Part shown: in pieces, positions 1-64,000 of the stretch
Numbering within the stretch: the first letter of the stretch is position 1
Layout of the letters: every line of letters starts with the position of its first letter
Origin: Scenedesmus sp. ARA3
Lineage: Eukaryota > Chlorophyta > Chlorophyceae > Sphaeropleales > Scenedesmaceae
Length of the DNA stretch: 64,000 bases
Assembly (NCBI GenBank): GCA_004335835.1
Contig: RWJK01000793.1
Coordinates: 1 to 64,000 of the forward strand
Reading direction: 5' to 3'
Made by a program: the position numbers and the translations under genes
The notes under the pieces: generated by a model
Seen by the model: the letters and a program-made list of their open reading frames with translations, nothing else
Database searches by the model: none
Told to the model about the DNA's origin: nothing

Positions 1-135
1 GTCATGTGTGCACAGCGCTGCCGGCCCGGCGATGCCACTACCTGCAAGCTGGCATGCAGAGGCAACACACACATATCACCATGTACCGCGCATGTCCTCT
101 ATAGGCATGCCAGCTGTCAGGCCAGCCCTGTAACA

Positions 136-1674
136 TTATGCATGCTCACCAAAGCACATCTCATCTGGGTCTGTTGCCTCCCCCTCCTCTTCCTCCTGCT
201 CCTCGCTCAGCTCATCTTCTGCTCCGCTGCTCTGCTGCTCCTCGTCCTCCTCGCTGTCGTGCTGCCCTGCTGGCTCGTTGCTGGCCTCCTCCTCCTCCTC
301 CGGATCGCTGCACTCAAGCACCAGGTCGTCATCATCTGCGGTGCAAGGCAAAGCGCAGCATTCAGCCAAGCAGCAAGTCAGCACAATTCAGGGGTCAGCA
401 CTAACTGCTCCCCCGCAAAAAGAAAACCAGCCGCCAGGGCAGCAGCGCATCCGTGCAGCCAGTGCGCTACAGCAGCTACACCGCATACAGCCACACTGCA
501 ATGCGCTCCCATGCAGGGCACCATGCGCTGTTGTATCAGTAGACAGCAACATGCATGCACGCAGTGCCTTGCCAAGGAATGCAGTTGCAGCTCATACTAC
601 ACGTGGCTGTTCAACAACTGCATTGTGCATCCATCACCAATGCCACCCCACACCTGCTCCTTCTGCATCCGCCTTGCGCTGTCCCTCGCGCAGCTTGTCC
701 AGGAACTCTTTCAGGCGCGGTGCCTTCTCCACCTTGTACAGAGCCTCGAGGACAGCGATGAGCATCCTCTTTGTAAAACCGCAGTGGGCAATGCGCATGT
801 ATGGCTTGCTGCTGGCAGCCAGGTCAATGTACAGGCCAAGTTCACCGCGAGGCAGCAGGCGGAACTTTCTGCTGACAGATGTGACCAGCCTGAGCCTGAG
901 CTGCGCGTCGTCGTTGGAGTTGCGGTCCGCGCGTGGTTTGTTTGTGCGCTTTTTGCCAGCAGCCTGCACATCACGCCAGAACACACACCCAGCAGCAGCA
1001 TAAGCGGGAGCCACACAAGGGCTGCAGACAACAACATTGCATGTGCTTGTAACACGCCACAGCACAGGAATAAGCACAGCCAGTGCGCAAAACAGGCTGC
1101 CGCCACAGCCAAAGCACAGCGCACAATGCTGCACATGCCCCTTCTTGCTGGTTGTGCATAAGCCTCGCCGCACCTCGCCGCTGCCGTTTCTGTCCACCTC
1201 TATCACCAACTCCTCAGCCTCCGCGCGCCTCAGCACCTGCAGCGCTCAAGCATCACAGCGCACCAAAAGCAATGCAGCAGGCAGTCACAATAGCTGTCAG
1301 TGATGGAGGGGTGTGGACAGCATTGGGGCAGCAGCTCCTCAATCTTAGCAGGTGATGACTACCCAAGAGGTACCAGTGACAAGCGTGCAAGAAAGTCCTG
1401 AAGACATGCTAGCTGTTCATTATGCTGCCTCTAAAAAGTCGCAACGTGCTGCTGCTGCTGCTGCTGCTGCTGCTGCAAGAGCAGCAGCGTGCTGCTACCA
1501 GCATCTGCAGCTGCAGCTGCAGCTGGGAGTGGTTGGCCGCCAGCTGCATGACCCCAGCACATGTTTGACTGTTAGTGCAGCTCAAGAGCCCACCTTATCT
1601 TTCTGTTGCTTGCTGCTGTTCTTCTTCTTCTTGACCCCGTTCTTGGCTTTTGCACCTCTCGTGGCAGGAGCCAT
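136..1674 (-). CDS. Orphan nuclear-type protein, basic N-terminus and acidic C-terminus (217 aa)
   Basis: Four-exon model: 1674-1594, 1236-1174, 963-654 and 335-136. All junctions agree in phase and the sum is 218 codons including the TAA stop. The N-terminus is strongly basic (KKKK at residues 15-18, further Lys clusters), like a nuclear or nucleolar signal. A middle segment (about residues 60-150) mixes Arg/Lys-rich and hydrophobic stretches and looks like a small folded domain. The last 66 residues are dominated by Glu/Asp runs, as in histone- or ribosome-assembly chaperones. I do not recognise the family. The start is the first ATG of exon 1, followed directly by the Lys-rich peptide. A chaperone-like nuclear role is inference from composition only. 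Exon 2 could end a few codons later. Confidence 0.6.
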
Positions 1675-2756
1675 ATCACACACCAGTTAAATCTAAGACC
1701 AAGACGATGCTGATAGGAGATTGTGGCTGAGCATCATCGCGTTATGAGCCGCGAATTGACAACACGCATATTGAATTGCTGTGTCGCGCCCAGCTCAGGT
1801 TTAGTTGAACGCCAGGGGCAAAGCGCCTGATTTAGGTTGAATTTATGAAAGCGAAATAGTTATTCTTTTCCGATACTACTCTCTAGTAGGCCTGACGTGT
1901 CCTGCTTGCACCAATGGCACACCAGTAGCTGCTGTGCATGTGCATGGCCAGGCCAGGGCAGAGGAAGCTGCATTTGCAGGGCTCAGCTGATGTATGCCGT
2001 CTTAATTAATAATGATGTCAATGTTTACATTAATAATTTGAGTTCTAGCCTCGATCAATGGTGCCTTGCTAGCAAGGAACATCAGCAGTGGCCTGCCAGT
2101 GCACTGCCGGGCAATACACACAACACTGCAGCAGTCATTGGCCACAAATACAACGCAAAAGAGATACTCTAGGTTCGTGGGTACTCATAATTATGTCATG
2201 GTACCGTGACCGCTACAGTCATGGTAACATGACAACCGGTGTCATGTGTTACCATGTGCCTTAGCTGTGACAAGTGTGATGACAGTGACAGCGCGATCCA
2301 CCGTGAGCACGCGGGAGAGGCTAGCTGTATGTAACGCAATCAGCGCATGTGTTTGTATGTCCATTGAACACCTCACCACAGCTGGCAATTGGCTGTTCAG
2401 AGCTGAGTCGGTTGAGCTATAACTACCCATCGACACAGCTTGGGCCATCGCACGGACCTTCTGCCAGGTGAGACATATATTTTAGTAACTCAAGCCAGTT
2501 TTACGGCCCCAGATGCCGGCTTGGCTGGGCACAGCTCCTCGCTGCCGGTCTTCCGCTGCCTGTAGTGCCGTTGAGCTCCAAACTGCAGTGCCACGGCAGA
2601 GCACAGCAGCAGTTTCTCGTGGTTCTGAAATGCAACCAAATCCCTCGCACTTTCAGGGCTGGGATGCCAGCAGCAGCTGGCAAGAGCAACTGCACAGGCA
2701 GCAGCTGGGGCCAGTCTGTGTAACCACACCTTGCTGTTACTGCTGCTGCAGGGAAT
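1675..2756. other. Divergent intergenic region, orphan gene / CBM1 gene
   Basis: About 1.1 kb separates the outward-facing starts at 1674 (-) and 2757 (+), so it should hold both promoters. It contains an AT-richer stretch around 1990-2040 and a near-perfect hairpin at 2220-2256. A CTG-rich run ending in CAG at about 2737-2750, just before the CBM1 start, looks like the 3' end of a 5'-UTR intron. No coding sequence is supported. Confidence 0.5.
2220..2256. repeat. Inverted repeat (hairpin)
   Basis: The left arm CATGGTAACATGACA (2220-2234) pairs with TGTCATGTGTTACCATG (2240-2256), with a 2-nt bulge and a 5-nt loop ACCGG. Related CATGGTAC/GTAC words lie just upstream (about 2197-2205). It may be an operator-like site, a foldback relic or chance. 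Confidence 0.6.
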
Positions 2757-3883
2757 ATGGCTCGCCTGGCGTGTGCACTGCTGCTGCTAGCTCTGGCGTC
2801 TGCTGCTTCAGCAGCAGAGGTCACCGAGATCAAGGCCTGGGCGCAGTGTGGTGGCACCAGCTGCACTGGCGGTGGCTGCCCTGATGGCCCCTGGGAAAGC
2901 TCGCAGTGTGCTGAGGGCTTCAAGTGCCTGCGCATGACAGCATTCTTCTGGTGGGTGCAGGGACGGCAGCAGCAGCAGCAGCAGCAGCACCACCAGTATC
3001 CAGCGGCTGCAAGCTGCTACATCAAGTGCTGGCAGGCAGCATGCCTGCGATGCATGAAAAGTTTTGCAAACAGCAACAATGAGTTGGTGCAGCAACTGCG
3101 AAGGTGGTGCATGCCAGCGTCAGCTTTGCCGAGCTGCCGCTGACCAATCCACACTCCACAGTCACTGGGACGTTCCCAGGTGGCCTTACTAAAAGGCTAC
3201 AAGCAGCGACCTGCAGCAAACACAGCACCTAGCTCAACTCAAAGCATCATCCATCACCACTACATGCATCTCTCTGCGTCGTCTCGTGTGATGTTACTAA
3301 CCCTCTTAACCATTGCGCCCCATTCTCACATCCATCCACTCACAGGCAGTGCAAGCCCATCGCCAGCCTGTTCAGCCAGTGCGGCGGCAATGGCGGCGCC
3401 TGCAAGGGCGGCTCCCTCTGCGGAGACAAGGCCTGGGCAGCATGCCCCGGCGGCTCCACCTGCCTGCGCCAGTCCCCATTCTACTGGCAGTGCGTGGCTG
3501 ACGGCGAAATCGAAAACTACAAGAACAGCTTCAGGGTGCAATCCTTCAATGCAGCTGATGCAGCCAAGCCCAAGGCAGCAGCCGCCGCTACTAATGCTGC
3601 TGCCGCTGCCAAGAAGCCGCAGCCGGCAGCAGCCGGCAAGCCTGCAAATGCCCACCCTGCTGCACCTACCAAGGTCATTGCCGGGCCCGGTGCAGTGCAG
3701 CCCGCCAAGCCAGCAGCAGCAGCAGCAGAAAAGCCAGTCCAGGCTCCTCAGGCGGCACCTGGCAAGGCTGGCACTGTGGCTGGGCCTGTGCTGCCGGGTG
3801 CTGTTGCGCCCCCGCAGGTCACCAGGGCTGCGCCCAGGCCGCTGTGGCCCTGGAGCAGGGCTGCCGGCAACAACAAGCCCTGA
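2757..3883 (+). CDS. Secreted protein with two CBM1-like cellulose-binding modules (243 aa)
   Basis: Two exons, 2757-2950 and 3346-3883. The donor splits the Trp codon of a WQC motif and the join restores it. Residues 1-19 form a signal peptide: MARL, then a Leu/Ala core, then Ala-Ser-Ala. Two Cys-rich repeats follow. The first is at about residues 27-67 (AQCGG, later FKCLR, then FWQC). The second is at about 71-115 (SQCGG, later STCLRQ, then YWQC). QCGG opening and YWQC closing are the hallmarks of fungal-type CBM1 modules, which bind crystalline cellulose through aromatic residues. The remaining half is Ala/Pro/Lys-rich, linker-like, with no catalytic domain, so the product is probably a wall or matrix binding protein. 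CBM1 is mainly fungal but is reported in some algae. Function in the algal wall is inference. Confidence 0.8.
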
Positions 3884-4682
3884 ATGTGTACTTGAGCAGT
3901 GTGGTGGTGGACTGCACCTGTGATGATGATGCTGGTAACGCAGATATGATGAGGATGTTCAACATCAAGTTGAAGGTGATATCACCCTTTCAAAAGTCCT
4001 TGACATAGGGTGGATTAGAGAGCGATGAACTGGGATGTGAATGTCATACCTAGGCATGAATGCTTTATGCCTTGGTTATGCCTAGTGGTACAGCTGCTTG
4101 CCTCGGCAGCTGGCGTGCTGAGCTGCCAGTGCAGTGCAATTGAAAACGTTGGGTTGTCGACAGGTCGTGAGTTGCTGTGGACTGCTGCATTGATTTCACT
4201 GCAGTCTGTTGCGCCGTTGCCCTAGTGTACTGATGTTGCCTTGTAAGACAGGTTGGCTGCCAGCAGACCATGTAACTGCTCGTTTGGCCGCAAAGCAGAG
4301 CTGGATTGCTTGCCCAGGAGAGACGTGCCACCAGTGGTGTTGTCAGTCCTTTTTGGCTCAACATTTCACCAATCGAGCCGCAGCAATGCAACCCTCAGGG
4401 CGAAAGGGACCAAGCTTGATACGGGGTTACCACTGACTGCAGCTGGCACCAACAGGTTCTGTGCAGCGCTGAAGCTGATGCAGAGACAACGAATACCAGC
4501 ATGCTGCGCAGCTGCGTAATGGCACGCAACACATCACCACAAAAAGCGACCTCTTGCTGTTGACAGCCTCGCAAACACTCTCGTCCACAAGCACTCAATC
4601 CAAGCAGAACACCGTCAAGCAACACTCAACACAGTGTGATCTGCTACTCTCCCATCCAGCAACACACACACCGCTACATAAT
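3884..4682. other. Convergent intergenic region
   Basis: Lies between the 3' ends of the CBM1 gene (+) and the mTERF gene (-). Short ORFs occur on both strands but none has splice sites, composition or motifs that support it. It presumably holds both 3' UTRs. Confidence 0.5.
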
Positions 4683-7600
4683 CTACAAGCTCTCAAACCC
4701 AGCAGTGGCTGCAGCAGGCTGCCACAGCTGCTGACCCTGCGGTACTGCGGACTGCTGCTGCTGCTGCTGCTGCGGGATGGCCTTCCGCCTGATGTACCTT
4801 GCAGCATTGCCGTTGCTGCCGTTGCTAATGTTCACCATGCGCTGCTGCCGCTCCTGCGGCTGCACGAAGCGATCCTGGTCTGCGGCGCCGTCATGCTGCA
4901 TGCTACTGCTGTAGTGCTCTAAATGCTGCTGCTGAGTACCTGACAGAGCTGGTACCTCAGCAGCTGCTGCAGCTGCCGCAACTGCTGCCTGTGTATGTTG
5001 CTGGATCAGGCTACTGTCGCTGCTGCTGCCTGAGCTGTCTTTAGCCCCCGCCTCAGCTGCTGCAGCAGAACTAGGTGCTTCTAATCTATCAGGCAGCAGC
5101 AGCAGCTGCTGCTGCTCCTCAAAATGGCTGTGCAAACCAACCAGCTGCTGCTGGTGGTGCTGGTGCTGCTGCTGTACACTCTGCTGATGTGCCTGCTCAA
5201 AGACACGCTGCTGCTGCTGCTGCTGCTGCTGAACAGGCTGCACGTACCTGCCCCAGAGGTACCCTCCACCAGCAGGCAACTGCTGCTGCAGCTGCTGCTG
5301 CTGCAGCTGCGGCATCGGCTGCATGTGTTCACCCGACCCCAGCCCAAGCTGCTGCTGCTGCAGCTGCTGGTGCTGTTGTAGTTGCAGCCGCTGCCGCTGC
5401 AGGTGCTGCTGTTGCCGCTGCTGCTGCTGCCACTGCAGCGCCCGCTGCTGCAGCACCAGCGCTCGGTGCTGCTGCAACTGCAGCTGCCGCTGCCTGTGCC
5501 TGTGCTGCATGTGCCGTAGGTGCTGGTGCACCAGCTGCTGATACTGCAGCTGCACCTGCTGCTGCTCCTGCGGGCCTGGATGCAGCAGCGGCCCTGCCGC
5601 CTGCTTCATCTGCAGCTGCCAGTGCTGCCGCGCCTGCTGCCCTTGCTGCTGCCGCCCCTGCGGCTGCCCCTGCTGCTGCTGTTGCTGCTGCGCCTGCCAT
5701 TGCTGCTGCTGCTGCCGCACACGCTGCGCCTTAAGCTCCCACCAGCTGCTCCAGCCAGCAAACTGCTGTTCGAATGCATCACCTGGCAGCAGCAGCGCAT
5801 CTAACAATGTGATGCTACCTGCCTGCTGTGTGGCCACTAGAAACTCGAGCCGCTCAAACCTGCTGTAGTTCACAGCAAAACCTTCCTCGGCTTGTGGCGG
5901 CCGCAGCGCCTGCCACTGCTGCTGCCAGGAAGGAACCAGCTGCAATGCTGCCTGCAGCCGCGCGCCGCGCACCAGCAGCTTGGCTGCGGGTGCCAGCAGC
6001 AGCCGGCCGTTATGCGCTGCCATGCCGAAGACGAAGCCCTCGCTGCGCTGCAGCAGCAGCGGCAGCAGCTGGTAGCAGATGCGCACATGCTCCAGGTTTC
6101 GGCGCAGCAGCTGCGGCGTTTTGTACACAACCACGCGCCCGATGATGTGTGCATCCTTGTGCATGATTGCCATGAGCACCTTTAGCTTGTTGTTCATGAT
6201 GCGAGGCGACATGAACAGCGCACTGGGGTATGCTGCAACCAGCCGCTGCATGCACACAGGCTTGAGCCGCAATATGCTGCGCAGCGCATCCGCGCGCTTC
6301 TGAATGCTTGGAGCTGAGTCGCTCAGAAGCTCCGGCGCCTGAGCAACCATGGCAAGCGCGTGTACTGGCGTGACAGCAAACCAGCTGCACAGGCCCTGCA
6401 GCCTCCGCAGCAGCCCTGGCAGCGGCCGCGCCAGCAGCGCCGGCGCGTTACACGCCGCAGCAACCACGCGTGACGCGCTGCTCAGCTGCAGCGCATCAGC
6501 GAGCTGCTGCGCGGCCTGCAGGATGGCCGCAGCCGGCCGCAGCAGCAGCTGCAGCGGCCAGCGGCTGCACATGAAGGCTGCTGCTGCAGCGCTTACGCCG
6601 AGGGTGTCTGCCAGCTGCTGCACGTGTGCATGTACATCAGCAGGCTGCAGCACAAGCAGCTGCGGATGCTGGTCCAGCAGGCGCTGTGCATCTGCTGATG
6701 GTAGCTGCAGTGCGCTGCAGAAGGCTGCTAGCTGCGCGGGTGTGCAGGCGCGGGCTGCAGGTTTGCAGGACGGCAAGCAAGCAGATAGGTTTGCACGTCA
6801 GATAGGATTGCGCGCAGGGCTACGATAAGGATCAAAACAGGGTAGGTGCAGCGGCTCTTGCTGATACTTTCTGCAGTGCCATGATTGGCCTGTGGATGCT
6901 GCAACACCCAGCCTGTCCTGTCGTGACTGCCGGCAGGGGGATGCAGAAGAACCTGGCACAATGGCATCGATTGCTAGCTGCAAATGCTTCGCTGCTGCTG
7001 AACACGTGTATACTACACAGCGCTTAGCCAGGCGTATGCTACCAGCTGCAGAACACACACAGCAAGCTGCCTGCCTCGTGCGCAAGAGGCATTCAACACA
7101 GATGCACATGTACAACCAGCTGCTGCTGTTGCTATGCGCTTCAGCCAGCCAACAGCAGCAGATGTGTTGTGCCCAGCCCTTGCTCACCTCCTGCTACTGC
7201 AGGCCCCTCTAACGGCCGCACCAGCTGCAGCCCAGAAGGCGATCTGCTGCTGCTGCTGCCGCCTGCTGGCGACCGTAGCAGCTGTGCGCCGTGTTGCTGC
7301 TGCTGCTGCTGCACATGCGTGCCTTCGTCTGCTGCTACATGTTGGCTGCAGCCATTGCTACTGGAGCTTGGGCCTATGCTGGCTAAGCTAACTACTGCAG
7401 AGCTGATGGCGTGGTGCTGACTGTCACTGCTACTGTACAATTGGCCAGCACTGCTGGTGATGCTACCTGAAGTCGATGCTCTGCTATTGCTCCTCAGCCG
7501 CTCCAAGTGCTGCTGCACCTCTTGCTGCTGCTGCTGCTGCTGCTGCTGGCCATTTACCTGCCTATGGAGCAGCGGCAGCGGCAGCTGCTGCAAGTCTTGC

Positions 7601-7877
7601 TGCTGCAACTGCACTGCCTCAGCACAGCCGCTGCTGCGCTGCAGGCCTGGCCAGCCATTGTGCAGCTGCACGCCGTTACGGCTTGCAGCAGCCTCCAACG
7701 GCTGCAGCACATGGCCTGCAGGCTGCTGCTGCTGCTGCTCATCTAGGTGCTGCAACTGCTGCGGCGCTGCTGTGCTGCTGCAGGGCTGCCTGTTGCCTGC
7801 AGTGCTTACGAGCTCCTGGACAGAAGCTAGCTCGCCTGCCAATGCAACCTCTCCAGCTGCTGCTGCTTTGTGGACAC
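4683..7877 (-). CDS. mTERF-family organelle nucleic-acid-binding protein with poly-Gln C-terminus (5' end unresolved)
   Basis: Two exons are secure, 7877-7188 and 6754-4683, joined in phase by a GTGAGC donor and a CAG acceptor; together they encode at least 919 residues. The first is Gln/Ser-rich low complexity. The second opens with about 340 residues of repeated helical pairs carrying the mTERF signature of Pro-x-Leu-Leu ends (HPQLLVL, APELLS, YPSALFMSP, TPQLLRR). This fold binds organellar DNA or RNA to control transcription, splicing or ribosome assembly. From about 5730 down to the stop the protein is almost only Gln with Leu/His/Arg, encoded by CAG/CTG triplets. The exon 7877-7188 needs one upstream nucleotide. 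A candidate leader exon lies in 7990-8200, but I could not find a start in the right phase, so organelle targeting is inferred from family. Confidence 0.7.
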
Positions 7878-9437
7878 CTGCAAAGTAGCACGTACAATAC
7901 GTTTGATATGCTCCACTCCAATGAGACCTGTCATGTGCACAGACAACCAGCTTGCAAGCTGATGTGGAGCCCACAGCTTTGCTGCTGCTGGGGAGTGTCT
8001 CACCTGGCCGAACGACCAAACGCGCCTGCCTGCTTGGTGCTGGACGATCGTAATGAACCTGAACATAACAAACAGAGTCACAGGCTGATCCTGCTTGTCG
8101 CTGAGAGCTAAGACGGGGCCTTGCAGCGAGTGCACACCTTGCTCCTGCTTAAGCGAGGGCAGCTACAATGTCCTGCCTGAAAAGCCATGAAGTACTGACT
8201 GCAGCATGTGATTCTGCTCAATCTTTCGAATACTGCATGGTGTTCATCGGGACCTCTGTGCTTCTGTGCTGTTGTCCATCGCTAGACAGCGCGACACCAC
8301 AAACAACTATTTCACCTGAAGTTCAAGGCATTGAAAGTGAATTGTGCTAGTTCGAACGCACAGGTAGCAGTGGATCTGTAAATGGTTTAGGGCCTGGTTG
8401 GGGTCTCGCTGTCCGCGCCTCTCGCAGTTGTATAGTTGCTCCTGCATCACACGCAAGTCCAAAACACTGTTCTTGGTAATCTTGTCGTGGCCGAGCCTGT
8501 CGGGTCAGGATACCCAGCTGCTGGCTGCAAGCTGGTGCCTACTGGGCGAAACTGCTGCCTTGGGCTTGTGATGTGGTCAAGGGTGCAGCGTTGCAGAGAA
8601 CACACACATCCCTACAATTTAAAACACTTCAGCTGGCGTGCTGCTGGTCAGTCTTACAGACACTTGCAAGACAGCTGTGCCGTTCAACCTGGCAGCGGGC
8701 ACGTGTGCAGCCGGTGCTGTTGCATGAGGACCATGGGGACCAGCCAACCCGCCTCCGTTGCGAACCATAGTTACCAGGGGCTATGTACTGCCTCTAACGT
8801 ACTGGCAGAGACCAACCGCAACAGGTGCACACTGTCTCAAACAGCAAGGCGGCACCACATGCCACATCTGCCACTGCGTCCATAGTTGGCGCGTGCTGCG
8901 CTACATGCATTGGACAAGCCATGTCCCCCGCAATGCAGTGCTACGGGATCTGAAACAAACTGAAAGCGGTGGCTGCTGATGCTGAGCGTGAGAGCAGTTG
9001 GTGCAAGTTTACTGTACAAACCAACGGCCGCAGTAAGCAGAGCCTCAAGGCTGCCCTGATACCTCGAGGTATGAGCTCATGCTATCGCTGATAAACAGAC
9101 TGCCATACGCTGCATACGCCACACACCAGCTTCCTAGCTCAGGCTCATCAGCCCTGACAGTACCGGCTCCGCTGCATTGCCACTGCTGTAACTATGCTGC
9201 TGCATCCGTGCCGTTATGCTAGTCAAACCTCCTGCTGCTGCTGTTAGGACTGCCGCTGCTGCTGACTGAGATGTACAACAAGTGCTGAGCCTGCATGCTG
9301 CCGCTGCGCAACCAACCACACACCCGCCTGCATACTCCAAACTCACATAATCACGTGACACACCAGCTGATGTTACCATCGGGTGAAAGATTACTGCTGC
9401 TGAGTTCATGCTGCTGCTGCTGCTGCAGTCCTCAAAA
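7878..9437. other. Upstream part of mTERF gene plus intergenic region
   Basis: The mTERF first exon and promoter should lie here. A strong donor-like GTGAGA follows an open segment on the minus strand near 8000, but its phase (0) does not fit the next exon. From 8200 to 9437 I see no supportable gene. The 3' UTR of the next minus-strand gene ends in its right part. Confidence 0.4.
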
Positions 9438-11544
9438 TCATGCCCTGCTCTTGCGCTTGCCCCCCAGCAGCACACCCAGCACGATGGTTGTCACTGCTAG
9501 CGCAATTCCACCCACTGCCATGAGCTGCGTGTTGGGCCCAGACTTGCCTGTCAGCGCAGCCTGCGCAGCAGCAGGCAGCAAGGCAGCAAGGCAGCAAGCA
9601 CAGCGCAGCAAGACGGTCAGTTAGCTTGGAAGAAATGCATTTTGCTGTTGTTCAAGTGAGCATGGCAGTGCGCAGCTACAAGGGATCATTTGCGCTGATG
9701 TCGCATCAGTTCAATGCAGCGCTACAGCAGGTACAGAGGACACAAACTGACTACCTATCATAAGCCCTGCATACATGCCTGCTCTACACATGCCTGGCCT
9801 ACGCGCTTGCATGCACAGAACACACACCCCTCCCCGCCTCCCGCATGACAGTACAGCAAGCACACCCATTGACACAGCAGCAGCAGCAGCAGCAGCAGCA
9901 AGCAGTCGCTCTCCCGGCAAGTCAGCAAGACAGCAGCAACCTCCGCCACCCTGAAGCATCAACCGCACACGCAGCCAGGTGTAGCCGAATTTCTTGCAAT
10001 GCAAGATGCGTGCTGGCGACCTTGACAACACAGTGTACACACAGGCATGCAGGACACACTCGCAGCCATGCCACAAGCACACGCCCCCCTGGCACACCTG
10101 CGCCCCCTCAAACCAACTGCAGCTGCCACATGACCAACTTGAACTCCAAGTGCGTGCCTGGTTACTGCCCTCGCCCTCTGCCGCGCCCTGCGCAGCGCCG
10201 TTGGCCTGCTGCGCTGCTGCAGCGAGGCTGCTGCTGGCGGCCTTGCCTGCTTCCTGCGCCTTGGCCACTGCTGCAGCAGCAGTCTCCTTGGCCTGCATGA
10301 ATGATAGTGCAAGGTGGTGCAGCAGGGCACTTGTGTGGGTGTAAGAAACCAACAGCCAATGCACCTCAGAGACATGCACCAAAAGAAGGGAAAGTATACA
10401 GTGCACTAGGCAGCTGCGCAGGGGCATACATCGAGGTGCTGCTGCAAGGCAGCTGCAGCGCATGACGTGTTGTCATGCCATGCAGGTGGGTACAAACGCA
10501 GCAACAGCACACCGCAGGTCTGCGCACCTTGCCCACTGCTGCTGCTGCCGCCTCGCCTGCCTTATGCCCTGCCTCAGCAATCGCTTCCTTTGTGTGCTGC
10601 GCCGCATGCGCCACTGCATCCTTGGCTGAGGCCGCTGCTGCTGCTACTGGCTGCTCCGATCCCGCTGCTGCTGCCGGCTGCTGCGCTGCTGTTGCTGCTG
10701 GCGGCGGCAACACTGCTGCTGCTGAGCCTGCCGTCAGCAGGCTGAACTGCAGCAGCTTGTTGCCATGCTTATCCACCTCATCACCATACTGCAGCTGCGA
10801 GCTGAAGCCCTCCTTCACAAACCTGCAGTAACAACAGCACAAGCGTTATAGCACGTATTCAAATGCGAGGGTCTCCACACCGTGGCGGCTTCTGGAAAGA
10901 GACAGCTCAGCTCAGCACGTGCTTCCGGCACAGTAAAGCCGACACACAGACGTCTCACGAAGCACCAGAAGCAGGCGGATAATGCTGCATGCACGAGCTG
11001 AACATCCAGCGCACAGCAGCGGCGCCACGACACTGCTGCTTCGCGAGCCAGCAGCCCGCCGCTGCTGCTGCCGCTTCCTTTGCTGCTGCTTCACCAAGGC
11101 AGGCAGTCATGCAACACCCGCAGGGCCACTGTGCACGTGCTGCTCGCGCCGCTACGGCATTGTTGCTTTGTGCTAGGCAGACGTTTTGACACTGCTGCTG
11201 CTGCTGCTGCTGCTATTGCTGCCGCAGAACCAAGGCAGCCAGAAAACCAAGTCCTCCTGCAGATCCTGCGTGGCGGCTGTGCACATGAAAACCAAACAGC
11301 TGTGCCGCGCTAGCTCTGGCTACTCTGTACTCTGCCGGCAGGTCCTGGACGACGGCTGTGCAGGTACCAGTAAAACCGCCGAATGCCAACAGCTGCCAAA
11401 TGACAACAGCTGCGGCCACTCACGCCTGCAGCCACGCCTTGTCGCTCTTGGTCGCCTGGCACACGACCAGCCGCGCTGTGGGGTCCGCGGGGGCCATGGC
11501 GCTGAACCACGCAATGATGTCCCCCAGGTGCTCACGGATGGGCT

Positions 11545-11634
<90 letters not shown>

Positions 11635-12609
11635 CAGCTTGTCGCATGCTGCCTTCATGTTTTCGCAGATGTGATGCATGAAGAACGAAGCGCATTAGGA
11701 TGAGGATGTGATGGTGTGTTACAAATGGCATGGCACTGCCGAGCATACCTGCGCCGGTCAATGGCTGGTGCGCCAGCCTGGCATCCTGGACATCTCAGAG
11801 CCAGATCAAGTGCTGACACGTCAATGGCTGCGAGCTCGCTGCAACTCCATCATCCTATCCCTATCCTGCTGGGTGGCCAGGTGTGATCCGCATTGCAGTG
11901 ATGCGGGCAGCCTGGTTTCCTGCAAGCAGGCTGCTGGTGTCCTGCAAGCCAGCTGCACGCTCACCATGGCCAGGCGGATTGCGCCGTCCACAGCTGCAGG
12001 CTTCACCTGTGCTGGGCACTCTGCAACAGCAGCAGCGGCAGCAGCAGCAGTGCAGGTGGGTGAGTTGCCGTAAATACAACGTAACTTCATGATATGGTGC
12101 TGAGGTTAGCGTCAATCATGCCATGGCAACAGCAGCGGGATATGTGTTCGCCCAGTCGCAGGACGTGCGTGCATGTAGGACACTGCACCATGCTGCTGAA
12201 GGCATCACTTGCTGCAGTTGCTGGCACATACAACACAGCTGGTATGGCAAGCTGCACCAATCAACAAACGCAGGCCCTAACCAGCTGTGAGTGCATGCCA
12301 GGCAGTTCTGCACGCGCTGTGTCCTTGCAATACCGCTGCACATAATTTACGTGCAGCTGCTAGTGATCTGCAAGCACCATCAACAGCTGAGAGAGCTATG
12401 CTGATTACAGTGTAAGTTAGGCTTGCCGGAACGCATTGCAACTCACGCTCCATGGGAAACTGCTCTGATGCATACAGGTAGAACTCAACGGGGTTCTGGG
12501 GTGCCCCGCCTCCCTGAGCTTGGCCAGCACCGCCATAACCACCACCGTTTCCACCTGTCCTGCCACCGCCCCTGCCACCACGTCCACGAGACTTGCGGCT
12601 GCCGGACAT
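9438..12609 (-). CDS. Tail-anchored membrane protein with Ala-rich LEA-like stalk (289 aa), family unknown
   Basis: Six exons, 12609-12447, 12020-11965, 11542-11424, 10822-10528, 10292-10166 and 9547-9438; every phase matches and the sum is 290 codons. Residues 1-36 are Gly/Arg-rich (RGG-type), suggesting RNA binding or disorder. Residues about 40-150 look folded and include HLGDIIAWFSAM and LVVCQATKSDKAW. Residues about 150-250 are Ala-rich with Lys/Glu in a repeating pattern (KDAVAHAAQ, KEAIAEAGH, KETAAAAVAK), like amphipathic group-3 LEA helices. A single hydrophobic helix at about 261-283 sits just before the basic end GGKRKSRA, the plan of a tail-anchored protein of ER, mitochondrial or plastid outer membrane with its bulk in the cytosol. 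I do not recognise the folded domain, so no function is assigned. The intron before exon 3 ends in a pure (CTG)29 run. Confidence 0.7.
11546..11632. repeat. Pure (CAG)29 microsatellite
   Basis: Twenty-nine uninterrupted CAG units on the plus strand. On the coding (minus) strand it is (CTG)29 placed directly against the CAG acceptor of exon 3 (first base 11542), so the triplet run occupies the polypyrimidine-tract position. Confidence 0.95.
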
Positions 12610-13241
12610 GCTGCTGCTGTTCTGCTGCTGACCTGCACGACCAGAGCAGCAGAATGAATCAGCTGCACGTCGCTACGGTACACGTTTTGCAGCTCGTGGC
12701 TTCGTAGTGCCAATGCGAATGCTTTCAGACGTATAAATGGATGGGAGGCGCACGTTCCGCTGTAGTGAGCTACCAGAACAGTGTGGGCGCTTGAGCTGGG
12801 TGCAGCAGATGACCCTTTCGAAGGCAATGATCTAGCAATTACACGTTGCACAATTGACTAATTTGCTGGCACGATCTGTGGGATGCCGAGATCCATGGAC
12901 CTCACCTTGACGACGATGTCTGTGCTCTAGCTATTCAGTAACAATTATTTGCCGCAGGTTTACATCTTTGATGCAGCTGCTGAAGTGTGAGCAGCTGGCT
13001 TCAGCAAACGCCTTGTGGTGGAGTGACAAACAGAACAACTGACTGACAGCCAAGGCCCCAGCGTCAAAGCAGCCCCAACATAGCTTGTAAACAGTAGCCC
13101 ATGTGACTGGAAGCCACGATCGACGGATGACGATGGCTGCAACACACACATGTCTGCACAACACTTGTCCATAGACACCTGTACAGAGACCGCAGCACAT
13201 CACAGCCAGTCTGCACCACGTCACGAGGCTACAACGCTGCA
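12610..13241. promoter_or_regulatory. Shared divergent promoter region
   Basis: A 632-bp spacer between the start codons of the tail-anchored protein (-) and the universal stress protein (+). No ORF in it is convincing. Core elements were not identified with confidence. Confidence 0.5.
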
Positions 13242-14347
13242 ATGGACATGTCAAGCCAAACTCAAATGAACATAGTAGTTGCCGTTGATGCCAGCGATGC
13301 TGGCTTACCAGCAGTGCAGTACGCTGTCAGCGAGCTGGTCAGGCCTGGGGATGTGCTGCATGTGTGCCACGTGGCTACTGTACTGCCTCCTGCAACGTCA
13401 ATTTCCCATCGTAAGTTGCAGCTGTGCAGCTGGTAGTGACCTGTGTACGTCAATGAGGGCAGCCAAGCTGATGATGAACTGTGATGACAGCTCACAACGT
13501 TGTTTTGCTTGCGCAAGGCGAGTCCACTGCATGCAGATGCCATGTGGACAGTGTCCTGGTATGAAGCACAGCAGCAAGATCAGCTGTACATTCAGCATTG
13601 ATCACGACACCGTAGTAGGCGGCCGCATTCGAAGAGCTTCCTTACCCAACTGCGGGCAGCTTGATGGCACATGTACAGAAGTTGGCGCTGATGCATTGTG
13701 GATGCATGCTGCTGAAGAATAACATGTTATATGCTTGCAGTTGCACCCCAGACCACCTACGATGTGCCAGCTGCAGACAGCGACCAGCAGCAGCTGGCAG
13801 AGAAGGTGCAAGCCTTCATCAAGGCCAAGTGGGTGCACAGCAGAGCTGCTGCGTGGTGCGGCAGCTGCATGTTTGCTGCTGTAACAGCTGCGCACATCGC
13901 AAACGTGTGCATTGCACCCCAATATGGATGCAGCCAGCGGCATTGCCGCAAGCGGGCGTGTGTTGGCCTCTGGATTTTGCTGAGACATGATAGTGAGGCG
14001 CGGGCCAGCTGTTGACAAGATAATTACAGGCACACAAGCAGCAGGCCTGCACAAAACTGACAGCTGCAGTGCCAGTCGGCAGCAGCAGACACCAGCACCT
14101 CCACACTGCGCTATGTGTGCTATTACGCAACACCGCCGTCTGCCTGCCTGCTGCTGCGCCCAGGTTCTTGAGGGATGCAGAGGTGTGTGAGGTGCCCTGT
14201 TTCCCGCATGTGTACCTGGAGACAGTTGGCGCCAGCGCAGATGACATTGCAGCGCTGGTGGTCAAGACATGCGAGGAGGTGGCTGCTGATATGCTGGTGG
14301 TTGCGCACCAGGAAAAGGTGCGCTGCTACTGCCTGCGCTGCCGCCGC

Positions 14348-14380
<33 letters not shown>

Positions 14381-14662
14381 GTCTGCAGATCGTGGATAGC
14401 TAGGTGACAGCACACTGCAGCTCATCACTGCACTGCTGCTGGGCCCTGCAAGACCCGCTGCTCTGCTGTGCTGCCTGCTGCGCAGGATCATACGCTGTGG
14501 GCCAAGCTCAACCAGAGCTCTGTGCTCAAATCGATCATGGCGCAGAGCCGCCGGCCGCTGATGGTGGTCAAACACTACTCGCCAGGGTTGACCGATGACC
14601 TGGCAGCGGCACCGGCAGGCTGTGGGGCTGAGTCAGCAGCAGACTGGCTGGCAGGCCGCTGA
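13242..14662 (+). CDS. Universal stress protein (UspA fold), 195 aa
   Basis: Four exons, 13242-13410, 13741-13828, 14164-14317 and 14486-14662, all in phase (196 codons). The opening strand MNIVVAVDASDAGLPAVQYA is the classic start of UspA proteins. The middle holds an AEKVQAFIKAK helix and a VVKTCEEVAADMLVVAH strand. The last part, SSVLKSIMAQSRRPLMVVK, matches the terminal helix and strand. The usual nucleotide loop, Gly-x2-Gly-x9-Gly-Ser/Thr after the fourth strand, is replaced by a Gly-free segment (AHQEKDHTLWAKLNQSS), so ATP binding is doubtful. A soluble stress-response role follows from the family. The final 30 or so residues read into a 101-bp tandem repeat whose junction supplies the TGA stop. 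A second in-frame Met lies two codons after the chosen start. Confidence 0.85.
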
Positions 14663-14860
14663 TGGTGGTCAAACACTACTCGCCAGGGTTGACCCATGAC
14701 CTGGCAGCGGCACCCGCAGGCTGTGGGGCTGAGTCAGCAGCAGACCGGCTGGCAGGCAGCTGATGGTGGTCAAACATTACACGCCAGGGTTGACCGATGA
14801 CCTGGCAGCGGCACCCGCAGGCTGTGGGGCTGAGTCAGCAGCAGACCGGCTGGCAGGCAG
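14558..14860. repeat. Three tandem 101-bp copies across the 3' end of the stress-protein gene
   Basis: Units begin at 14558, 14659 and 14760 (within a base), each opening CTGATGGTGGTCAAAC and nearly identical; a trace of a fourth begins at about 14860. Because 101 is not a multiple of three, the first junction creates GGCCGCTGA and ends the reading frame. Copies 2 and 3 fall in the 3' UTR. Confidence 0.95.
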
Positions 14861-15676
14861 CTGAGGGGCGGTACGTGCTAACAGCAAGTGCTTTAAAACG
14901 TCTGCAGGCGGCTCGTCAGCTATCGACTGCGCCCCACAGGCCACTGCATTCTGCAGCTGGTTGAGCCAGCCGCGTCTGCATGTGAGCACTTACGATAGCA
15001 GCGGCAGCGAGGGGTGACTATCAGCATACTGCATGCCCTTTTCTGCCGGGTTGCCTGCTGATGCGCTACTGCTGTACTGCATACGGCAGTACCACCGCCT
15101 GGCTAGTTGGCAGCATTGTACAGCATGCTGTTTGTTTCTGTTTTGTAGGTGAGGGAAGCCGGCAGGGTGACTCTTATTCATCGTGTTGCCAACCCAATCA
15201 GTTAGCATTGGAAGATTTGTCACATGGTTGTACAGAGGTTGTTGACGTCACCAGCACACCCGCTGTGTCTGGCATACGGCTAGGCCAGCATCAGCTGCTA
15301 AACGCTGAGCTGCCACACCAGCATAAAAGACCCCAAGAAGCACGCTGCTGGTCAGGAAACCAGCAGGTGCTATACGCTGGTGGTGGCTTGAGTTGACGCT
15401 GCAGTGCTGAAGCTCTACGCTCCAAGCACGCGGGGAAAAAACCGTGCATTGCCATTGGAAGCCTGGCATTTGATGACTACACATTTGGGAGGCGTGCTGC
15501 TAAACAATTTGGGGGCGTACCTAGAGAAATACAATACAAACCACCAGGCATTGCCCATCCACATGCAGCAGCGTGGGCTTGATATCTTGGGGCCAGTGCA
15601 GTTCACATATCATGATGTGAGTAGTTGTACATAAAAACTGGTGGGCATGCATTGCAGCGGCGCATATATGTATTGT

Positions 15677-15733
15677 GCCGCCACCTTGTTGTGCAACCTT
15701 GAATGCAAGGACTGCCAATGCAAGGGTGGCGGC
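15677..15733. repeat. Nested inverted repeat
   Basis: GCCGCCACCTTG (15677-15688) pairs with CAAGGGTGGCGGC (15721-15733) with one bulged base. Inside its loop CCTTG-AATG-CAAGG (15697-15710) forms a second stem. Confidence 0.7.
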
Positions 15734-15764
15734 TGTATGCGATTTTGTTGGCAGCCAAGTTGGG

Positions 15765-15791
15765 TGCCCTATATAGGGCAGATATATCTGC
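15765..15791. repeat. Two overlapping perfect palindromes
   Basis: TGCCCTATATAGGGCA (15765-15780) and GCAGATATATCTGC (15778-15791) are each exactly self-complementary and share three bases. Confidence 0.95.
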
Positions 15792-16448
15792 ATCCTGCAA
15801 GCATGCCGTATGCACGCATGCATGCGCGCAGCACGTCATGCAGGCCATATCAGTCCACGTTGTTGTGGCAAAGGTGAGATATGCGAGCCTGCACTGCAGC
15901 CGCCAGCACAACACAGCATGTGTAACATACACGGCCTGATGAGGCATGAGGCCAGACCAGCACGACTGCGTGTGTATGTCTGGCAGGTAACACCGCCATC
16001 ATGATGCACACATGCAGCCAGATGCCCTGCATTGTGCTCCAAAAACAGGACCATGCAGCTGGGATGCGCCTGCTGAGGCAGCATGCGCATTCTGCCTGCA
16101 TGCAGGCTTGTCCACAGAGCGCTAAGCGGCATGCATTGTGCTGCTGCACGTTATTTCAGCATACATAACACCTGCTATGTACAACATGTCCTCGTGCACC
16201 CACGTCTCATGTTTCCTCCTCCGCAACATGCGTGCCAATGACAGCTTGGGATGCGTGGATGGTGCGAGCCTACAATACACGGGGCTGCAAATAGCGGTTT
16301 AATCCAATGTACAAGCTGAGACCCAGCGCACACAGTACGGTACTGTACGGTACCAGGAGCGGGCCAACGCAGTGCATGGGCTGCGCCTGCTGTAATGGCT
16401 GGTGCCGCGCGTCAACCTAGTTATATCTCTGAATGCATCATCCCTTGA

Positions 16449-18721
16449 TCAAGGAGAAGATGTAGGTGGTGCTCGCACCCTGCCGTATGCAACGACAGTG
16501 CTGTTCACCACAACCAGGTTGTCACCGCTGCCAATCCTTGCCTCCAGTGCAACTGTCCCGGGGCTCACGATGCTGCAATGCACCACTGCAACACCAGCTG
16601 CATTTGTCTTCACCACATTGGAGGTGCCGCAAGCCATGCTGTATGGCGGGCTGGGCCGCAGCCTCACATTCACGTTGTGAACTTCAGCCCTGGCAGTCTC
16701 TGAGCTGGTGACCTTCGCAGTGAACCTCACCACAGAGCCCACACGCACCCGACCTGTTGCATTGGACGCGATCGTCAGCGATCGCACCGGCGCGGGGGCG
16801 GGCTCGCCTGCAGGAGTCTTAGAGGGCTCGGTCGGGCTGCGGGTGCCTGTGCAGCGGTTTTCCTGCAAGTACTTGTGCGCAGCAGCTGCCTGCACGAGGC
16901 CGTGGCCGAACTCGTTATCGTAGCCGGGTGTGCCGAGGTCTGCTGCGCTCCAGCTGATGGCAGCGCGCAGCTCAGGGCCGCTGCACTCGGTGTGTGCTGA
17001 CCACACGAGGCCGGCAACACCAGCTGCTGTCGGCGTGGCCTGCGTGCGGATGGAACGGCGGGCAGCGCAGCAGCGCCGTCGTCAGTCATCATATCAAGCA
17101 CCCAAAGCAGTTGATTCTAGCTCTACTGCGATGAACGTCGCGGTGGTGTCTGGCTTCCTCAGCAGCAGCAGCTTGTTTACGTGCTGCAACCCCAACCAAA
17201 ACTACAGCACCATGCATGGCATGTTTGACCACCTTTGAACGCAGCATGTTTGACCATGCTTGACCGCCCCTCAACTCACCATGCTAGTGCCGGACATGAA
17301 GTCATACGGCAGCGGGCTTGTAGACTTGCGGGCATCGATGGTGAGCGCCAGGTTTGGCACCTCTGCAATCTTGGTCTTCAGAGCCTGGCCCTGCGCCTTT
17401 GTGATGGTGAGCCCCACAGGCCAGCCTGCTGCCGGCTTGGTGCAGCCGCCGTCCATGCTGCCATCGAAGGTCTCGCAGTCATCCATGTCATCCCTGCGCA
17501 GGATTATGCATTGTGCGGTAAGGTATAGATAAAACCGGGCACGCTGCTGCTATTGGGTGACTAGTAAGCTGGAAAGTGTGCAGCAGTCCATCTTGGGAGG
17601 TGTGCATGGAGCGCAACCCAATGTTACATACGGGTGCCGTCAGATGTGGCAAGCTGCGCAATAATCGCAAGTGTACCGCTGCGTGAGCGGCTGGCAGCTG
17701 CATGCTGTGTATGTCGTGATGCCAACGGTTGGTGGTGTGCTGCCGACCTCACTTGCCATAGATGATGTGCAGGGTGTGCAGACCGATAGTACACAAGGGT
17801 GCCAATATATGTATTGATCTTTCGTCTGCCAGCATATTGCTGTGCTGGCGGCCTCACCTGCCGTAGATGATGGCCCCGATGCCTCCACCAGCCACGCAGC
17901 TGGACACCTTGGAGCAGAACGTGTTCTCTCCGCGCTGGATCAGGCAGATCTTGTCGGTGGCACCTGCACACACAACAGCCACGTTGCAAAGCCGCACAGC
18001 AAGCACGGTCAGGCCTCAGGTTTGCACTGCAAGAGCAGCAGCTGCCTTCTGCTTTGCTGCCGCGCTTGTCGCCGTGCTGGAAGCAGTGCAGGGCTGTTGA
18101 CCTGTCTGCTCCTTTCACCTCCAGGGGCCTAGCAGCTGCAGCAGGCACTGCTGCTTGATGGATACACAATTGCACAATGTGTGTTTGCCCATCTTCTATG
18201 ACCGGTTATGATTGCAGCTGCTGGCTGCAGTTCATCTTCCAGCCTCCGCTGGCGCTGCCACTCGCCTGCATGCTCTACATGCATAAATTACCAGCAGCCT
18301 GCAAGTGTGCTCGCACCTTCGCATGTGGCCTTGCCCAGGCCGCAATCCACCAGCTGTGCTGTGATGCGTGCAGTCTTGCTCTGGCCCAGCAGCCTGGGAG
18401 CTGGGGTCTTGAGCAGCTCGGCATCCATTGTACTTGGTGCGTTGACCAGACTGACTGAGGGCATTGCATTGTAGCTGCTGCTGGCTGCTGAGGAGACCGG
18501 CACGGTTGACAGCGTCTGCACGCCGGGAGCAGCCCTGCAGCAGGTAGGGGGGCAGCAACAGGAGCAGCGTTGAGGAGAGAAAACCCACAATGGGCATTTG
18601 TAGCAAGTGCTGTTATGACTATCTTAAACTGTTCAGCTGCAAAAGGTGCTACAAATCATGCGCTGCAGATCCAGGCGCTTCAAACTCAGCCCATATGCAG
18701 CCCAACATCAGCGCTCCTATA

Positions 18722-18756
<35 letters not shown>

Positions 18757-21295
18757 GTCTCACCAGTCGTTGCGGTCGTTGATCTGGCTGAACGACGCGC
18801 GCTTGCCGGACCAATCCACAGCCGCCACAGACACCACCTCTGGCCACGCAGCAGGGTAGCTATACACCGCACCCTCCATTGCACCGTTGCCTGCAGCTGC
18901 GATCAGCAGCATGTCATTAAACCGCTCGCGGGCCAGGGTTTTGACTGCCTCCCTGACAAGTGGTGTGTCACCCTCTGCTCCGAATGACATAGAGACCACC
19001 AGCTTCATATCGGGCTCGCTTTTTGTGATACGGTGTCCGTCCAACGCGTGCACACACTCGGTGATGGCCACAATGACGTCACTCATGCTGAAAGTGCCCA
19101 TGGGACCAAAAGCGTTGTAGCTGCGGGTGCAACAGAGGGGCAGGCAGAAATCTGGTGTCAGAGGCATGTGAGGTGAGTGCAGGACAGTGGGGTGGACTGT
19201 CAGCACATCTGCTGGCAGGGAAGCTGCGCATGTACTGCCAGTGCATACTGCGACGTACAGCTGCGCAAGTTGCCTAGCAGCCTTGCAGCTAAGCTGCTGC
19301 TTGGCTGTCAATTCATGTCAAAAAACAGTGAAGGTCTGCAGCACTCACTGGAACAGCTGTGCACCCTCAGCAGACACTCACACAATGCCGTGTGACAGCC
19401 AGCTAAGCTACTGCTCAGCTGCTGCTTGATTGTGATTCATGCTAAACGAGGAAGCGTTCTGGCACTCACTGGAACAGCTGTGCGCCCTCAGCCGACACTC
19501 CCACAATGCCGCGGCTGTTGCGTGCTGCTGCAATGGTGCCGCTGGTGTGTGTGCCGTGGCTCGACCAGTCCTTGGACCAGGGGAACTTGCAGGAGGTGTT
19601 GCTGCCATCCACGCGCAGCGACTTGGGCACGCAGCCAAAGGTGTTCTCTGTTGTTGTCAATATCGTGTTTTGCCAATGGCAGCAGCAGCAGCAGCAGGGT
19701 GCATTTGTATTGGTGAGAGAGCAGCAAACAGGACTAACAGGCATCAGTGTGGTTGCAGCAGGCGTTGCGATACTGAAGGCAGCAACCTAACGGTGGCTAG
19801 TTGCCAGCACAATGCCGTGAGGACTCGGAGGATGTGTAAATGCGTTCTTATACAATGCTAGCACACTGCACATATGCTTGCACTTGTTTTACAGCTACAC
19901 CAAGCGGCAGGCGGTGCTGTGCTGCTCATCCTGCAGGGCTGCTCTTCCACGACAGCTGTTGCTGCTGCAACCAAGCACGTGTAATGATCAAGCTAGCACA
20001 CAACAAACTAGTGGCTGCAGGGCTCACCTGAGAACTCTGGGTTAGTGATGTCCAGGCCTGTGTCGATGACGCAGTACAGCACCTTGGACTTGAATGCCTT
20101 GCTGACCTCAATCATGGCAGGCTCGATGGCCTGCACCATCTTGATGCCTGTGGGGAGATGTATGCAGGCCAGCAGCAGCAGCAGCAGGGGTGCTGTTTCA
20201 GGTACGGCATGGTACGTGGAGCGACTCATGGCAACTTGCGGAGTGATGAGACATATCAGCCGCCCTAGGCTTGTGCGCTGTTCCACAGCAAGTGCCGCGG
20301 CTGCGTCAGCAAAGAACGCAGCGCCAACTCACAGTTTGAAGCAGCAGCCGCCACTCACCGTAAGGCACCTCCTCAACAGTCTTGCCAATAGCCCCGTCAG
20401 GTCCGGGTGAGCAGGAGGATGACTGTGCCGGCTCTGCTGCAGCAGCAGCGCCTGCCTGCTGCATCTTGCGGTTCAGCAGATACACGGGCACATCTTCCTC
20501 AACAATGGCACCTGGAATGGCCATTGTTAGGCTCTGAATGGTGAGCTCAGCTGGGTCTGCAGCAGCAGCAACCACAGCCTGCTGTGCAGCACGTGGGCCT
20601 GGGAAGGTTGGCTGGAGGCCTGCTGCACACCTAGCAGCATCGCTGCTGCTGGCGTAGAGAGGCGTGTTTGCAGATGTGTCACCAGTCAAGGCACAGGGTG
20701 CGGCAGCTGCTGCAGGCTGCTCGTCAGCAGCGTTCAAGCCTGCCGTGACGACCTCGCCCACGGTTGGGAGAGGTGTGGTGCTGAAGCTGACGAATTTGAA
20801 CCTTGTGTCGATGTGCTTTACGTAATAGCCTCGCTGCCTGATCACATCGGCCACCTGCGCAATGGAGCAAGCAACACCGGCACAATTTTAAGTTTATGCA
20901 AAGTTATAAGTTGACAATCGGACGAAGATAAGTACATCTCTGTGTTGAAGAGCGATTTCCCTCCTTTTGTTGCGCCAGGCGGGTGCTGTGTGGCGCGAAT
21001 GCCTATTGTGCTCTGGCACAGCCAGTGGTCAACTGTAGTTGTCAAATTATACTTCCAATTACCAACTACAAGTGTTTATACAGACCAAAGGACAGCCAGG
21101 CCTAGCATGTTGCTCATGCAGTTCCACTGCCACTGATCATCGCCTGCTGGTATTTCATGAAGGCGTCCTCACCTGCTCAAGCCTGGATGGATCTGCTACC
21201 CGAACTGTATAATGCTTGGACTCGCAAACTTGCGCGGCAAAGAGAAGGCCGAACAGCACAGTCAGTGCCAGGCAATTGCCTCTGCTGATCTTCAT
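16449..21295 (-). CDS. Secreted subtilisin-like serine protease A (S8 family, 800 aa)
   Basis: Nine exons: 21295-21173, 20854-20359, 20147-20028, 19647-19470, 19120-18764, 18534-18317, 17963-17858, 17493-17280, 17039-16449; all phases agree (801 codons). Residues 1-24 are a signal peptide. Residues about 28-75 resemble an I9 propeptide (YTVRVADPSRLEQ). The catalytic triad is visible: Asp235 in VIDTG, His277 in SHGTHTSG, Ser603 in SGTSMATP, with oxyanion Asn384 in AAAGN. A Cys-containing segment at about 485-535 (VDCGLG, KICLIQRG, IGAIIYGR) matches the protease-associated (PA) insert that helps substrate choice in plant subtilases. After the catalytic domain comes a Pro-rich linker and a beta-rich C-terminal domain (about 665-795). 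The product is probably extracellular. Its paralogue lies head to head on the other strand, with a different intron pattern. Introns hold copies of the exon 4 and exon 7 donor junctions. Confidence 0.9.
17753..17785 (-). repeat. Copy of subtilase A exon 7 3' end and donor
   Basis: The exon 7 end (last base 17858, donor GTGAGG) recurs 105 bp downstream in the intron, with last base 17753 and the donor kept. The copied coding part is short and has a few mismatches. Confidence 0.75.
19349..19400 (-). repeat. Copy of subtilase A exon 4 3' end and donor
   Basis: The final part of exon 4 plus its GTGAGTGC donor (genuine last base 19470) recurs 121 bp further into the intron (last base 19349), about 45 bp with few mismatches. 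Confidence 0.85.
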
Positions 21296-23735
21296 GGCTG
21301 CAACGAGTCACTCGTGACAGTATTTCAATGAAATAATGTAAATGTTTGCGTGTAATTTGCAGAATGTTTCTCCCAAAGAGCACTCAGATTACTGAAAACC
21401 CAGCACAGCAGCTGCAAGCTAATGCACTTGAGTATAGCTAAGAAGAGTTCAAAACGCAAACGATCATCCTGTGGCAGAACGAAGCAGAAGAACGTGCGCT
21501 TTATAGTGCGAATGCTGGTCCCGCCCTTTCAGCTTCTGCAGAAGGACGATCACACTATCCTCTACTGACTGCCACTTACAAAGTACTGTATATCATACAA
21601 GTAAGTAATTACAATAACCTTTAAGGTTCCTTGAAGCCATGCTCCGTCGTCAGCCGTCGCAGTCGAGGACGATTGCACAACTATGTTTCCCGATTGCTGC
21701 GTGTAGATGCCTTTTCGAGCCAATATCACGTCGAACCATCGTTAAATTATAATTATAAAGGTGTAATAGATGCAGCCTGGGCGGGAGTGACAGTTGCGCT
21801 GGAGTTTACCGAACAGCAGCTAGCCCTGAGAGAAGAGCAGCCATCGGAACTGCGGGCCAGCCAGCAAAGGCGTCATGCCAGGCGGGGCCCAGACGCCTCA
21901 ACAAACGTTAAGCAAGGTTGTATAGATATTATTGTGCAGTACTACACCTGAACCTGCACGCTCAGCCTCCTGCAGTAGCCCTACTGCCCCCACTGCAGTG
22001 CACTGGACAAGTGAGCCACCGGGAGTGTGCCTCCCGCCTGATGGTCAGGCTGCACAACTGCAAGCAGCAGCAGCACCGCAGCCTGGCTACCAACTGCAAC
22101 AAACAAAAGCAGAGTCACCCGGTCTCTCCTGCATGCCGCACTGGCAGACTGCGCATGGACGCAAAGCTGAACTGTCACAACACCCGCACCAGCATCGTGC
22201 ATTGTGACAACGCTGCACCGCGGGCAGGTGGATATTTCCCCTAGACTCACAGCAAGACAGTGCAGTTGACGCCGGCTGCTCAGATGGGAAAATGCTACAC
22301 AGCAACCAAACAAACCTGACTGCCGGAGATGCCGGAGTTGCCTGTGACTGGTCGTACGCATGTTGCAATCACTGATGCCTTTGCCTGGCGTAGGCAATAC
22401 TGCCTTCATGCCTGACATACCTGCAGTGGCTTTTCTACATGAGTACTACTCATACTGACAGCTTATAAATGATTTGTAAGCTTTCAGCATGAGTGTTGCA
22501 AATTGTCAGCAAGCAGCAGGAAGCAGCTTGCTAATGACCAAACCTGGTGGCTGGTGTTTGTGACGCTTGCGCTCAGCGACGCACAGGCTATGCGTTTAAG
22601 GGACCCAGCCACCTGTGCCAGATGTCAGGGCACTCTGTGCGCTTCGGGAAGATCTGGCATGTGCACCTGTGTATACACAAGCCTTGTAGAAGGCGCGCAT
22701 TCCAGCAGCAGTGCTCGTGCCGCTGCGAGCCGCTGCTCCTGCAGCTATCCGCACCCCACAGCACTTGGAGTCCTTGCTGCTCGAGCCACTGAGAAGGACT
22801 CGTCCAGTACTGGAACGTCAGCGAGCTTCGTTGAGCGGATGGAATGACAGACCACAACTTGTGGTCAAGTTGAACTTGACTGCATCAGAGACTGCGTCTA
22901 AGGGACTGGCGGCATGACTCAAGGTTCACGAGCGATGCTTGCTGCATATGCAGAGGGAGCGATCAGCGACTGTTGCTGCACGTGCAATGTGTGTCTGCAT
23001 GCCTAGCCATGAGGACCATCCGGGCCAGGGCCCTGGCATGGTGCCAGCTGCATCAAGAGAGTGCATCATCAGCTGATTCAGGGGATAGCTGTGGTGCGAC
23101 AACAAAGTGGTGAAAAGCGAATCCCTGAGTATATTGCGATTGGTTAGATAATAGCATATACATGGTGATCGGCTCTAGGCAATCAAGTCAGCAGTGGGAG
23201 TATCACTGCGAGTGCCTGAAAGGTGATTGGGCTGCGAACGCCTGCACAGCGAGCCACTTTCATGTTAATTTCATGAATTTCTTATAGATTTTACATGAAT
23301 GAGAGTTCGAACCTACTGTTGCAACACCAACAGACCGTGTGACGCTGGCATAAACCTGCAGGCTTTTTGAGCCATCATCAGAACCCCAGCAGGAGAAGGA
23401 TGGCTGCAGGTATGGCAATGTTTCAATGTAGAGTGTGACAGTGATGGCGCCGGGTGTTCAGTGGGGCGGAAGGTCGGTGTCACCACACAAATGACAGTTC
23501 CCTGCTGGTTCGTGCATAAGCTTGGGCACGCCATCAAAGAGCGCAGAAGTCGACGAAAGCAGCTACAGAACCAACCAAGCAACGTTCTGTTACGTTCAAA
23601 CGGCACAGTTTACCGTGTTCTTATCTCGTGTGCAAGCCAGCAGCAACTGTCTGGGTCCGGTCCACGTTTGTCCCGTTTATTACTAGTACAATACCAAGCA
23701 CATGCGTTAGATTGTGTCTGGTTGGTACATCAGGG
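21296..23735. promoter_or_regulatory. Divergent spacer between the two subtilase genes
   Basis: This 2.4-kb region separates the outward-facing paralogues. An open stretch at 21631-21951 lacks an ATG or convincing motif and is not called. Most of the rest is AT-richer than the flanking exons with no recognisable coding sequence. Both promoters should be here. Confidence 0.5.
21500..21505 (-). promoter_or_regulatory. Candidate TATA box of subtilase A
   Basis: TATAAA on the minus strand inside a GC-flanked word (CACTATAAAGCGC), about 205 bp upstream of the ATG. The position fits a promoter with a modest 5' UTR. No transcript start is known. Confidence 0.4.
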
Positions 23736-26700
23736 ATGCAATCCCAAGCAGCGGGCGCCCGGCACAGTAGCAGGCCAAGCTTGGCAGCAGCAAGCTTGAG
23801 CTTGGTACTGGGAGTCCTTCTGGTTGCAGCAGCACTCGTAGATACAGCAGAAGCATCTTCATTTGTAGTCAGCATAGCGTCAGGCAGATCTATTGACAGG
23901 GTGAGCACGGGAACCCAGCAAGAAACTACGGTCAGGCTATAGCCATGCAGGACCTGCAGCGAGAAAATCCATTTTTGCGTTACATGGATGCCACCCAAAG
24001 CGTTTCTAGACAGCCTGAGATGCCCTGCGCCAAAATCGTCTTCGCCTTAACCACGTTCACGTCCCAATGTGCGCAGGTAGCAGCCCGATACGTTTCCAGG
24101 GGCTACGTAATAAAGCGGCGAGACGAGAAGCACCGTTTTCTGGTCGTTGCCACTCAAGGCGACGCGGTGACACAGCCCCCACCGGTGCTGTCTTCACCAG
24201 AGCCTGGGCAGGCTACTGCAGCCTTTCCAGGCACCGCAGGCAGCAGAGCAGCTGCGCAGCTGCAGCAGGATGAGGTCCCCTCGCTTTCACCTGGTGGGGA
24301 GGAGCCAGAGCTGGTTGCAGGAGATGTAACAGCAGCAGCCAGCACACAGCCTGCTGGTCCCAAGGCTGTACTCCCTGCCTTCACCAGCAAAACATGGGGC
24401 CTCAAGCCTCGTGACAGCTCGTCAAGCGTCAGCATAGCAGCTACATCTTCTGATGCGCAGACTCTGCAAGCCATCGGCGGCACAGACGTCTCCTCCGTGC
24501 AGCCCAACCCCGTAGCGCGGCTGCTAACCACGCGGCAGCTGCCTGCAGCGCAGCGCCGGCAGCTGCTGCGGCAGCTGCGGGCTACTGCACCGCAGCAGAC
24601 AGCTTCTTGCCCTCTCAGCAACGCCTCGCCTGACAGAGATGTGCAGCTGGGAAATGTGACTGAGGTTGTGCCCTATGGCATCAGCATGGTGGAAGCTGAC
24701 ACTGCAGAGATGATTGAGATCAGCAAGCAGTTCAGGAAGAAGGTGCTGTACTGCGTTATTGACTCAGGTGGGTGGTGACACACGCAGTTGAGCGATATGC
24801 CGCACCAGGACAGCAAAGCAGCTGGCTTGTTGCAACTGAGAGTATTGTGCAATGACAGCATGCTCTGCATTAGATGCACAGCAGGTGTTTTTAGGCAGCT
24901 CTCTGTTGCTGCAGAGTGCGCCACTGCTTCATGTCGCATCAGCGGAAGCTGCCTGCACACATTGCGCTTGGTTTCTCGCCACATCATATTATCAACCCGC
25001 AACTGAATCACCACGCATGTGACTGTGCTCTGAATTCCAACCTGCTGCGCCCATGCAGGTTTCGACTCGAGTAACGCAGAGTTCCGCGCTGACTCATCCT
25101 CAGGCTGCATCGCCAACAAAACACGCCCAAACGGCACGCCGTACTCTTGCCAGACCTCTTACAATGTTACCGCCACCTCCATGGTTGGCCGGCACGGCAC
25201 ACACACCAGCGGCACTGTGGCCGCTGCGCACAATGGCCGTGGTGTGGTTGGCGTGTCAGCAGAAGGCGCCTTGCTGTACCAGTGAGTGCACAGCAGCTCC
25301 ACATGTTTGGCTGCCTCCATGTGCTGCTGGCTGCTGTGTATCTGATGCCCGCAGAAGAAGCTTTGCTGTGCGGCTGTGCGGGACAGTGGCTGCAGTGCTT
25401 GCTATAGGAGCCCCAGCTGATGGAAGTAGGCAGCAGCAGGTCTACAGCAGTGTAGTACCATCTCAAATCACCGCCAGCAGCAGCAGCAGCAGCGGCACAG
25501 TCAACCACAGCACTAACTGTCTCACCAGCCCATCGATCTAATCCCCGCTTGCCTCTGCTTCCGCTGTCTGCTGCGCTGCCGCAGCTTCAATGCGTTCGGT
25601 CTGTCAGGCACGTTTGACTACATTGATGTAATCGCCGCTTGGGATGACTGCACCAACGAGCTGGATTACCAGAAGAACGTCACTAACACACCAGACATGA
25701 AGATGGTTGTGTCCATGTCATTCTCATCTAACGAGGATGTGGATGTGGTGTCAAATTACCTCAAGAGGGCGGCAGTCAATAGGCCTGACATCATGTGGCT
25801 AGCAGCAGCCGGCAATGACAATGACACACAGCCCAACTACCCTGCCATGTCGCCGGAGGTGGTGTCGGTTGCTGCAGTTGACTGGATTGGCAACAAAGCC
25901 TTCTTCAGCAATTTTGGCCCCACAGTGGAATGGTGAGCTTGCTGCTGCATGGCACCTGCGATCAACCTGCTATGCTGCTTCAGTGATGTTGCCTCTGCAG
26001 CAGCAGCCCGACTATAAATTGCTGCTTAAGTTATGTCAATCTCAGCAGGGCCAGGGCTGTTGGCATGCTGGTGCCTGCTTGAAGGATTGCTGAGCAGCAG
26101 CCAATCTGGTCGCCTGCTCGAGCCATGTATCCACACCCAGCACCAACCATGCTGCCAACAATACTCACATCCGACTGCATAATGCTTGGATCGCATAAAT
26201 CGCCTGCAGGGCTGCACCGGGCGTGAACACGCTGTCATTGCTGCCCATGGCATCTACAAGTGCCTACTACACAGACACAGCAGTGACCCTCAGCCCTGTT
26301 GCTGCACCAGCAGCCTCGCCGGACATCCTGATCAATCCACGCTTCACCCTGATTGCTGCTGCCAAGACAGGCAGCATCAGCAGCCAGATGGTCGACTGTG
26401 GATTAGGCGGCAGCGCCTGCGCGAATGCAACCGGCAAGATCTGCCTAATCCAACGCGGCGGCGGCCTGCTGTTCTGCACAAAGGTCAGCAACTGCGTCGC
26501 TGACGGCGGCGTTGCGGCGCTGATCTACGGGCGCGATGATCAGCCCGAGTGCGAGCAGATAACGTCAGTTACACTGGTTTCAGATCAGTGCGTGGAGCCG
26601 GCCGGTGGCTGGCCGATTGTGATGCTGGCGACGCGCAAGCAGGGGCTGTACATCAAGAATGTCACGGCTTCGCAGCCAAGCACGACGGTCACGCTGAACA

Positions 26701-28482
26701 CTGGCGCTGAAGATTACTCCCTGGGGATCATGTCTGGTACAAGCATGGCCACACCTGCTGCTGCGGGTGAGCTTTGCTGCAGCCGTTGGGCTGCAAGGGT
26801 AGTTGTGTTTTGTGGGTGGGTGGGTGGGTGCAGCAGGAGGATTGTGTTGCAGTCTGGCAGTGCCTGTGTGGGTTTTACTGTGCAGCAGCAGTTGCTTGCT
26901 GCTGCTGATGTACATAACACGCAGCTTGCAATCCGGTACGCTTGTGCAGCATTGCATTTCACACAATTGTGAACCACCACCTTCTTTGCCTGACATGAAA
27001 CGCCCCGTCATCGCTGATAATTTTTTATTCATATGCTGCCTGTGCTCTGTCATATCTCGCGGCAGGTGTTGCCGGCTTGGTGTGGTCAGCCCACACTGAG
27101 TGCACCGCCTCCCAGCTGCGCGACGCAATCAGCAAAAGCGCACAGGACCGCGGACCGCGCGGCAGGGACGACTTGTATGGCTTTGGAATCATCAAGGCGC
27201 TGCAGGCACACAAATATCTGCAGGCGAACCCCTGCGCCCCAGCCACTGACAACAGCGACTGTCTGGGTAATTGGACTGCATGGACGCCGTGCCAAGATGG
27301 CTCGCAGAGCAGCACGTTTGTGGTGACTTCGCCGGCAGCTGGCAGCGGCAAGGCATGCGAGGCGCCGGACTCGTTCCTGCGCAACCGCACGTGCTCAGTT
27401 GCAGTCGAGGCCATGCCCGATGCTGTTACAGCGGAGTCTGGCATCTGGACGAGCGTGGATGCCATCATTGCAAACGATCTCGGCGTGATTACCAAGGTCG
27501 ATTTCTTGCAGCAGCGCACGGCCAGGAATGGGCTGCTGCGCATGCTTCCCTTTCCTGAAAAGAGCACTCAGAAGTCAGTGGTGCCTGCAAACGTGGTGCT
27601 GCAGTACCTGTCTCCCCTTGGCTTTGTCGGCAACGACACATTCGGGTGAGTTTGGCGCTGCTGCTGCTGCTGCTGCGGCGGCGGCGGCGGGCTGTGCCAC
27701 AGCGCACCCTGCTTGCTGGACGCTGCTTTGCAAAGTGTCCTGAAATTCAACAGCTGCACGAATCTGATGCTGCAGCCGAGTTCGTCATGTCCTGGTGTAC
27801 CAGCACATGCCCATGTCCCACACCTGCACGTGCAACCTTTGAAACGGAGCAGTGAACCAGACTCCTCACGCCATGTCTGGTTTTGCTGAAATGCCGTCTG
27901 CTGCTGCCCTGCAGGTACACCGTCTCTGACGCGTCAGGCAACAATTCCACTGCCACAGTAACCGTCACAGTGGCGCCGAATACCTGCAAGAAGAGCTCCT
28001 GCCTGGGTGGCGGCAGCTGCACCGGCACTGGCTGCTTGTGTGTTCCCGGCACAGGCATGTTCAAAACATGGGTCACAAACAAGGATCGCGTGGAGCGCGT
28101 GACCATGCCAAGAGTTCCCGCCTGCCGCTTTGTGAACTTCACGCCGTCGCCGCCGCTGAAGTTCAATGGTAACCAGGCTGCTGCAAATTCCAGCGTGGTT
28201 CTTGATTACAGCGTGCTGAACTTCGGGGTGAAGTCGCGGTGCTTCCCAAAAACGGCGTCACCTGTCGGCAACGTCACTTTTGAGGCACAAGCGCAGGAGA
28301 AGTGTACAGGGACTGCTGTTGATCTTCCTCCAGCGCCGGTGAATGCTACTGCCGGCTGCATCAACGGCACGTACAGGTATGTGGCAACAGTTCCTGCGAC
28401 GCCAGGCTGCTACATCATGTACGTGTGGATGATTGACAACCAGGCGCGGGGCATTGATGTGCAAATCAAGGCGGCAAGCTAA
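23736..28482 (+). CDS. Secreted subtilisin-like protease B with thrombospondin-like and bacterial-Ig-like C-terminal modules (1043 aa)
   Basis: Seven exons: 23736-23900, 24077-24767, 25059-25281, 25585-25932, 26210-26766, 27066-27645, 27915-28482; all in phase (1044 codons). A hydrophobic N-terminal signal ends near residue 40 and an I9-like propeptide follows. The triad is Asp284 (VIDSG), His331 (RHGTHTSG) and Ser654 (SGTSMATP), with Asn437 (AAAGN). A PA-type insert lies at about 530-580 (ICLIQRGGGLLFC). After the catalytic domain (to about 716) come a thrombospondin type 1-like segment (726-773; NWTAWTPC), then about 100 residues ending GFVGNDTFGYTVSDASGN and TATVTVTV, which is how bacterial cadherin/Ig-like repeats end. 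A Cys-rich knot (CKKSSCLGGGSC) and a beta-rich tail follow. It is probably an extracellular adhesive protease. Compared with paralogue A it lacks four introns and has one near the active-site Ser at a shifted position. Confidence 0.9.
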
Positions 28483-31035
28483 CAGCAGCAGCTCATCTTT
28501 GTAGGTGGCACTGTGTGGGAGAGGATACGCACCCAGAATGAGGGCTGGGCTGCTGTTGCAAGGTTGCAGCTGTGCATCAGGTGGCAGCATAGGGCCTTGA
28601 CAGGTGGTTGCACTGCAAATACCTCTAACGTTTGACTTTGTCTTTGGTGTTTGACCGGTCAAACTTTGACTTTGACTCTGAGCTGGGTCAGCGCAGCAGC
28701 CTGCCTGTCTGGTGAGGCAGCGCCACACTCATATCTGACACTGCACGGACGATTTGATTCAAATATTGATATGTGTTAACGCGTGAACATATTGTTTAAA
28801 GGCATTTAGTTGATATTTATCACCTGGCTGGGCTGTTGTGAGCGTCAAGGTGTGTTGACAGGAGCAAGGGACACCTACAGGGCATTGTCCGTTCCATCAC
28901 GCTGTGCAAAGCAGCACCCACTGGTATGAAGGTGTGCAGTAGCATGCCTGCAGTACGTCTCTTGGTGCGGTATTGCTGCATTCGATACCCATGGCCTACT
29001 TGCAGGTGCTGGCATAGGCATGGCGTGTTGTGCTGGTTGCAGTGCATGGTAGTCTCAAGGTTTTGTCAGCATGGCAGCAGCCGCACATGCTGATCGTTTG
29101 TTGAACGGGCACCTGGCATGCTGCTGCTGGCGCGCTTCACGCAAACAAACTGCGGAAGTTGTGTGGCTGTACTGCAACGCTGTTGGGGTGCGTGACCCGG
29201 GAGTGTTTGGGTGGGTGTGCCGCGTACTCTCTGCTGCGCAGGGTGTTTTTGTGTAGACCTGACACCTCCGGAGGAGCGAGGCTTCTGATCTGCAGACAAA
29301 TGATCCCTGCTTGGTTCAACAAATCGCCTCCGGCACGCCGCAGAGTGTGGTGTGGCGGCTGCCGTTGCATTTGTGCATATCTTTTGTTGTGCCCTGTACA
29401 TACGTGTCTTATGAAATGCGGTGCACATGTGGCGGCGTCCTTGGATGCCATGCAAGCATACGCTTCAAGTGCGTTCCCAGGCGCTACTGTTCGTGCTCTA
29501 CACTGTGTTGGAAGTGAGCTGTTTGTGCACGCATGCTCCAGCTTACCGCTGCTTGATCATGATCAATGTGTCAGCGTGATGTCTGCTGCTGCTGCTGCTG
29601 CTGCCGCTGGCATGGGTTTCACGGTATGTGGCGCAGCTGGCAGCGCTGTGATCGAGGTTATGTGCAGCCAGATGTTGGGTGTCGTTTGGGTGACCAGCTT
29701 ACGCTTGCAGCACATGTCTTGCAGCAGTGGCTAGTACTACTCGTTCCAGCAGTACATGCACTGCTGTGGTACAGCTAGCAGTGCAGATCACACATGATAC
29801 CCAAGCACCAGCATGCCACACTCGAAGGCACACACGAAGGAATGCGCGACTTGCTGTCTGACGTTTTGGCAGGCACGAGTGAAGCTTCTAGGCACGTGCG
29901 GCCTGAATGCCTGTTAGGCCAGGCTGCAGGGTGATATGCAGCACAAGCTTGTGCAGAAATGCACTGCAGTCTCATGCACGCGTAATTCTGGTCTGTAGCA
30001 GCAAAATAGCAGCTGGTGCGTCAGGGGTGACAGAGTCATGAACAAGAGCACCTGCTTACTATGATGGTACAGCTGACACAGCTGCTAAAACCGTATGCTG
30101 CCATATGGTAGCAGCGCTGTCATGTTTGTGGCGCATGTAGTGATTACTGTCGGGATGGCTGCAACCGCAGGAGCAGTTGCACTTCTGCTGATTCGCCTCA
30201 GGCAAACTTGGCAAGCTTATATGCGACAGGCACCGGTGCGTTGCGGTGCTGTGTAAAGAAAGTTGCCGAATTGCATTCATTACAAGCACAAGCAGCAGCA
30301 GTGCTGTGCACAGCTTGCACCCGTAGCCCTTCTGGGTCTTAAATGTAACAGGACATGGCACCAGCCTGTCAATGTGATGATCAGCTTCACGTGACGCACC
30401 TGTTTCCACTGTGCTGCTGCAATGTGTGTTACCTGCAGTTCTTTGTACGTGTACTTATACGTTCAGCAACGTCTGGCCGACCGCAATTACAAATGTATGA
30501 GGCGCCATGTTACCAAAGTCCCACAGCAGGGTCACTGACAAAACAAATCAAAGCAAGGCCCATGAAGTCCACACGCGTGTGGACCGGCTCTCAAAGCCCA
30601 TGGCGATGAAGCACCAGCACTGCACTACAGAGATCAGCATCTATGCAAGGCATCACCACTACGCGCAGGACATTGAGCGCAACGCTGCCCGCAGCACAAG
30701 CAGCATGCACCTGTGCACACAACTGCAGAGACACAGCAGCGCAGCGCTACAACACAGCGGCGGAGCGCTAGGACAGACCCCGCACGCGCAGCGCTCCAGC
30801 TACCTTGAACCCGCAGCTTGAAAGCTGCATGAACAGCTAGCTGCTGCTGGCCCAGCGTCGCACTGACATCGACCGCACGTTGCGTGCCAAGACCCCACGC
30901 TTGCGCAATTCGGCGCTGCATTGCATTGCTGTCAGGTCCTTTGCGGCCTCACCACAGCCACAACAGCCATGCACACCGACTGCTTCGGCACGCACTCAAT
31001 ACAGCCAGTTGGCTGCAGGCCACAGCCGCGAGGCG

Positions 31036-31073
<38 letters not shown>

Positions 31074-31075
31074 GC
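28483..31075. other. Convergent intergenic region, subtilase B / SEC31
   Basis: About 2.6 kb. ORFs of up to 191 codons occur (for example 29159-29734, +) but they start on non-ATG codons, are Cys-rich in the manner of out-of-frame CTG repeats, and show no motif. It includes the 16-bp palindrome at 28649 within several TTTGAC words. Both 3' UTRs should lie at its ends. Confidence 0.4.
28649..28664. repeat. Perfect 16-bp palindrome with TTGAC arms
   Basis: GTTTGACCGGTCAAAC is exactly self-complementary and is flanked by further TTTGAC words at about 28630 and 28664-28675. TTGAC is the core of plant WRKY W-boxes, but this site lies downstream of subtilase B, so a promoter role is uncertain. Confidence 0.8.
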
Positions 31076-34000
31076 TCAGCCCATGGACTGCCGTATCTTG
31101 ATGAGCCGCTTGAGTGCTGTCAGCCACGTGCCGCACTCGTCCCAATCGCTGGCGGTCAGCTCCACCTGTGAAATCACAACGCAGCATCAGGCAAGGAGTA
31201 GGGTGACAAAACAGTCAGGATGGTGAGTGGCAGGCGGTGCATTGGATGCCGCTTCAAGGGTGCAAGCCTCTGCAGTGCCCCGTGTGTGCTGACAGAAGCA
31301 AGCCAAGCAGGGACCAGCCATGACTATGCCCTCAACTGCAAAGATCTGTACTGGCGAGCGCGTCACCATCAGGCGCCTGAATAAACAACAGCCGCGCACC
31401 TGCAGGTGCTGCGCCGCGGGCCAGTTGCCTGCGTCCAGCGCGGCGCACATCTGCAGCAGCTTGGCCACCACGTGGGACGCCACCTGGCCCTCGTTCAGCT
31501 TCCAGAACAGCCCGCCCAGCCGGCGGCTGTTGTCGTCCATCTCGCGCTTGCGCGCTGCACAGACAGAAAGGGAATTAGAAAAGGACAGGATACAATGGTG
31601 TGTTAAAAAGGCTGTGCCGCTTGAGATTGGGACCAAGAACAGATCAGAAAGCCCCCCAGCCGGCGGCTGTTGTCGTCCATCTCGCGCTTGCGCGCTGCAC
31701 AGACAGAAAGGGACAAATTAGAAAAGGACAGGATACAATGGTGTGTTAAAAAGGCTGTGCCGCTTGAGATTGGGACCAAGAACAGATCAGAAAGCCCCCC
31801 AGCCGGCGGCTGTTGTCGTCCATCTCGCGCTTGCGCGCTGCAGTCATTGCGATCAAGACACAATATGATATCAGCACATAACAAGGCAGGAAAGCAAGAA
31901 TGCGGCTGTTGTCGTCCATCTCACGCTTGCGCGCTGCAGCCTTTGCAATACAACACAACACAATGCAGCAGGTGACGAGGCAGGCAAGCGACTGGGCGGC
32001 AAGTGACTGAGCGGCTGTTATCATCCATCTTGCGCTTGCGCGCTGCGTGCTTTGCCATGTAACACAATACAACACAGCAGATAACGAGGCAAGCATGTGA
32101 GTGGGCGGCTGTTCAGGTCACAACGCCGTCCAGCAACAGCAACACTGCAGCATCATGCACTTGACTACATCCACCCTGTGCCAGCCCCGCACCTGGCGTG
32201 TTGGCCAGCGGCATGCACGCGTTAAACAGGTTGTTCAGGCTGCCCAGCACCGCCTGCTGCTCCCCAGGCACCTTGCTGACGTCAGCAGTCGCCATGCTGA
32301 TGTGCGCAGGCGGCCCAGCGGGAGCCGCCGGCGGCTGCTGCCGCGCCGCCGCACCCCCAGCGGCAGCGCCATACGCACCGCTGCCGCCACCACCACCCAT
32401 CATGCCCCCAGGCACTTGGGATTGGCCCATTCCCATTCCTCCCATCTGCATCTGCGGCTGCATGCCGCCAGCAGCACCCATCATAGGCGGCCCACCACCC
32501 ATCTGACCGCCGGGAGCCGCACCGTAGCCGCCGGCGGCGGCTGCGGCGGCTGGCGGCGGCTGCGCAACTGTTGCGGATGCTGTCGGGGTGAACATCGCGC
32601 GCGGCTGCACGGCCTGCTGCTGCTGCTGCTGGCTGCTGCCGGTTGAGGTGGGCATAGCAGGGGTGAAGGCTCCCGGGACGGCAGCGGGGACGTGCTGCGC
32701 GGGGGTTGCTGCGGGCGCTGCAGGTGTGAAGGTGGCCTGTGGCGCAGGCACCGCCTGGCAAATGCATCGGAAAGACAGCATAGGCCGGCACGAGTGAGTT
32801 GTTTTGAGTTGCTGTCAAGGTGCACAGACATGGCAAGAACCAATGCAGCTGGCAAGCGCTGTACACATGACAGCATCATCCAGCACAGCAGCGCCGCCGC
32901 AAAGATGCTGCGTTGGTATGGCACAACACAGTGCTTTTGCTGCAGCCATCTTTTGCTCAACACCCACAGCTAGAGAGCTCACCTGGCCTGGTGCGCCAGC
33001 AGTGCGTTTCGGCTGGTACACCGACTGCTGCGCAGGCTGCTGCTGTTGCCCATACCCTGCACCATACGCAGCCTGCTGCCCGTACGCTTGCTGCTGCCCG
33101 TAGCTTCCTGCAGCAGCAGCACCATACCCAGCAGCAGCGCCGTACTGCTGCTGCTGCTGCTGCTGTTGCGCCGGCGCGTAACTCTGCTGCTGCGGCTGCT
33201 GCTGCTGCCCGTACGCGCCGGCAGCCGGCGCAGCACCGTAGCCTCCCGCTTGAGCAGCGCTAGCGCCATACCCGCTGCTAGCTGCTGCTGCCCCATACCC
33301 CGACCCAGCTGCTGCTCCGTAACCGCCAGCAGCAGCGCCGTACCCGCTGCCTGCTGCAGCAGCACCTGTAGCCCCGTATGCGCCGTAGCTGCTCTGCTGC
33401 TGTGCGGCGCTGCCGGCTGCTGCCGCAGGTGCTGCGCCGTACTGCCCCGCATATGGGTTTGCTGCAGCTGCCCCGAATGCGTTGCTCCCGTATTGGCCTG
33501 CGCTGGGAGTTGCAGGCTGGCCGCTGGGCTGCACATTCTCCAGCTGGAAGGGGAAAGGCGGCGCAGCCACGTCTGTTGGCACGCTGGGGGCGCCACTCCT
33601 GCATCAGCAGCATAGACACGCACACACAAAGGCCAGAGCAAAGTTTGTGTCTGTTTGTGTCAGGCATATGTTTAGGCACAGCTCGCAGTGTTCGGTCAAG
33701 GAAGGACACCAACGCAGACGCAGCGGGGGCACATGGCAATACGCGGTTGCAGGGGCTGCCGCTGCCGGGCGCCTGCCACAGCCATGTTGGTGCTGTCAAC
33801 TTTACAACCAGGCAGCATGCACCTGCATTGTGAAAGCCCCACAATCCGCACCTGTAGATCCTGTCCTTGAGCACCGCCACGCTGGTGCTGCCTTTGCTAC
33901 AGCCTAACCTCAGATGCCCAACGCTGATCGTACGTTATCAGCACAGCGATCCTCTAGCGCCACACCCCACCTGTAGATCCTGTCCTTGAGCACAGCCACG

Positions 34001-37000
34001 TTGGTGCTACCTTATGTATGGCCTAACAACAGACACCCGATGCTGGCCATGCAATGTCATTGCAGCCAACCCTAACCTCCCCAGCCAACCCTAACCCCGC
34101 ACCTGTAGATCCTGTCCTTGAGCACAGCCACGCTGGTGCTGGCCTCCCCGGGCACCATCTCCAGGTAGCGCAGCGCGGCACCCAGCCGGCCCTGCAGGAA
34201 ACAGACACAGCACATCGTGAGAAGCAGAGAAGCAATATAACATCTGCAATGAGATGCGAGGCATGGCGCAGGCAGGTTGTGAGTGTGGCCTTGGTTGGCA
34301 TATATCACAACGCAGTTTGTTTGATTATTGACTTTTTGAGGACGGGCAGCAGCCATCACAGCAGCAAGGTGGACACGCAGGAACCCCGCTAACCAAACGC
34401 AAACGTCCAAACATAAACAACACGGCTGAAGCAGCGCCAGCAGCAGGCAGCGCACGCCAACGCACCTGCGTGGCCAGCGTGCCGGCGTATGTGGTCACGA
34501 TGTCGGCAAGGCTGCTGCTGGCTGCCGCTGTGTTGGTGGCCAGCCCCAGCACCACGCTCTTCTCAATGACGGCCTGCAGGCACTCCACGCCGCTGCCAGC
34601 AGAGCTGCGCAGGCCCTTGCTCCAGTAGGCCACAGCCTGCACGCCAGCAAAAGTAGAAGATGATGAGAAAAAAGGAGGCGCATGGTTACATGCATGGTGT
34701 GCACCGGCAACAGGCTGCAGCGACTGCACGCCGCCACCAGCAGAGCTGCGCAGACCCTTGCTCCAGTAGGCCACAGCCTGCACGCCATAAAGAAGAACCA
34801 GGAATGTAAGTGGCTACAGCAGACTCGAAGCACCTCCTTTACGACATAAAAATCTAACACCTCAATGTGCATGCAAGGGCGCATGGGCTGTCCACGGCGC
34901 ACCGCATGCGCACATCACAGCCACCCACCTCCAGACACAGCACGTGCGCTCTAGCACCTTGTTGCGCTCACACTCTACAGTAACACCTCCGACCCCGCAC
35001 CTGGTCCACGTTGCCCGCGCAGATGTAGCAGAGGCTGGCTGCGTGCGCCATGCCTGTCTGCCCCAGCCTGCTGGCCAGCGCATCACAGAGGCTGGCCCAC
35101 TGCTCTGCGCCCGTGTATGTGGCCAGCACTGCCAGCGTCTCCCGCCACTGCGCCACGGGGCGGGTCTTGACCAGCGACATGTAGTCGCCGTCAACCATGG
35201 CGGAGATGACCTGCAGGACAGGTTGGATTGATAGCAGCAGCAGCAGCAGCAGCAATTTAGCGCTTCCTTGATGCAAAGAACATGTAAACTGTGCGTGGAG
35301 CCGATCACATTGCAAACTCAAGATCAAACAAGCACAAGCAGAAGCAGTGAAGTTCCCTGCACATGGAACTTCCAGTCTATGCTGCTGCTGCTGCTGGCGT
35401 CTCACCGCCATGTAGGGCCGCGGGTTGCGCCGCATGTAGCGCTGCATGGTGCGCTTGAAGAGCTCGGGGCCACCGATGTTGGCCACCAGCAGCGCGTCAG
35501 CCAGGCGGCCCGCCTTGAGGCAGGTGTCCACGGCGCCCTCGTAGTTGCCCACAAAGATGGCGCGCTGGATGTCGTCCTCCTGCAGAGGGCACCAACAAAC
35601 AATGTTGTCAAATGAAGTTTACAGTGTTGTTTATCGCACCCTCGTAGTTGCCCACAAAGATGGCGCGCTGGATGTCGTCCTCCTGCAGAGGGCACCAACA
35701 AACAATGTTGTCAAATGAAGTTTACAGTGTTGTTTATCGCACCCTCGTAGTTGCCCACAAAGATGGCACGCTGGATGTCGTCCTCCTGCGGCGCACGGTC
35801 AGTAAACTCGAGTTTGTGATTGTGATTGTGGTTTGACCTAGCAATTGCGTCCACCGCGCCCTCGTAGTTGCTCACAGTGATGGCGCGCTGGATGTCGTCC
35901 TCCTGCATGGGCAGGTCCATCTCAAATACTTTTTAGTCACGAGCATGGTTTGACCAACAGATGGGTACACCCTGTAACCCCTCTATCTATCTGACAAATG
36001 TGTACAGTCGTGGGGTGTAGTTGCCCACAAACATGGCGCGCTGGATGCCGTCCTCCTGCAATTGAACACCAATATCAACACAGCAACGATCAGATCAAGG
36101 CTGGCAACCTCATGGTTGATGCACAGACGTTGCTGCTGTCAGCACACAGGCAAGCAACACAAAACGCACGCCGCCGCCAGCGCACCCGTTCCGTGCCCTC
36201 CTGCACATGGTTGGCATCTGCCATCGGCGTCGCCGGCTCGCTGGCGCCACCGTTGCTCAGCCCCGCTGCGCCGCCGGCGCTCATGCCGCCCGCTGCTGCT
36301 GCTGCCGCCGCTGCTGCTGCTGCTGCATCGCCGCTGGGCTGCTCTGGCAGTGAGTCGAAGAAGCCGTGCGGGTCGTCTGCCTGGTTGAAGAAGTCTTCGG
36401 CTGCGCCCGGCACCTCAATGACTGGCTTGCCTGCATGCAAAAATCAAATAATGGTGAGGTCCTGCACAGTAGCACGCATATACTGCGGGCGAGCACAGCT
36501 AGGTGTGTACGTCCAATACCGTTACACATGTTTTGATACGGAGGGTCTGCACCTAACAGAGCCCAAGCCCTGTGGACGCCTATGCAAGCATCACGGGTCT
36601 GGCAACTGCACAGCTGTGATTGCCCATGCTGCTGCAAACAAATTGTTGGCCTCCGATTACACCAAAACCAACCAGCTGCTCCTGCAGAGCAGCGGTGGTG
36701 GCTCACACCTGTCAACAGGCAGCTGCACCATGCTGCATGGCAGGCTCCTCAGTTGCTCAGCTCCTCACCCACAGCCTAACTTGCCACCTGACCACAGCAG
36801 CAGAAACTCACCATCTCCCAGGCCCAGCTGCTCCATCGCAGAGTGCAGCTGCTGCCCCGCAACATCCACGCTGCTGCTGCCAGCAAGCCCGCCCGCAGCA
36901 TCGCCGCTGCCGCTGCCTGCTGCAGGTGCTGCTGCCTGCTGCAGCGCCTCAGCAAAGCCCAGCTTTGACAGCAGCTGCCGCCGTGCATCCTCTTCAAACA

Positions 37001-38906
37001 GCACACCCATGAAGGTCCACGTCTCGCTGTCTTCCTGCGCGCCTGTGGCTGCAGCGTCTGCCGCCTTGTGCGCACAGAACTCCTGCGCAGGCGGTAACAG
37101 CCCATATATGTGAGCAGCGTGCCGCAAGTTGCTACGTGTGTCGTGTTGTCGTTGAGCGGCATGTCTCAAACTTGCCACCCCACACGGTTCAACGAGATAC
37201 GCTAGAGACGCCAGACTGCCTAAATGCAACTACACATGCCTGTCAACCCCCAGCGGCACAACGAAAACTCGACTACTTAGACTGGCGCTGCTGCTGCTGC
37301 TGCTGCTTCAGCGCCGCCGCACCTGCAGCGCGGTCCTGTCCCGGCCCGACACCGCCGCCTCAAAGGCCTCGCTGTGCTCCACCAGCTTCGCCTCGGTCAC
37401 GACCTGGAGCAAAATCAGTACACGATTGCAAAACACACAGCATGCCTTAGACAGCGCCCAGCAGCAGGACAGCACGCAAAGTGGCGCGAGGTGGCGCACC
37501 AACCAGCACGTAAACACAACGTCATGGTTCTGTTGGCAGGCAGCACCCAGCAGCACAACAGTATACTATGTGCCAGATGCTTGTCACAGCTGTCTGGCAG
37601 CTAAACAAAAAATTCAGCACAAAAAGCACGGGAGCAATGATGAGTGCGTATTGCAATGTGCTGGAGCTGCAGGAGCCGGACTGTGCTGCAGCTGCCCAAC
37701 CTGCTGCCACCAGCAGCCACCAATGAAAGATTAAACAATGCAAGCGTTCTTTTTATATTGAGGCAGAGCACTAGACACCAATCTGCACCAGCAAAAGGAC
37801 GCCGCTCTCACCTGGGAGATGCTGATGGCGCCGGTGTCCACGGGCCGCACCTGCCCCGTCATGGGGTCCGTCACCTGCTGCTTGTGGTTGGCAAAGCTCA
37901 CCAGCCGCCCGCCGAAGCCAAAGCACACCCCAGCAGGGCGCTTCAGCCACGCCGGCGGCAGCTTCAGCGGCTTCACATCACCTATGTTGATACAGGAGGG
38001 CAATGCGACAGCATGTGTTATGCAATGTACAGTACTTGAGCAAGTGTTCCTGCCACGCCGGCGGCAGCTTCAGCGGCTTCACGTCCCCTATGTTGAGGAG
38101 GGATGTTGAGGAGGGGAAGCAGGGGAATGCAGCAGCAGGTGTTGTGCAAAGTACAGTACTTGGGCAAGTGGTCCTGCCACGCCAGCGGCGGCTTCAGCGG
38201 CTTGACGTCGCCTGCAAAGCAGCATGTACAGTACGGCGATGTCAACACACGCGTTGTGCAGCATAATGCATGCCTGTTGAGGCGCGCAACGCCCGCGCTG
38301 CTGCTGGAACCAGACGCTACGTTAGAAATCCAGCTGAGTCACCTGCTTCCGTCAGCCACACTGTGCTGTGCACACACACATAAGCACGTTCTATGTGCTG
38401 CACAGCCCCTGCACTCAGGCGCCCACTGCAGCGCTGCCCGCCATGTGGGTCCAGATCTGGTATTAGCGTTAGAACATCAGGGTCAGTCACTCATAACACG
38501 AGAGGACCTGTCGCAGCTGCAGCAAAGCCACGCACCGACTGCGTGCGTCACGCTGAAGTCTGCATTGAGCGTCTCCACCGCGCTGCCGGCCGTGCACTCC
38601 AGCACGTTACACAGCGACACGCGCCCGTCAAAGGTGGAGGTGCTGAACACGCCGGGGGTGGTGGGGCTCCACTGCAGATCAGCACACGGAGCACAGAGCA
38701 GCAGCACAGCAGAGCGTCAAAGGTGGAGGTGCTGAACACACCAGGCGTTGTGGGGCTCCACGGCGGCAACATGACGCAACAGCAACACAGTCAGCACGCG
38801 CTCAGCAAAATGGAGTCAACATAAGTACAACACGATTCCTGAGCTGCTGCAGTATGCGCTTCTAACTGGCCAGCCGACCAGCAACAACCCAGGCATCGGA
38901 CAGGGT

Positions 38907-38941
<35 letters not shown>

Positions 38942-40362
38942 GCACCTGCACGTCGAAGTTCCAGTTGTTGCTGCTGGGCAGCTCGCAGACCACATCCGTG
39001 GTGGCCACATCCCAGCAGATGGTGCGGTTGTCCTTGCTGCAGGACAGCAGCAGGCTGTGGTCCTGCGGGCACCAGCTCATGCCCAGCACCCCCTGCGGGA
39101 AGGGGAAAGGCAGCAGCAAACAGCAGAGTGCGAGGCAGCTCGTTCAGCACTGCCATTGGCCTACTGCAAACGATACACGCATCACGACATGCGCACGCAC
39201 AAGCAGCAGCAACAGCAGCCAAGGCACGGGTGACACATTGTTGTGACAACATTGGCACCGGATGATCACCAACTGTTCTCGCAACAAGACGCAAGCGCAG
39301 GTGAGCGCATGCTGTGCTTTGCAACTTGACGCTGCTGCTTCAGACGTCCCTCTGGCGCACCAGTGAAAATCAAGTGCATAGTTTGCAGACACAACGCACA
39401 CAGGAGTGCTGCCGCAACCACATCCACACTGCCACTGCATCCACGAGCTCCACACGGGCTCCACACAGGCGCGCTGCTGCGCACAGGTGTGCTGCCGCAA
39501 ACACATACACACTGCAGCTGCATCTACGAGCTCCACACCGGCGCCGCACAGCTCGCCACTGCACCTACCTTGGTGTGCCCCACAAACTCCTTGACTGGCG
39601 ACATGCTGTTGCGCAGGTCCCACATCTGCAGCGTGGGGCTGCGGTCGTCGTCACTGGCCACCACCAGCTGCGTGGCAACATCCGGGTTCCACTGCAGCAC
39701 CGAACAGCGCCGCTGGCTGCAAACACATGCACACGCAGAACCATTTGACAGACACAACACAAGACTCAGCTGTTGCAAGGTCAAACAGAAGTCTAGTGCA
39801 GGGACAGCTTCTCCCATGTGTCAAGGCCCATGGCATGCGCTGCGTCCACTCAAGCAAGCCGCTGCCAGCTGCTAACTACCAGCATCTGTCCTGCTGCTAC
39901 CGCCTGATCATTGCTGCCCGACTGCAGAGCTGCCTGGAATGCACCAACTTCAGCCTGCCAGCTGCAACAGCACGCTGCGCCAGCCTCACCTGTTTGGGTC
40001 CTTAAGGGTGATCACCGGCCGCTGCTTTTTGAGGTCCCACACGACTGTGGCTCCGTCCACCTGGGTGGCGGCAGGCGCAGGCAGACAGCATGGTCAAGCA
40101 GGTGGGTGAGAGTGAGACAGGCGGGAGAGTGAGACAGGCAGGAGAGTGAGACAGGCAAGAGAGTGAGACAGGCAGGAGAGTGAGACAAGCAGGGAGTGTG
40201 TGTGCATCTCAACAGCGCGTGCTGGCAGTTTCTTCTGCTTAGCAAGCACTGCCTGTGGCTTGGAGGTCGGCGCCGCTGTTACGCGCGAGGGTCGACCAGC
40301 TGCTGCTGCTGCTGCTGCAGGCAGCTGCCTGTGCAGCCGACGCTGCTGGTGTCCCCCTCTCC

Positions 40363-40399
<37 letters not shown>

Positions 40400-41787
40400 G
40401 CACCTGTGTGGACGCCAGGATGTGCTGCACCTTCCTGTTCCAGCTGATGTAAGTGATCTCTGGTGCTGCTGCAGCACCGGGCGCCCCTGTTGTCGGGCCC
40501 TGCGCGTAGCAAGGTGTTGCGGAAACAAGCATGCATGCAGGACAGAAAAACAGGCCATTGCTGAGCCGGGTGCATCGACGCACACATCAGCGCAGCGCAG
40601 CGTGGATGCACACATCAGTGCAAGGGTACTGGCGCGCGCTTCTGCTGCTGCTGCTGCAAGCAGGCAGCACTTGCCCGCAACACCTGACACCCGCCCTGTG
40701 CTGCTGCTGCTGACAATGGCGATGATGACGCCAACAACGGTGCTCGTTGGTGGTCAGCTGTGCTGCTGCTGCTCTGCTGCTGCTGTTGCACTGCTGGCCG
40801 CGACCAGCAGCTGGCCAGCGCACACCTTGAGTGCTGGGTACAGAGAGGGTTGCGCAGGCGCTGCCACATCCCAGATGCATAGCTCGCCACCTGCTGCTCC
40901 TGATGCCAGCAGGTTGGGGCTGAAGCTGTTGAACTCTAGCCCTTTGACCTGTGATACACAGGTGCAGTTGTACAATAGTATCGCAGATGATGCTGTGCAT
41001 GCTGCAAGTGCTGCGCGCAGCGGCTAGCTGCATGTCTGACAGAGGTGTACACGAGGAAGTGCGATGCAGCTGACGCATGAATTTTGAACCACTGCATGGG
41101 AAAAGCATTGGGGACAGCAACAAAAGCATGTGCGCAGGTCATATCAACTGGATCACAGTCAGTTGTGACGCGACCAGTTGCTGCTGTTGGTGCTACACTG
41201 CAGGCCTGCTGCTCTGCTGCAGCACATAACCACTCACCGCTCCAGCATGCTTCTGCATCTTAGACAGCAGAGGGTTGTGGCCGGATCCGTCCACGATGGC
41301 AGCCGGGTTCCAGAGGCAAATGCTGCCATCTGCCAAACCGCCAGCAAGTATGCCATACTGCAGCAGGAGAAATCAGGTCAGAGAGTGTGGTGCCTGATAC
41401 GTCACAAACACAATCTAAATCAGGCCTTACCGGCAGTTGTGCTGCATCTGAGGGCTTGTTGCCCCACGCTAGTCTGTGGAAGCGCTCTGGCACCGGTACG
41501 TGGCCCGCGAGTGCAGGGCTGGCGTCACTGGATGCGAAGTCGACCTTGAAAATCTGCGTTTAAAACATCTTCAGTGATCCAGAGCTCCAGATGGACTAAA
41601 TACTGCTTATGCTCCCCAACCAAACGAGCGATGTCCTTCACTGCTGCACGCCACCAACCTCGAGCACGGAGCTGGTGCTAAAGGACATATCAATGGCACC
41701 GGCAACTGTGCCACATGCCAGCAGGCTGGGTCCCTGCACGGGACACCAGCCCACAGTTGCACTCCTGTCAATGTGCAGCTTCGCCAT
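31076..41787 (-). CDS. SEC31: SEC31, COPII outer-coat subunit (1308 aa)
   Basis: Twenty-one exons: 41787-41659, 41553-41431, 41357-41238, 40948-40826, 40499-40404, 40060-39990, 39716-39569, 39092-38946, 38671-38536, 37981-37812, 37403-37323, 37082-36812, 36430-36186, 35579-35406, 35210-35001, 34636-34466, 34191-34103, 33598-32983, 32754-32193, 31554-31400, 31165-31076. All phases fit (1309 codons). SEC31 pairs with SEC13 to build the cage of ER-to-Golgi vesicles. Residues 1-364 are a WD40 propeller ([47 protein letters not shown] are family signatures). Residues 365-450 hold the blade that recruits SEC13, and about 450-835 the alpha-solenoid ([20 protein letters not shown]). Residues 835-1227 are Gly/Tyr/Gln/Pro-rich disorder with poly-Gln, and 1228-1308 the helical C-terminal domain ([18 protein letters not shown]). 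ATG 41787 is the first in frame. Six exons have junction copies in neighbouring introns. Confidence 0.95.
31620..32055 (-). repeat. Four extra copies of the SEC31 exon 20 acceptor junction
   Basis: Exon 20 truly begins at 31554. Copies of its first 25-55 bp, each preceded by an AG acceptor, begin at about 31694, 31837, 31933 and 32042 (spacings about 140, 143, 96, 109). The encoded KREMDDNSR recurs in each. The nearest copies also duplicate about 90 bp of adjoining intron almost identically; distal ones have diverged. A further GGCGGCTGTT trace at about 32105 may be another. Confidence 0.95.
33849..34020 (-). repeat. Two extra copies of the SEC31 exon 17 donor junction
   Basis: The genuine exon 17 ends at 34103 (LKDRIYR, donor GTGCGG). 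About 45 bp of its end recurs with last bases 33971 (donor GTGGGG) and 33852 (donor GTGCGG), spacings 132 and 119 bp, inside the following intron. Confidence 0.95.
34715..34785 (-). repeat. Extra copy of the SEC31 exon 16 acceptor junction
   Basis: The first 50 or so bases of exon 16 ([14 protein letters not shown]) and the preceding GCGTGCAG acceptor recur 141 bp upstream (first coding base 34777 against the genuine 34636). Confidence 0.95.
35620..36060 (-). repeat. Four extra copies of the SEC31 exon 14 acceptor junction
   Basis: The genuine exon 14 starts at 35579. Copies of its first 40-60 bp ([16 protein letters not shown]) start at 35682, 35785, 35902 and 36055 (spacings 103, 103, 117, 153), each directly after a CAG acceptor. 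The two nearest also duplicate the intron segment CACCAACAAACAATGTTG almost unchanged, so they are recent. Confidence 0.95.
38040..38216 (-). repeat. Two extra copies of the SEC31 exon 10 acceptor junction
   Basis: The genuine exon 10 starts at 37981 ([12 protein letters not shown]). Copies start at about 38087 and 38211, 106 and 124 bp apart, both after AG. The outermost has the best consensus acceptor (GCTTTGCAG) yet leads to a frame without a usable donor, so it is a strong decoy. Confidence 0.9.
38712..38760 (-). repeat. Extra copy of the SEC31 exon 9 start, acceptor lost
   Basis: [15 protein letters not shown] (genuine first base 38671) recurs 89 bp upstream (first base 38760). The bases before the copy are CCG rather than AG, so this copy cannot act as an acceptor. 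Confidence 0.9.
39406..39545. repeat. Two-copy 83-bp tandem repeat in a SEC31 intron
   Basis: GTGCTGCCGCAA at 39406 recurs at 39489, and similarity continues through CATCCACGAGCTCCACAC with scattered mismatches. It lies in intron 7, beginning close to the exon 7 donor. Confidence 0.8.
40109..40193. repeat. 17-bp minisatellite, five units
   Basis: Five consecutive units of AGAGTGAGACAGGCAGG with single-base variants at units 1, 3 and 5, inside SEC31 intron 5. The unit is not a multiple of three and is non-coding. Confidence 0.95.
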
Positions 41788-42155
41788 CCTGCTCTCTCCT
41801 TTGTGATCCTGTTCAATCAAATTACTTCATGTTTTTTAATTTGCAAACAGCCACATGCCTGGCCAAGGCGGGCTGCAAGTGAGCGTGCCTCAAGTTGTAC
41901 TACAGCAGCAGTTTGTCAGTTGCTCAGCATGCCAGAACCTCAGCGGCACAAAGCTTAACACAAAAGCAGGCACAGCACGGCATTAACAGCCCGTCGAAGT
42001 TTTATTTTGCATTTTGCTGCTTGCAAATATCCTGCTCTTATGCAAGTTGGGTGGCTGTGCGCTGTCTTCAGCCTTATGGGGGAGAGAGATGCACTGGTCT
42101 AATGCCAGACAGCAGTGGCACTTGAACAACAAAAAAAACGACACACGTTCCCCGA
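41788..42155. promoter_or_regulatory. SEC31 upstream region
   Basis: A 368-bp spacer between the SEC31 start and the stop of the next minus-strand gene. It must hold the SEC31 promoter and the 3' UTR of its neighbour. T- and A-rich patches occur at about 42000-42015 and 42130-42140. No ORF is supported. Confidence 0.5.
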
Positions 42156-43294
42156 TTACATGTGAGCAGAGGCACACCACCTGGATACTGTCAATGCCGA
42201 CTGGCACAGCCCTGGATGCACTTTGCAGGAAGCAGCAGCACCCTGCAGCACCTCCCGCAGCTGCTGGGCGGCCTGCTGCTGCCAGCCTCTGCATGCAGCA
42301 GCTGCTGTCTCGACATCGCTGGTGCTGTTGCTGCTACATACAGCAGCACCAGCACCAGCGCCACTGCTGGCCCCAAGTGTGTCAACCAGCTGCAGCATGC
42401 CGGCTGCCAGGTCAAGTGCCTGTGTCTGCTGCAGCGACAGTGGGACAGCACCAGCATTAGTTTTGTCAGCGCTGGCAGCACGTCCCTTCGCACTGCCACC
42501 TTGCTGTTGCTGCGGGCCCTGCCGCTGCTCTGCAAGCAGCTGCAGCCCCTCTGCCAGCTGCTGCTGGCCCTCTCCTTGCAGCAGCTGCTTCAAGCACTCC
42601 AGCACAACAGCAGGAACGCCGCCGCTACCTGCAGCTGCAGCACCTGACGTTGCTGCAAGCTCCTGCACAGGCAGACCTTGCTGCTGCTGCTGCTGCTGCT
42701 GCTCGCTGTCTGTTGTGAGCAGTTGCTGCAGTAGCCACAGCCTGGCAGGCATCTTCATACCAAAGCGCACCGGCAGCAGGATGTGCTGCAGCACCTCCTG
42801 CACCTTGCTGCTGCTGCTGCTGCTGCTGTTGCTGCTGCCAGCGCCTACTGCAGCTGCACTGCTGAGGCATCTGCGCACACAGCTTGCAAGCAGCTGAGCT
42901 AGGGGTGAGTCAGCCTCAAAATGGCTGAGCAAGCACAACATAGGCTGCAGCACCTTCCAAGGCACCAGCAACTCGCTTGCTGCGCTTCGCTCTCGTTGCT
43001 GCTGCTGCTGCGCTGCCAAGCCTGCAGCAGTGTTGCCTGCAGGACGAAGCACCCCAGTGCTCTGTGCTGCAGCTTGCCGCTGCTCCAGCTGCTGCCGCCA
43101 TGCTGCTGCTACCGCATCCTGCAAGCGGGCTGGTGCTGCATTCAGTGCTTCTGCCAGGTAGCGAGCAGACACGAGCACTTCGCCGGCTGCAGGCAGCAAC
43201 AGCCCATCTGCAGCTAGAAGCTGTGCTAATGCAGCTAATGCAGGGAGGGCAGTGGTGGGTCCTGCAGCTGTTGCAGTGCTTGCCTGCTGGCTGA

Positions 43295-43325
<31 letters not shown>

Positions 43326-44444
43326 TGCTTGCAAGACAAGCACCGGTACCACGTGCCTGCACACCCAGGTGGCATTCACATTGGGTGCATCAGGCATCAC
43401 CTGTTTCAGCGGCACAGCAAACGCCTGCGCTGCTGCCGCCGCAGCCGCTGCCATCCCCGGTTGGTGCTGCTGCTGCTGCGGCTGCTTGCCTTTGCCGCCT
43501 TTCTTGCCCTGCTGCTGTTTCTTGCCCTGGCATGCACTGTCAGGCAAGGGCCTCCATTGCTTTGCAGCCTCTGCCAGCAGCTGCCTAAGGTGGCTGCTGG
43601 CTTCAGCATGACTTTTGCCTGCAGCTGCATGACTGTTGATTGGCCGCATTACTGCTGCTGCTGCTGCTTGATTTTCTGCAGGACCTCCTGCTGCTGCTGC
43701 AGCTGGTGCTGCTACACCCATCACAATGCGCACCAGCTGCAGCACAAGCTCAGGCCCTGTGTTGCTCAGCTGCTGCAGCCACTGCGCTAGCGCTGCTGGC
43801 GCCTGCAGCCCCGCTCCTGCTGCATCCTGAGCACCACAACCGGGGGCAGTAGCAGCAGCAGCAGTAGCTGGCGTTGCAACCGGCGGTGTCACTTGCAGGC
43901 ACAGCTGTCTGTACAGCCAGCTCCCATACTGCAGTGCCTGTTCAGCCGTATCGCTTTTGCCCGCTATAGTGGCTGCCGCTGCTGCCGCTGCAGGAGGTAC
44001 CAAGTGCCGGCTGCCATGCTGCAGGACTTCACAGCAGCATAGCCCAATGAGCAGCTGCAACCCAAGCTGCTTGGCCGGCATGCCGGCTTCGCCGCTGCTG
44101 CTGGGCTTCTGGTTTTGCTGCTGCTGCTGCAGCTCGTCCTGCTGTATTAGGCGTGTTTTTTCCGCTGCTGGCTCTGTACTAAAGTGGCCTCCGTTTGGTT
44201 CATCTGCCGCAGCAGATGCTGCCTGCTGCTGGGCCAGCCTGGTGCCCTCTGCTACTGCCGTTGCCAGTGCCAGCTGCACCAGCGCCAGCTGCTGATGTGG
44301 CACAGCTGCCAGTAGACAGTCTACCAGCCAGCTCAAGGCAGTTCCAAGTCGCTGCTGCTGCTGCTCACTGTGCGTGTTCTGCACTGCTGGTGCTTCGCGG
44401 CTGCCTCCTGCTGCCCCTCTCAAAGGCCGCGCGCTGCTGGCTGC

Positions 44445-44482
<38 letters not shown>

Positions 44483-45692
44483 GCAATGCCCACAGCTCTT
44501 GGCAGGTGCATGTAGATAGGTACGCCACCACGCTGCATACTACTGCCCCCTGCTGCGGCCAGCAGCTGCCCAGCTGGCTGGGTGCTTTAAATAGTGCTGC
44601 CAGGTCTCTGCGGGGCGGCGTGGTTAGATTCGTGCAGCCTGGGAGCTGCAGGAATGCTTGCAGGACAGGCCCGCAGTGCAGAGGGCTCGCAGCCACATGC
44701 GCCTGCAGCACAGCATCAAGGAGGCACCTACACGCATTGCAGATGGCAGTGGGTGAGCTCGGCAGTAGAGTGGCAGATGGGTTGAATGATGGAGTGTGCA
44801 TGTTGCTGGGATCAATGTAGCTGCAAAAGTACCAAAGACAGCAGGAGCGCTGTAGCACTGGACACGCCTGTCTGTGTGCCCGCTTCGGTTACAGAGGCGG
44901 TTTGTTTAATCACAAACAAGAAGCGTACCTGAACTGCTTGGGGTAGGTGGCAGCCACCTGCTCAAACAAAAAGCCTTCAAACCATGGCTGCTGCTGGCTC
45001 GCCTGCAGCAGCGACAGCATGCCTGCAATCTTCTGGCTGCGCAAAGGCACTTGGTCCTTGCTGTCTGATGCGTCCTGCCATGCTGCTGCAAGCGCTGCCT
45101 GGAGGGCCTGGGAGGTCTGCTGCGTCATCCAGTAGATATAAGTCGCTACTTTGTGTTGTAGGTATTTTGTATCATCATCGGATGCCAAGTCAGGGATGTG
45201 TAGGATCTACAGAGTTTCACTGTGGATTGGGCTGGCAGCCATACAGAAAGTGCAAGTGACTGTTAGGCTGCCTTGCTGGCACATGCAAGCACTGTACCAG
45301 CTGTAGCATGTACTGCAGCTTACAGGTCGCTTGCAGGCGCAAGCAGCAGACGTCTGCCAAAACCTCGATGAAACCATCTGCTGTCCCTTGGGCTCAGGTA
45401 TGTTCATCCTCTTCGGGTGCACAACGAAGATGAACGGAAGATCCGGAGTCTAGATCAAAATAATATCAGTTCTTATAGCGTTGATAGTCTTGTCAGCACA
45501 CAGCAGGCACGATGCAGACCACAGCCCTGTCATCCCGTCCGAGTTTGGCGAGGGCCAGCTGCGGCAGGATCTCACGCCCGAGGGCAGTCAGGGTGAATCT
45601 TAGTGTTGTCAAGGCAGCTTCAAAGCAACAAGAGACCCAGCAGGCGCAGACACCAGGTGAGCAGCAGTAGCAGCAGTAGCACCTCGAGGCAT
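42156..45692 (-). CDS. Large Ala/Gln/Leu-rich orphan protein (1064 aa)
   Basis: Five exons: 45692-45683 (only 10 nt, ATG plus two codons and one base), 45617-45502, 45449-45324, 45206-44929 and 44820-42156; phases agree and the sum is 1065 codons. The first 85 residues look like a beta-rich domain (LRFTLTALGREILPQL, LPFIFVVHPKRMNIPEP). Then comes a helical region (KYLQHKVATYIYWM, SQKIAGMLSLLQAS). The 888-codon last exon encodes Ala/Leu/Gln-rich helices broken by poly-Gln runs and a Lys-rich patch (KKQQQGKKGGKGKQ). The helical periodicity suggests an alpha-solenoid scaffold, but I cannot name the family. The start is inferred: it is the only nearby ATG that splices in phase into exon 2. Its start lies 70 bp from that of the divergent plus-strand gene. 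Confidence 0.65.
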
Positions 45693-45762
45693 GTTGATCT
45701 TTTTCAGCACAGTTGTGCCAGTGTATGGCTGTGACCGCATCTGATTGGTTTATCATTCAAAC
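45693..45762. promoter_or_regulatory. 70-bp bidirectional start-to-start spacer
   Basis: Only 70 bp separate the ATG codons of the minus-strand orphan (45692) and the plus-strand membrane protein (45763). It contains GATTGG (CCAAT on the minus strand) near 45743. Transcript starts must overlap or sit extremely close. The count depends on the inferred 10-nt first exon of the minus gene. Confidence 0.5.
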
Positions 45763-46407
45763 ATGGCTGTGTGGAGCGTGTCAGTCACGAAAGGATCCAG
45801 CAGGCGTGTAACCGTCCTGGTGCCTGCTGCGTCACTGCGTGCCGTCACCCCTGCCGTTGGTTGCAGGCGTCAGCAGCACCACCGTGGCATTGGCTAGCCT
45901 GCTGCTGCAGCCGCAGCTGGCAGCTTGGGCAGATGATGCAGCACTTGAGGCAGTAGCTAGCAGCGCTTCAGAGGTGCAGGCAGCAGCAGCTGGTGCAGCT
46001 GAGACCAGCGTTCCTGCACCAGCCTGGCTGGGGTATGTGGTGCTGCTGTCTCCCATCCTGCTGTATGGCATCTTCAACTTGTACCGCAGCCAAGTAAACC
46101 CCAGGTGAGCAGCGGCATCAGAAGGGAACCATGCATGAGGTTGATCGCCTACTGCTTGACTGGTGTTTCAAACTGTGAAATCTGAAGCATGCTGGACAGC
46201 AATGAATAGCAATCTCCCGTGATGCTCCGCTTGTAGTGTTTCAACAAGCACATGTGAGTGTGTGTAACTCACTGCCTGCTGTGCTATTCTCTCTGTCGTG
46301 CTGGTGCCTGCAGGGCCAAGTTCACGGACTTCCTGTTCATTGTTGCCGGCATCGCTGTGGTCGCCAACCTGTTCAGCATCCTGGTGCTCAAGATCCGCCT
46401 GTTCTGA
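45763..46407 (+). CDS. Small plastid/thylakoid-type membrane protein with 4-bp frameshift (143 aa if intact)
   Basis: Exons 45763-46104 and 46314-46407 (AG/GG join, TGA stop). From ATG 45763 the frame gives a Ser/Arg/Val-rich transit-like leader (MAVWSVSVTKGSSRRVTV), then shifts out of frame at 45856-45863, where GTTG is doubled. Downstream the protein resumes in another frame: a hydrophobic stretch ending LAAWADD (an Ala-x-Ala thylakoid-lumen cleavage pattern), then two membrane helices (WLGYVVLLSPILLYGIFNLY and about FLFIVAGIAVVANLFSIL) ending KIRLF. Without the extra 4 bp the exons sum to exactly 144 codons. The downstream frame has no ATG of its own. So this is either an assembly error or a disabled allele. 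The layout suggests a small thylakoid photosystem or NDH-type subunit, but I do not recognise the family. Confidence 0.6.
45856..45863 (+). other. GTTG tandem duplication, frameshift
   Basis: GTTGGTTG. Deleting one GTTG joins the leader frame to the membrane-protein frame (Ala-Val-Ala-Gly-Val-Ser-Ser). An 11-nt GT...AG intron is the only splicing alternative and is far too short. Confidence 0.7.
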
Positions 46408-47822
46408 GCTGGTGATCAACTCGGTGGGACATGAGAGCACGTTATGGATCCTCCCTGTGCCAAGGTCGTGCTGCACCTTGGTGCATGGTTTGAGTGATGT
46501 GGTGTGTGATGCAGCAGCACTATTGTTGTGCGCGGCATTTGATGGGGTGCTTAGCAGCGCGTGACTGATCAATGTATGGCAAACATGCATCATAGGTGCG
46601 GGGTTGCCACTGTTGATGGCGCATCAGATGTGGCGTGATCTGCCACCATCGTCATGTGGTGTGTCGTGCGTGCAGCCACGAGGCTGTCCTGCTACTCTAT
46701 GGTATTGAGTAGTGTTACAAGAGACCAGCATGTGTTTTCTCGTTCAACACGTGTTTCAAGAGCTGTCCAGGATCATATCAAAGGGCTATGCTGCCACCCA
46801 AAGGAACAGGTGCTGAAGGCGCTGAAGGAACACAGGACGTGTCTGCATGCTTGGTGCAGTGAGATGTGCCATGCTGGTGGGTGTCATATTTTTACCTTTC
46901 AGCGTCCCACTGCATCACTTTACATTGGTTTGAGGCTTTTGCAGTCTCATGGCTTTGACGTGACGAGCGGTCGAGCAGAGCTTGTGCTGAGATGAGTGCT
47001 CGGCGTATGTGCTCGTTCGTTGATGTCGGGCTTTGATCTGCATGGTCAAATCGTACTAAAGTTGGTAACGCACGGACTCGACCACCTCTACGAGTGCTGG
47101 GAGGTCATTCTGTGAAGTGTCGTGCTGGCCAGCTGACTGTAGTCAAACACGTTGTCATCCTGCAGTGCTTGACCCCGAACTCCCGAGCCACAAATCAAAG
47201 CACTGATAAAACACGGTAGCAGTGAATTCGCAGCTCCAGGCTGTTAGAGTGAGTGCTTGGCAGTACTTCAATCGGCCGTTCGTCAAGCATGCGTTTACTC
47301 TGCCATCACGCGTTTTGCTGACTGGCCTGGCTGACCTAAACATATGAATTATACCGTGCACAGTTTTTGCGTGTCAGCTCGCAGTGCTCTAGCTGTTCCG
47401 CACCAGGCAGCAGCAGTGGTGCCTCACTCCCTCTTCACTGCCAGGCTAGCTTGCTCAGCACCCCCAGGTAGCTTCTGCCTTCGCTAAATCGACACTCAGA
47501 GCCTTTACAAACCATCTCGCTGTCGGGTGCATGACATGCATGAACAGCAATAGCAGAACTCAAGCTGAGCCTGTGCTGTGCAGATGGCTGCTTTGTGCAG
47601 CACTGCAGCGCTCCCATTCAAATTGCGGCAACATATTCTTGTGTGTCACTTACGCAAGGCAGACCCAACACATAAACTATCAAAGTATTGCTGCTGCTAT
47701 TGTGGCATGCAGAACTTCCGCACTGGCATGCTGAGGCACCCTATGCTGATCGCGTGCCAGGCAGAACACGCAGCTGACAGGTGCCCGTCAGTAAGGCTGG
47801 AGGCTTAAACAAGTTTTTTTCC
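46408..47822. other. Intergenic region upstream of the H+-ATPase
   Basis: About 1.4 kb holding the 3' UTR of the membrane-protein gene and the H+-ATPase promoter. A 113-codon open frame at 46654-46995 (+) has no recognisable motif or splice context and is not called. Confidence 0.45.
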
Positions 47823-50800
47823 ATGGAGAATGCAAGCAATAGCAGCACAGCTGCTGAAGCCCACAACGGGAGTGAGCTTCAGCTGGCATCCATGCCGGAG
47901 GCAATTGAAGTAGAGGCGGTTATTTCGCCCAGGACAGAAGATGGCATTGAAGTGGATGAGCCGAAGAAAAAGGCTGACTTCACTCCATCTCACGGCCTGA
48001 CCACAGCAGGTGCGCTGCCAGTGCCTGCTTGCTCCGCCGTCACACAGGCGACACCAGTGCGCAGCAGCAGCTGTAGACTGCACACTGCAGAACCACAGCA
48101 GCACTTCAGCTGGCCGTGTGTACTGCCTGCAGCTGTTACCATGGATAAAGCGTTGCATGTTGTACTTTCACGGGCCCAGTCACATTTTGAGTGATGTCAC
48201 CAAGGCAGGTGCGCTGTGCTGTGCTTGTGTCACGGACGTGCTGCTGCCCCTGCTGTGACGTGTCTGCTGCAGAGGCTGATGAGCTGCGTGTACAGTGGGG
48301 CAAGAACGAGCTTGAGGAGAAGAGCAAGCCCAAATGGCTGGTGTTTGTGGAATTGGTATGTACCTGCCTGGCACGGCTCATGCTGAACTCACAACACGTC
48401 AGCAATTTCATTATGGGTGCAGCGCACCCAGTATCCAGCAATGCTCTCAAATTGCAAGCTTGGCAACGTTACATATGTACAGACAGTGTCCTGATAGGAA
48501 CAAGGTTTCTGCAGTAGCAGCTCGAAACACTGCACCCGCCACTGCAAGTACCTGGTCACCAGTGCCACAGGAGACTAACGCTCATACACCCTCCCATACG
48601 TCTGTTTGCAGCTGTATGGACCCATGCCGTGCGTCATCTGGGTTGCATTCATCATTGAGATGTCGCTGCACAACTGGCTGGATGGAGGCATCCTGTTTGC
48701 CATCCAGATGATCAATGCCGTGCTCGGCTGGTGAGCAACTGCAGCACCCGGTGCAGCAGCACTGCAGCTAATTGAACATATGTGCTGCAGCAGCAGGGAA
48801 ATTTATAATGCACCCTGCAAGCCCATGGCCAGGCTGTTGAAGCAGTGCTGCATGTCTGCTAAGCCTGGCACATCAGACATCTAAAGCAGCTAAAAGGAAT
48901 GTGCGAGCACGCAACTCATCTGCTTTGAATGTGCAGCCACTGACTAGAGGTTGATTTTTTCTCTGTTTCCGGCTGCGTTTCACTCCTGCGCCTCAGGTAT
49001 GAGACCATCAAGGCTGCTGACGCGGTTGCTGCCCTGAAGGCATCACTAAAGCCAACAGCGACAGTGAAGAGAGATGGCGTGTGGGCCAACGCAGATGCAA
49101 CAATGCTGGTGCCAGGTAAAACATACAGGGCGGAGTCAGCTTTGTACAGGATCTCTGCTCTGCACTGCCGCAGCATGCATGCAAGTGTGTGAGGTGCATG
49201 CGTGCTGACCTATGTGGGGCTGCCGATGGACCTGTTGGACTCATGGCTCAATGGTGTGGCTGTGGTTGTTCCTGATGCTTGCAGGAGACCTGGTGCTGCT
49301 GGGTGCTGGCTCAGCCATTCCTGCAGACTGCCTGGTCAACGAGGGCCGCATCGAGGTTGACCAGTCAGCGCTGACAGGGGAGAGCATGCCCGTGACCATG
49401 TACAAAGGCGACAGCGCAAAGATGGGCAGCACAGTCACACGCGGAGAGGTGGAGGCCACTGTGGAGGTGCGGTGTCGCAACTGTTAACGGGGCGTTTGCG
49501 GCCAGCTGGATCCTTTTGCATGCTCAGAGGGACCGTGCGTGCTTTTTCCCAACTGGCAAGTGTGCATAAGTTTGATGCGCCCTGTCAGACTTGCACTAGC
49601 AGCCAAGCTGACTGTGAGTTGCTGTACAGCGCCACATGCATTTGTAACGTGTTCTGTTTGCTTCTGTGTTACGCAGTTCACCGGCAAACACACCTTCTTT
49701 GGCAAGACAGCGACGATGCTGCAGGCTGCAGATGGCATTGGGCACCTTGCGCAGATCCTGCTGCGCATCATGATTGTGCTGGTGTCCATCTCAGTGATGC
49801 TGTGCGTGGCCATACTCATCTTCCTGATCGTGTACGGCAAAGAGGAGTTTGCCACGGCGCTGGAGTTTGTGGTGGTGGTGCTGGTGGCGTCAGTGCCAAT
49901 CGCCATTGAAGTGGTGTGCACTGCAACGCTGGCGCTCGGCTCGAGGCAGTTGAGCGCACATGGAGCCATTGTGACTCGCCTGGCGTCCATTGAGGAGATG
50001 GCTGGCATGAACATGGTGAGCCTGCACACGGGCTCAGCCTGCATGCGGCAACATGGCTGCAGGTCGCATGTAGTACTTGCTTCTGGCCCAGGGCTGCAGG
50101 CGCCTTGTTGGTTGACAATCATGTGTAGTCTATTCGCGCTCTATGATATGCGCGCTCATGGCCATCAGGCTGCTTGAGTCAGACATAAACTGAGTAGGCA
50201 GTTATGGTGGTTTGAGCCAGCTGCATGTAAACCAAGTGTGCAGCTGCTGCAGCAGCATGTGCACTACCGCCAATAACACATGAGGAACAGAAGCGCTGAC
50301 CGTTGTGTCTGCACAAATGCTGATTGCATGTGCAGCTGTGCTCCGATAAGACCGGCACCCTCACACTCAACAAGATGGTCATCCAGGTGGGCAGCAGCAG
50401 GCTGCACAGCTTTCCAATGCATGGATTTGCATGTGCGTAGTGATGTTGGTACTAAAAAGGCAAAGCATGTTTGCCCAACGCAGCTTTAATTGGCATGCGC
50501 GCATTGCCAAGTTCACAATATCGTGTGCTGGCTTGTGCATGCCATCAACTTCCTGCCTAGCTAGCTTCCAAGCCCCAACAAGGTGGCGGTCTGTTGTTGG
50601 ACTTTTTGCAGGACGACTGCCCAATCTACACTCCTGGCGTCACCAAAAATGATGTGCTCACAGCAGCAGCGCTAGCCGCCAAATGGAAGGAGCCACCCAG
50701 AGATGCACTTGACACGCTGGTGAGGGTGCTACCCCACTGTCAGCGGTCAACAATATCTGTTATCACCTGTTACCTTCTGGTGCGGACCCTGTGTAATGTT

Positions 50801-53800
50801 GTTCATATTGAATGACCCAAAGATCAAGCAGCCACTGAGCAACGCTATGGCATGCTGGTGTGGCCTCTGTCGATGCTTTTGCTCCACAGGTGTTGCAGAA
50901 CTCTGGGCTTGACCTAAGCAAGCTGAACGTGTATGAGCAGCTGGAGTTCCTGCCATTTGATCCAACAGTCAAGCGCACAGAGGGCACACTCAAGGGGCCA
51001 GATGGCAAGGTGTTCAAGACCACCAAGGGTGAGCTTGGCTGCTGCAGCTTGGGCATGGGAAGGGCATCTGCGCAGCTCTGAAATTAGCTGTGGAGCAGCC
51101 AAACCCAGCTTGCAGAATGGTTTCTGGCTGTTTGTTGCTGCTGCTGCTGCTGCGTAGCATGGGGTGCCGTGTCTTCCTCACCACAGCTGTATGCTGACAA
51201 CAGCTTACATGTTGCGCTGTCTGCAGGTGCACCTCACATCATCCTGAAGCTGGTGCAGGTCGACGCTGAGGACATCAGCAAGCGCGTGCACTGGAAGGTG
51301 GGTTTCGCACACAGCTGTCGGAGGATGAACTGCAGCCGGCATGCAGTCAAAGTGCCTGCAGGTGGCTGGCACAGCACCAGCAGTTGGCTTGTCAGCTCTC
51401 AATTACATGACAATGGCACCAAACTTGCTCAACATACCGTTGCCACGATAACTTGTGCTGCAGGTGCATGAGCTTGGGCTTCGTGGCATCCGCTCCCTGG
51501 CAGTGGCGCGCACTGACGATGAGGGCAAGTGGCGCATGCTGGGCATCCTGACGTTCCTGGACCCACCAAGGTGCGCGCCAGAGCTGCCTGTGCAGTACCA
51601 TGAGTCTGAACAGCGCAAATGTTGCACGCACACAGATCTGCTGCTGCACAAGCATTTGTTGTAACACGCTCTCTTGTGCTCATGAACTCCGTACTGTGTG
51701 TCAGAGTTGCTGTCTGCGGCTGTTGCTGATGATGTGCTGCACAACCTGCTGCTGCTACCGCTGCAGGCCTGACACCAAGGACACCATTGAGAAGGCCATG
51801 GAGTATGGCGTGGACGTGAAGATGATCACAGGTCGGCAGCGAGGCTGTCTTGACTCAACTTTGCTTGCTGTGATACACGGCTGGCTACCTGAATCTCACT
51901 TGCATCAGAGTACCTGCATGAGCTTTGCGTAGATGTGAGGCCACACGCGACATAAACTGCTGCTGCTGTATGCTGCAGGCGACCATGCTGTGATTGCCAA
52001 GGAGACGGCGCGCGCGCTGGGCCTGGGCGCCAACATCCAGGAAGCAGGGGGCCTGCCCAGCATGGAGGCGGACGGCAAGATCCCCAAGGACCTGGGCAAG
52101 AAGTACGGCGCCATGATCATCGCGGCAGACGGCTTCGCACAGGTGCGGCAGCTGTGCATTGCTGAGCATGCTGCAGGGTGGCCTTGCTTGCGCGCTTTTG
52201 CATGCATTGCCTGAATCTTGCAAAGTGCAGCAGGCTGCTGTTTGAATGAAACGCCTGTTGCGGTACCGCTTGTGCAAGTAGTTGTTGGATCTGTGTCTGA
52301 ACTTGTGTTTTGCAGGTGTTCCCCGAGCACAAGTACCTGATTGTGGAGGCGCTGAGGCAGGAGGGCTTTGCAGTGGGCATGACTGGTGACGGCGTAAACG
52401 ACGCACCCGCGCTCAAGCGCGCCGACGTCGGCATTGCAGTGTCTGGCGCGACAGATGCTGCGCGAGCTGCTGCTGACATGGTCCTGACACAGGTGGGCAG
52501 CTGCTGCGTCAAAGAGTGCCATGCTATCAGCATCTGGACCCTAGAGTGTGCCGCCATGCATCACATCTGCGGCCGGCGCGCAGCGCTGTGGATCCTTGCC
52601 TGCATGTTGACAGACTGTGCTAATCTGCACTCTCCTCAAGTTTGCTGCAACTTGTGTTGTGCTGATGTAGGAGGGGCTGTCTGTGATTGTGCACGCCATC
52701 GAGGTCAGCCGCGCCATCTTTGCGCGCATGAAGAACTTCATCAACTACCGGTAAGTGCAGGATGTGCTGTGCCTGCTACCCTGGCAGCTTTACTTGTACA
52801 CAAGCCACTGCACTCTGGCTGCCAGGGCTTGCACCAGAACATATGAAATTTGCATATCTACTTGAAATTGTCAGCCAGGCTCTAGGCACCTGAGCGCTGC
52901 GTTGTGCCACCTGCGCTGCCCTGTTGCTCCTGCAGCATTGCCTGCACGCTGCAGCTGGTGTGCTTCTTCTTCGTGGCGGTGTTTGCGCTGGAGCCCAAGA
53001 AGTTCCGCCCTGATGATGACCTGGCGCCCGACTTCTTCAAGATGCCCGTGCTGATGCTCATCCTGATCACGGTGCTCAACGATGGCACGCTCATCAGCGT
53101 GGCGTACGACCACGTGGTGCCCAGCAGGCAGCCTGAGAAGTGGAACCTCAAGGTAAACTGTTTACAGGGTGTGCACGCTGCAGCAGTGCACGCTGCAGCC
53201 AGCTGGCTGCTGTTTTGAGTGTCAATGTTTTGCAGTGTGGTGCTCTCTGTTGCAGTCCTGGCCATACGTACTTTCAGACAAAACAACAGGCGTTCACGCT
53301 GCTTCACTGGCTTGGTGCCATCTTGCAGGTGCTGTGGGTGATTTCAGCTGTGCTGGCGTCCATTGCCATGCTCTCCTCCATCCTGCTGCTCTGGGCAGCC
53401 ATCGACTCCGGCAACCCCGCTGGCGTCTTCCAGCGCTGGGGCCTGCCGCTCATCCACTACGACCAGATCATCACCATGATGTACCTCAAGGTGTCGGTCT
53501 CGGACTTCCTGACGCTGTTCTCAGCGAGAACTCACAGCGGCTTCTTCTGGAGCATGCGGCCCTCGCCCATCCTGCTGGGCGCCGCGACGCTGGCGCTGGG
53601 GCTGTCCACCATCATTGCCTGCCTGTGGCCGGGCTCGCGCCCAGACGGCATCCCAACAAGGGGGCTGGTGAGCGCTGGGAGAGTGCTGCCGTGGAGCGGC
53701 TAGCTGCCGTGTCTTTGCTGGCCTTGAAACCACATCAGTCTGCTGAGGTGTGTGCTACTTGTGCTGTATGATCAACCTACAGCACAGCAAAACCTCCTTA

Positions 53801-55001
53801 TAGGCAGCACGCCATTCTTCAGCTGGCAGCACGGTGTTCATGACCTACTTGCCCTTGCTGTGCTGCTGCCCTGCTGCTGCGCAGGCGCTTGACGAGCACT
53901 ACACGCTGTGGGCGCTGTGGGTGTGGATCTACTGCATCGTGTGGTGGCTCATCCAGGACACCTGCAAGGTGGCGGCCTACTGGGTCATGGCGCGGCTCAA
54001 CCTGTTCCAGATCAACACCGCCAAGCTGGTCAACATGCGCGCGGCGCAGACCTTCTCAGACAAGCCGCTGGCGCGCGCCAGCGCGGGCTTGGTGGAGGTG
54101 CGTCTGGCAATGCAATGCTGTCCTTATCGAGTGTGTTACCACATTGTGTGCTGCTGTGGATTTAGGTGTGGTGCATGCGACATGCACAGCTGCTGATGTG
54201 TGCGAAGAGCAACGCGCTTGTATCTTGCCCAGGAACTGTCAGCACGTACCCAGCAAGCAGATATATGCATGTCTCCATGCCTTCTCTGCCTAAGCCGCCT
54301 CTCATTGGCAAGCATTGCTCGACTGCTCTGAACTTGCTGCACACACATTTATACATTTCTCTCGCCGCATCGCAGACCAAGCTGATGGAGCTCAAGGTGG
54401 ACAAGGCCATCGACTCCGTGGGGCGCATGGCCAGCGCGCCGGGCGCAGACAGCACCGCCTCCACCAACATGCGCCGCATCAGCGCAGACCTGGTGGTCAT
54501 GCGCAACGCGGCGCGCCTCACGCGCAACAGCATGCGCAACCTGCGCGTGCAGCAGAGCGCTGGCGGCGCTGCTGGTGGCGACGTGGAGGCTGGGGCAGGG
54601 AATGCGGAGCAGGAGGCAGCCCGCATGCACCAGAGCATCGCCCAGGTGTGTTTACAGCGGATACAGCACTGCATGTAGTTTGCTGACATCGCTGCACTGT
54701 GTGCTACTCCATGTAGTCTGTACTGCTGCCTGGCTCGCTAGCAACAACTTGCTTGTTTACATTGACCTCGGCAAGCCAGTCGCTTGGTATGCATTGCAAT
54801 TGATCACTCCTGTCGTCACTGCTGCTGCAGATGGAGGCTGCCATTGCTGCTGCGCTGCCGGAGGCGCGCCCTGAGCTGCAGGCAACTCTGGACGGCCTCA
54901 AGGCCGCGGCTGCACGCCTGGAGGCTGTGCAGCAGGTGGTGAGGACGGAGGACGCGGCAGGCAACAAGAAGGAGAAGGAGCTTCGCAGGGCATCGCTGTG
55001 A
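47823..55001 (+). CDS. PMA: Plasma-membrane H+-ATPase, P-type P3A (1066 aa)
   Basis: Twenty exons: 47823-48009, 48273-48355, 48612-48730, 48997-49115, 49285-49466, 49677-50015, 50335-50385, 50612-50719, 50890-51028, 51227-51297, 51464-51570, 51767-51831, 51979-52142, 52316-52492, 52671-52750, 52936-53152, 53329-53667, 53885-54097, 54376-54645, 54831-55001. All phases fit (1067 codons). It pumps protons out of the cell using ATP. Seen in order: N-terminal cation-ATPase domain ([20 protein letters not shown]), helices 1-2, the actuator loop with LTGES, helices 3-4 with [11 protein letters not shown], the phosphorylation site DKTGTLT (Asp347), the nucleotide-binding domain, the hinge [10 protein letters not shown], and helices 5-10. 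The C-terminal tail of about 170 residues is long and charged and ends [10 protein letters not shown]. It lacks the Tyr-Thr-Val end that binds 14-3-3 in land plants, so regulation must differ. Exon 12 uses a weak GTCGGC donor. Confidence 0.95.
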
Positions 55002-56261
55002 GCGTGTGTGCAAAACAGCACAGCTTGGCAGGGTATTGTCGGCAGTCGGCTGTGCCGCTGACGCTGTCGACGCTGGAGCACCATGCTGTGTGCTGCTGAC
55101 TCAGTGTTGCTGAGTGTGACCAATGACTTGCGGCAAGGTGTTGCATGGGCGAGCCATGCGTGGCATGTTGCTGCTGTGCAAGCAGCTGTTGACTTTTGTT
55201 GTGAGGCAGCTGCCGCGTGTGTCTGTAGTGCAGGGTGGCTGCTGAAGACGCGCAATGCGGGCAAGGGAAGCATTGACGTCTAGGTATATGAGCAACGATG
55301 TGCTTGTACTTTCATACATATTGTTTGACTGCAAGCTCGAACTGGTGGTTACTAGCAGCCCTGTGCGCGACGCTGTGTCTTAATGGGGCAGCTGTTGCAC
55401 ACTTCGGCACACAATCTGTCTGCATGCAGCTCTGGCTGTGCTGGTTGCTAACAGGGCACCACGTCTTGTCGGCTACCAGCACGGTGGTGTGTCATGCTTT
55501 TAGCTAGTGTTACATATATTGATCTCAGCATAAGTTACGGCGGCATAAGTATTCTTGTGTCCTGACAGCTACAGTCGACTGTCCAATGATGTGAGAGCCG
55601 GGGTTTTCTATAAGGTTGCCACTGCAGAGGTTTGTGCCTCTGCTCCTGCCCTGAGAGAGGAAATGGCAGGCTGCAGTTGTGCTCAGCCTGAGTCGAGGAG
55701 CCAGCAGGGGCTGGCTGCCCCCTGCAATTTGCATATGTTTTTGAGCGCAAGCGACAAACTGCATGCAGCTGCAGTGATGTGCAGTCAAGGTTGTGGTCAG
55801 GCATCTGCATGTGGGGCTAGTTTGTTGGGGACTTCACCAGAACAGCACAGGCAGAGGTATGACATAGCACAATGTAACAAGGATGCCTGGCATGCTGGCG
55901 TGACTCTTGGACTTGTCGAGGACTTCATGCCCACCACTGCTTCAAGAACTAATTATATTCTTATATATATGAGATTGAATACGGCGCTACCAGTGCTTGA
56001 ACCAAAGGGAATGAGGGACCTGCCATGGCCAGCCTGACATTGACTACCATAACGTTCTGCCAGCTACCACATGACATCACCATGCATGACATACGATAGA
56101 AGGCTGCCAGGCATGTCACTGCTAGTACCGGGTTGTCTGTCCTTGTGCTTAGCCTGCTGTTGTGTGCACGAGCACTACTCTGCTGCACCAGCCAATCCCA
56201 GCACCACTACAGTTCTGCTGTGGCACACACTGCCTCAGTCTGTCCCACATCAACAGCCAGC
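55002..56261. other. Intergenic region, H+-ATPase / kinase
   Basis: About 1.26 kb with the H+-ATPase 3' UTR and the kinase promoter. Open frames here (for example 55555-56037) start on non-ATG codons or lack motifs. Nothing else supported. Confidence 0.45.
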
Positions 56262-59200
56262 ATGCTGTTCACACGCAAGGCCACGAGTGCTTCGTGCAGG
56301 GCTGTTTCTAGGCAGCAGGCGAGCCGCGTGGCTGCTAAGCGGATGCTGGTGGCCGTCAGGGTGAGTGCACCCTGCTGGTGCTGCTGCAACTGTGGTGACA
56401 CCCGTGTCAGGACCTTGGCGGCATAAAATTGTCTTCAAAAACAATCATAAAGGAGCCTAAAGTTCAACAAAGGCTGCGACCTGGCAATTGGCTGATAGTA
56501 TTTAATGCCTTGGCTCTCAGCGCCAAGAGTGAATGCGAGCCTACACTGCATCGACTGCCCAGATAGCGTTCAAGGCAGCCGACGATTTCACTGAATTATG
56601 TTTACAAATGAAGTTTGCCTAGCTGCCGTGAACCCGACAGAAGCAGCAGCAGCAGCACCACTGCCACCACCATCACCACTGCCAGCACCAGCAGCAGCAC
56701 CAGCTGAAGGCTCCATCATGCTCTGCCGTCTTCCTGCCACAGCGCTTTAGATTTCCAATTCTCACATCTGTGCACTGTCACACATGCAACTGCTTGTGCA
56801 CATGCGGCTGCAGGATGCCCCTAAGACCGGCCAGCACTCAGTTGAGCAGGACTTGATGCAAGAGGCCCTGGCCTGCTTCTTCACACCAGAGCAGCAGGCA
56901 GCCACAGCTCCCACCACAGGCGGCGTGAACAACGTGGTGAACTACGTCAGCACAGCAGATGGCCATAAGTGAGTGGCGGAATGTTTTTTCCAATGCTTAT
57001 AGTTTTAGTTGTGTTTAGTTGACATAAGGCAGCGGGGCCAGCTGCAGTGAAATGTGTGCACCTAGCCAGCTGACATATGTGTAGAGAGGCGTGCTCGCAC
57101 AAACTTATGTTGGGACTGCTGCTACTCATTTGTAACTTCACCAACGTATTTTGTGTTGTGTGCTGCGCCCTGCAGGTATGTTGTGCGCATTTACAATAAC
57201 GGCAACAAGACAGAGAAGGTGCGGCTCGCGCATGCAGCTGTGTGTGCGCCAGCGTCCCAGACACTCCAGCTGAGAATAACTTTAGAGCGACAACAGTCAC
57301 CATGCAGCTGCGCCAGCAGCACCAGCAGCAGCAATTTGGCGCAGGCCTTGAGTATCCTTGCGCGCTCCTGTGCAACAAGCTGCTGGCAGGCATGGCTGTC
57401 CTGCAAGGCACATCTCTGCTGACTCTGCTGCATATCCCCAATAATATGTTACATTACATTACAAGCTCCACTCAAACACAAAGAGGGAACCCCAGTCAGG
57501 AGCCAACAAGAGGCTCATAGGGTAATGACACACAGCAGACAAGGTGCTAGTATGATTCTGGCAGCTCATGCATCACGTATGCAGTCAGGGGTTTGGGGCT
57601 TGCACTTGTGCTTACTGCGGTGTGTCCTGTCATTGCTGGCTGCTCTGCGCCCTGCAGGTGAAGACAGAGCATGACATCCTGGGTCAGCTATCGCAGCAGA
57701 CACTCAGCTTCAAAGTGCCAGCAGCCAAGCCTGCGCTGGGCAGCGGCGAGCCATACGTGGTGCTCAGTAACGGAGCAGCCGCCTGCGTGTTTGAGATCAT
57801 CCCAGGTATGGGTGGTGTTAGAAAGGCTTGGTGTGTGGTGTGCAGCAGCGGCAGCAGCTGCGCTTGCAGGTGACAGCCTGGGAACAATGTTGAAGATGCA
57901 GATTTCCGGGTGGGCATCATGGCGTGTTGTGACGCCACAGTACAGTCTCCCGCCATTGCTGTTACTCCAGGCGCGCTGAGCAGCTCTGTCAGCCACGCGG
58001 GAGCTTCAGCGAGGCAAGATAACCAGCATGTGTGTGTCTCACAGCCCTGGATTACAAGCTGATACCAACCATCTTCTTTGTTTTCATCTTCTAATCATTT
58101 GCTGACCATGCAGGTGAGCTGGCCAAGACGACCAGTCCTGAGGAGGTTGGCAGGGCAACAGGCGAGCTCTGCTCAGCCATGGCAGCAGTACAGCTGGACG
58201 GTGTGCCGCCCATCCCGCCCTACTATGACGTGTTCAGGGTGCACCACGCAATCAACAGGGAGCTGTTCTACCAGGACGCAGCCAGCAACCCGGCGTTTGA
58301 GGTGCGGTGGGCTCTTAGGGTCTGAAGCAGTGCATAATGTGCTGGGCAGCTGGGGAGGCATGTTGCGCTGTACATGTATGCTGACGGTAGCAGGGCCGCT
58401 GCGTGGGTGCTGCGCCGTTGGGACCCTGCTTCCTTTGCATTGTGATCACTGTCTTATTTGTTGTTCCCTCTCCTTTTTTGTGTGCAGGTGTGCCGTGCGG
58501 CCATGGACTCCCTCATTGAACAGATGCTCAACAGCAAAGCCCACCATCCTTACACCGCACACCAGTTCCGGCATGACTGCCTGCCCGGCTGCTTAGCACT
58601 TGTCTTATGCATGTGCAAATGTCTGCAGGTGTGCCATGAGGCCATGGACTTCCTGGTGGAGCAGATGCCTAAACCACAAGGCCAATGCAAACTCACATCT
58701 CACACCAGTTCTAGCGCGCGTGCCGGCTCGGCTGCTAAGCATGTGTCAAATGTGTGTGCATGTCTGCAGGTGTGCCGCGAGGCAATGGACTTCCTCGTTG
58801 AGCAGATCCGGGCACTTGAGCCCAAGCTTGAGGCCTACCAGCAGCTGGGGCTGCCCATGCAGATCATCCACGGCGACCTGCACTATGACAATGTGATGGT
58901 GCTGGGCGACAACGTCAGCGGGTGAGCTAGGGTTTGAATTTGAAGTTTGAATTCAAAGTTTGAGTTTGGGTTTGAATATGTGTTTTAGTTGTTAGGTTCC
59001 TGGATGTGACAATGCAGATCATCCACGGCGGCCTGCATTATAACAATGTAATGGTGCTGGGCGACAGCCTCAGCGGGTGCACCCGCTGAATTATGTTCCT
59101 GCTTTTCCCATTGATGGCTCTGTTATTTAGGCGCCAGCTGTTCTGTGGCAGCGCAACAGCGCCACTAGCGGCAGCGCAATGAGAAGTGGGTTTGTCGCAT

Positions 59201-60691
59201 GCACGCCATTCCAGTGGCAGTCATACTTCAAAGCTGACAAGCACCTCTGCTGCCCTCTGTGTGCTGTGATGTGTGCTGTGCAGGCTGCTTGACTTTGAGG
59301 TGAGGCTGCTGCTGCTACCACTGCTACTTCCAATGTTGGTTGTGGACCTGCTGCAGCGGCAACTGCATTCCAGTGTAGCGCACAGCTTGCCAGAGTATAA
59401 TGGCACGGAGGTGATGCACGTCTTGATAGCTCGGTGCATGCTTACTACACAGCAGACAGATATCTTGAGCGCAGCAGGACAACGCTGGTATTGGTCGCTC
59501 ATGCACTGACATGTATTTGTTGCTGCCATGCAGTTCTGCGCTTATGACTGGCGAGTAATGGAGCTGGCAGTCGCACTGTCAAAGTGAGCTGTAGATGCAG
59601 ACACTGCGGTGGCGGCAGTGGCATTGCCGGTACAACAACACCAATGGTTGCACCGCCAGCGCTTTTTGCATCCTGTTGCCTGCACAGTGCCATCCTATTG
59701 CCTGCAGAGGGCCTCATCCTTGTGCTGTCTTGCTGCCAACAAAAAAAACACGATGTCAGCAACAACACACTGCACATGTTATCAGGTGCTCATCACAACG
59801 CGGCCTGTCTTGTTCTCTCTGTCTTTGTCCCATTCTCACTCACATGCTTTTTAAACTTCTAAATAACACATGTTATATTGCAATCCTGCAGGTATGTGGG
59901 TGAGGAGCAGCCGCTGCCGCTCATCACGCAGTTTGTGGCCGGCTACGCACAGAAAGGCCAGCTCAGCGAGCAGGAAATCGAGATTCTGCCTGACCTCATC
60001 AACCTGCGCATCTTCTCCAACGTCATCTACTTCACTGGCAGGTGTGTTGTGACAACTTTTAGATTACTGTCATATTGCAACGTTGTTAATGTGATCCTGC
60101 CAGACCTCACAACCTGCGCATCTTCTCCAACGTGATCTACTTCACGGGACGGTGCGTCAACAACTTTTAACAACAAAAAAATATGTTTGTCCGTCTGCAG
60201 AAGGATACCGAGATCCCACAGACCTCATCATCATTGGCTTAATCTGCTGCAACAAAAAAAACCTTCTGTCTATATAAGTTGTGCGCTAGCTTGTGCTTTG
60301 TCTTTGCTGCAGGGTGCTGGCGGGTGAGGATGGCATCGACAGCCTCAAACATCCACAGTGACCTGCTGCAGAAAGTCTCAGATTGTGCGCTTGCTTGTGC
60401 TTTGCATTGTGCTGCAGGGCTCTGGCGGGCGAGGATGGCATCGACAGCACGCATGCAGTGTCCCATGTTTGTTTATGTTACTAATAGCCCGGTATTTCTT
60501 GCTGCTGCTGCGTCCGTATTGTGCATTGTGCATTGTGCTGCAGGGCGCTGGCAGGTGAAGATGGCATCGACAGCCTTACCTCAAGGGCTGGCAGCTACGC
60601 CAAGCGCGTGGTGTGGGTGAATGCAAACAGGGAGGCGATTGTTGCAGCAGTCAAGGAGCGCATGCTGCAGCTGGCCACCAGCGCAGCGTAA
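56262..60691 (+). CDS. APH-fold small-molecule kinase (homoserine kinase II / COG2334-like), probably plastid-targeted, 382 aa
   Basis: Ten exons: 56262-56360, 56814-56968, 57176-57218, 57658-57805, 58114-58301, 58770-58921, 59284-59299 (16 nt), 59534-59583, 59892-60041, 60544-60691; all phases fit (383 codons). Exon 1 encodes 33 residues rich in Arg, Ser and Ala without acid (MLFTRKATSASCRAVSRQQ), a plastid- or mitochondrion-type leader. The rest is an aminoglycoside-phosphotransferase/choline-kinase fold: a glycine-loop equivalent (GGVNNVVNYVSTADGHKYVVR), Brenner motif HGDLHYDNVM (catalytic Asp247, Asn252) and the metal-binding LLDFE (Asp265), then ALAGEDGIDS. The overall pattern is closest to homoserine kinase type II/ThrB-like proteins. 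The true substrate could instead be another amino alcohol or choline. The metal-binding loop lies in the 16-nt micro-exon. Four exon boundaries are copied nearby. Confidence 0.85.
58488..58715 (+). repeat. Two extra copies of the kinase exon 6 acceptor junction
   Basis: CTGCAG or GTGCAG followed by VC(R/H)EAMDFLVEQ-like coding starts at 58488 and 58629 before the genuine 58770, an exact 141-bp spacing twice. The coding part of the copies has diverged, the first most. Confidence 0.95.
59012..59076 (+). repeat. Extra copy of the kinase exon 6 donor junction, including the catalytic motif
   Basis: CAGATCATCCACGGCGGCCTG through GACAGCCTCAGCGG, followed by GTGCAC, repeats the end of exon 6 (last base 58921) 155 bp downstream (last base 59076). 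In the copy the catalytic Asp codon is GGC (Gly), so it could not encode an active kinase. Confidence 0.95.
60090..60151 (+). repeat. Extra copy of the kinase exon 9 donor junction
   Basis: About 55 bp coding LRIFSNVIYFTGR recur 110 bp downstream (genuine last base 60041, copy 60151), with a GTGCGT donor. A third weak trace (ACAGACCTCATCATCATTGG) lies at about 60219. Confidence 0.95.
60313..60455 (+). repeat. Two extra copies of the kinase exon 10 acceptor junction
   Basis: TGCTGCAG followed by a coding segment for LAGEDGIDS starts at 60313 and 60418 before the genuine 60544 (spacings 105 and 126). Both keep AG and the same phase. Confidence 0.95.
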
Positions 60692-60710
60692 GCACAGTAG
60701 TCCGCTGCTT

Positions 60711-60790
60711 TATGGGTGAACACAAACAGGGAGGCGATTCTTGCAGCAGTCAAGGAGCGCATGCTGCAGCTTGCCATCAGTGCAGCATGA
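60711..60790 (+). repeat. Copy of the kinase 3' coding end in the 3' UTR
   Basis: About 80 bp ending GTGCAGCATGA repeat the final coding bases of exon 10 (genuine stop ends at 60691) 99 bp downstream, with a second stop codon. Confidence 0.95.
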
Positions 60791-61627
60791 TGATTGATCG
60801 ATAGAGTGAGCTGATACCTGCAGAGAGGCTGCCTGTGAGTGATGCTTTTGAGTGTGAGAGTGTGAGAGTGAGCGGGGTGATGACAGCTTGGCTGGCCTGG
60901 CCTGTCGGCAGCAGCACAGGCAGCGTTTAATTGCTTCTGCATGAACCCTGAGAGAGGAGTGCGAGTTTGAGTTGCTTACATAGTCTGTTTTTGCAGCAGA
61001 TTGGTGCTGTGAGTGTGGCAAGACGAGTTGTGTGGTGTCAGCACAGCTGTGCGAATCAAGAGAGACACAAAGGCTGGCCTTGTGAGATATGCATTTGCGC
61101 GAGGGGCTCCAGCACAGTGCTGCCTGAGCAGCAGCGTGTTGCCTGCATGCACAGTTAGGTGCATGCCATGCCATGGTGGTGCATGCTGCATGCTGCAAGC
61201 TGTTGATACAGCAACACTGTTGCAGTGCTGCACCTGAGCAGCAGCGTGTCACAGGCGGCCTGCTGAGCAGCAACGACATAGGCGCGTGCAAGGCAACGTC
61301 TGCGCAGCAGCCGTGGCAGGCTTGCATGCAACTGCGCAATGCTCCTGCCAGTGCGGGTTTCAGCTGCATGCGATGCGATGCATGCGCATGATGTAAGCGC
61401 AGTGTACTGGCCGACGCGCAGAGCTGTTGACGTTTGGAGTCTGCCAGCACGTCAGTACAGTGCAGGCACCATCACACTGGTGATCCAGAAGATGGTTGAT
61501 GTAGTGGTTGCACAATGAGCCTGTCATTGGCTCGAAAATGGGCTTTGTTCCCGTCGTGTAACACACAAAGTGTTATCAGCTTTGATGTAATATGACAGTT
61601 TTAGGCATGGTAGATGCACAACTGAAA

Positions 61628-61804
61628 GCAATGCTGGACCAGAAGCCCCCCTGCCCGAAGGCTCCTGGCGCTCCAAGTGGGCTGATCACGCAGGCGCAGC
61701 TGTCCAGTACCACTGTCATGCGATAGGCATACCTTCAAGCAATGCTGAGCCACAAGACCCCCGCCAAAGTCTCCTGGCACTCCAAGTGGGCTGTTCATGT
61801 AGGC
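61628..61804. repeat. Two-copy 111-bp direct repeat
   Basis: GCAATGCTGGACCAGAAG... at 61628 and GCAATGCTGAGCCACAAG... at 61739 share about 65 bp, ending CTCCAAGTGGGCTG, with about ten mismatches. Confidence 0.85.
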
Positions 61805-61938
61805 ATGGCTGATGTATCAGGGAGCTGCCCCACCTAACCAAGCACCAACCATCCATTGCCTCAGTGGCTCCAACCAGGCTTTCAGCAGCAGGCCGCAGTA
61901 AATGAGTAGTTACAAGCCGCTGAAGTCCAGCAGCAGAC

Positions 61939-62223
61939 ATGCCAAAACAACCGCCTTCCAAAAGATATAGAAGTGCAGCAGCAGACATAGTCACACCCGC
62001 TGCAAAGAAGCTCCTGCAACCTCCCATTGAGGATGAACCACGGCCTGCTCCTCCATTGCAAGCTGCACCACAATATGTACTGCTGCTGATGGCAACTGCA
62101 AGCAGCTGCTGCAATGTCGCAGCGCAGCATGCTGCTGCTGCTGCTGCTGCTGCTATCTCTTCATTATCCCCGCACCTCCCCTTCCCAGCAACCGCCAGCA
62201 GATCAGAAGCCATCCTGCAGCAA

Positions 62224-62260
<37 letters not shown>

Positions 62261-62268
62261 AATGTTGA
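61939..62268 (+). CDS. Possible small Ala/Gln-rich protein (109 aa), doubtful
   Basis: A single ATG-initiated frame. The first 40 residues are not repeat-derived (MPKQPPSKRYRSAAADIV, then Lys/Pro/Glu), but the rest is poly-Ala and poly-Gln from GCT/CAG triplets and ends EKC. No homologue or splice context is recognised. It could be an unannotated exon or chance. Low confidence. Confidence 0.2.
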
Positions 62269-62404
62269 CACAGCTGGCAACTGCTGGTGAGAATGTGCGA
62301 GCACATCCACACGTAGCCAACAGCACAAGGAGAGCAACAGGCGCAGGCCGCTACGGTCATACTGCAAGGCACACAGAAGCAGCAGCAGCGCTCTGTGACA
62401 TCAC

Positions 62405-63262
62405 TTAACAAAGTAGCACATGACACAGCACAAGGCACGCAGCAGATGCAAGCAAGCTTCTGTCACGAAAATAGGCGCAGAAGACGCAAGCAACAGCAGC
62501 AGCATCAGCATCAGCAGCAGCAGCAGCAGCAGAGCCACTCACGAAGTAGCACATGACGTCGCTGGTGGTCCAGCGTGTGGAGGTGTCCACGTCATGCAGG
62601 CCCATTGTGTAGGTGGGAGCCATGACCTCAACAATGTCCTGTAGGCGGGCACACACAAGCCAAGTGTCAGCGGCAACAGCAGTCCAACAACCCATGTTGA
62701 GATACACATGGTGTCATGTGTAATGCACTGTCACGTGCACACTTTCACTGCACAACAAGTCTTTCCAGGTGCCCCAGGCGCACACTGCAATAGTTTTGCA
62801 GCTCAGCCTTCTGCAGGTGTGTTTGAGTTTATGTTTACCTCTGTGTATACATAGTCAGGCAGTTCTGTGTGCAATTTTCAACCGACAGACGGACAAAGGC
62901 GACGACTAGCTCGTGTGTGCTGCTGCTGCTTGCTAACCTGCAGGATGAGGAAGCCGAAGAGCGGCGCAAAGTCCAGCTGCCACCACACCACTAAAACAAC
63001 ATGTAACACAAGTGCAACAACAAGTGTAACAACATTATAACAGCAGGCCGCACCTGCAGGATGAAGAAGCTGAAGAGCAGCGTAAAGTCCAGCTGCCACC
63101 ACACCACTAAACCACATGTAACACAAGTGTGACAACAAATGTAACAAGTGTAACAACAGCCCCCACCTGCAGGATGAGGAAGCCGAAGAGCGGGGTGAAG
63201 TCCAGCTGGCCAAACAGCGGCGGCAGGATGCCACGGTAGATCTGCAGGTACGGCTCCGTGAT

Positions 63263-63296
<34 letters not shown>

Positions 63297-63981
63297 CAGC
63301 AGCAGCAGCATGAGCAGGTGAGGGCTGGCAGCAAGCAGCAGGGCCATGCATGTAGCTGCTGTCACAGAGCAGAGGAACGCCGGGTGGCTTCAGTATGCAC
63401 AGCTTGCTGCACATGCTGCGGAAGTGCAAGCAGAGCCTAACAGCAGTGTGTTGGTGGCAGCTGCCGTTGCAACAATCATGCACTGCTGCACTTGTGCCAA
63501 CCAATGCTGCCTTGCTGCTGCTGACGTCCATCCCTGCTAAGGGCCGCTGCGTCCTTACGCGCTCCACTTACACAAGGCACAGGGAGGTCCCAGCTGCTGC
63601 ACTTGCTGCTGCTGCCATGCTGCTGCTGTTTTCTGCTGCTGCTTGCTGCTACTGGCTTGCTGCTGCTGTCTCCTGCCGCTGCTTGCTGCTGCCTTGCTGC
63701 TGTTGCTGCTGCTACTGTTGCTGCTGTTGCAAGCTCACCAGCCTCAGGAAGGTCCAGGGCTGTGCATTCCAGTCGATGCCGGGGAACCAGCTCAGCAGCA
63801 CACGCATGAACAGGCAGAACACGTACATCTGCGGACAACAGCAGCAGCAGCAGCAGCAAAATGTGGCAACGGACCTCAGCAGCAGTGAGAGGAGAAAGGT
63901 TCTTGACGTTTTTAATGGCGTGCTGTTTGCTGCCATCAGCTGCAATGCCAGGCTGGTGGAGGCTGCGCCCTGCGGCTGCAA
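62405..63981 (-). CDS. YggT/YLMG-family membrane protein, incomplete at right edge
   Basis: Secure exons are 63828-63739 (MYVFCLFMRVLLSWFPGIDW), 63262-63167 (ITEPYLQIYRGILPPL, QLDFTPLFGFLILQ) and 62638 down to about 62541 (DIVEVMAPTY); all junctions are phase 0. A further upstream exon with a hydrophobic helix (about 63880-63975) lies at the window edge and its joining is unresolved; the frame is also open straight through. The pattern of a hydrophobic helix, RVLLSWFP, EPYL-x-I-x-RGI-x-PP and LDF-x-PL defines YggT/YLMG proteins, which in plastids affect nucleoid partitioning and thylakoid organisation. The 3' end is uncertain: a GTGAGT donor follows ...DVMCYF at about 62542, but no last exon was found and reading through ends at 62405. 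Confidence 0.75.
62938..63110 (-). repeat. Two extra copies of the YggT exon donor junction
   Basis: The genuine exon ends at 63167 (QLDFTPLFGFLILQ, donor GTGGGG). Copies end at 63054 (GTGCGG) and 62938 (GTTAGC), spacings 113 and 116 bp, each with about 50 bp of coding similarity. The two copies share CACCACACCACTAAA upstream, so the outer copy derives from the inner or the reverse. Confidence 0.95.
63266..63310. repeat. CAG-rich triplet tract next to a YggT exon
   Basis: (CAG)n with one TAG interruption. On the coding strand it is a CTG run that ends in the CCAG acceptor of the exon starting at 63262, again in the position of a polypyrimidine tract. Confidence 0.85.
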
Positions 63982-64000
63982 GCAGTCTGTTGCAGGTGCA

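Follow-up and report, generated by a model that had tools for sequence, protein, structure and literature searches.

Exon edges are tandemly copied into neighbouring introns of a scenedesmacean green alga, and the exon-derived parts of the copies decay more slowly

Introduction

Why should the edge of an exon recur, several times over, within the intron beside it? The question is raised by a 64,000-nucleotide stretch of the genome of Scenedesmus sp. ARA3 (contig RWJK01000793.1, positions 1 to 64,000, forward strand; hereafter the window, which is contig C552 of an 87.3-Mb assembly in 1567 contigs). Boundary-crossing duplications have been linked to intron gain: in a potato RdRp gene, a tandem duplication across an intron-exon boundary produced a new intron (PMC4974935), and a review discusses how introns may be gained when exonic AGGT segments are duplicated in tandem (PMC3443670). 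Here we describe the exon-edge copies of the window and of other loci in the same assembly, how their exon-derived and intron-derived parts have diverged, and which explanations fit them.

Results

Junction copies in the window

Self-alignment, Tandem Repeats Finder and a copy-by-copy check bore out the report of a first-pass annotation, made from the letters alone, that, in several genes, the adjacent introns contain tandem copies of exon boundaries. We recovered the 24 extra junction copies that it had claimed, at 13 boundaries rather than 12, and the arrays in the genes that it named have a period of 83-155 bp. Its tally of 16 acceptor-side copies with AG in 15 was likewise reproduced (11 with AG at the listed coordinate and 4 with AG 1-2 bases away in the sequence context), the AG being lost at 38761. 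Eight copies lie on the donor side, and its statement that all of these keep GT had to be corrected to 7 of 8, as AT stands in place of GT at 60787, in the copy of the 60688 donor. The boundaries and their copies in the window are as follows.

19288..19511, minus strand: subtilase A donor edge 19469; single downstream copy at 19348
31400..32113, minus strand: SEC31 acceptor edge, intron end at 31555; four upstream copies at about 31695, 31838, 31934 and 32043
33835..34191, minus strand: SEC31 donor edge 34102; two downstream copies at 33970 and 33851, GT retained
34466..34797, minus strand: SEC31 acceptor edge 34637; single copy at 34778
35406..36060, minus strand: SEC31 acceptor edge 35580; four upstream copies at 35683, 35786, 35903 and 36056, AG in all
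37946..38213, minus strand: SEC31 acceptor edge at about 37980; two copies at about 38086 and 38210
38536..38764, minus strand: SEC31 acceptor edge 38672 of exon WSPTTPGVF; single copy at 38761, without AG
58479..58921, plus strand: acceptor edge 58769 of an APH-type phosphotransferase gene (Pfam APH); two upstream copies at 58487 and 58628
58857..59079, plus strand: donor edge 58922 of the APH-type gene; single downstream copy at 59077
59982..60169, plus strand: donor edge 60042 of the APH-type gene; single downstream copy at 60152
60279..60576, plus strand: acceptor edge 60543 of the APH-type gene; two upstream copies at 60312 and 60417
60614..60786, plus strand: donor edge 60688 of the APH-type gene, the least certain boundary, as our own gene model ends the gene there; single downstream copy at 60787, GT changed to AT
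62936..63241, minus strand: donor edge 63166 of the gene named YggT in the first-pass annotation, a label for which two open frames gave no Pfam support; two downstream copies at 63053 and 62937

The name of subtilase A rests on that annotation and on the translation. The SEC31 exons and their partial copies were recovered with the SEC31 protein of Scenedesmus sp. NREL 46B-D3 (P0121): two edge peptides of 10 and 11 residues, or near forms of them, occur in five places each and a third of 10 residues occurs in three places, and the exons themselves read through normally against P0121. At the 31555 acceptor, the two nearest copies repeat the full unit in tandem (97%), and in the two farther ones the spacer has decayed. 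At the window boundaries compared, the exon-side homology is shorter than the predicted exon. The first-pass annotation had given weight to the fact that acceptor copies lie upstream, that donor copies lie downstream and that no copy holds a whole exon; the pattern stands, and its significance was overstated, because a tandem duplication that spans one splice junction gives both features automatically.

With a stricter repeat finder and our own gene models, 3 of the 15 arrays in the window lie off exon edges, as follows.

14550-14867: array without exon-edge contact
39396-39551: array without exon-edge contact
61626-61804: array without exon-edge contact

The array at 14550-14867 has a 101-bp unit repeated 3.1 times with 96% matches, and no junction is predicted there. 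CAG/CTG triplet repeats occur at many sites in the window, for example at 11545-11638 and 63593-63730. No exon-edge array was found in the window gene at 47.8-55.0 kb (47800-55000), which has more than 15 predicted introns and which we take, by its motifs, to be a P-type ATPase gene. This array-free gene sits between two genes that are full of arrays.

Spread across the genome

Gene models were mostly those of our own small gene-finding HMM, trained on the window together with some 180 kb from other contigs and used in its stricter run, and repeats can mislead such a model; an overfitted version, which called copies mini-exons, was dropped. In 21 loci taken by position, copies are present at at least 26 of 404 predicted junctions, a lower bound given that L021 was set to zero as coding repeats; L006, L020 and L022 were counted as zero by an 80-bp exon rule despite arrays that touch exons. 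The junctions with copies are clustered by locus (permutation p=0.0001 over the 21 loci), with 9 of 36 in L023 and 6 of 23 in L024. Counted copies are absent from 13 of the 21 loci, and 6 of the 21 contain no array of any kind. The pattern is genome-wide but patchy.

The copies used below derive from 122 junction-copy rows that were filtered by dropping predicted exons shorter than 80 bp, L021 and copies on the wrong side (nine wrong-side rows had an exon of at least 80 bp, six of them in L021). This left 36 arrays, to which 13 arrays of locus L025 were added by hand, making 49 arrays with 75 copies. L025 had been picked since Pfam hits showed partial duplicates in it, and it is excluded both from the 26/404 count and from the position-sampled test of junction focus.

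The TCP1-alpha gene and its relatives

L025 is a TCP1-alpha gene by its PDB match to TCP-1 alpha, and protein-level detection gave 35 partial-copy matches at 15 of its exon edges. Within its introns the donor copies come first and the acceptor copies last. One residue difference from the Tetradesmus obliquus protein P0001 is visible in the mapped exons, and most of the longer exons of the L023 gene agree at 96-100% with T. obliquus P0241, the lower figures belonging to stretches that run past the exon edge. This near-identity of both gene pairs indicates that the genome is that of T. obliquus or a very close relative within the Sphaeropleales. In T. obliquus, the annotated TCP1 protein of 547 residues contains no repeated segments, and no exon is kept between the array copies. 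A search with one exon as query found no second copy of the gene in the assembly, its two other hits being 73% and 79% alike.

At one edge of this gene, the real exon reads INCTRAAQGMP, and both the donor copy and P0001 read INCARAAQGMP (L025:3895-4029 and L025:4085-4159); it is the copy, not the exon, that retains the reference residue. Telomere-like TTTAGGG/CCCTAAA motifs lie in the spacers of several L025 arrays (15 in 10 kb). The TTTAGGG motif was found once in the 64-kb window and zero to one times in every other locus, and its concentration in L025 led us to reject it as a general feature of the arrays.

Unit structure and unequal decay

An array consists of two to six copies of a unit of about 85-180 bp, and the units span the junction and include intron sequence. 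Many genes have one to five partial edge copies, with the splice site, in the next intron. The inner ends of the copies are shared within arrays, the mean SD of exon-side length being 3.8 bp compared with 10.5 bp on permutation (0/5000; 19 arrays), as is characteristic of one unit that was duplicated serially in tandem. Such head-to-tail copies with a common unit boundary are what defines a minisatellite. The homology between a copy and its exon edge has a median of 45.5 bp on the exon side and 9.5 bp, ungapped, on the intron side (70 pairs, after 5 of the 75 copies with less than 15 bp of exon-side homology were dropped).

Decay of the copies is slower in their exon-derived part than in the part that stems from the intron, a property that the first-pass annotation had missed. 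Among 42 pairs of intronic copies, the 20 with an alignable intron part show a mismatch of 0.102 in the exon part and of 0.183, plus 9.3 gaps per 60 bp, in the intron part; in the 22 whose intron part is at background, the values are 0.092 and 0.241 plus 17.9 gaps, and both sets of figures carry a bias towards preserved exon parts, as copies were detected by sequence likeness, and undercount indels on the exon side, which was compared ungapped. The window copies were added to this set by hand, and two of them are absent from the final pairs. Mismatch by distance from the junction runs low, high and low over successive thirds, with no clear gradient. At 35580 in the window, likeness is greatest in the nearest copy and lower in the farther ones, which is the order that plain serial duplication predicts; in the first TCP1 array, the copy most like the exon is the farthest one.

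Differences were also counted by codon position, using nucleotide-level detection. Between exon and copy they amount to 6.7, 5.9 and 16.3% at the three positions (83 alignments), and between copies to 7.8, 8.5 and 12.5%. The third-position bias is strong in TCP1 (31, 29 and 107 differences) and weak in L023 (24, 17 and 33) and L018 (8, 9 and 12). By our own estimate, the ratio of third-position to other differences expected for a neutral copy beside a constrained exon is roughly 1.75-2.1; the observed ratio is 2.6 overall, 3.6 in TCP1, about 1.6 in L023 and 1.5 between copies. Some copies thus behave as if they were partly under the selection that acts on the exon, most simply through exchange with it, and others need no such explanation. 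The TCP1 copy at L025:1718-1795 has 11 synonymous and no non-synonymous changes. Ka/Ks values of 0.18 between exon and copy and 0.24 between copies were set aside, as detection by protein likeness biases them, and the nucleotide-level count was used in their place.

Preference for junctions

A high share of junction-spanning arrays is expected by chance because introns are short relative to the unit: when in-gene arrays not confined to exons were shifted at random, 62-64% (about 63%) spanned a junction. The observed share is 37/42 in the position-sampled loci (p=0.0002), 33/37 in the same loci without L021 (p=0.0003), 11/14 in the window only (p=0.18) and 60/68 in all loci including L025 and the window (p=5e-6). 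There is a modest preference for junctions over introns. The idea of a mutational process focused on exon edges, raised in the first-pass annotation, is weakly supported: an excess is seen in the position-sampled loci, and in the window itself 11/14 does not differ significantly from about 63%. Slower decay of the exon part would itself yield an excess of junction-spanning arrays without any mutational focus.

Copies that match annotated isoforms

Two T. obliquus proteins contain residues that correspond to intronic copies, a comparison made at the peptide level with annotated proteins of T. obliquus contigs. P0003 (OEZ86_010546, on a contig of 4.41 Mb) has nine extra residues, VLESGSVVP, at the end of the L025 exon that carries donor copies, and the 27 nt before the donor of the copy at L025:8850, joined between the flanking exons, reproduce this isoform. 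VLESGSVVP is also encoded by the real edge and by two of the other three copies, and an AG stands in front of it at copy 8850 only. P0246 (OEZ86_005727, on a contig of 5.66 Mb) has an extra YPDTHKNAAGHTVTMM before YPDTYKRRG, and the L023 intron that precedes exon YPDTYKRRG holds YPDTHKNAAGHTPTMM, which matches the P0246 insert at 15 of 16 residues; this edge copy is short and lies below the 40-bp limit of the repeat finder. Both isoforms add their residues in frame. In both of these annotated genes, a small exon seems to have arisen from an edge copy; at the least, the isoforms show that such sequences are present in another assembly and can be spliced by a gene builder.

Discussion

Several known systems resemble these arrays in part. 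Intronic minisatellites are tandem arrays of a few copies, and the alga's arrays share this layout with their unit of about 85-180 bp; unlike them, the alga's units have an exon edge as their anchor, and their exon part is better preserved than the remainder. Introners, or introner-like elements, are single sequence families present at many loci, located in introns and equipped with splice sites. The alga too has many intron-located repeats with splice sites, but unrelated arrays compare at background, with an identity of about 0.5 (300 random pairs per type). In tandem exon duplication, which gives rise to mutually exclusive exons, a whole exon is duplicated with both of its splice sites. Here also exon sequence is repeated in the neighbouring intron, and some copies appear to have become small exons, whereas each copy holds one exon edge, as the median exon-side homology of 45.5 bp over 70 pairs illustrates. 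Hellsten 2011 and Gao and Lynch 2009 are among the references of the intron-gain review.

The potato case is similar in that a tandem duplication crosses an intron-exon boundary and doubles the splice sites. It differs in its outcome, a new intron; the alga's copies sit inside introns, at many edges per gene and in up to six copies, and our own gene models of the alga contain no new intron at these sites. The earlier suspicion that this is not the textbook route of intron birth was upheld, as several copies share one predicted intron with no exon between them. We also found, as that annotation had surmised, no published description of dense exon-edge arrays in the open-licence literature. A single boundary-crossing tandem duplication is already known from potato; the dense exon-edge arrays and their unequal decay appear to be new.

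Plain neutral tandem duplication, in which duplications of about 100 bp arise at random, those in exons are purged, those in introns or across junctions survive and nothing else happens, is in our estimate an unlikely account of the whole. It delivers the sidedness and the partial exons automatically, and its geometry, with about 63% of arrays spanning a junction, fits the 11/14 of the window (p=0.18); however, it leaves aside the excess in the larger sets (37/42, 33/37 and 60/68) and predicts equal decay of exon and intron parts between intronic copies, whereas the decay found is unequal. The copies might instead be selected as decoy or poison splice sites that cause unproductive splicing, or as latent alternative exons, selection preserving both the exon sequence and the signal. 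The splice dinucleotides are mostly retained in the window (AG in 15/16, GT in 7/8), the third-position bias and the 11:0 copy in TCP1 point the same way and two annotated isoforms match copies, but each copy has one exon edge, many lags are not multiples of three, so that the frame would often be broken on use, and the arrays are patchy, 6 of 21 position-sampled loci having none; we regard this account as more doubtful still.

An assembly artefact, in which the exon edges of divergent haplotypes or strains were strung together within introns, seems very improbable. Like exon parts with synonymous differences and differing introns do resemble diverged haplotypes, and gaps of 1, 1, 9, 50 and 65 N suggest short-read scaffolds. 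Against this, the isoforms whose peptides match two copies are annotated on T. obliquus contigs that, at 4.41 and 5.66 Mb, exceed every contig examined in the present assembly, the assembly contains no second haplotype for the one TCP1 exon queried, spacers are homologous in young arrays and the order of donor copies before acceptor copies in TCP1 introns is the reverse of what a serially joined bubble would give. The inner ends of the copies show no long identical overlap, the run of identity having a median of 8.5 bp (66 pairs with a mismatch), on which ground an overlap artefact of De Bruijn assembly was rejected. The worry over an artefact appears largely, though not wholly, answered. That tandem duplication made new introns here and left the arrays as their footprint can hardly be credited: the potato gene offers a precedent for a new intron arising in this way (PMC4974935), but a single predicted intron houses several copies, between which no exon is retained, and repeated segments are lacking from the 547 residues of the annotated TCP1 protein of T. 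obliquus. We rank neutral duplication above selected decoys, these above an artefact and an artefact above intron birth.

The explanation that we favour, with moderate confidence, is that splicing tolerates short tandem duplications at exon edges, that exchange with the exon, which is under selection, keeps them exon-like and that some of them become microexons. Tandem duplications with a unit of about 85-180 bp across one splice junction would arise repeatedly and persist as intronic arrays, and these would be nearly neutral, doing little harm, if splicing prefers the exon-proximal site, as might be expected where splice sites are paired across exons (exon definition). After duplication the intron-derived spacer would decay freely. 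The exon-derived part and the splice signal would stay near the exon through ongoing exchange of sequence between copy and exon, either by gene conversion or by growth and shrinkage of the array through recombination within the stretch that still matches; the exon itself is under purifying selection, and the copies would be held exon-like through this exchange. Occasionally a copy may gain the splice site that it lacks and be spliced in as a microexon. Exchange would allow the farthest copy of the first TCP1 array to be the most exon-like. Some copies, including that at L025:1718-1795, have a past under coding constraint for which exchange with their own exon does not account.

A bolder extension, which we offer only tentatively and hold to be unlikely, is that exchange between exon edges and their intronic copies is a live system: the copies would be spare exon ends that recombine back into the exon, selection would reach into introns because a copy has a chance of becoming exon, and the arrays would serve as a steady nursery of microexons and alternative exon ends. 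If it is true that selection reaches the copies by exchange, there would be intronic DNA under coding selection, of which we found no description. How splice sites are chosen is put to a natural experiment in each array, where the exon-proximal site has to prevail over near-identical competitors, and the arrays make exon definition versus intron definition testable in a green alga. The copies may also be graded, from tandem duplications that are still fresh to microexons that are annotated, and the formation of a new exon could be followed along this series. Exon-edge copies are, moreover, a trap for gene prediction. Pfam searches of this genome for TCP1 and AAA gave only a few duplicated profile ranges, and at G000:C1470:75281-75547 two adjacent AAA matches cover the same range of the profile (1-34 and 1-35), which makes this site a candidate exon-edge copy.
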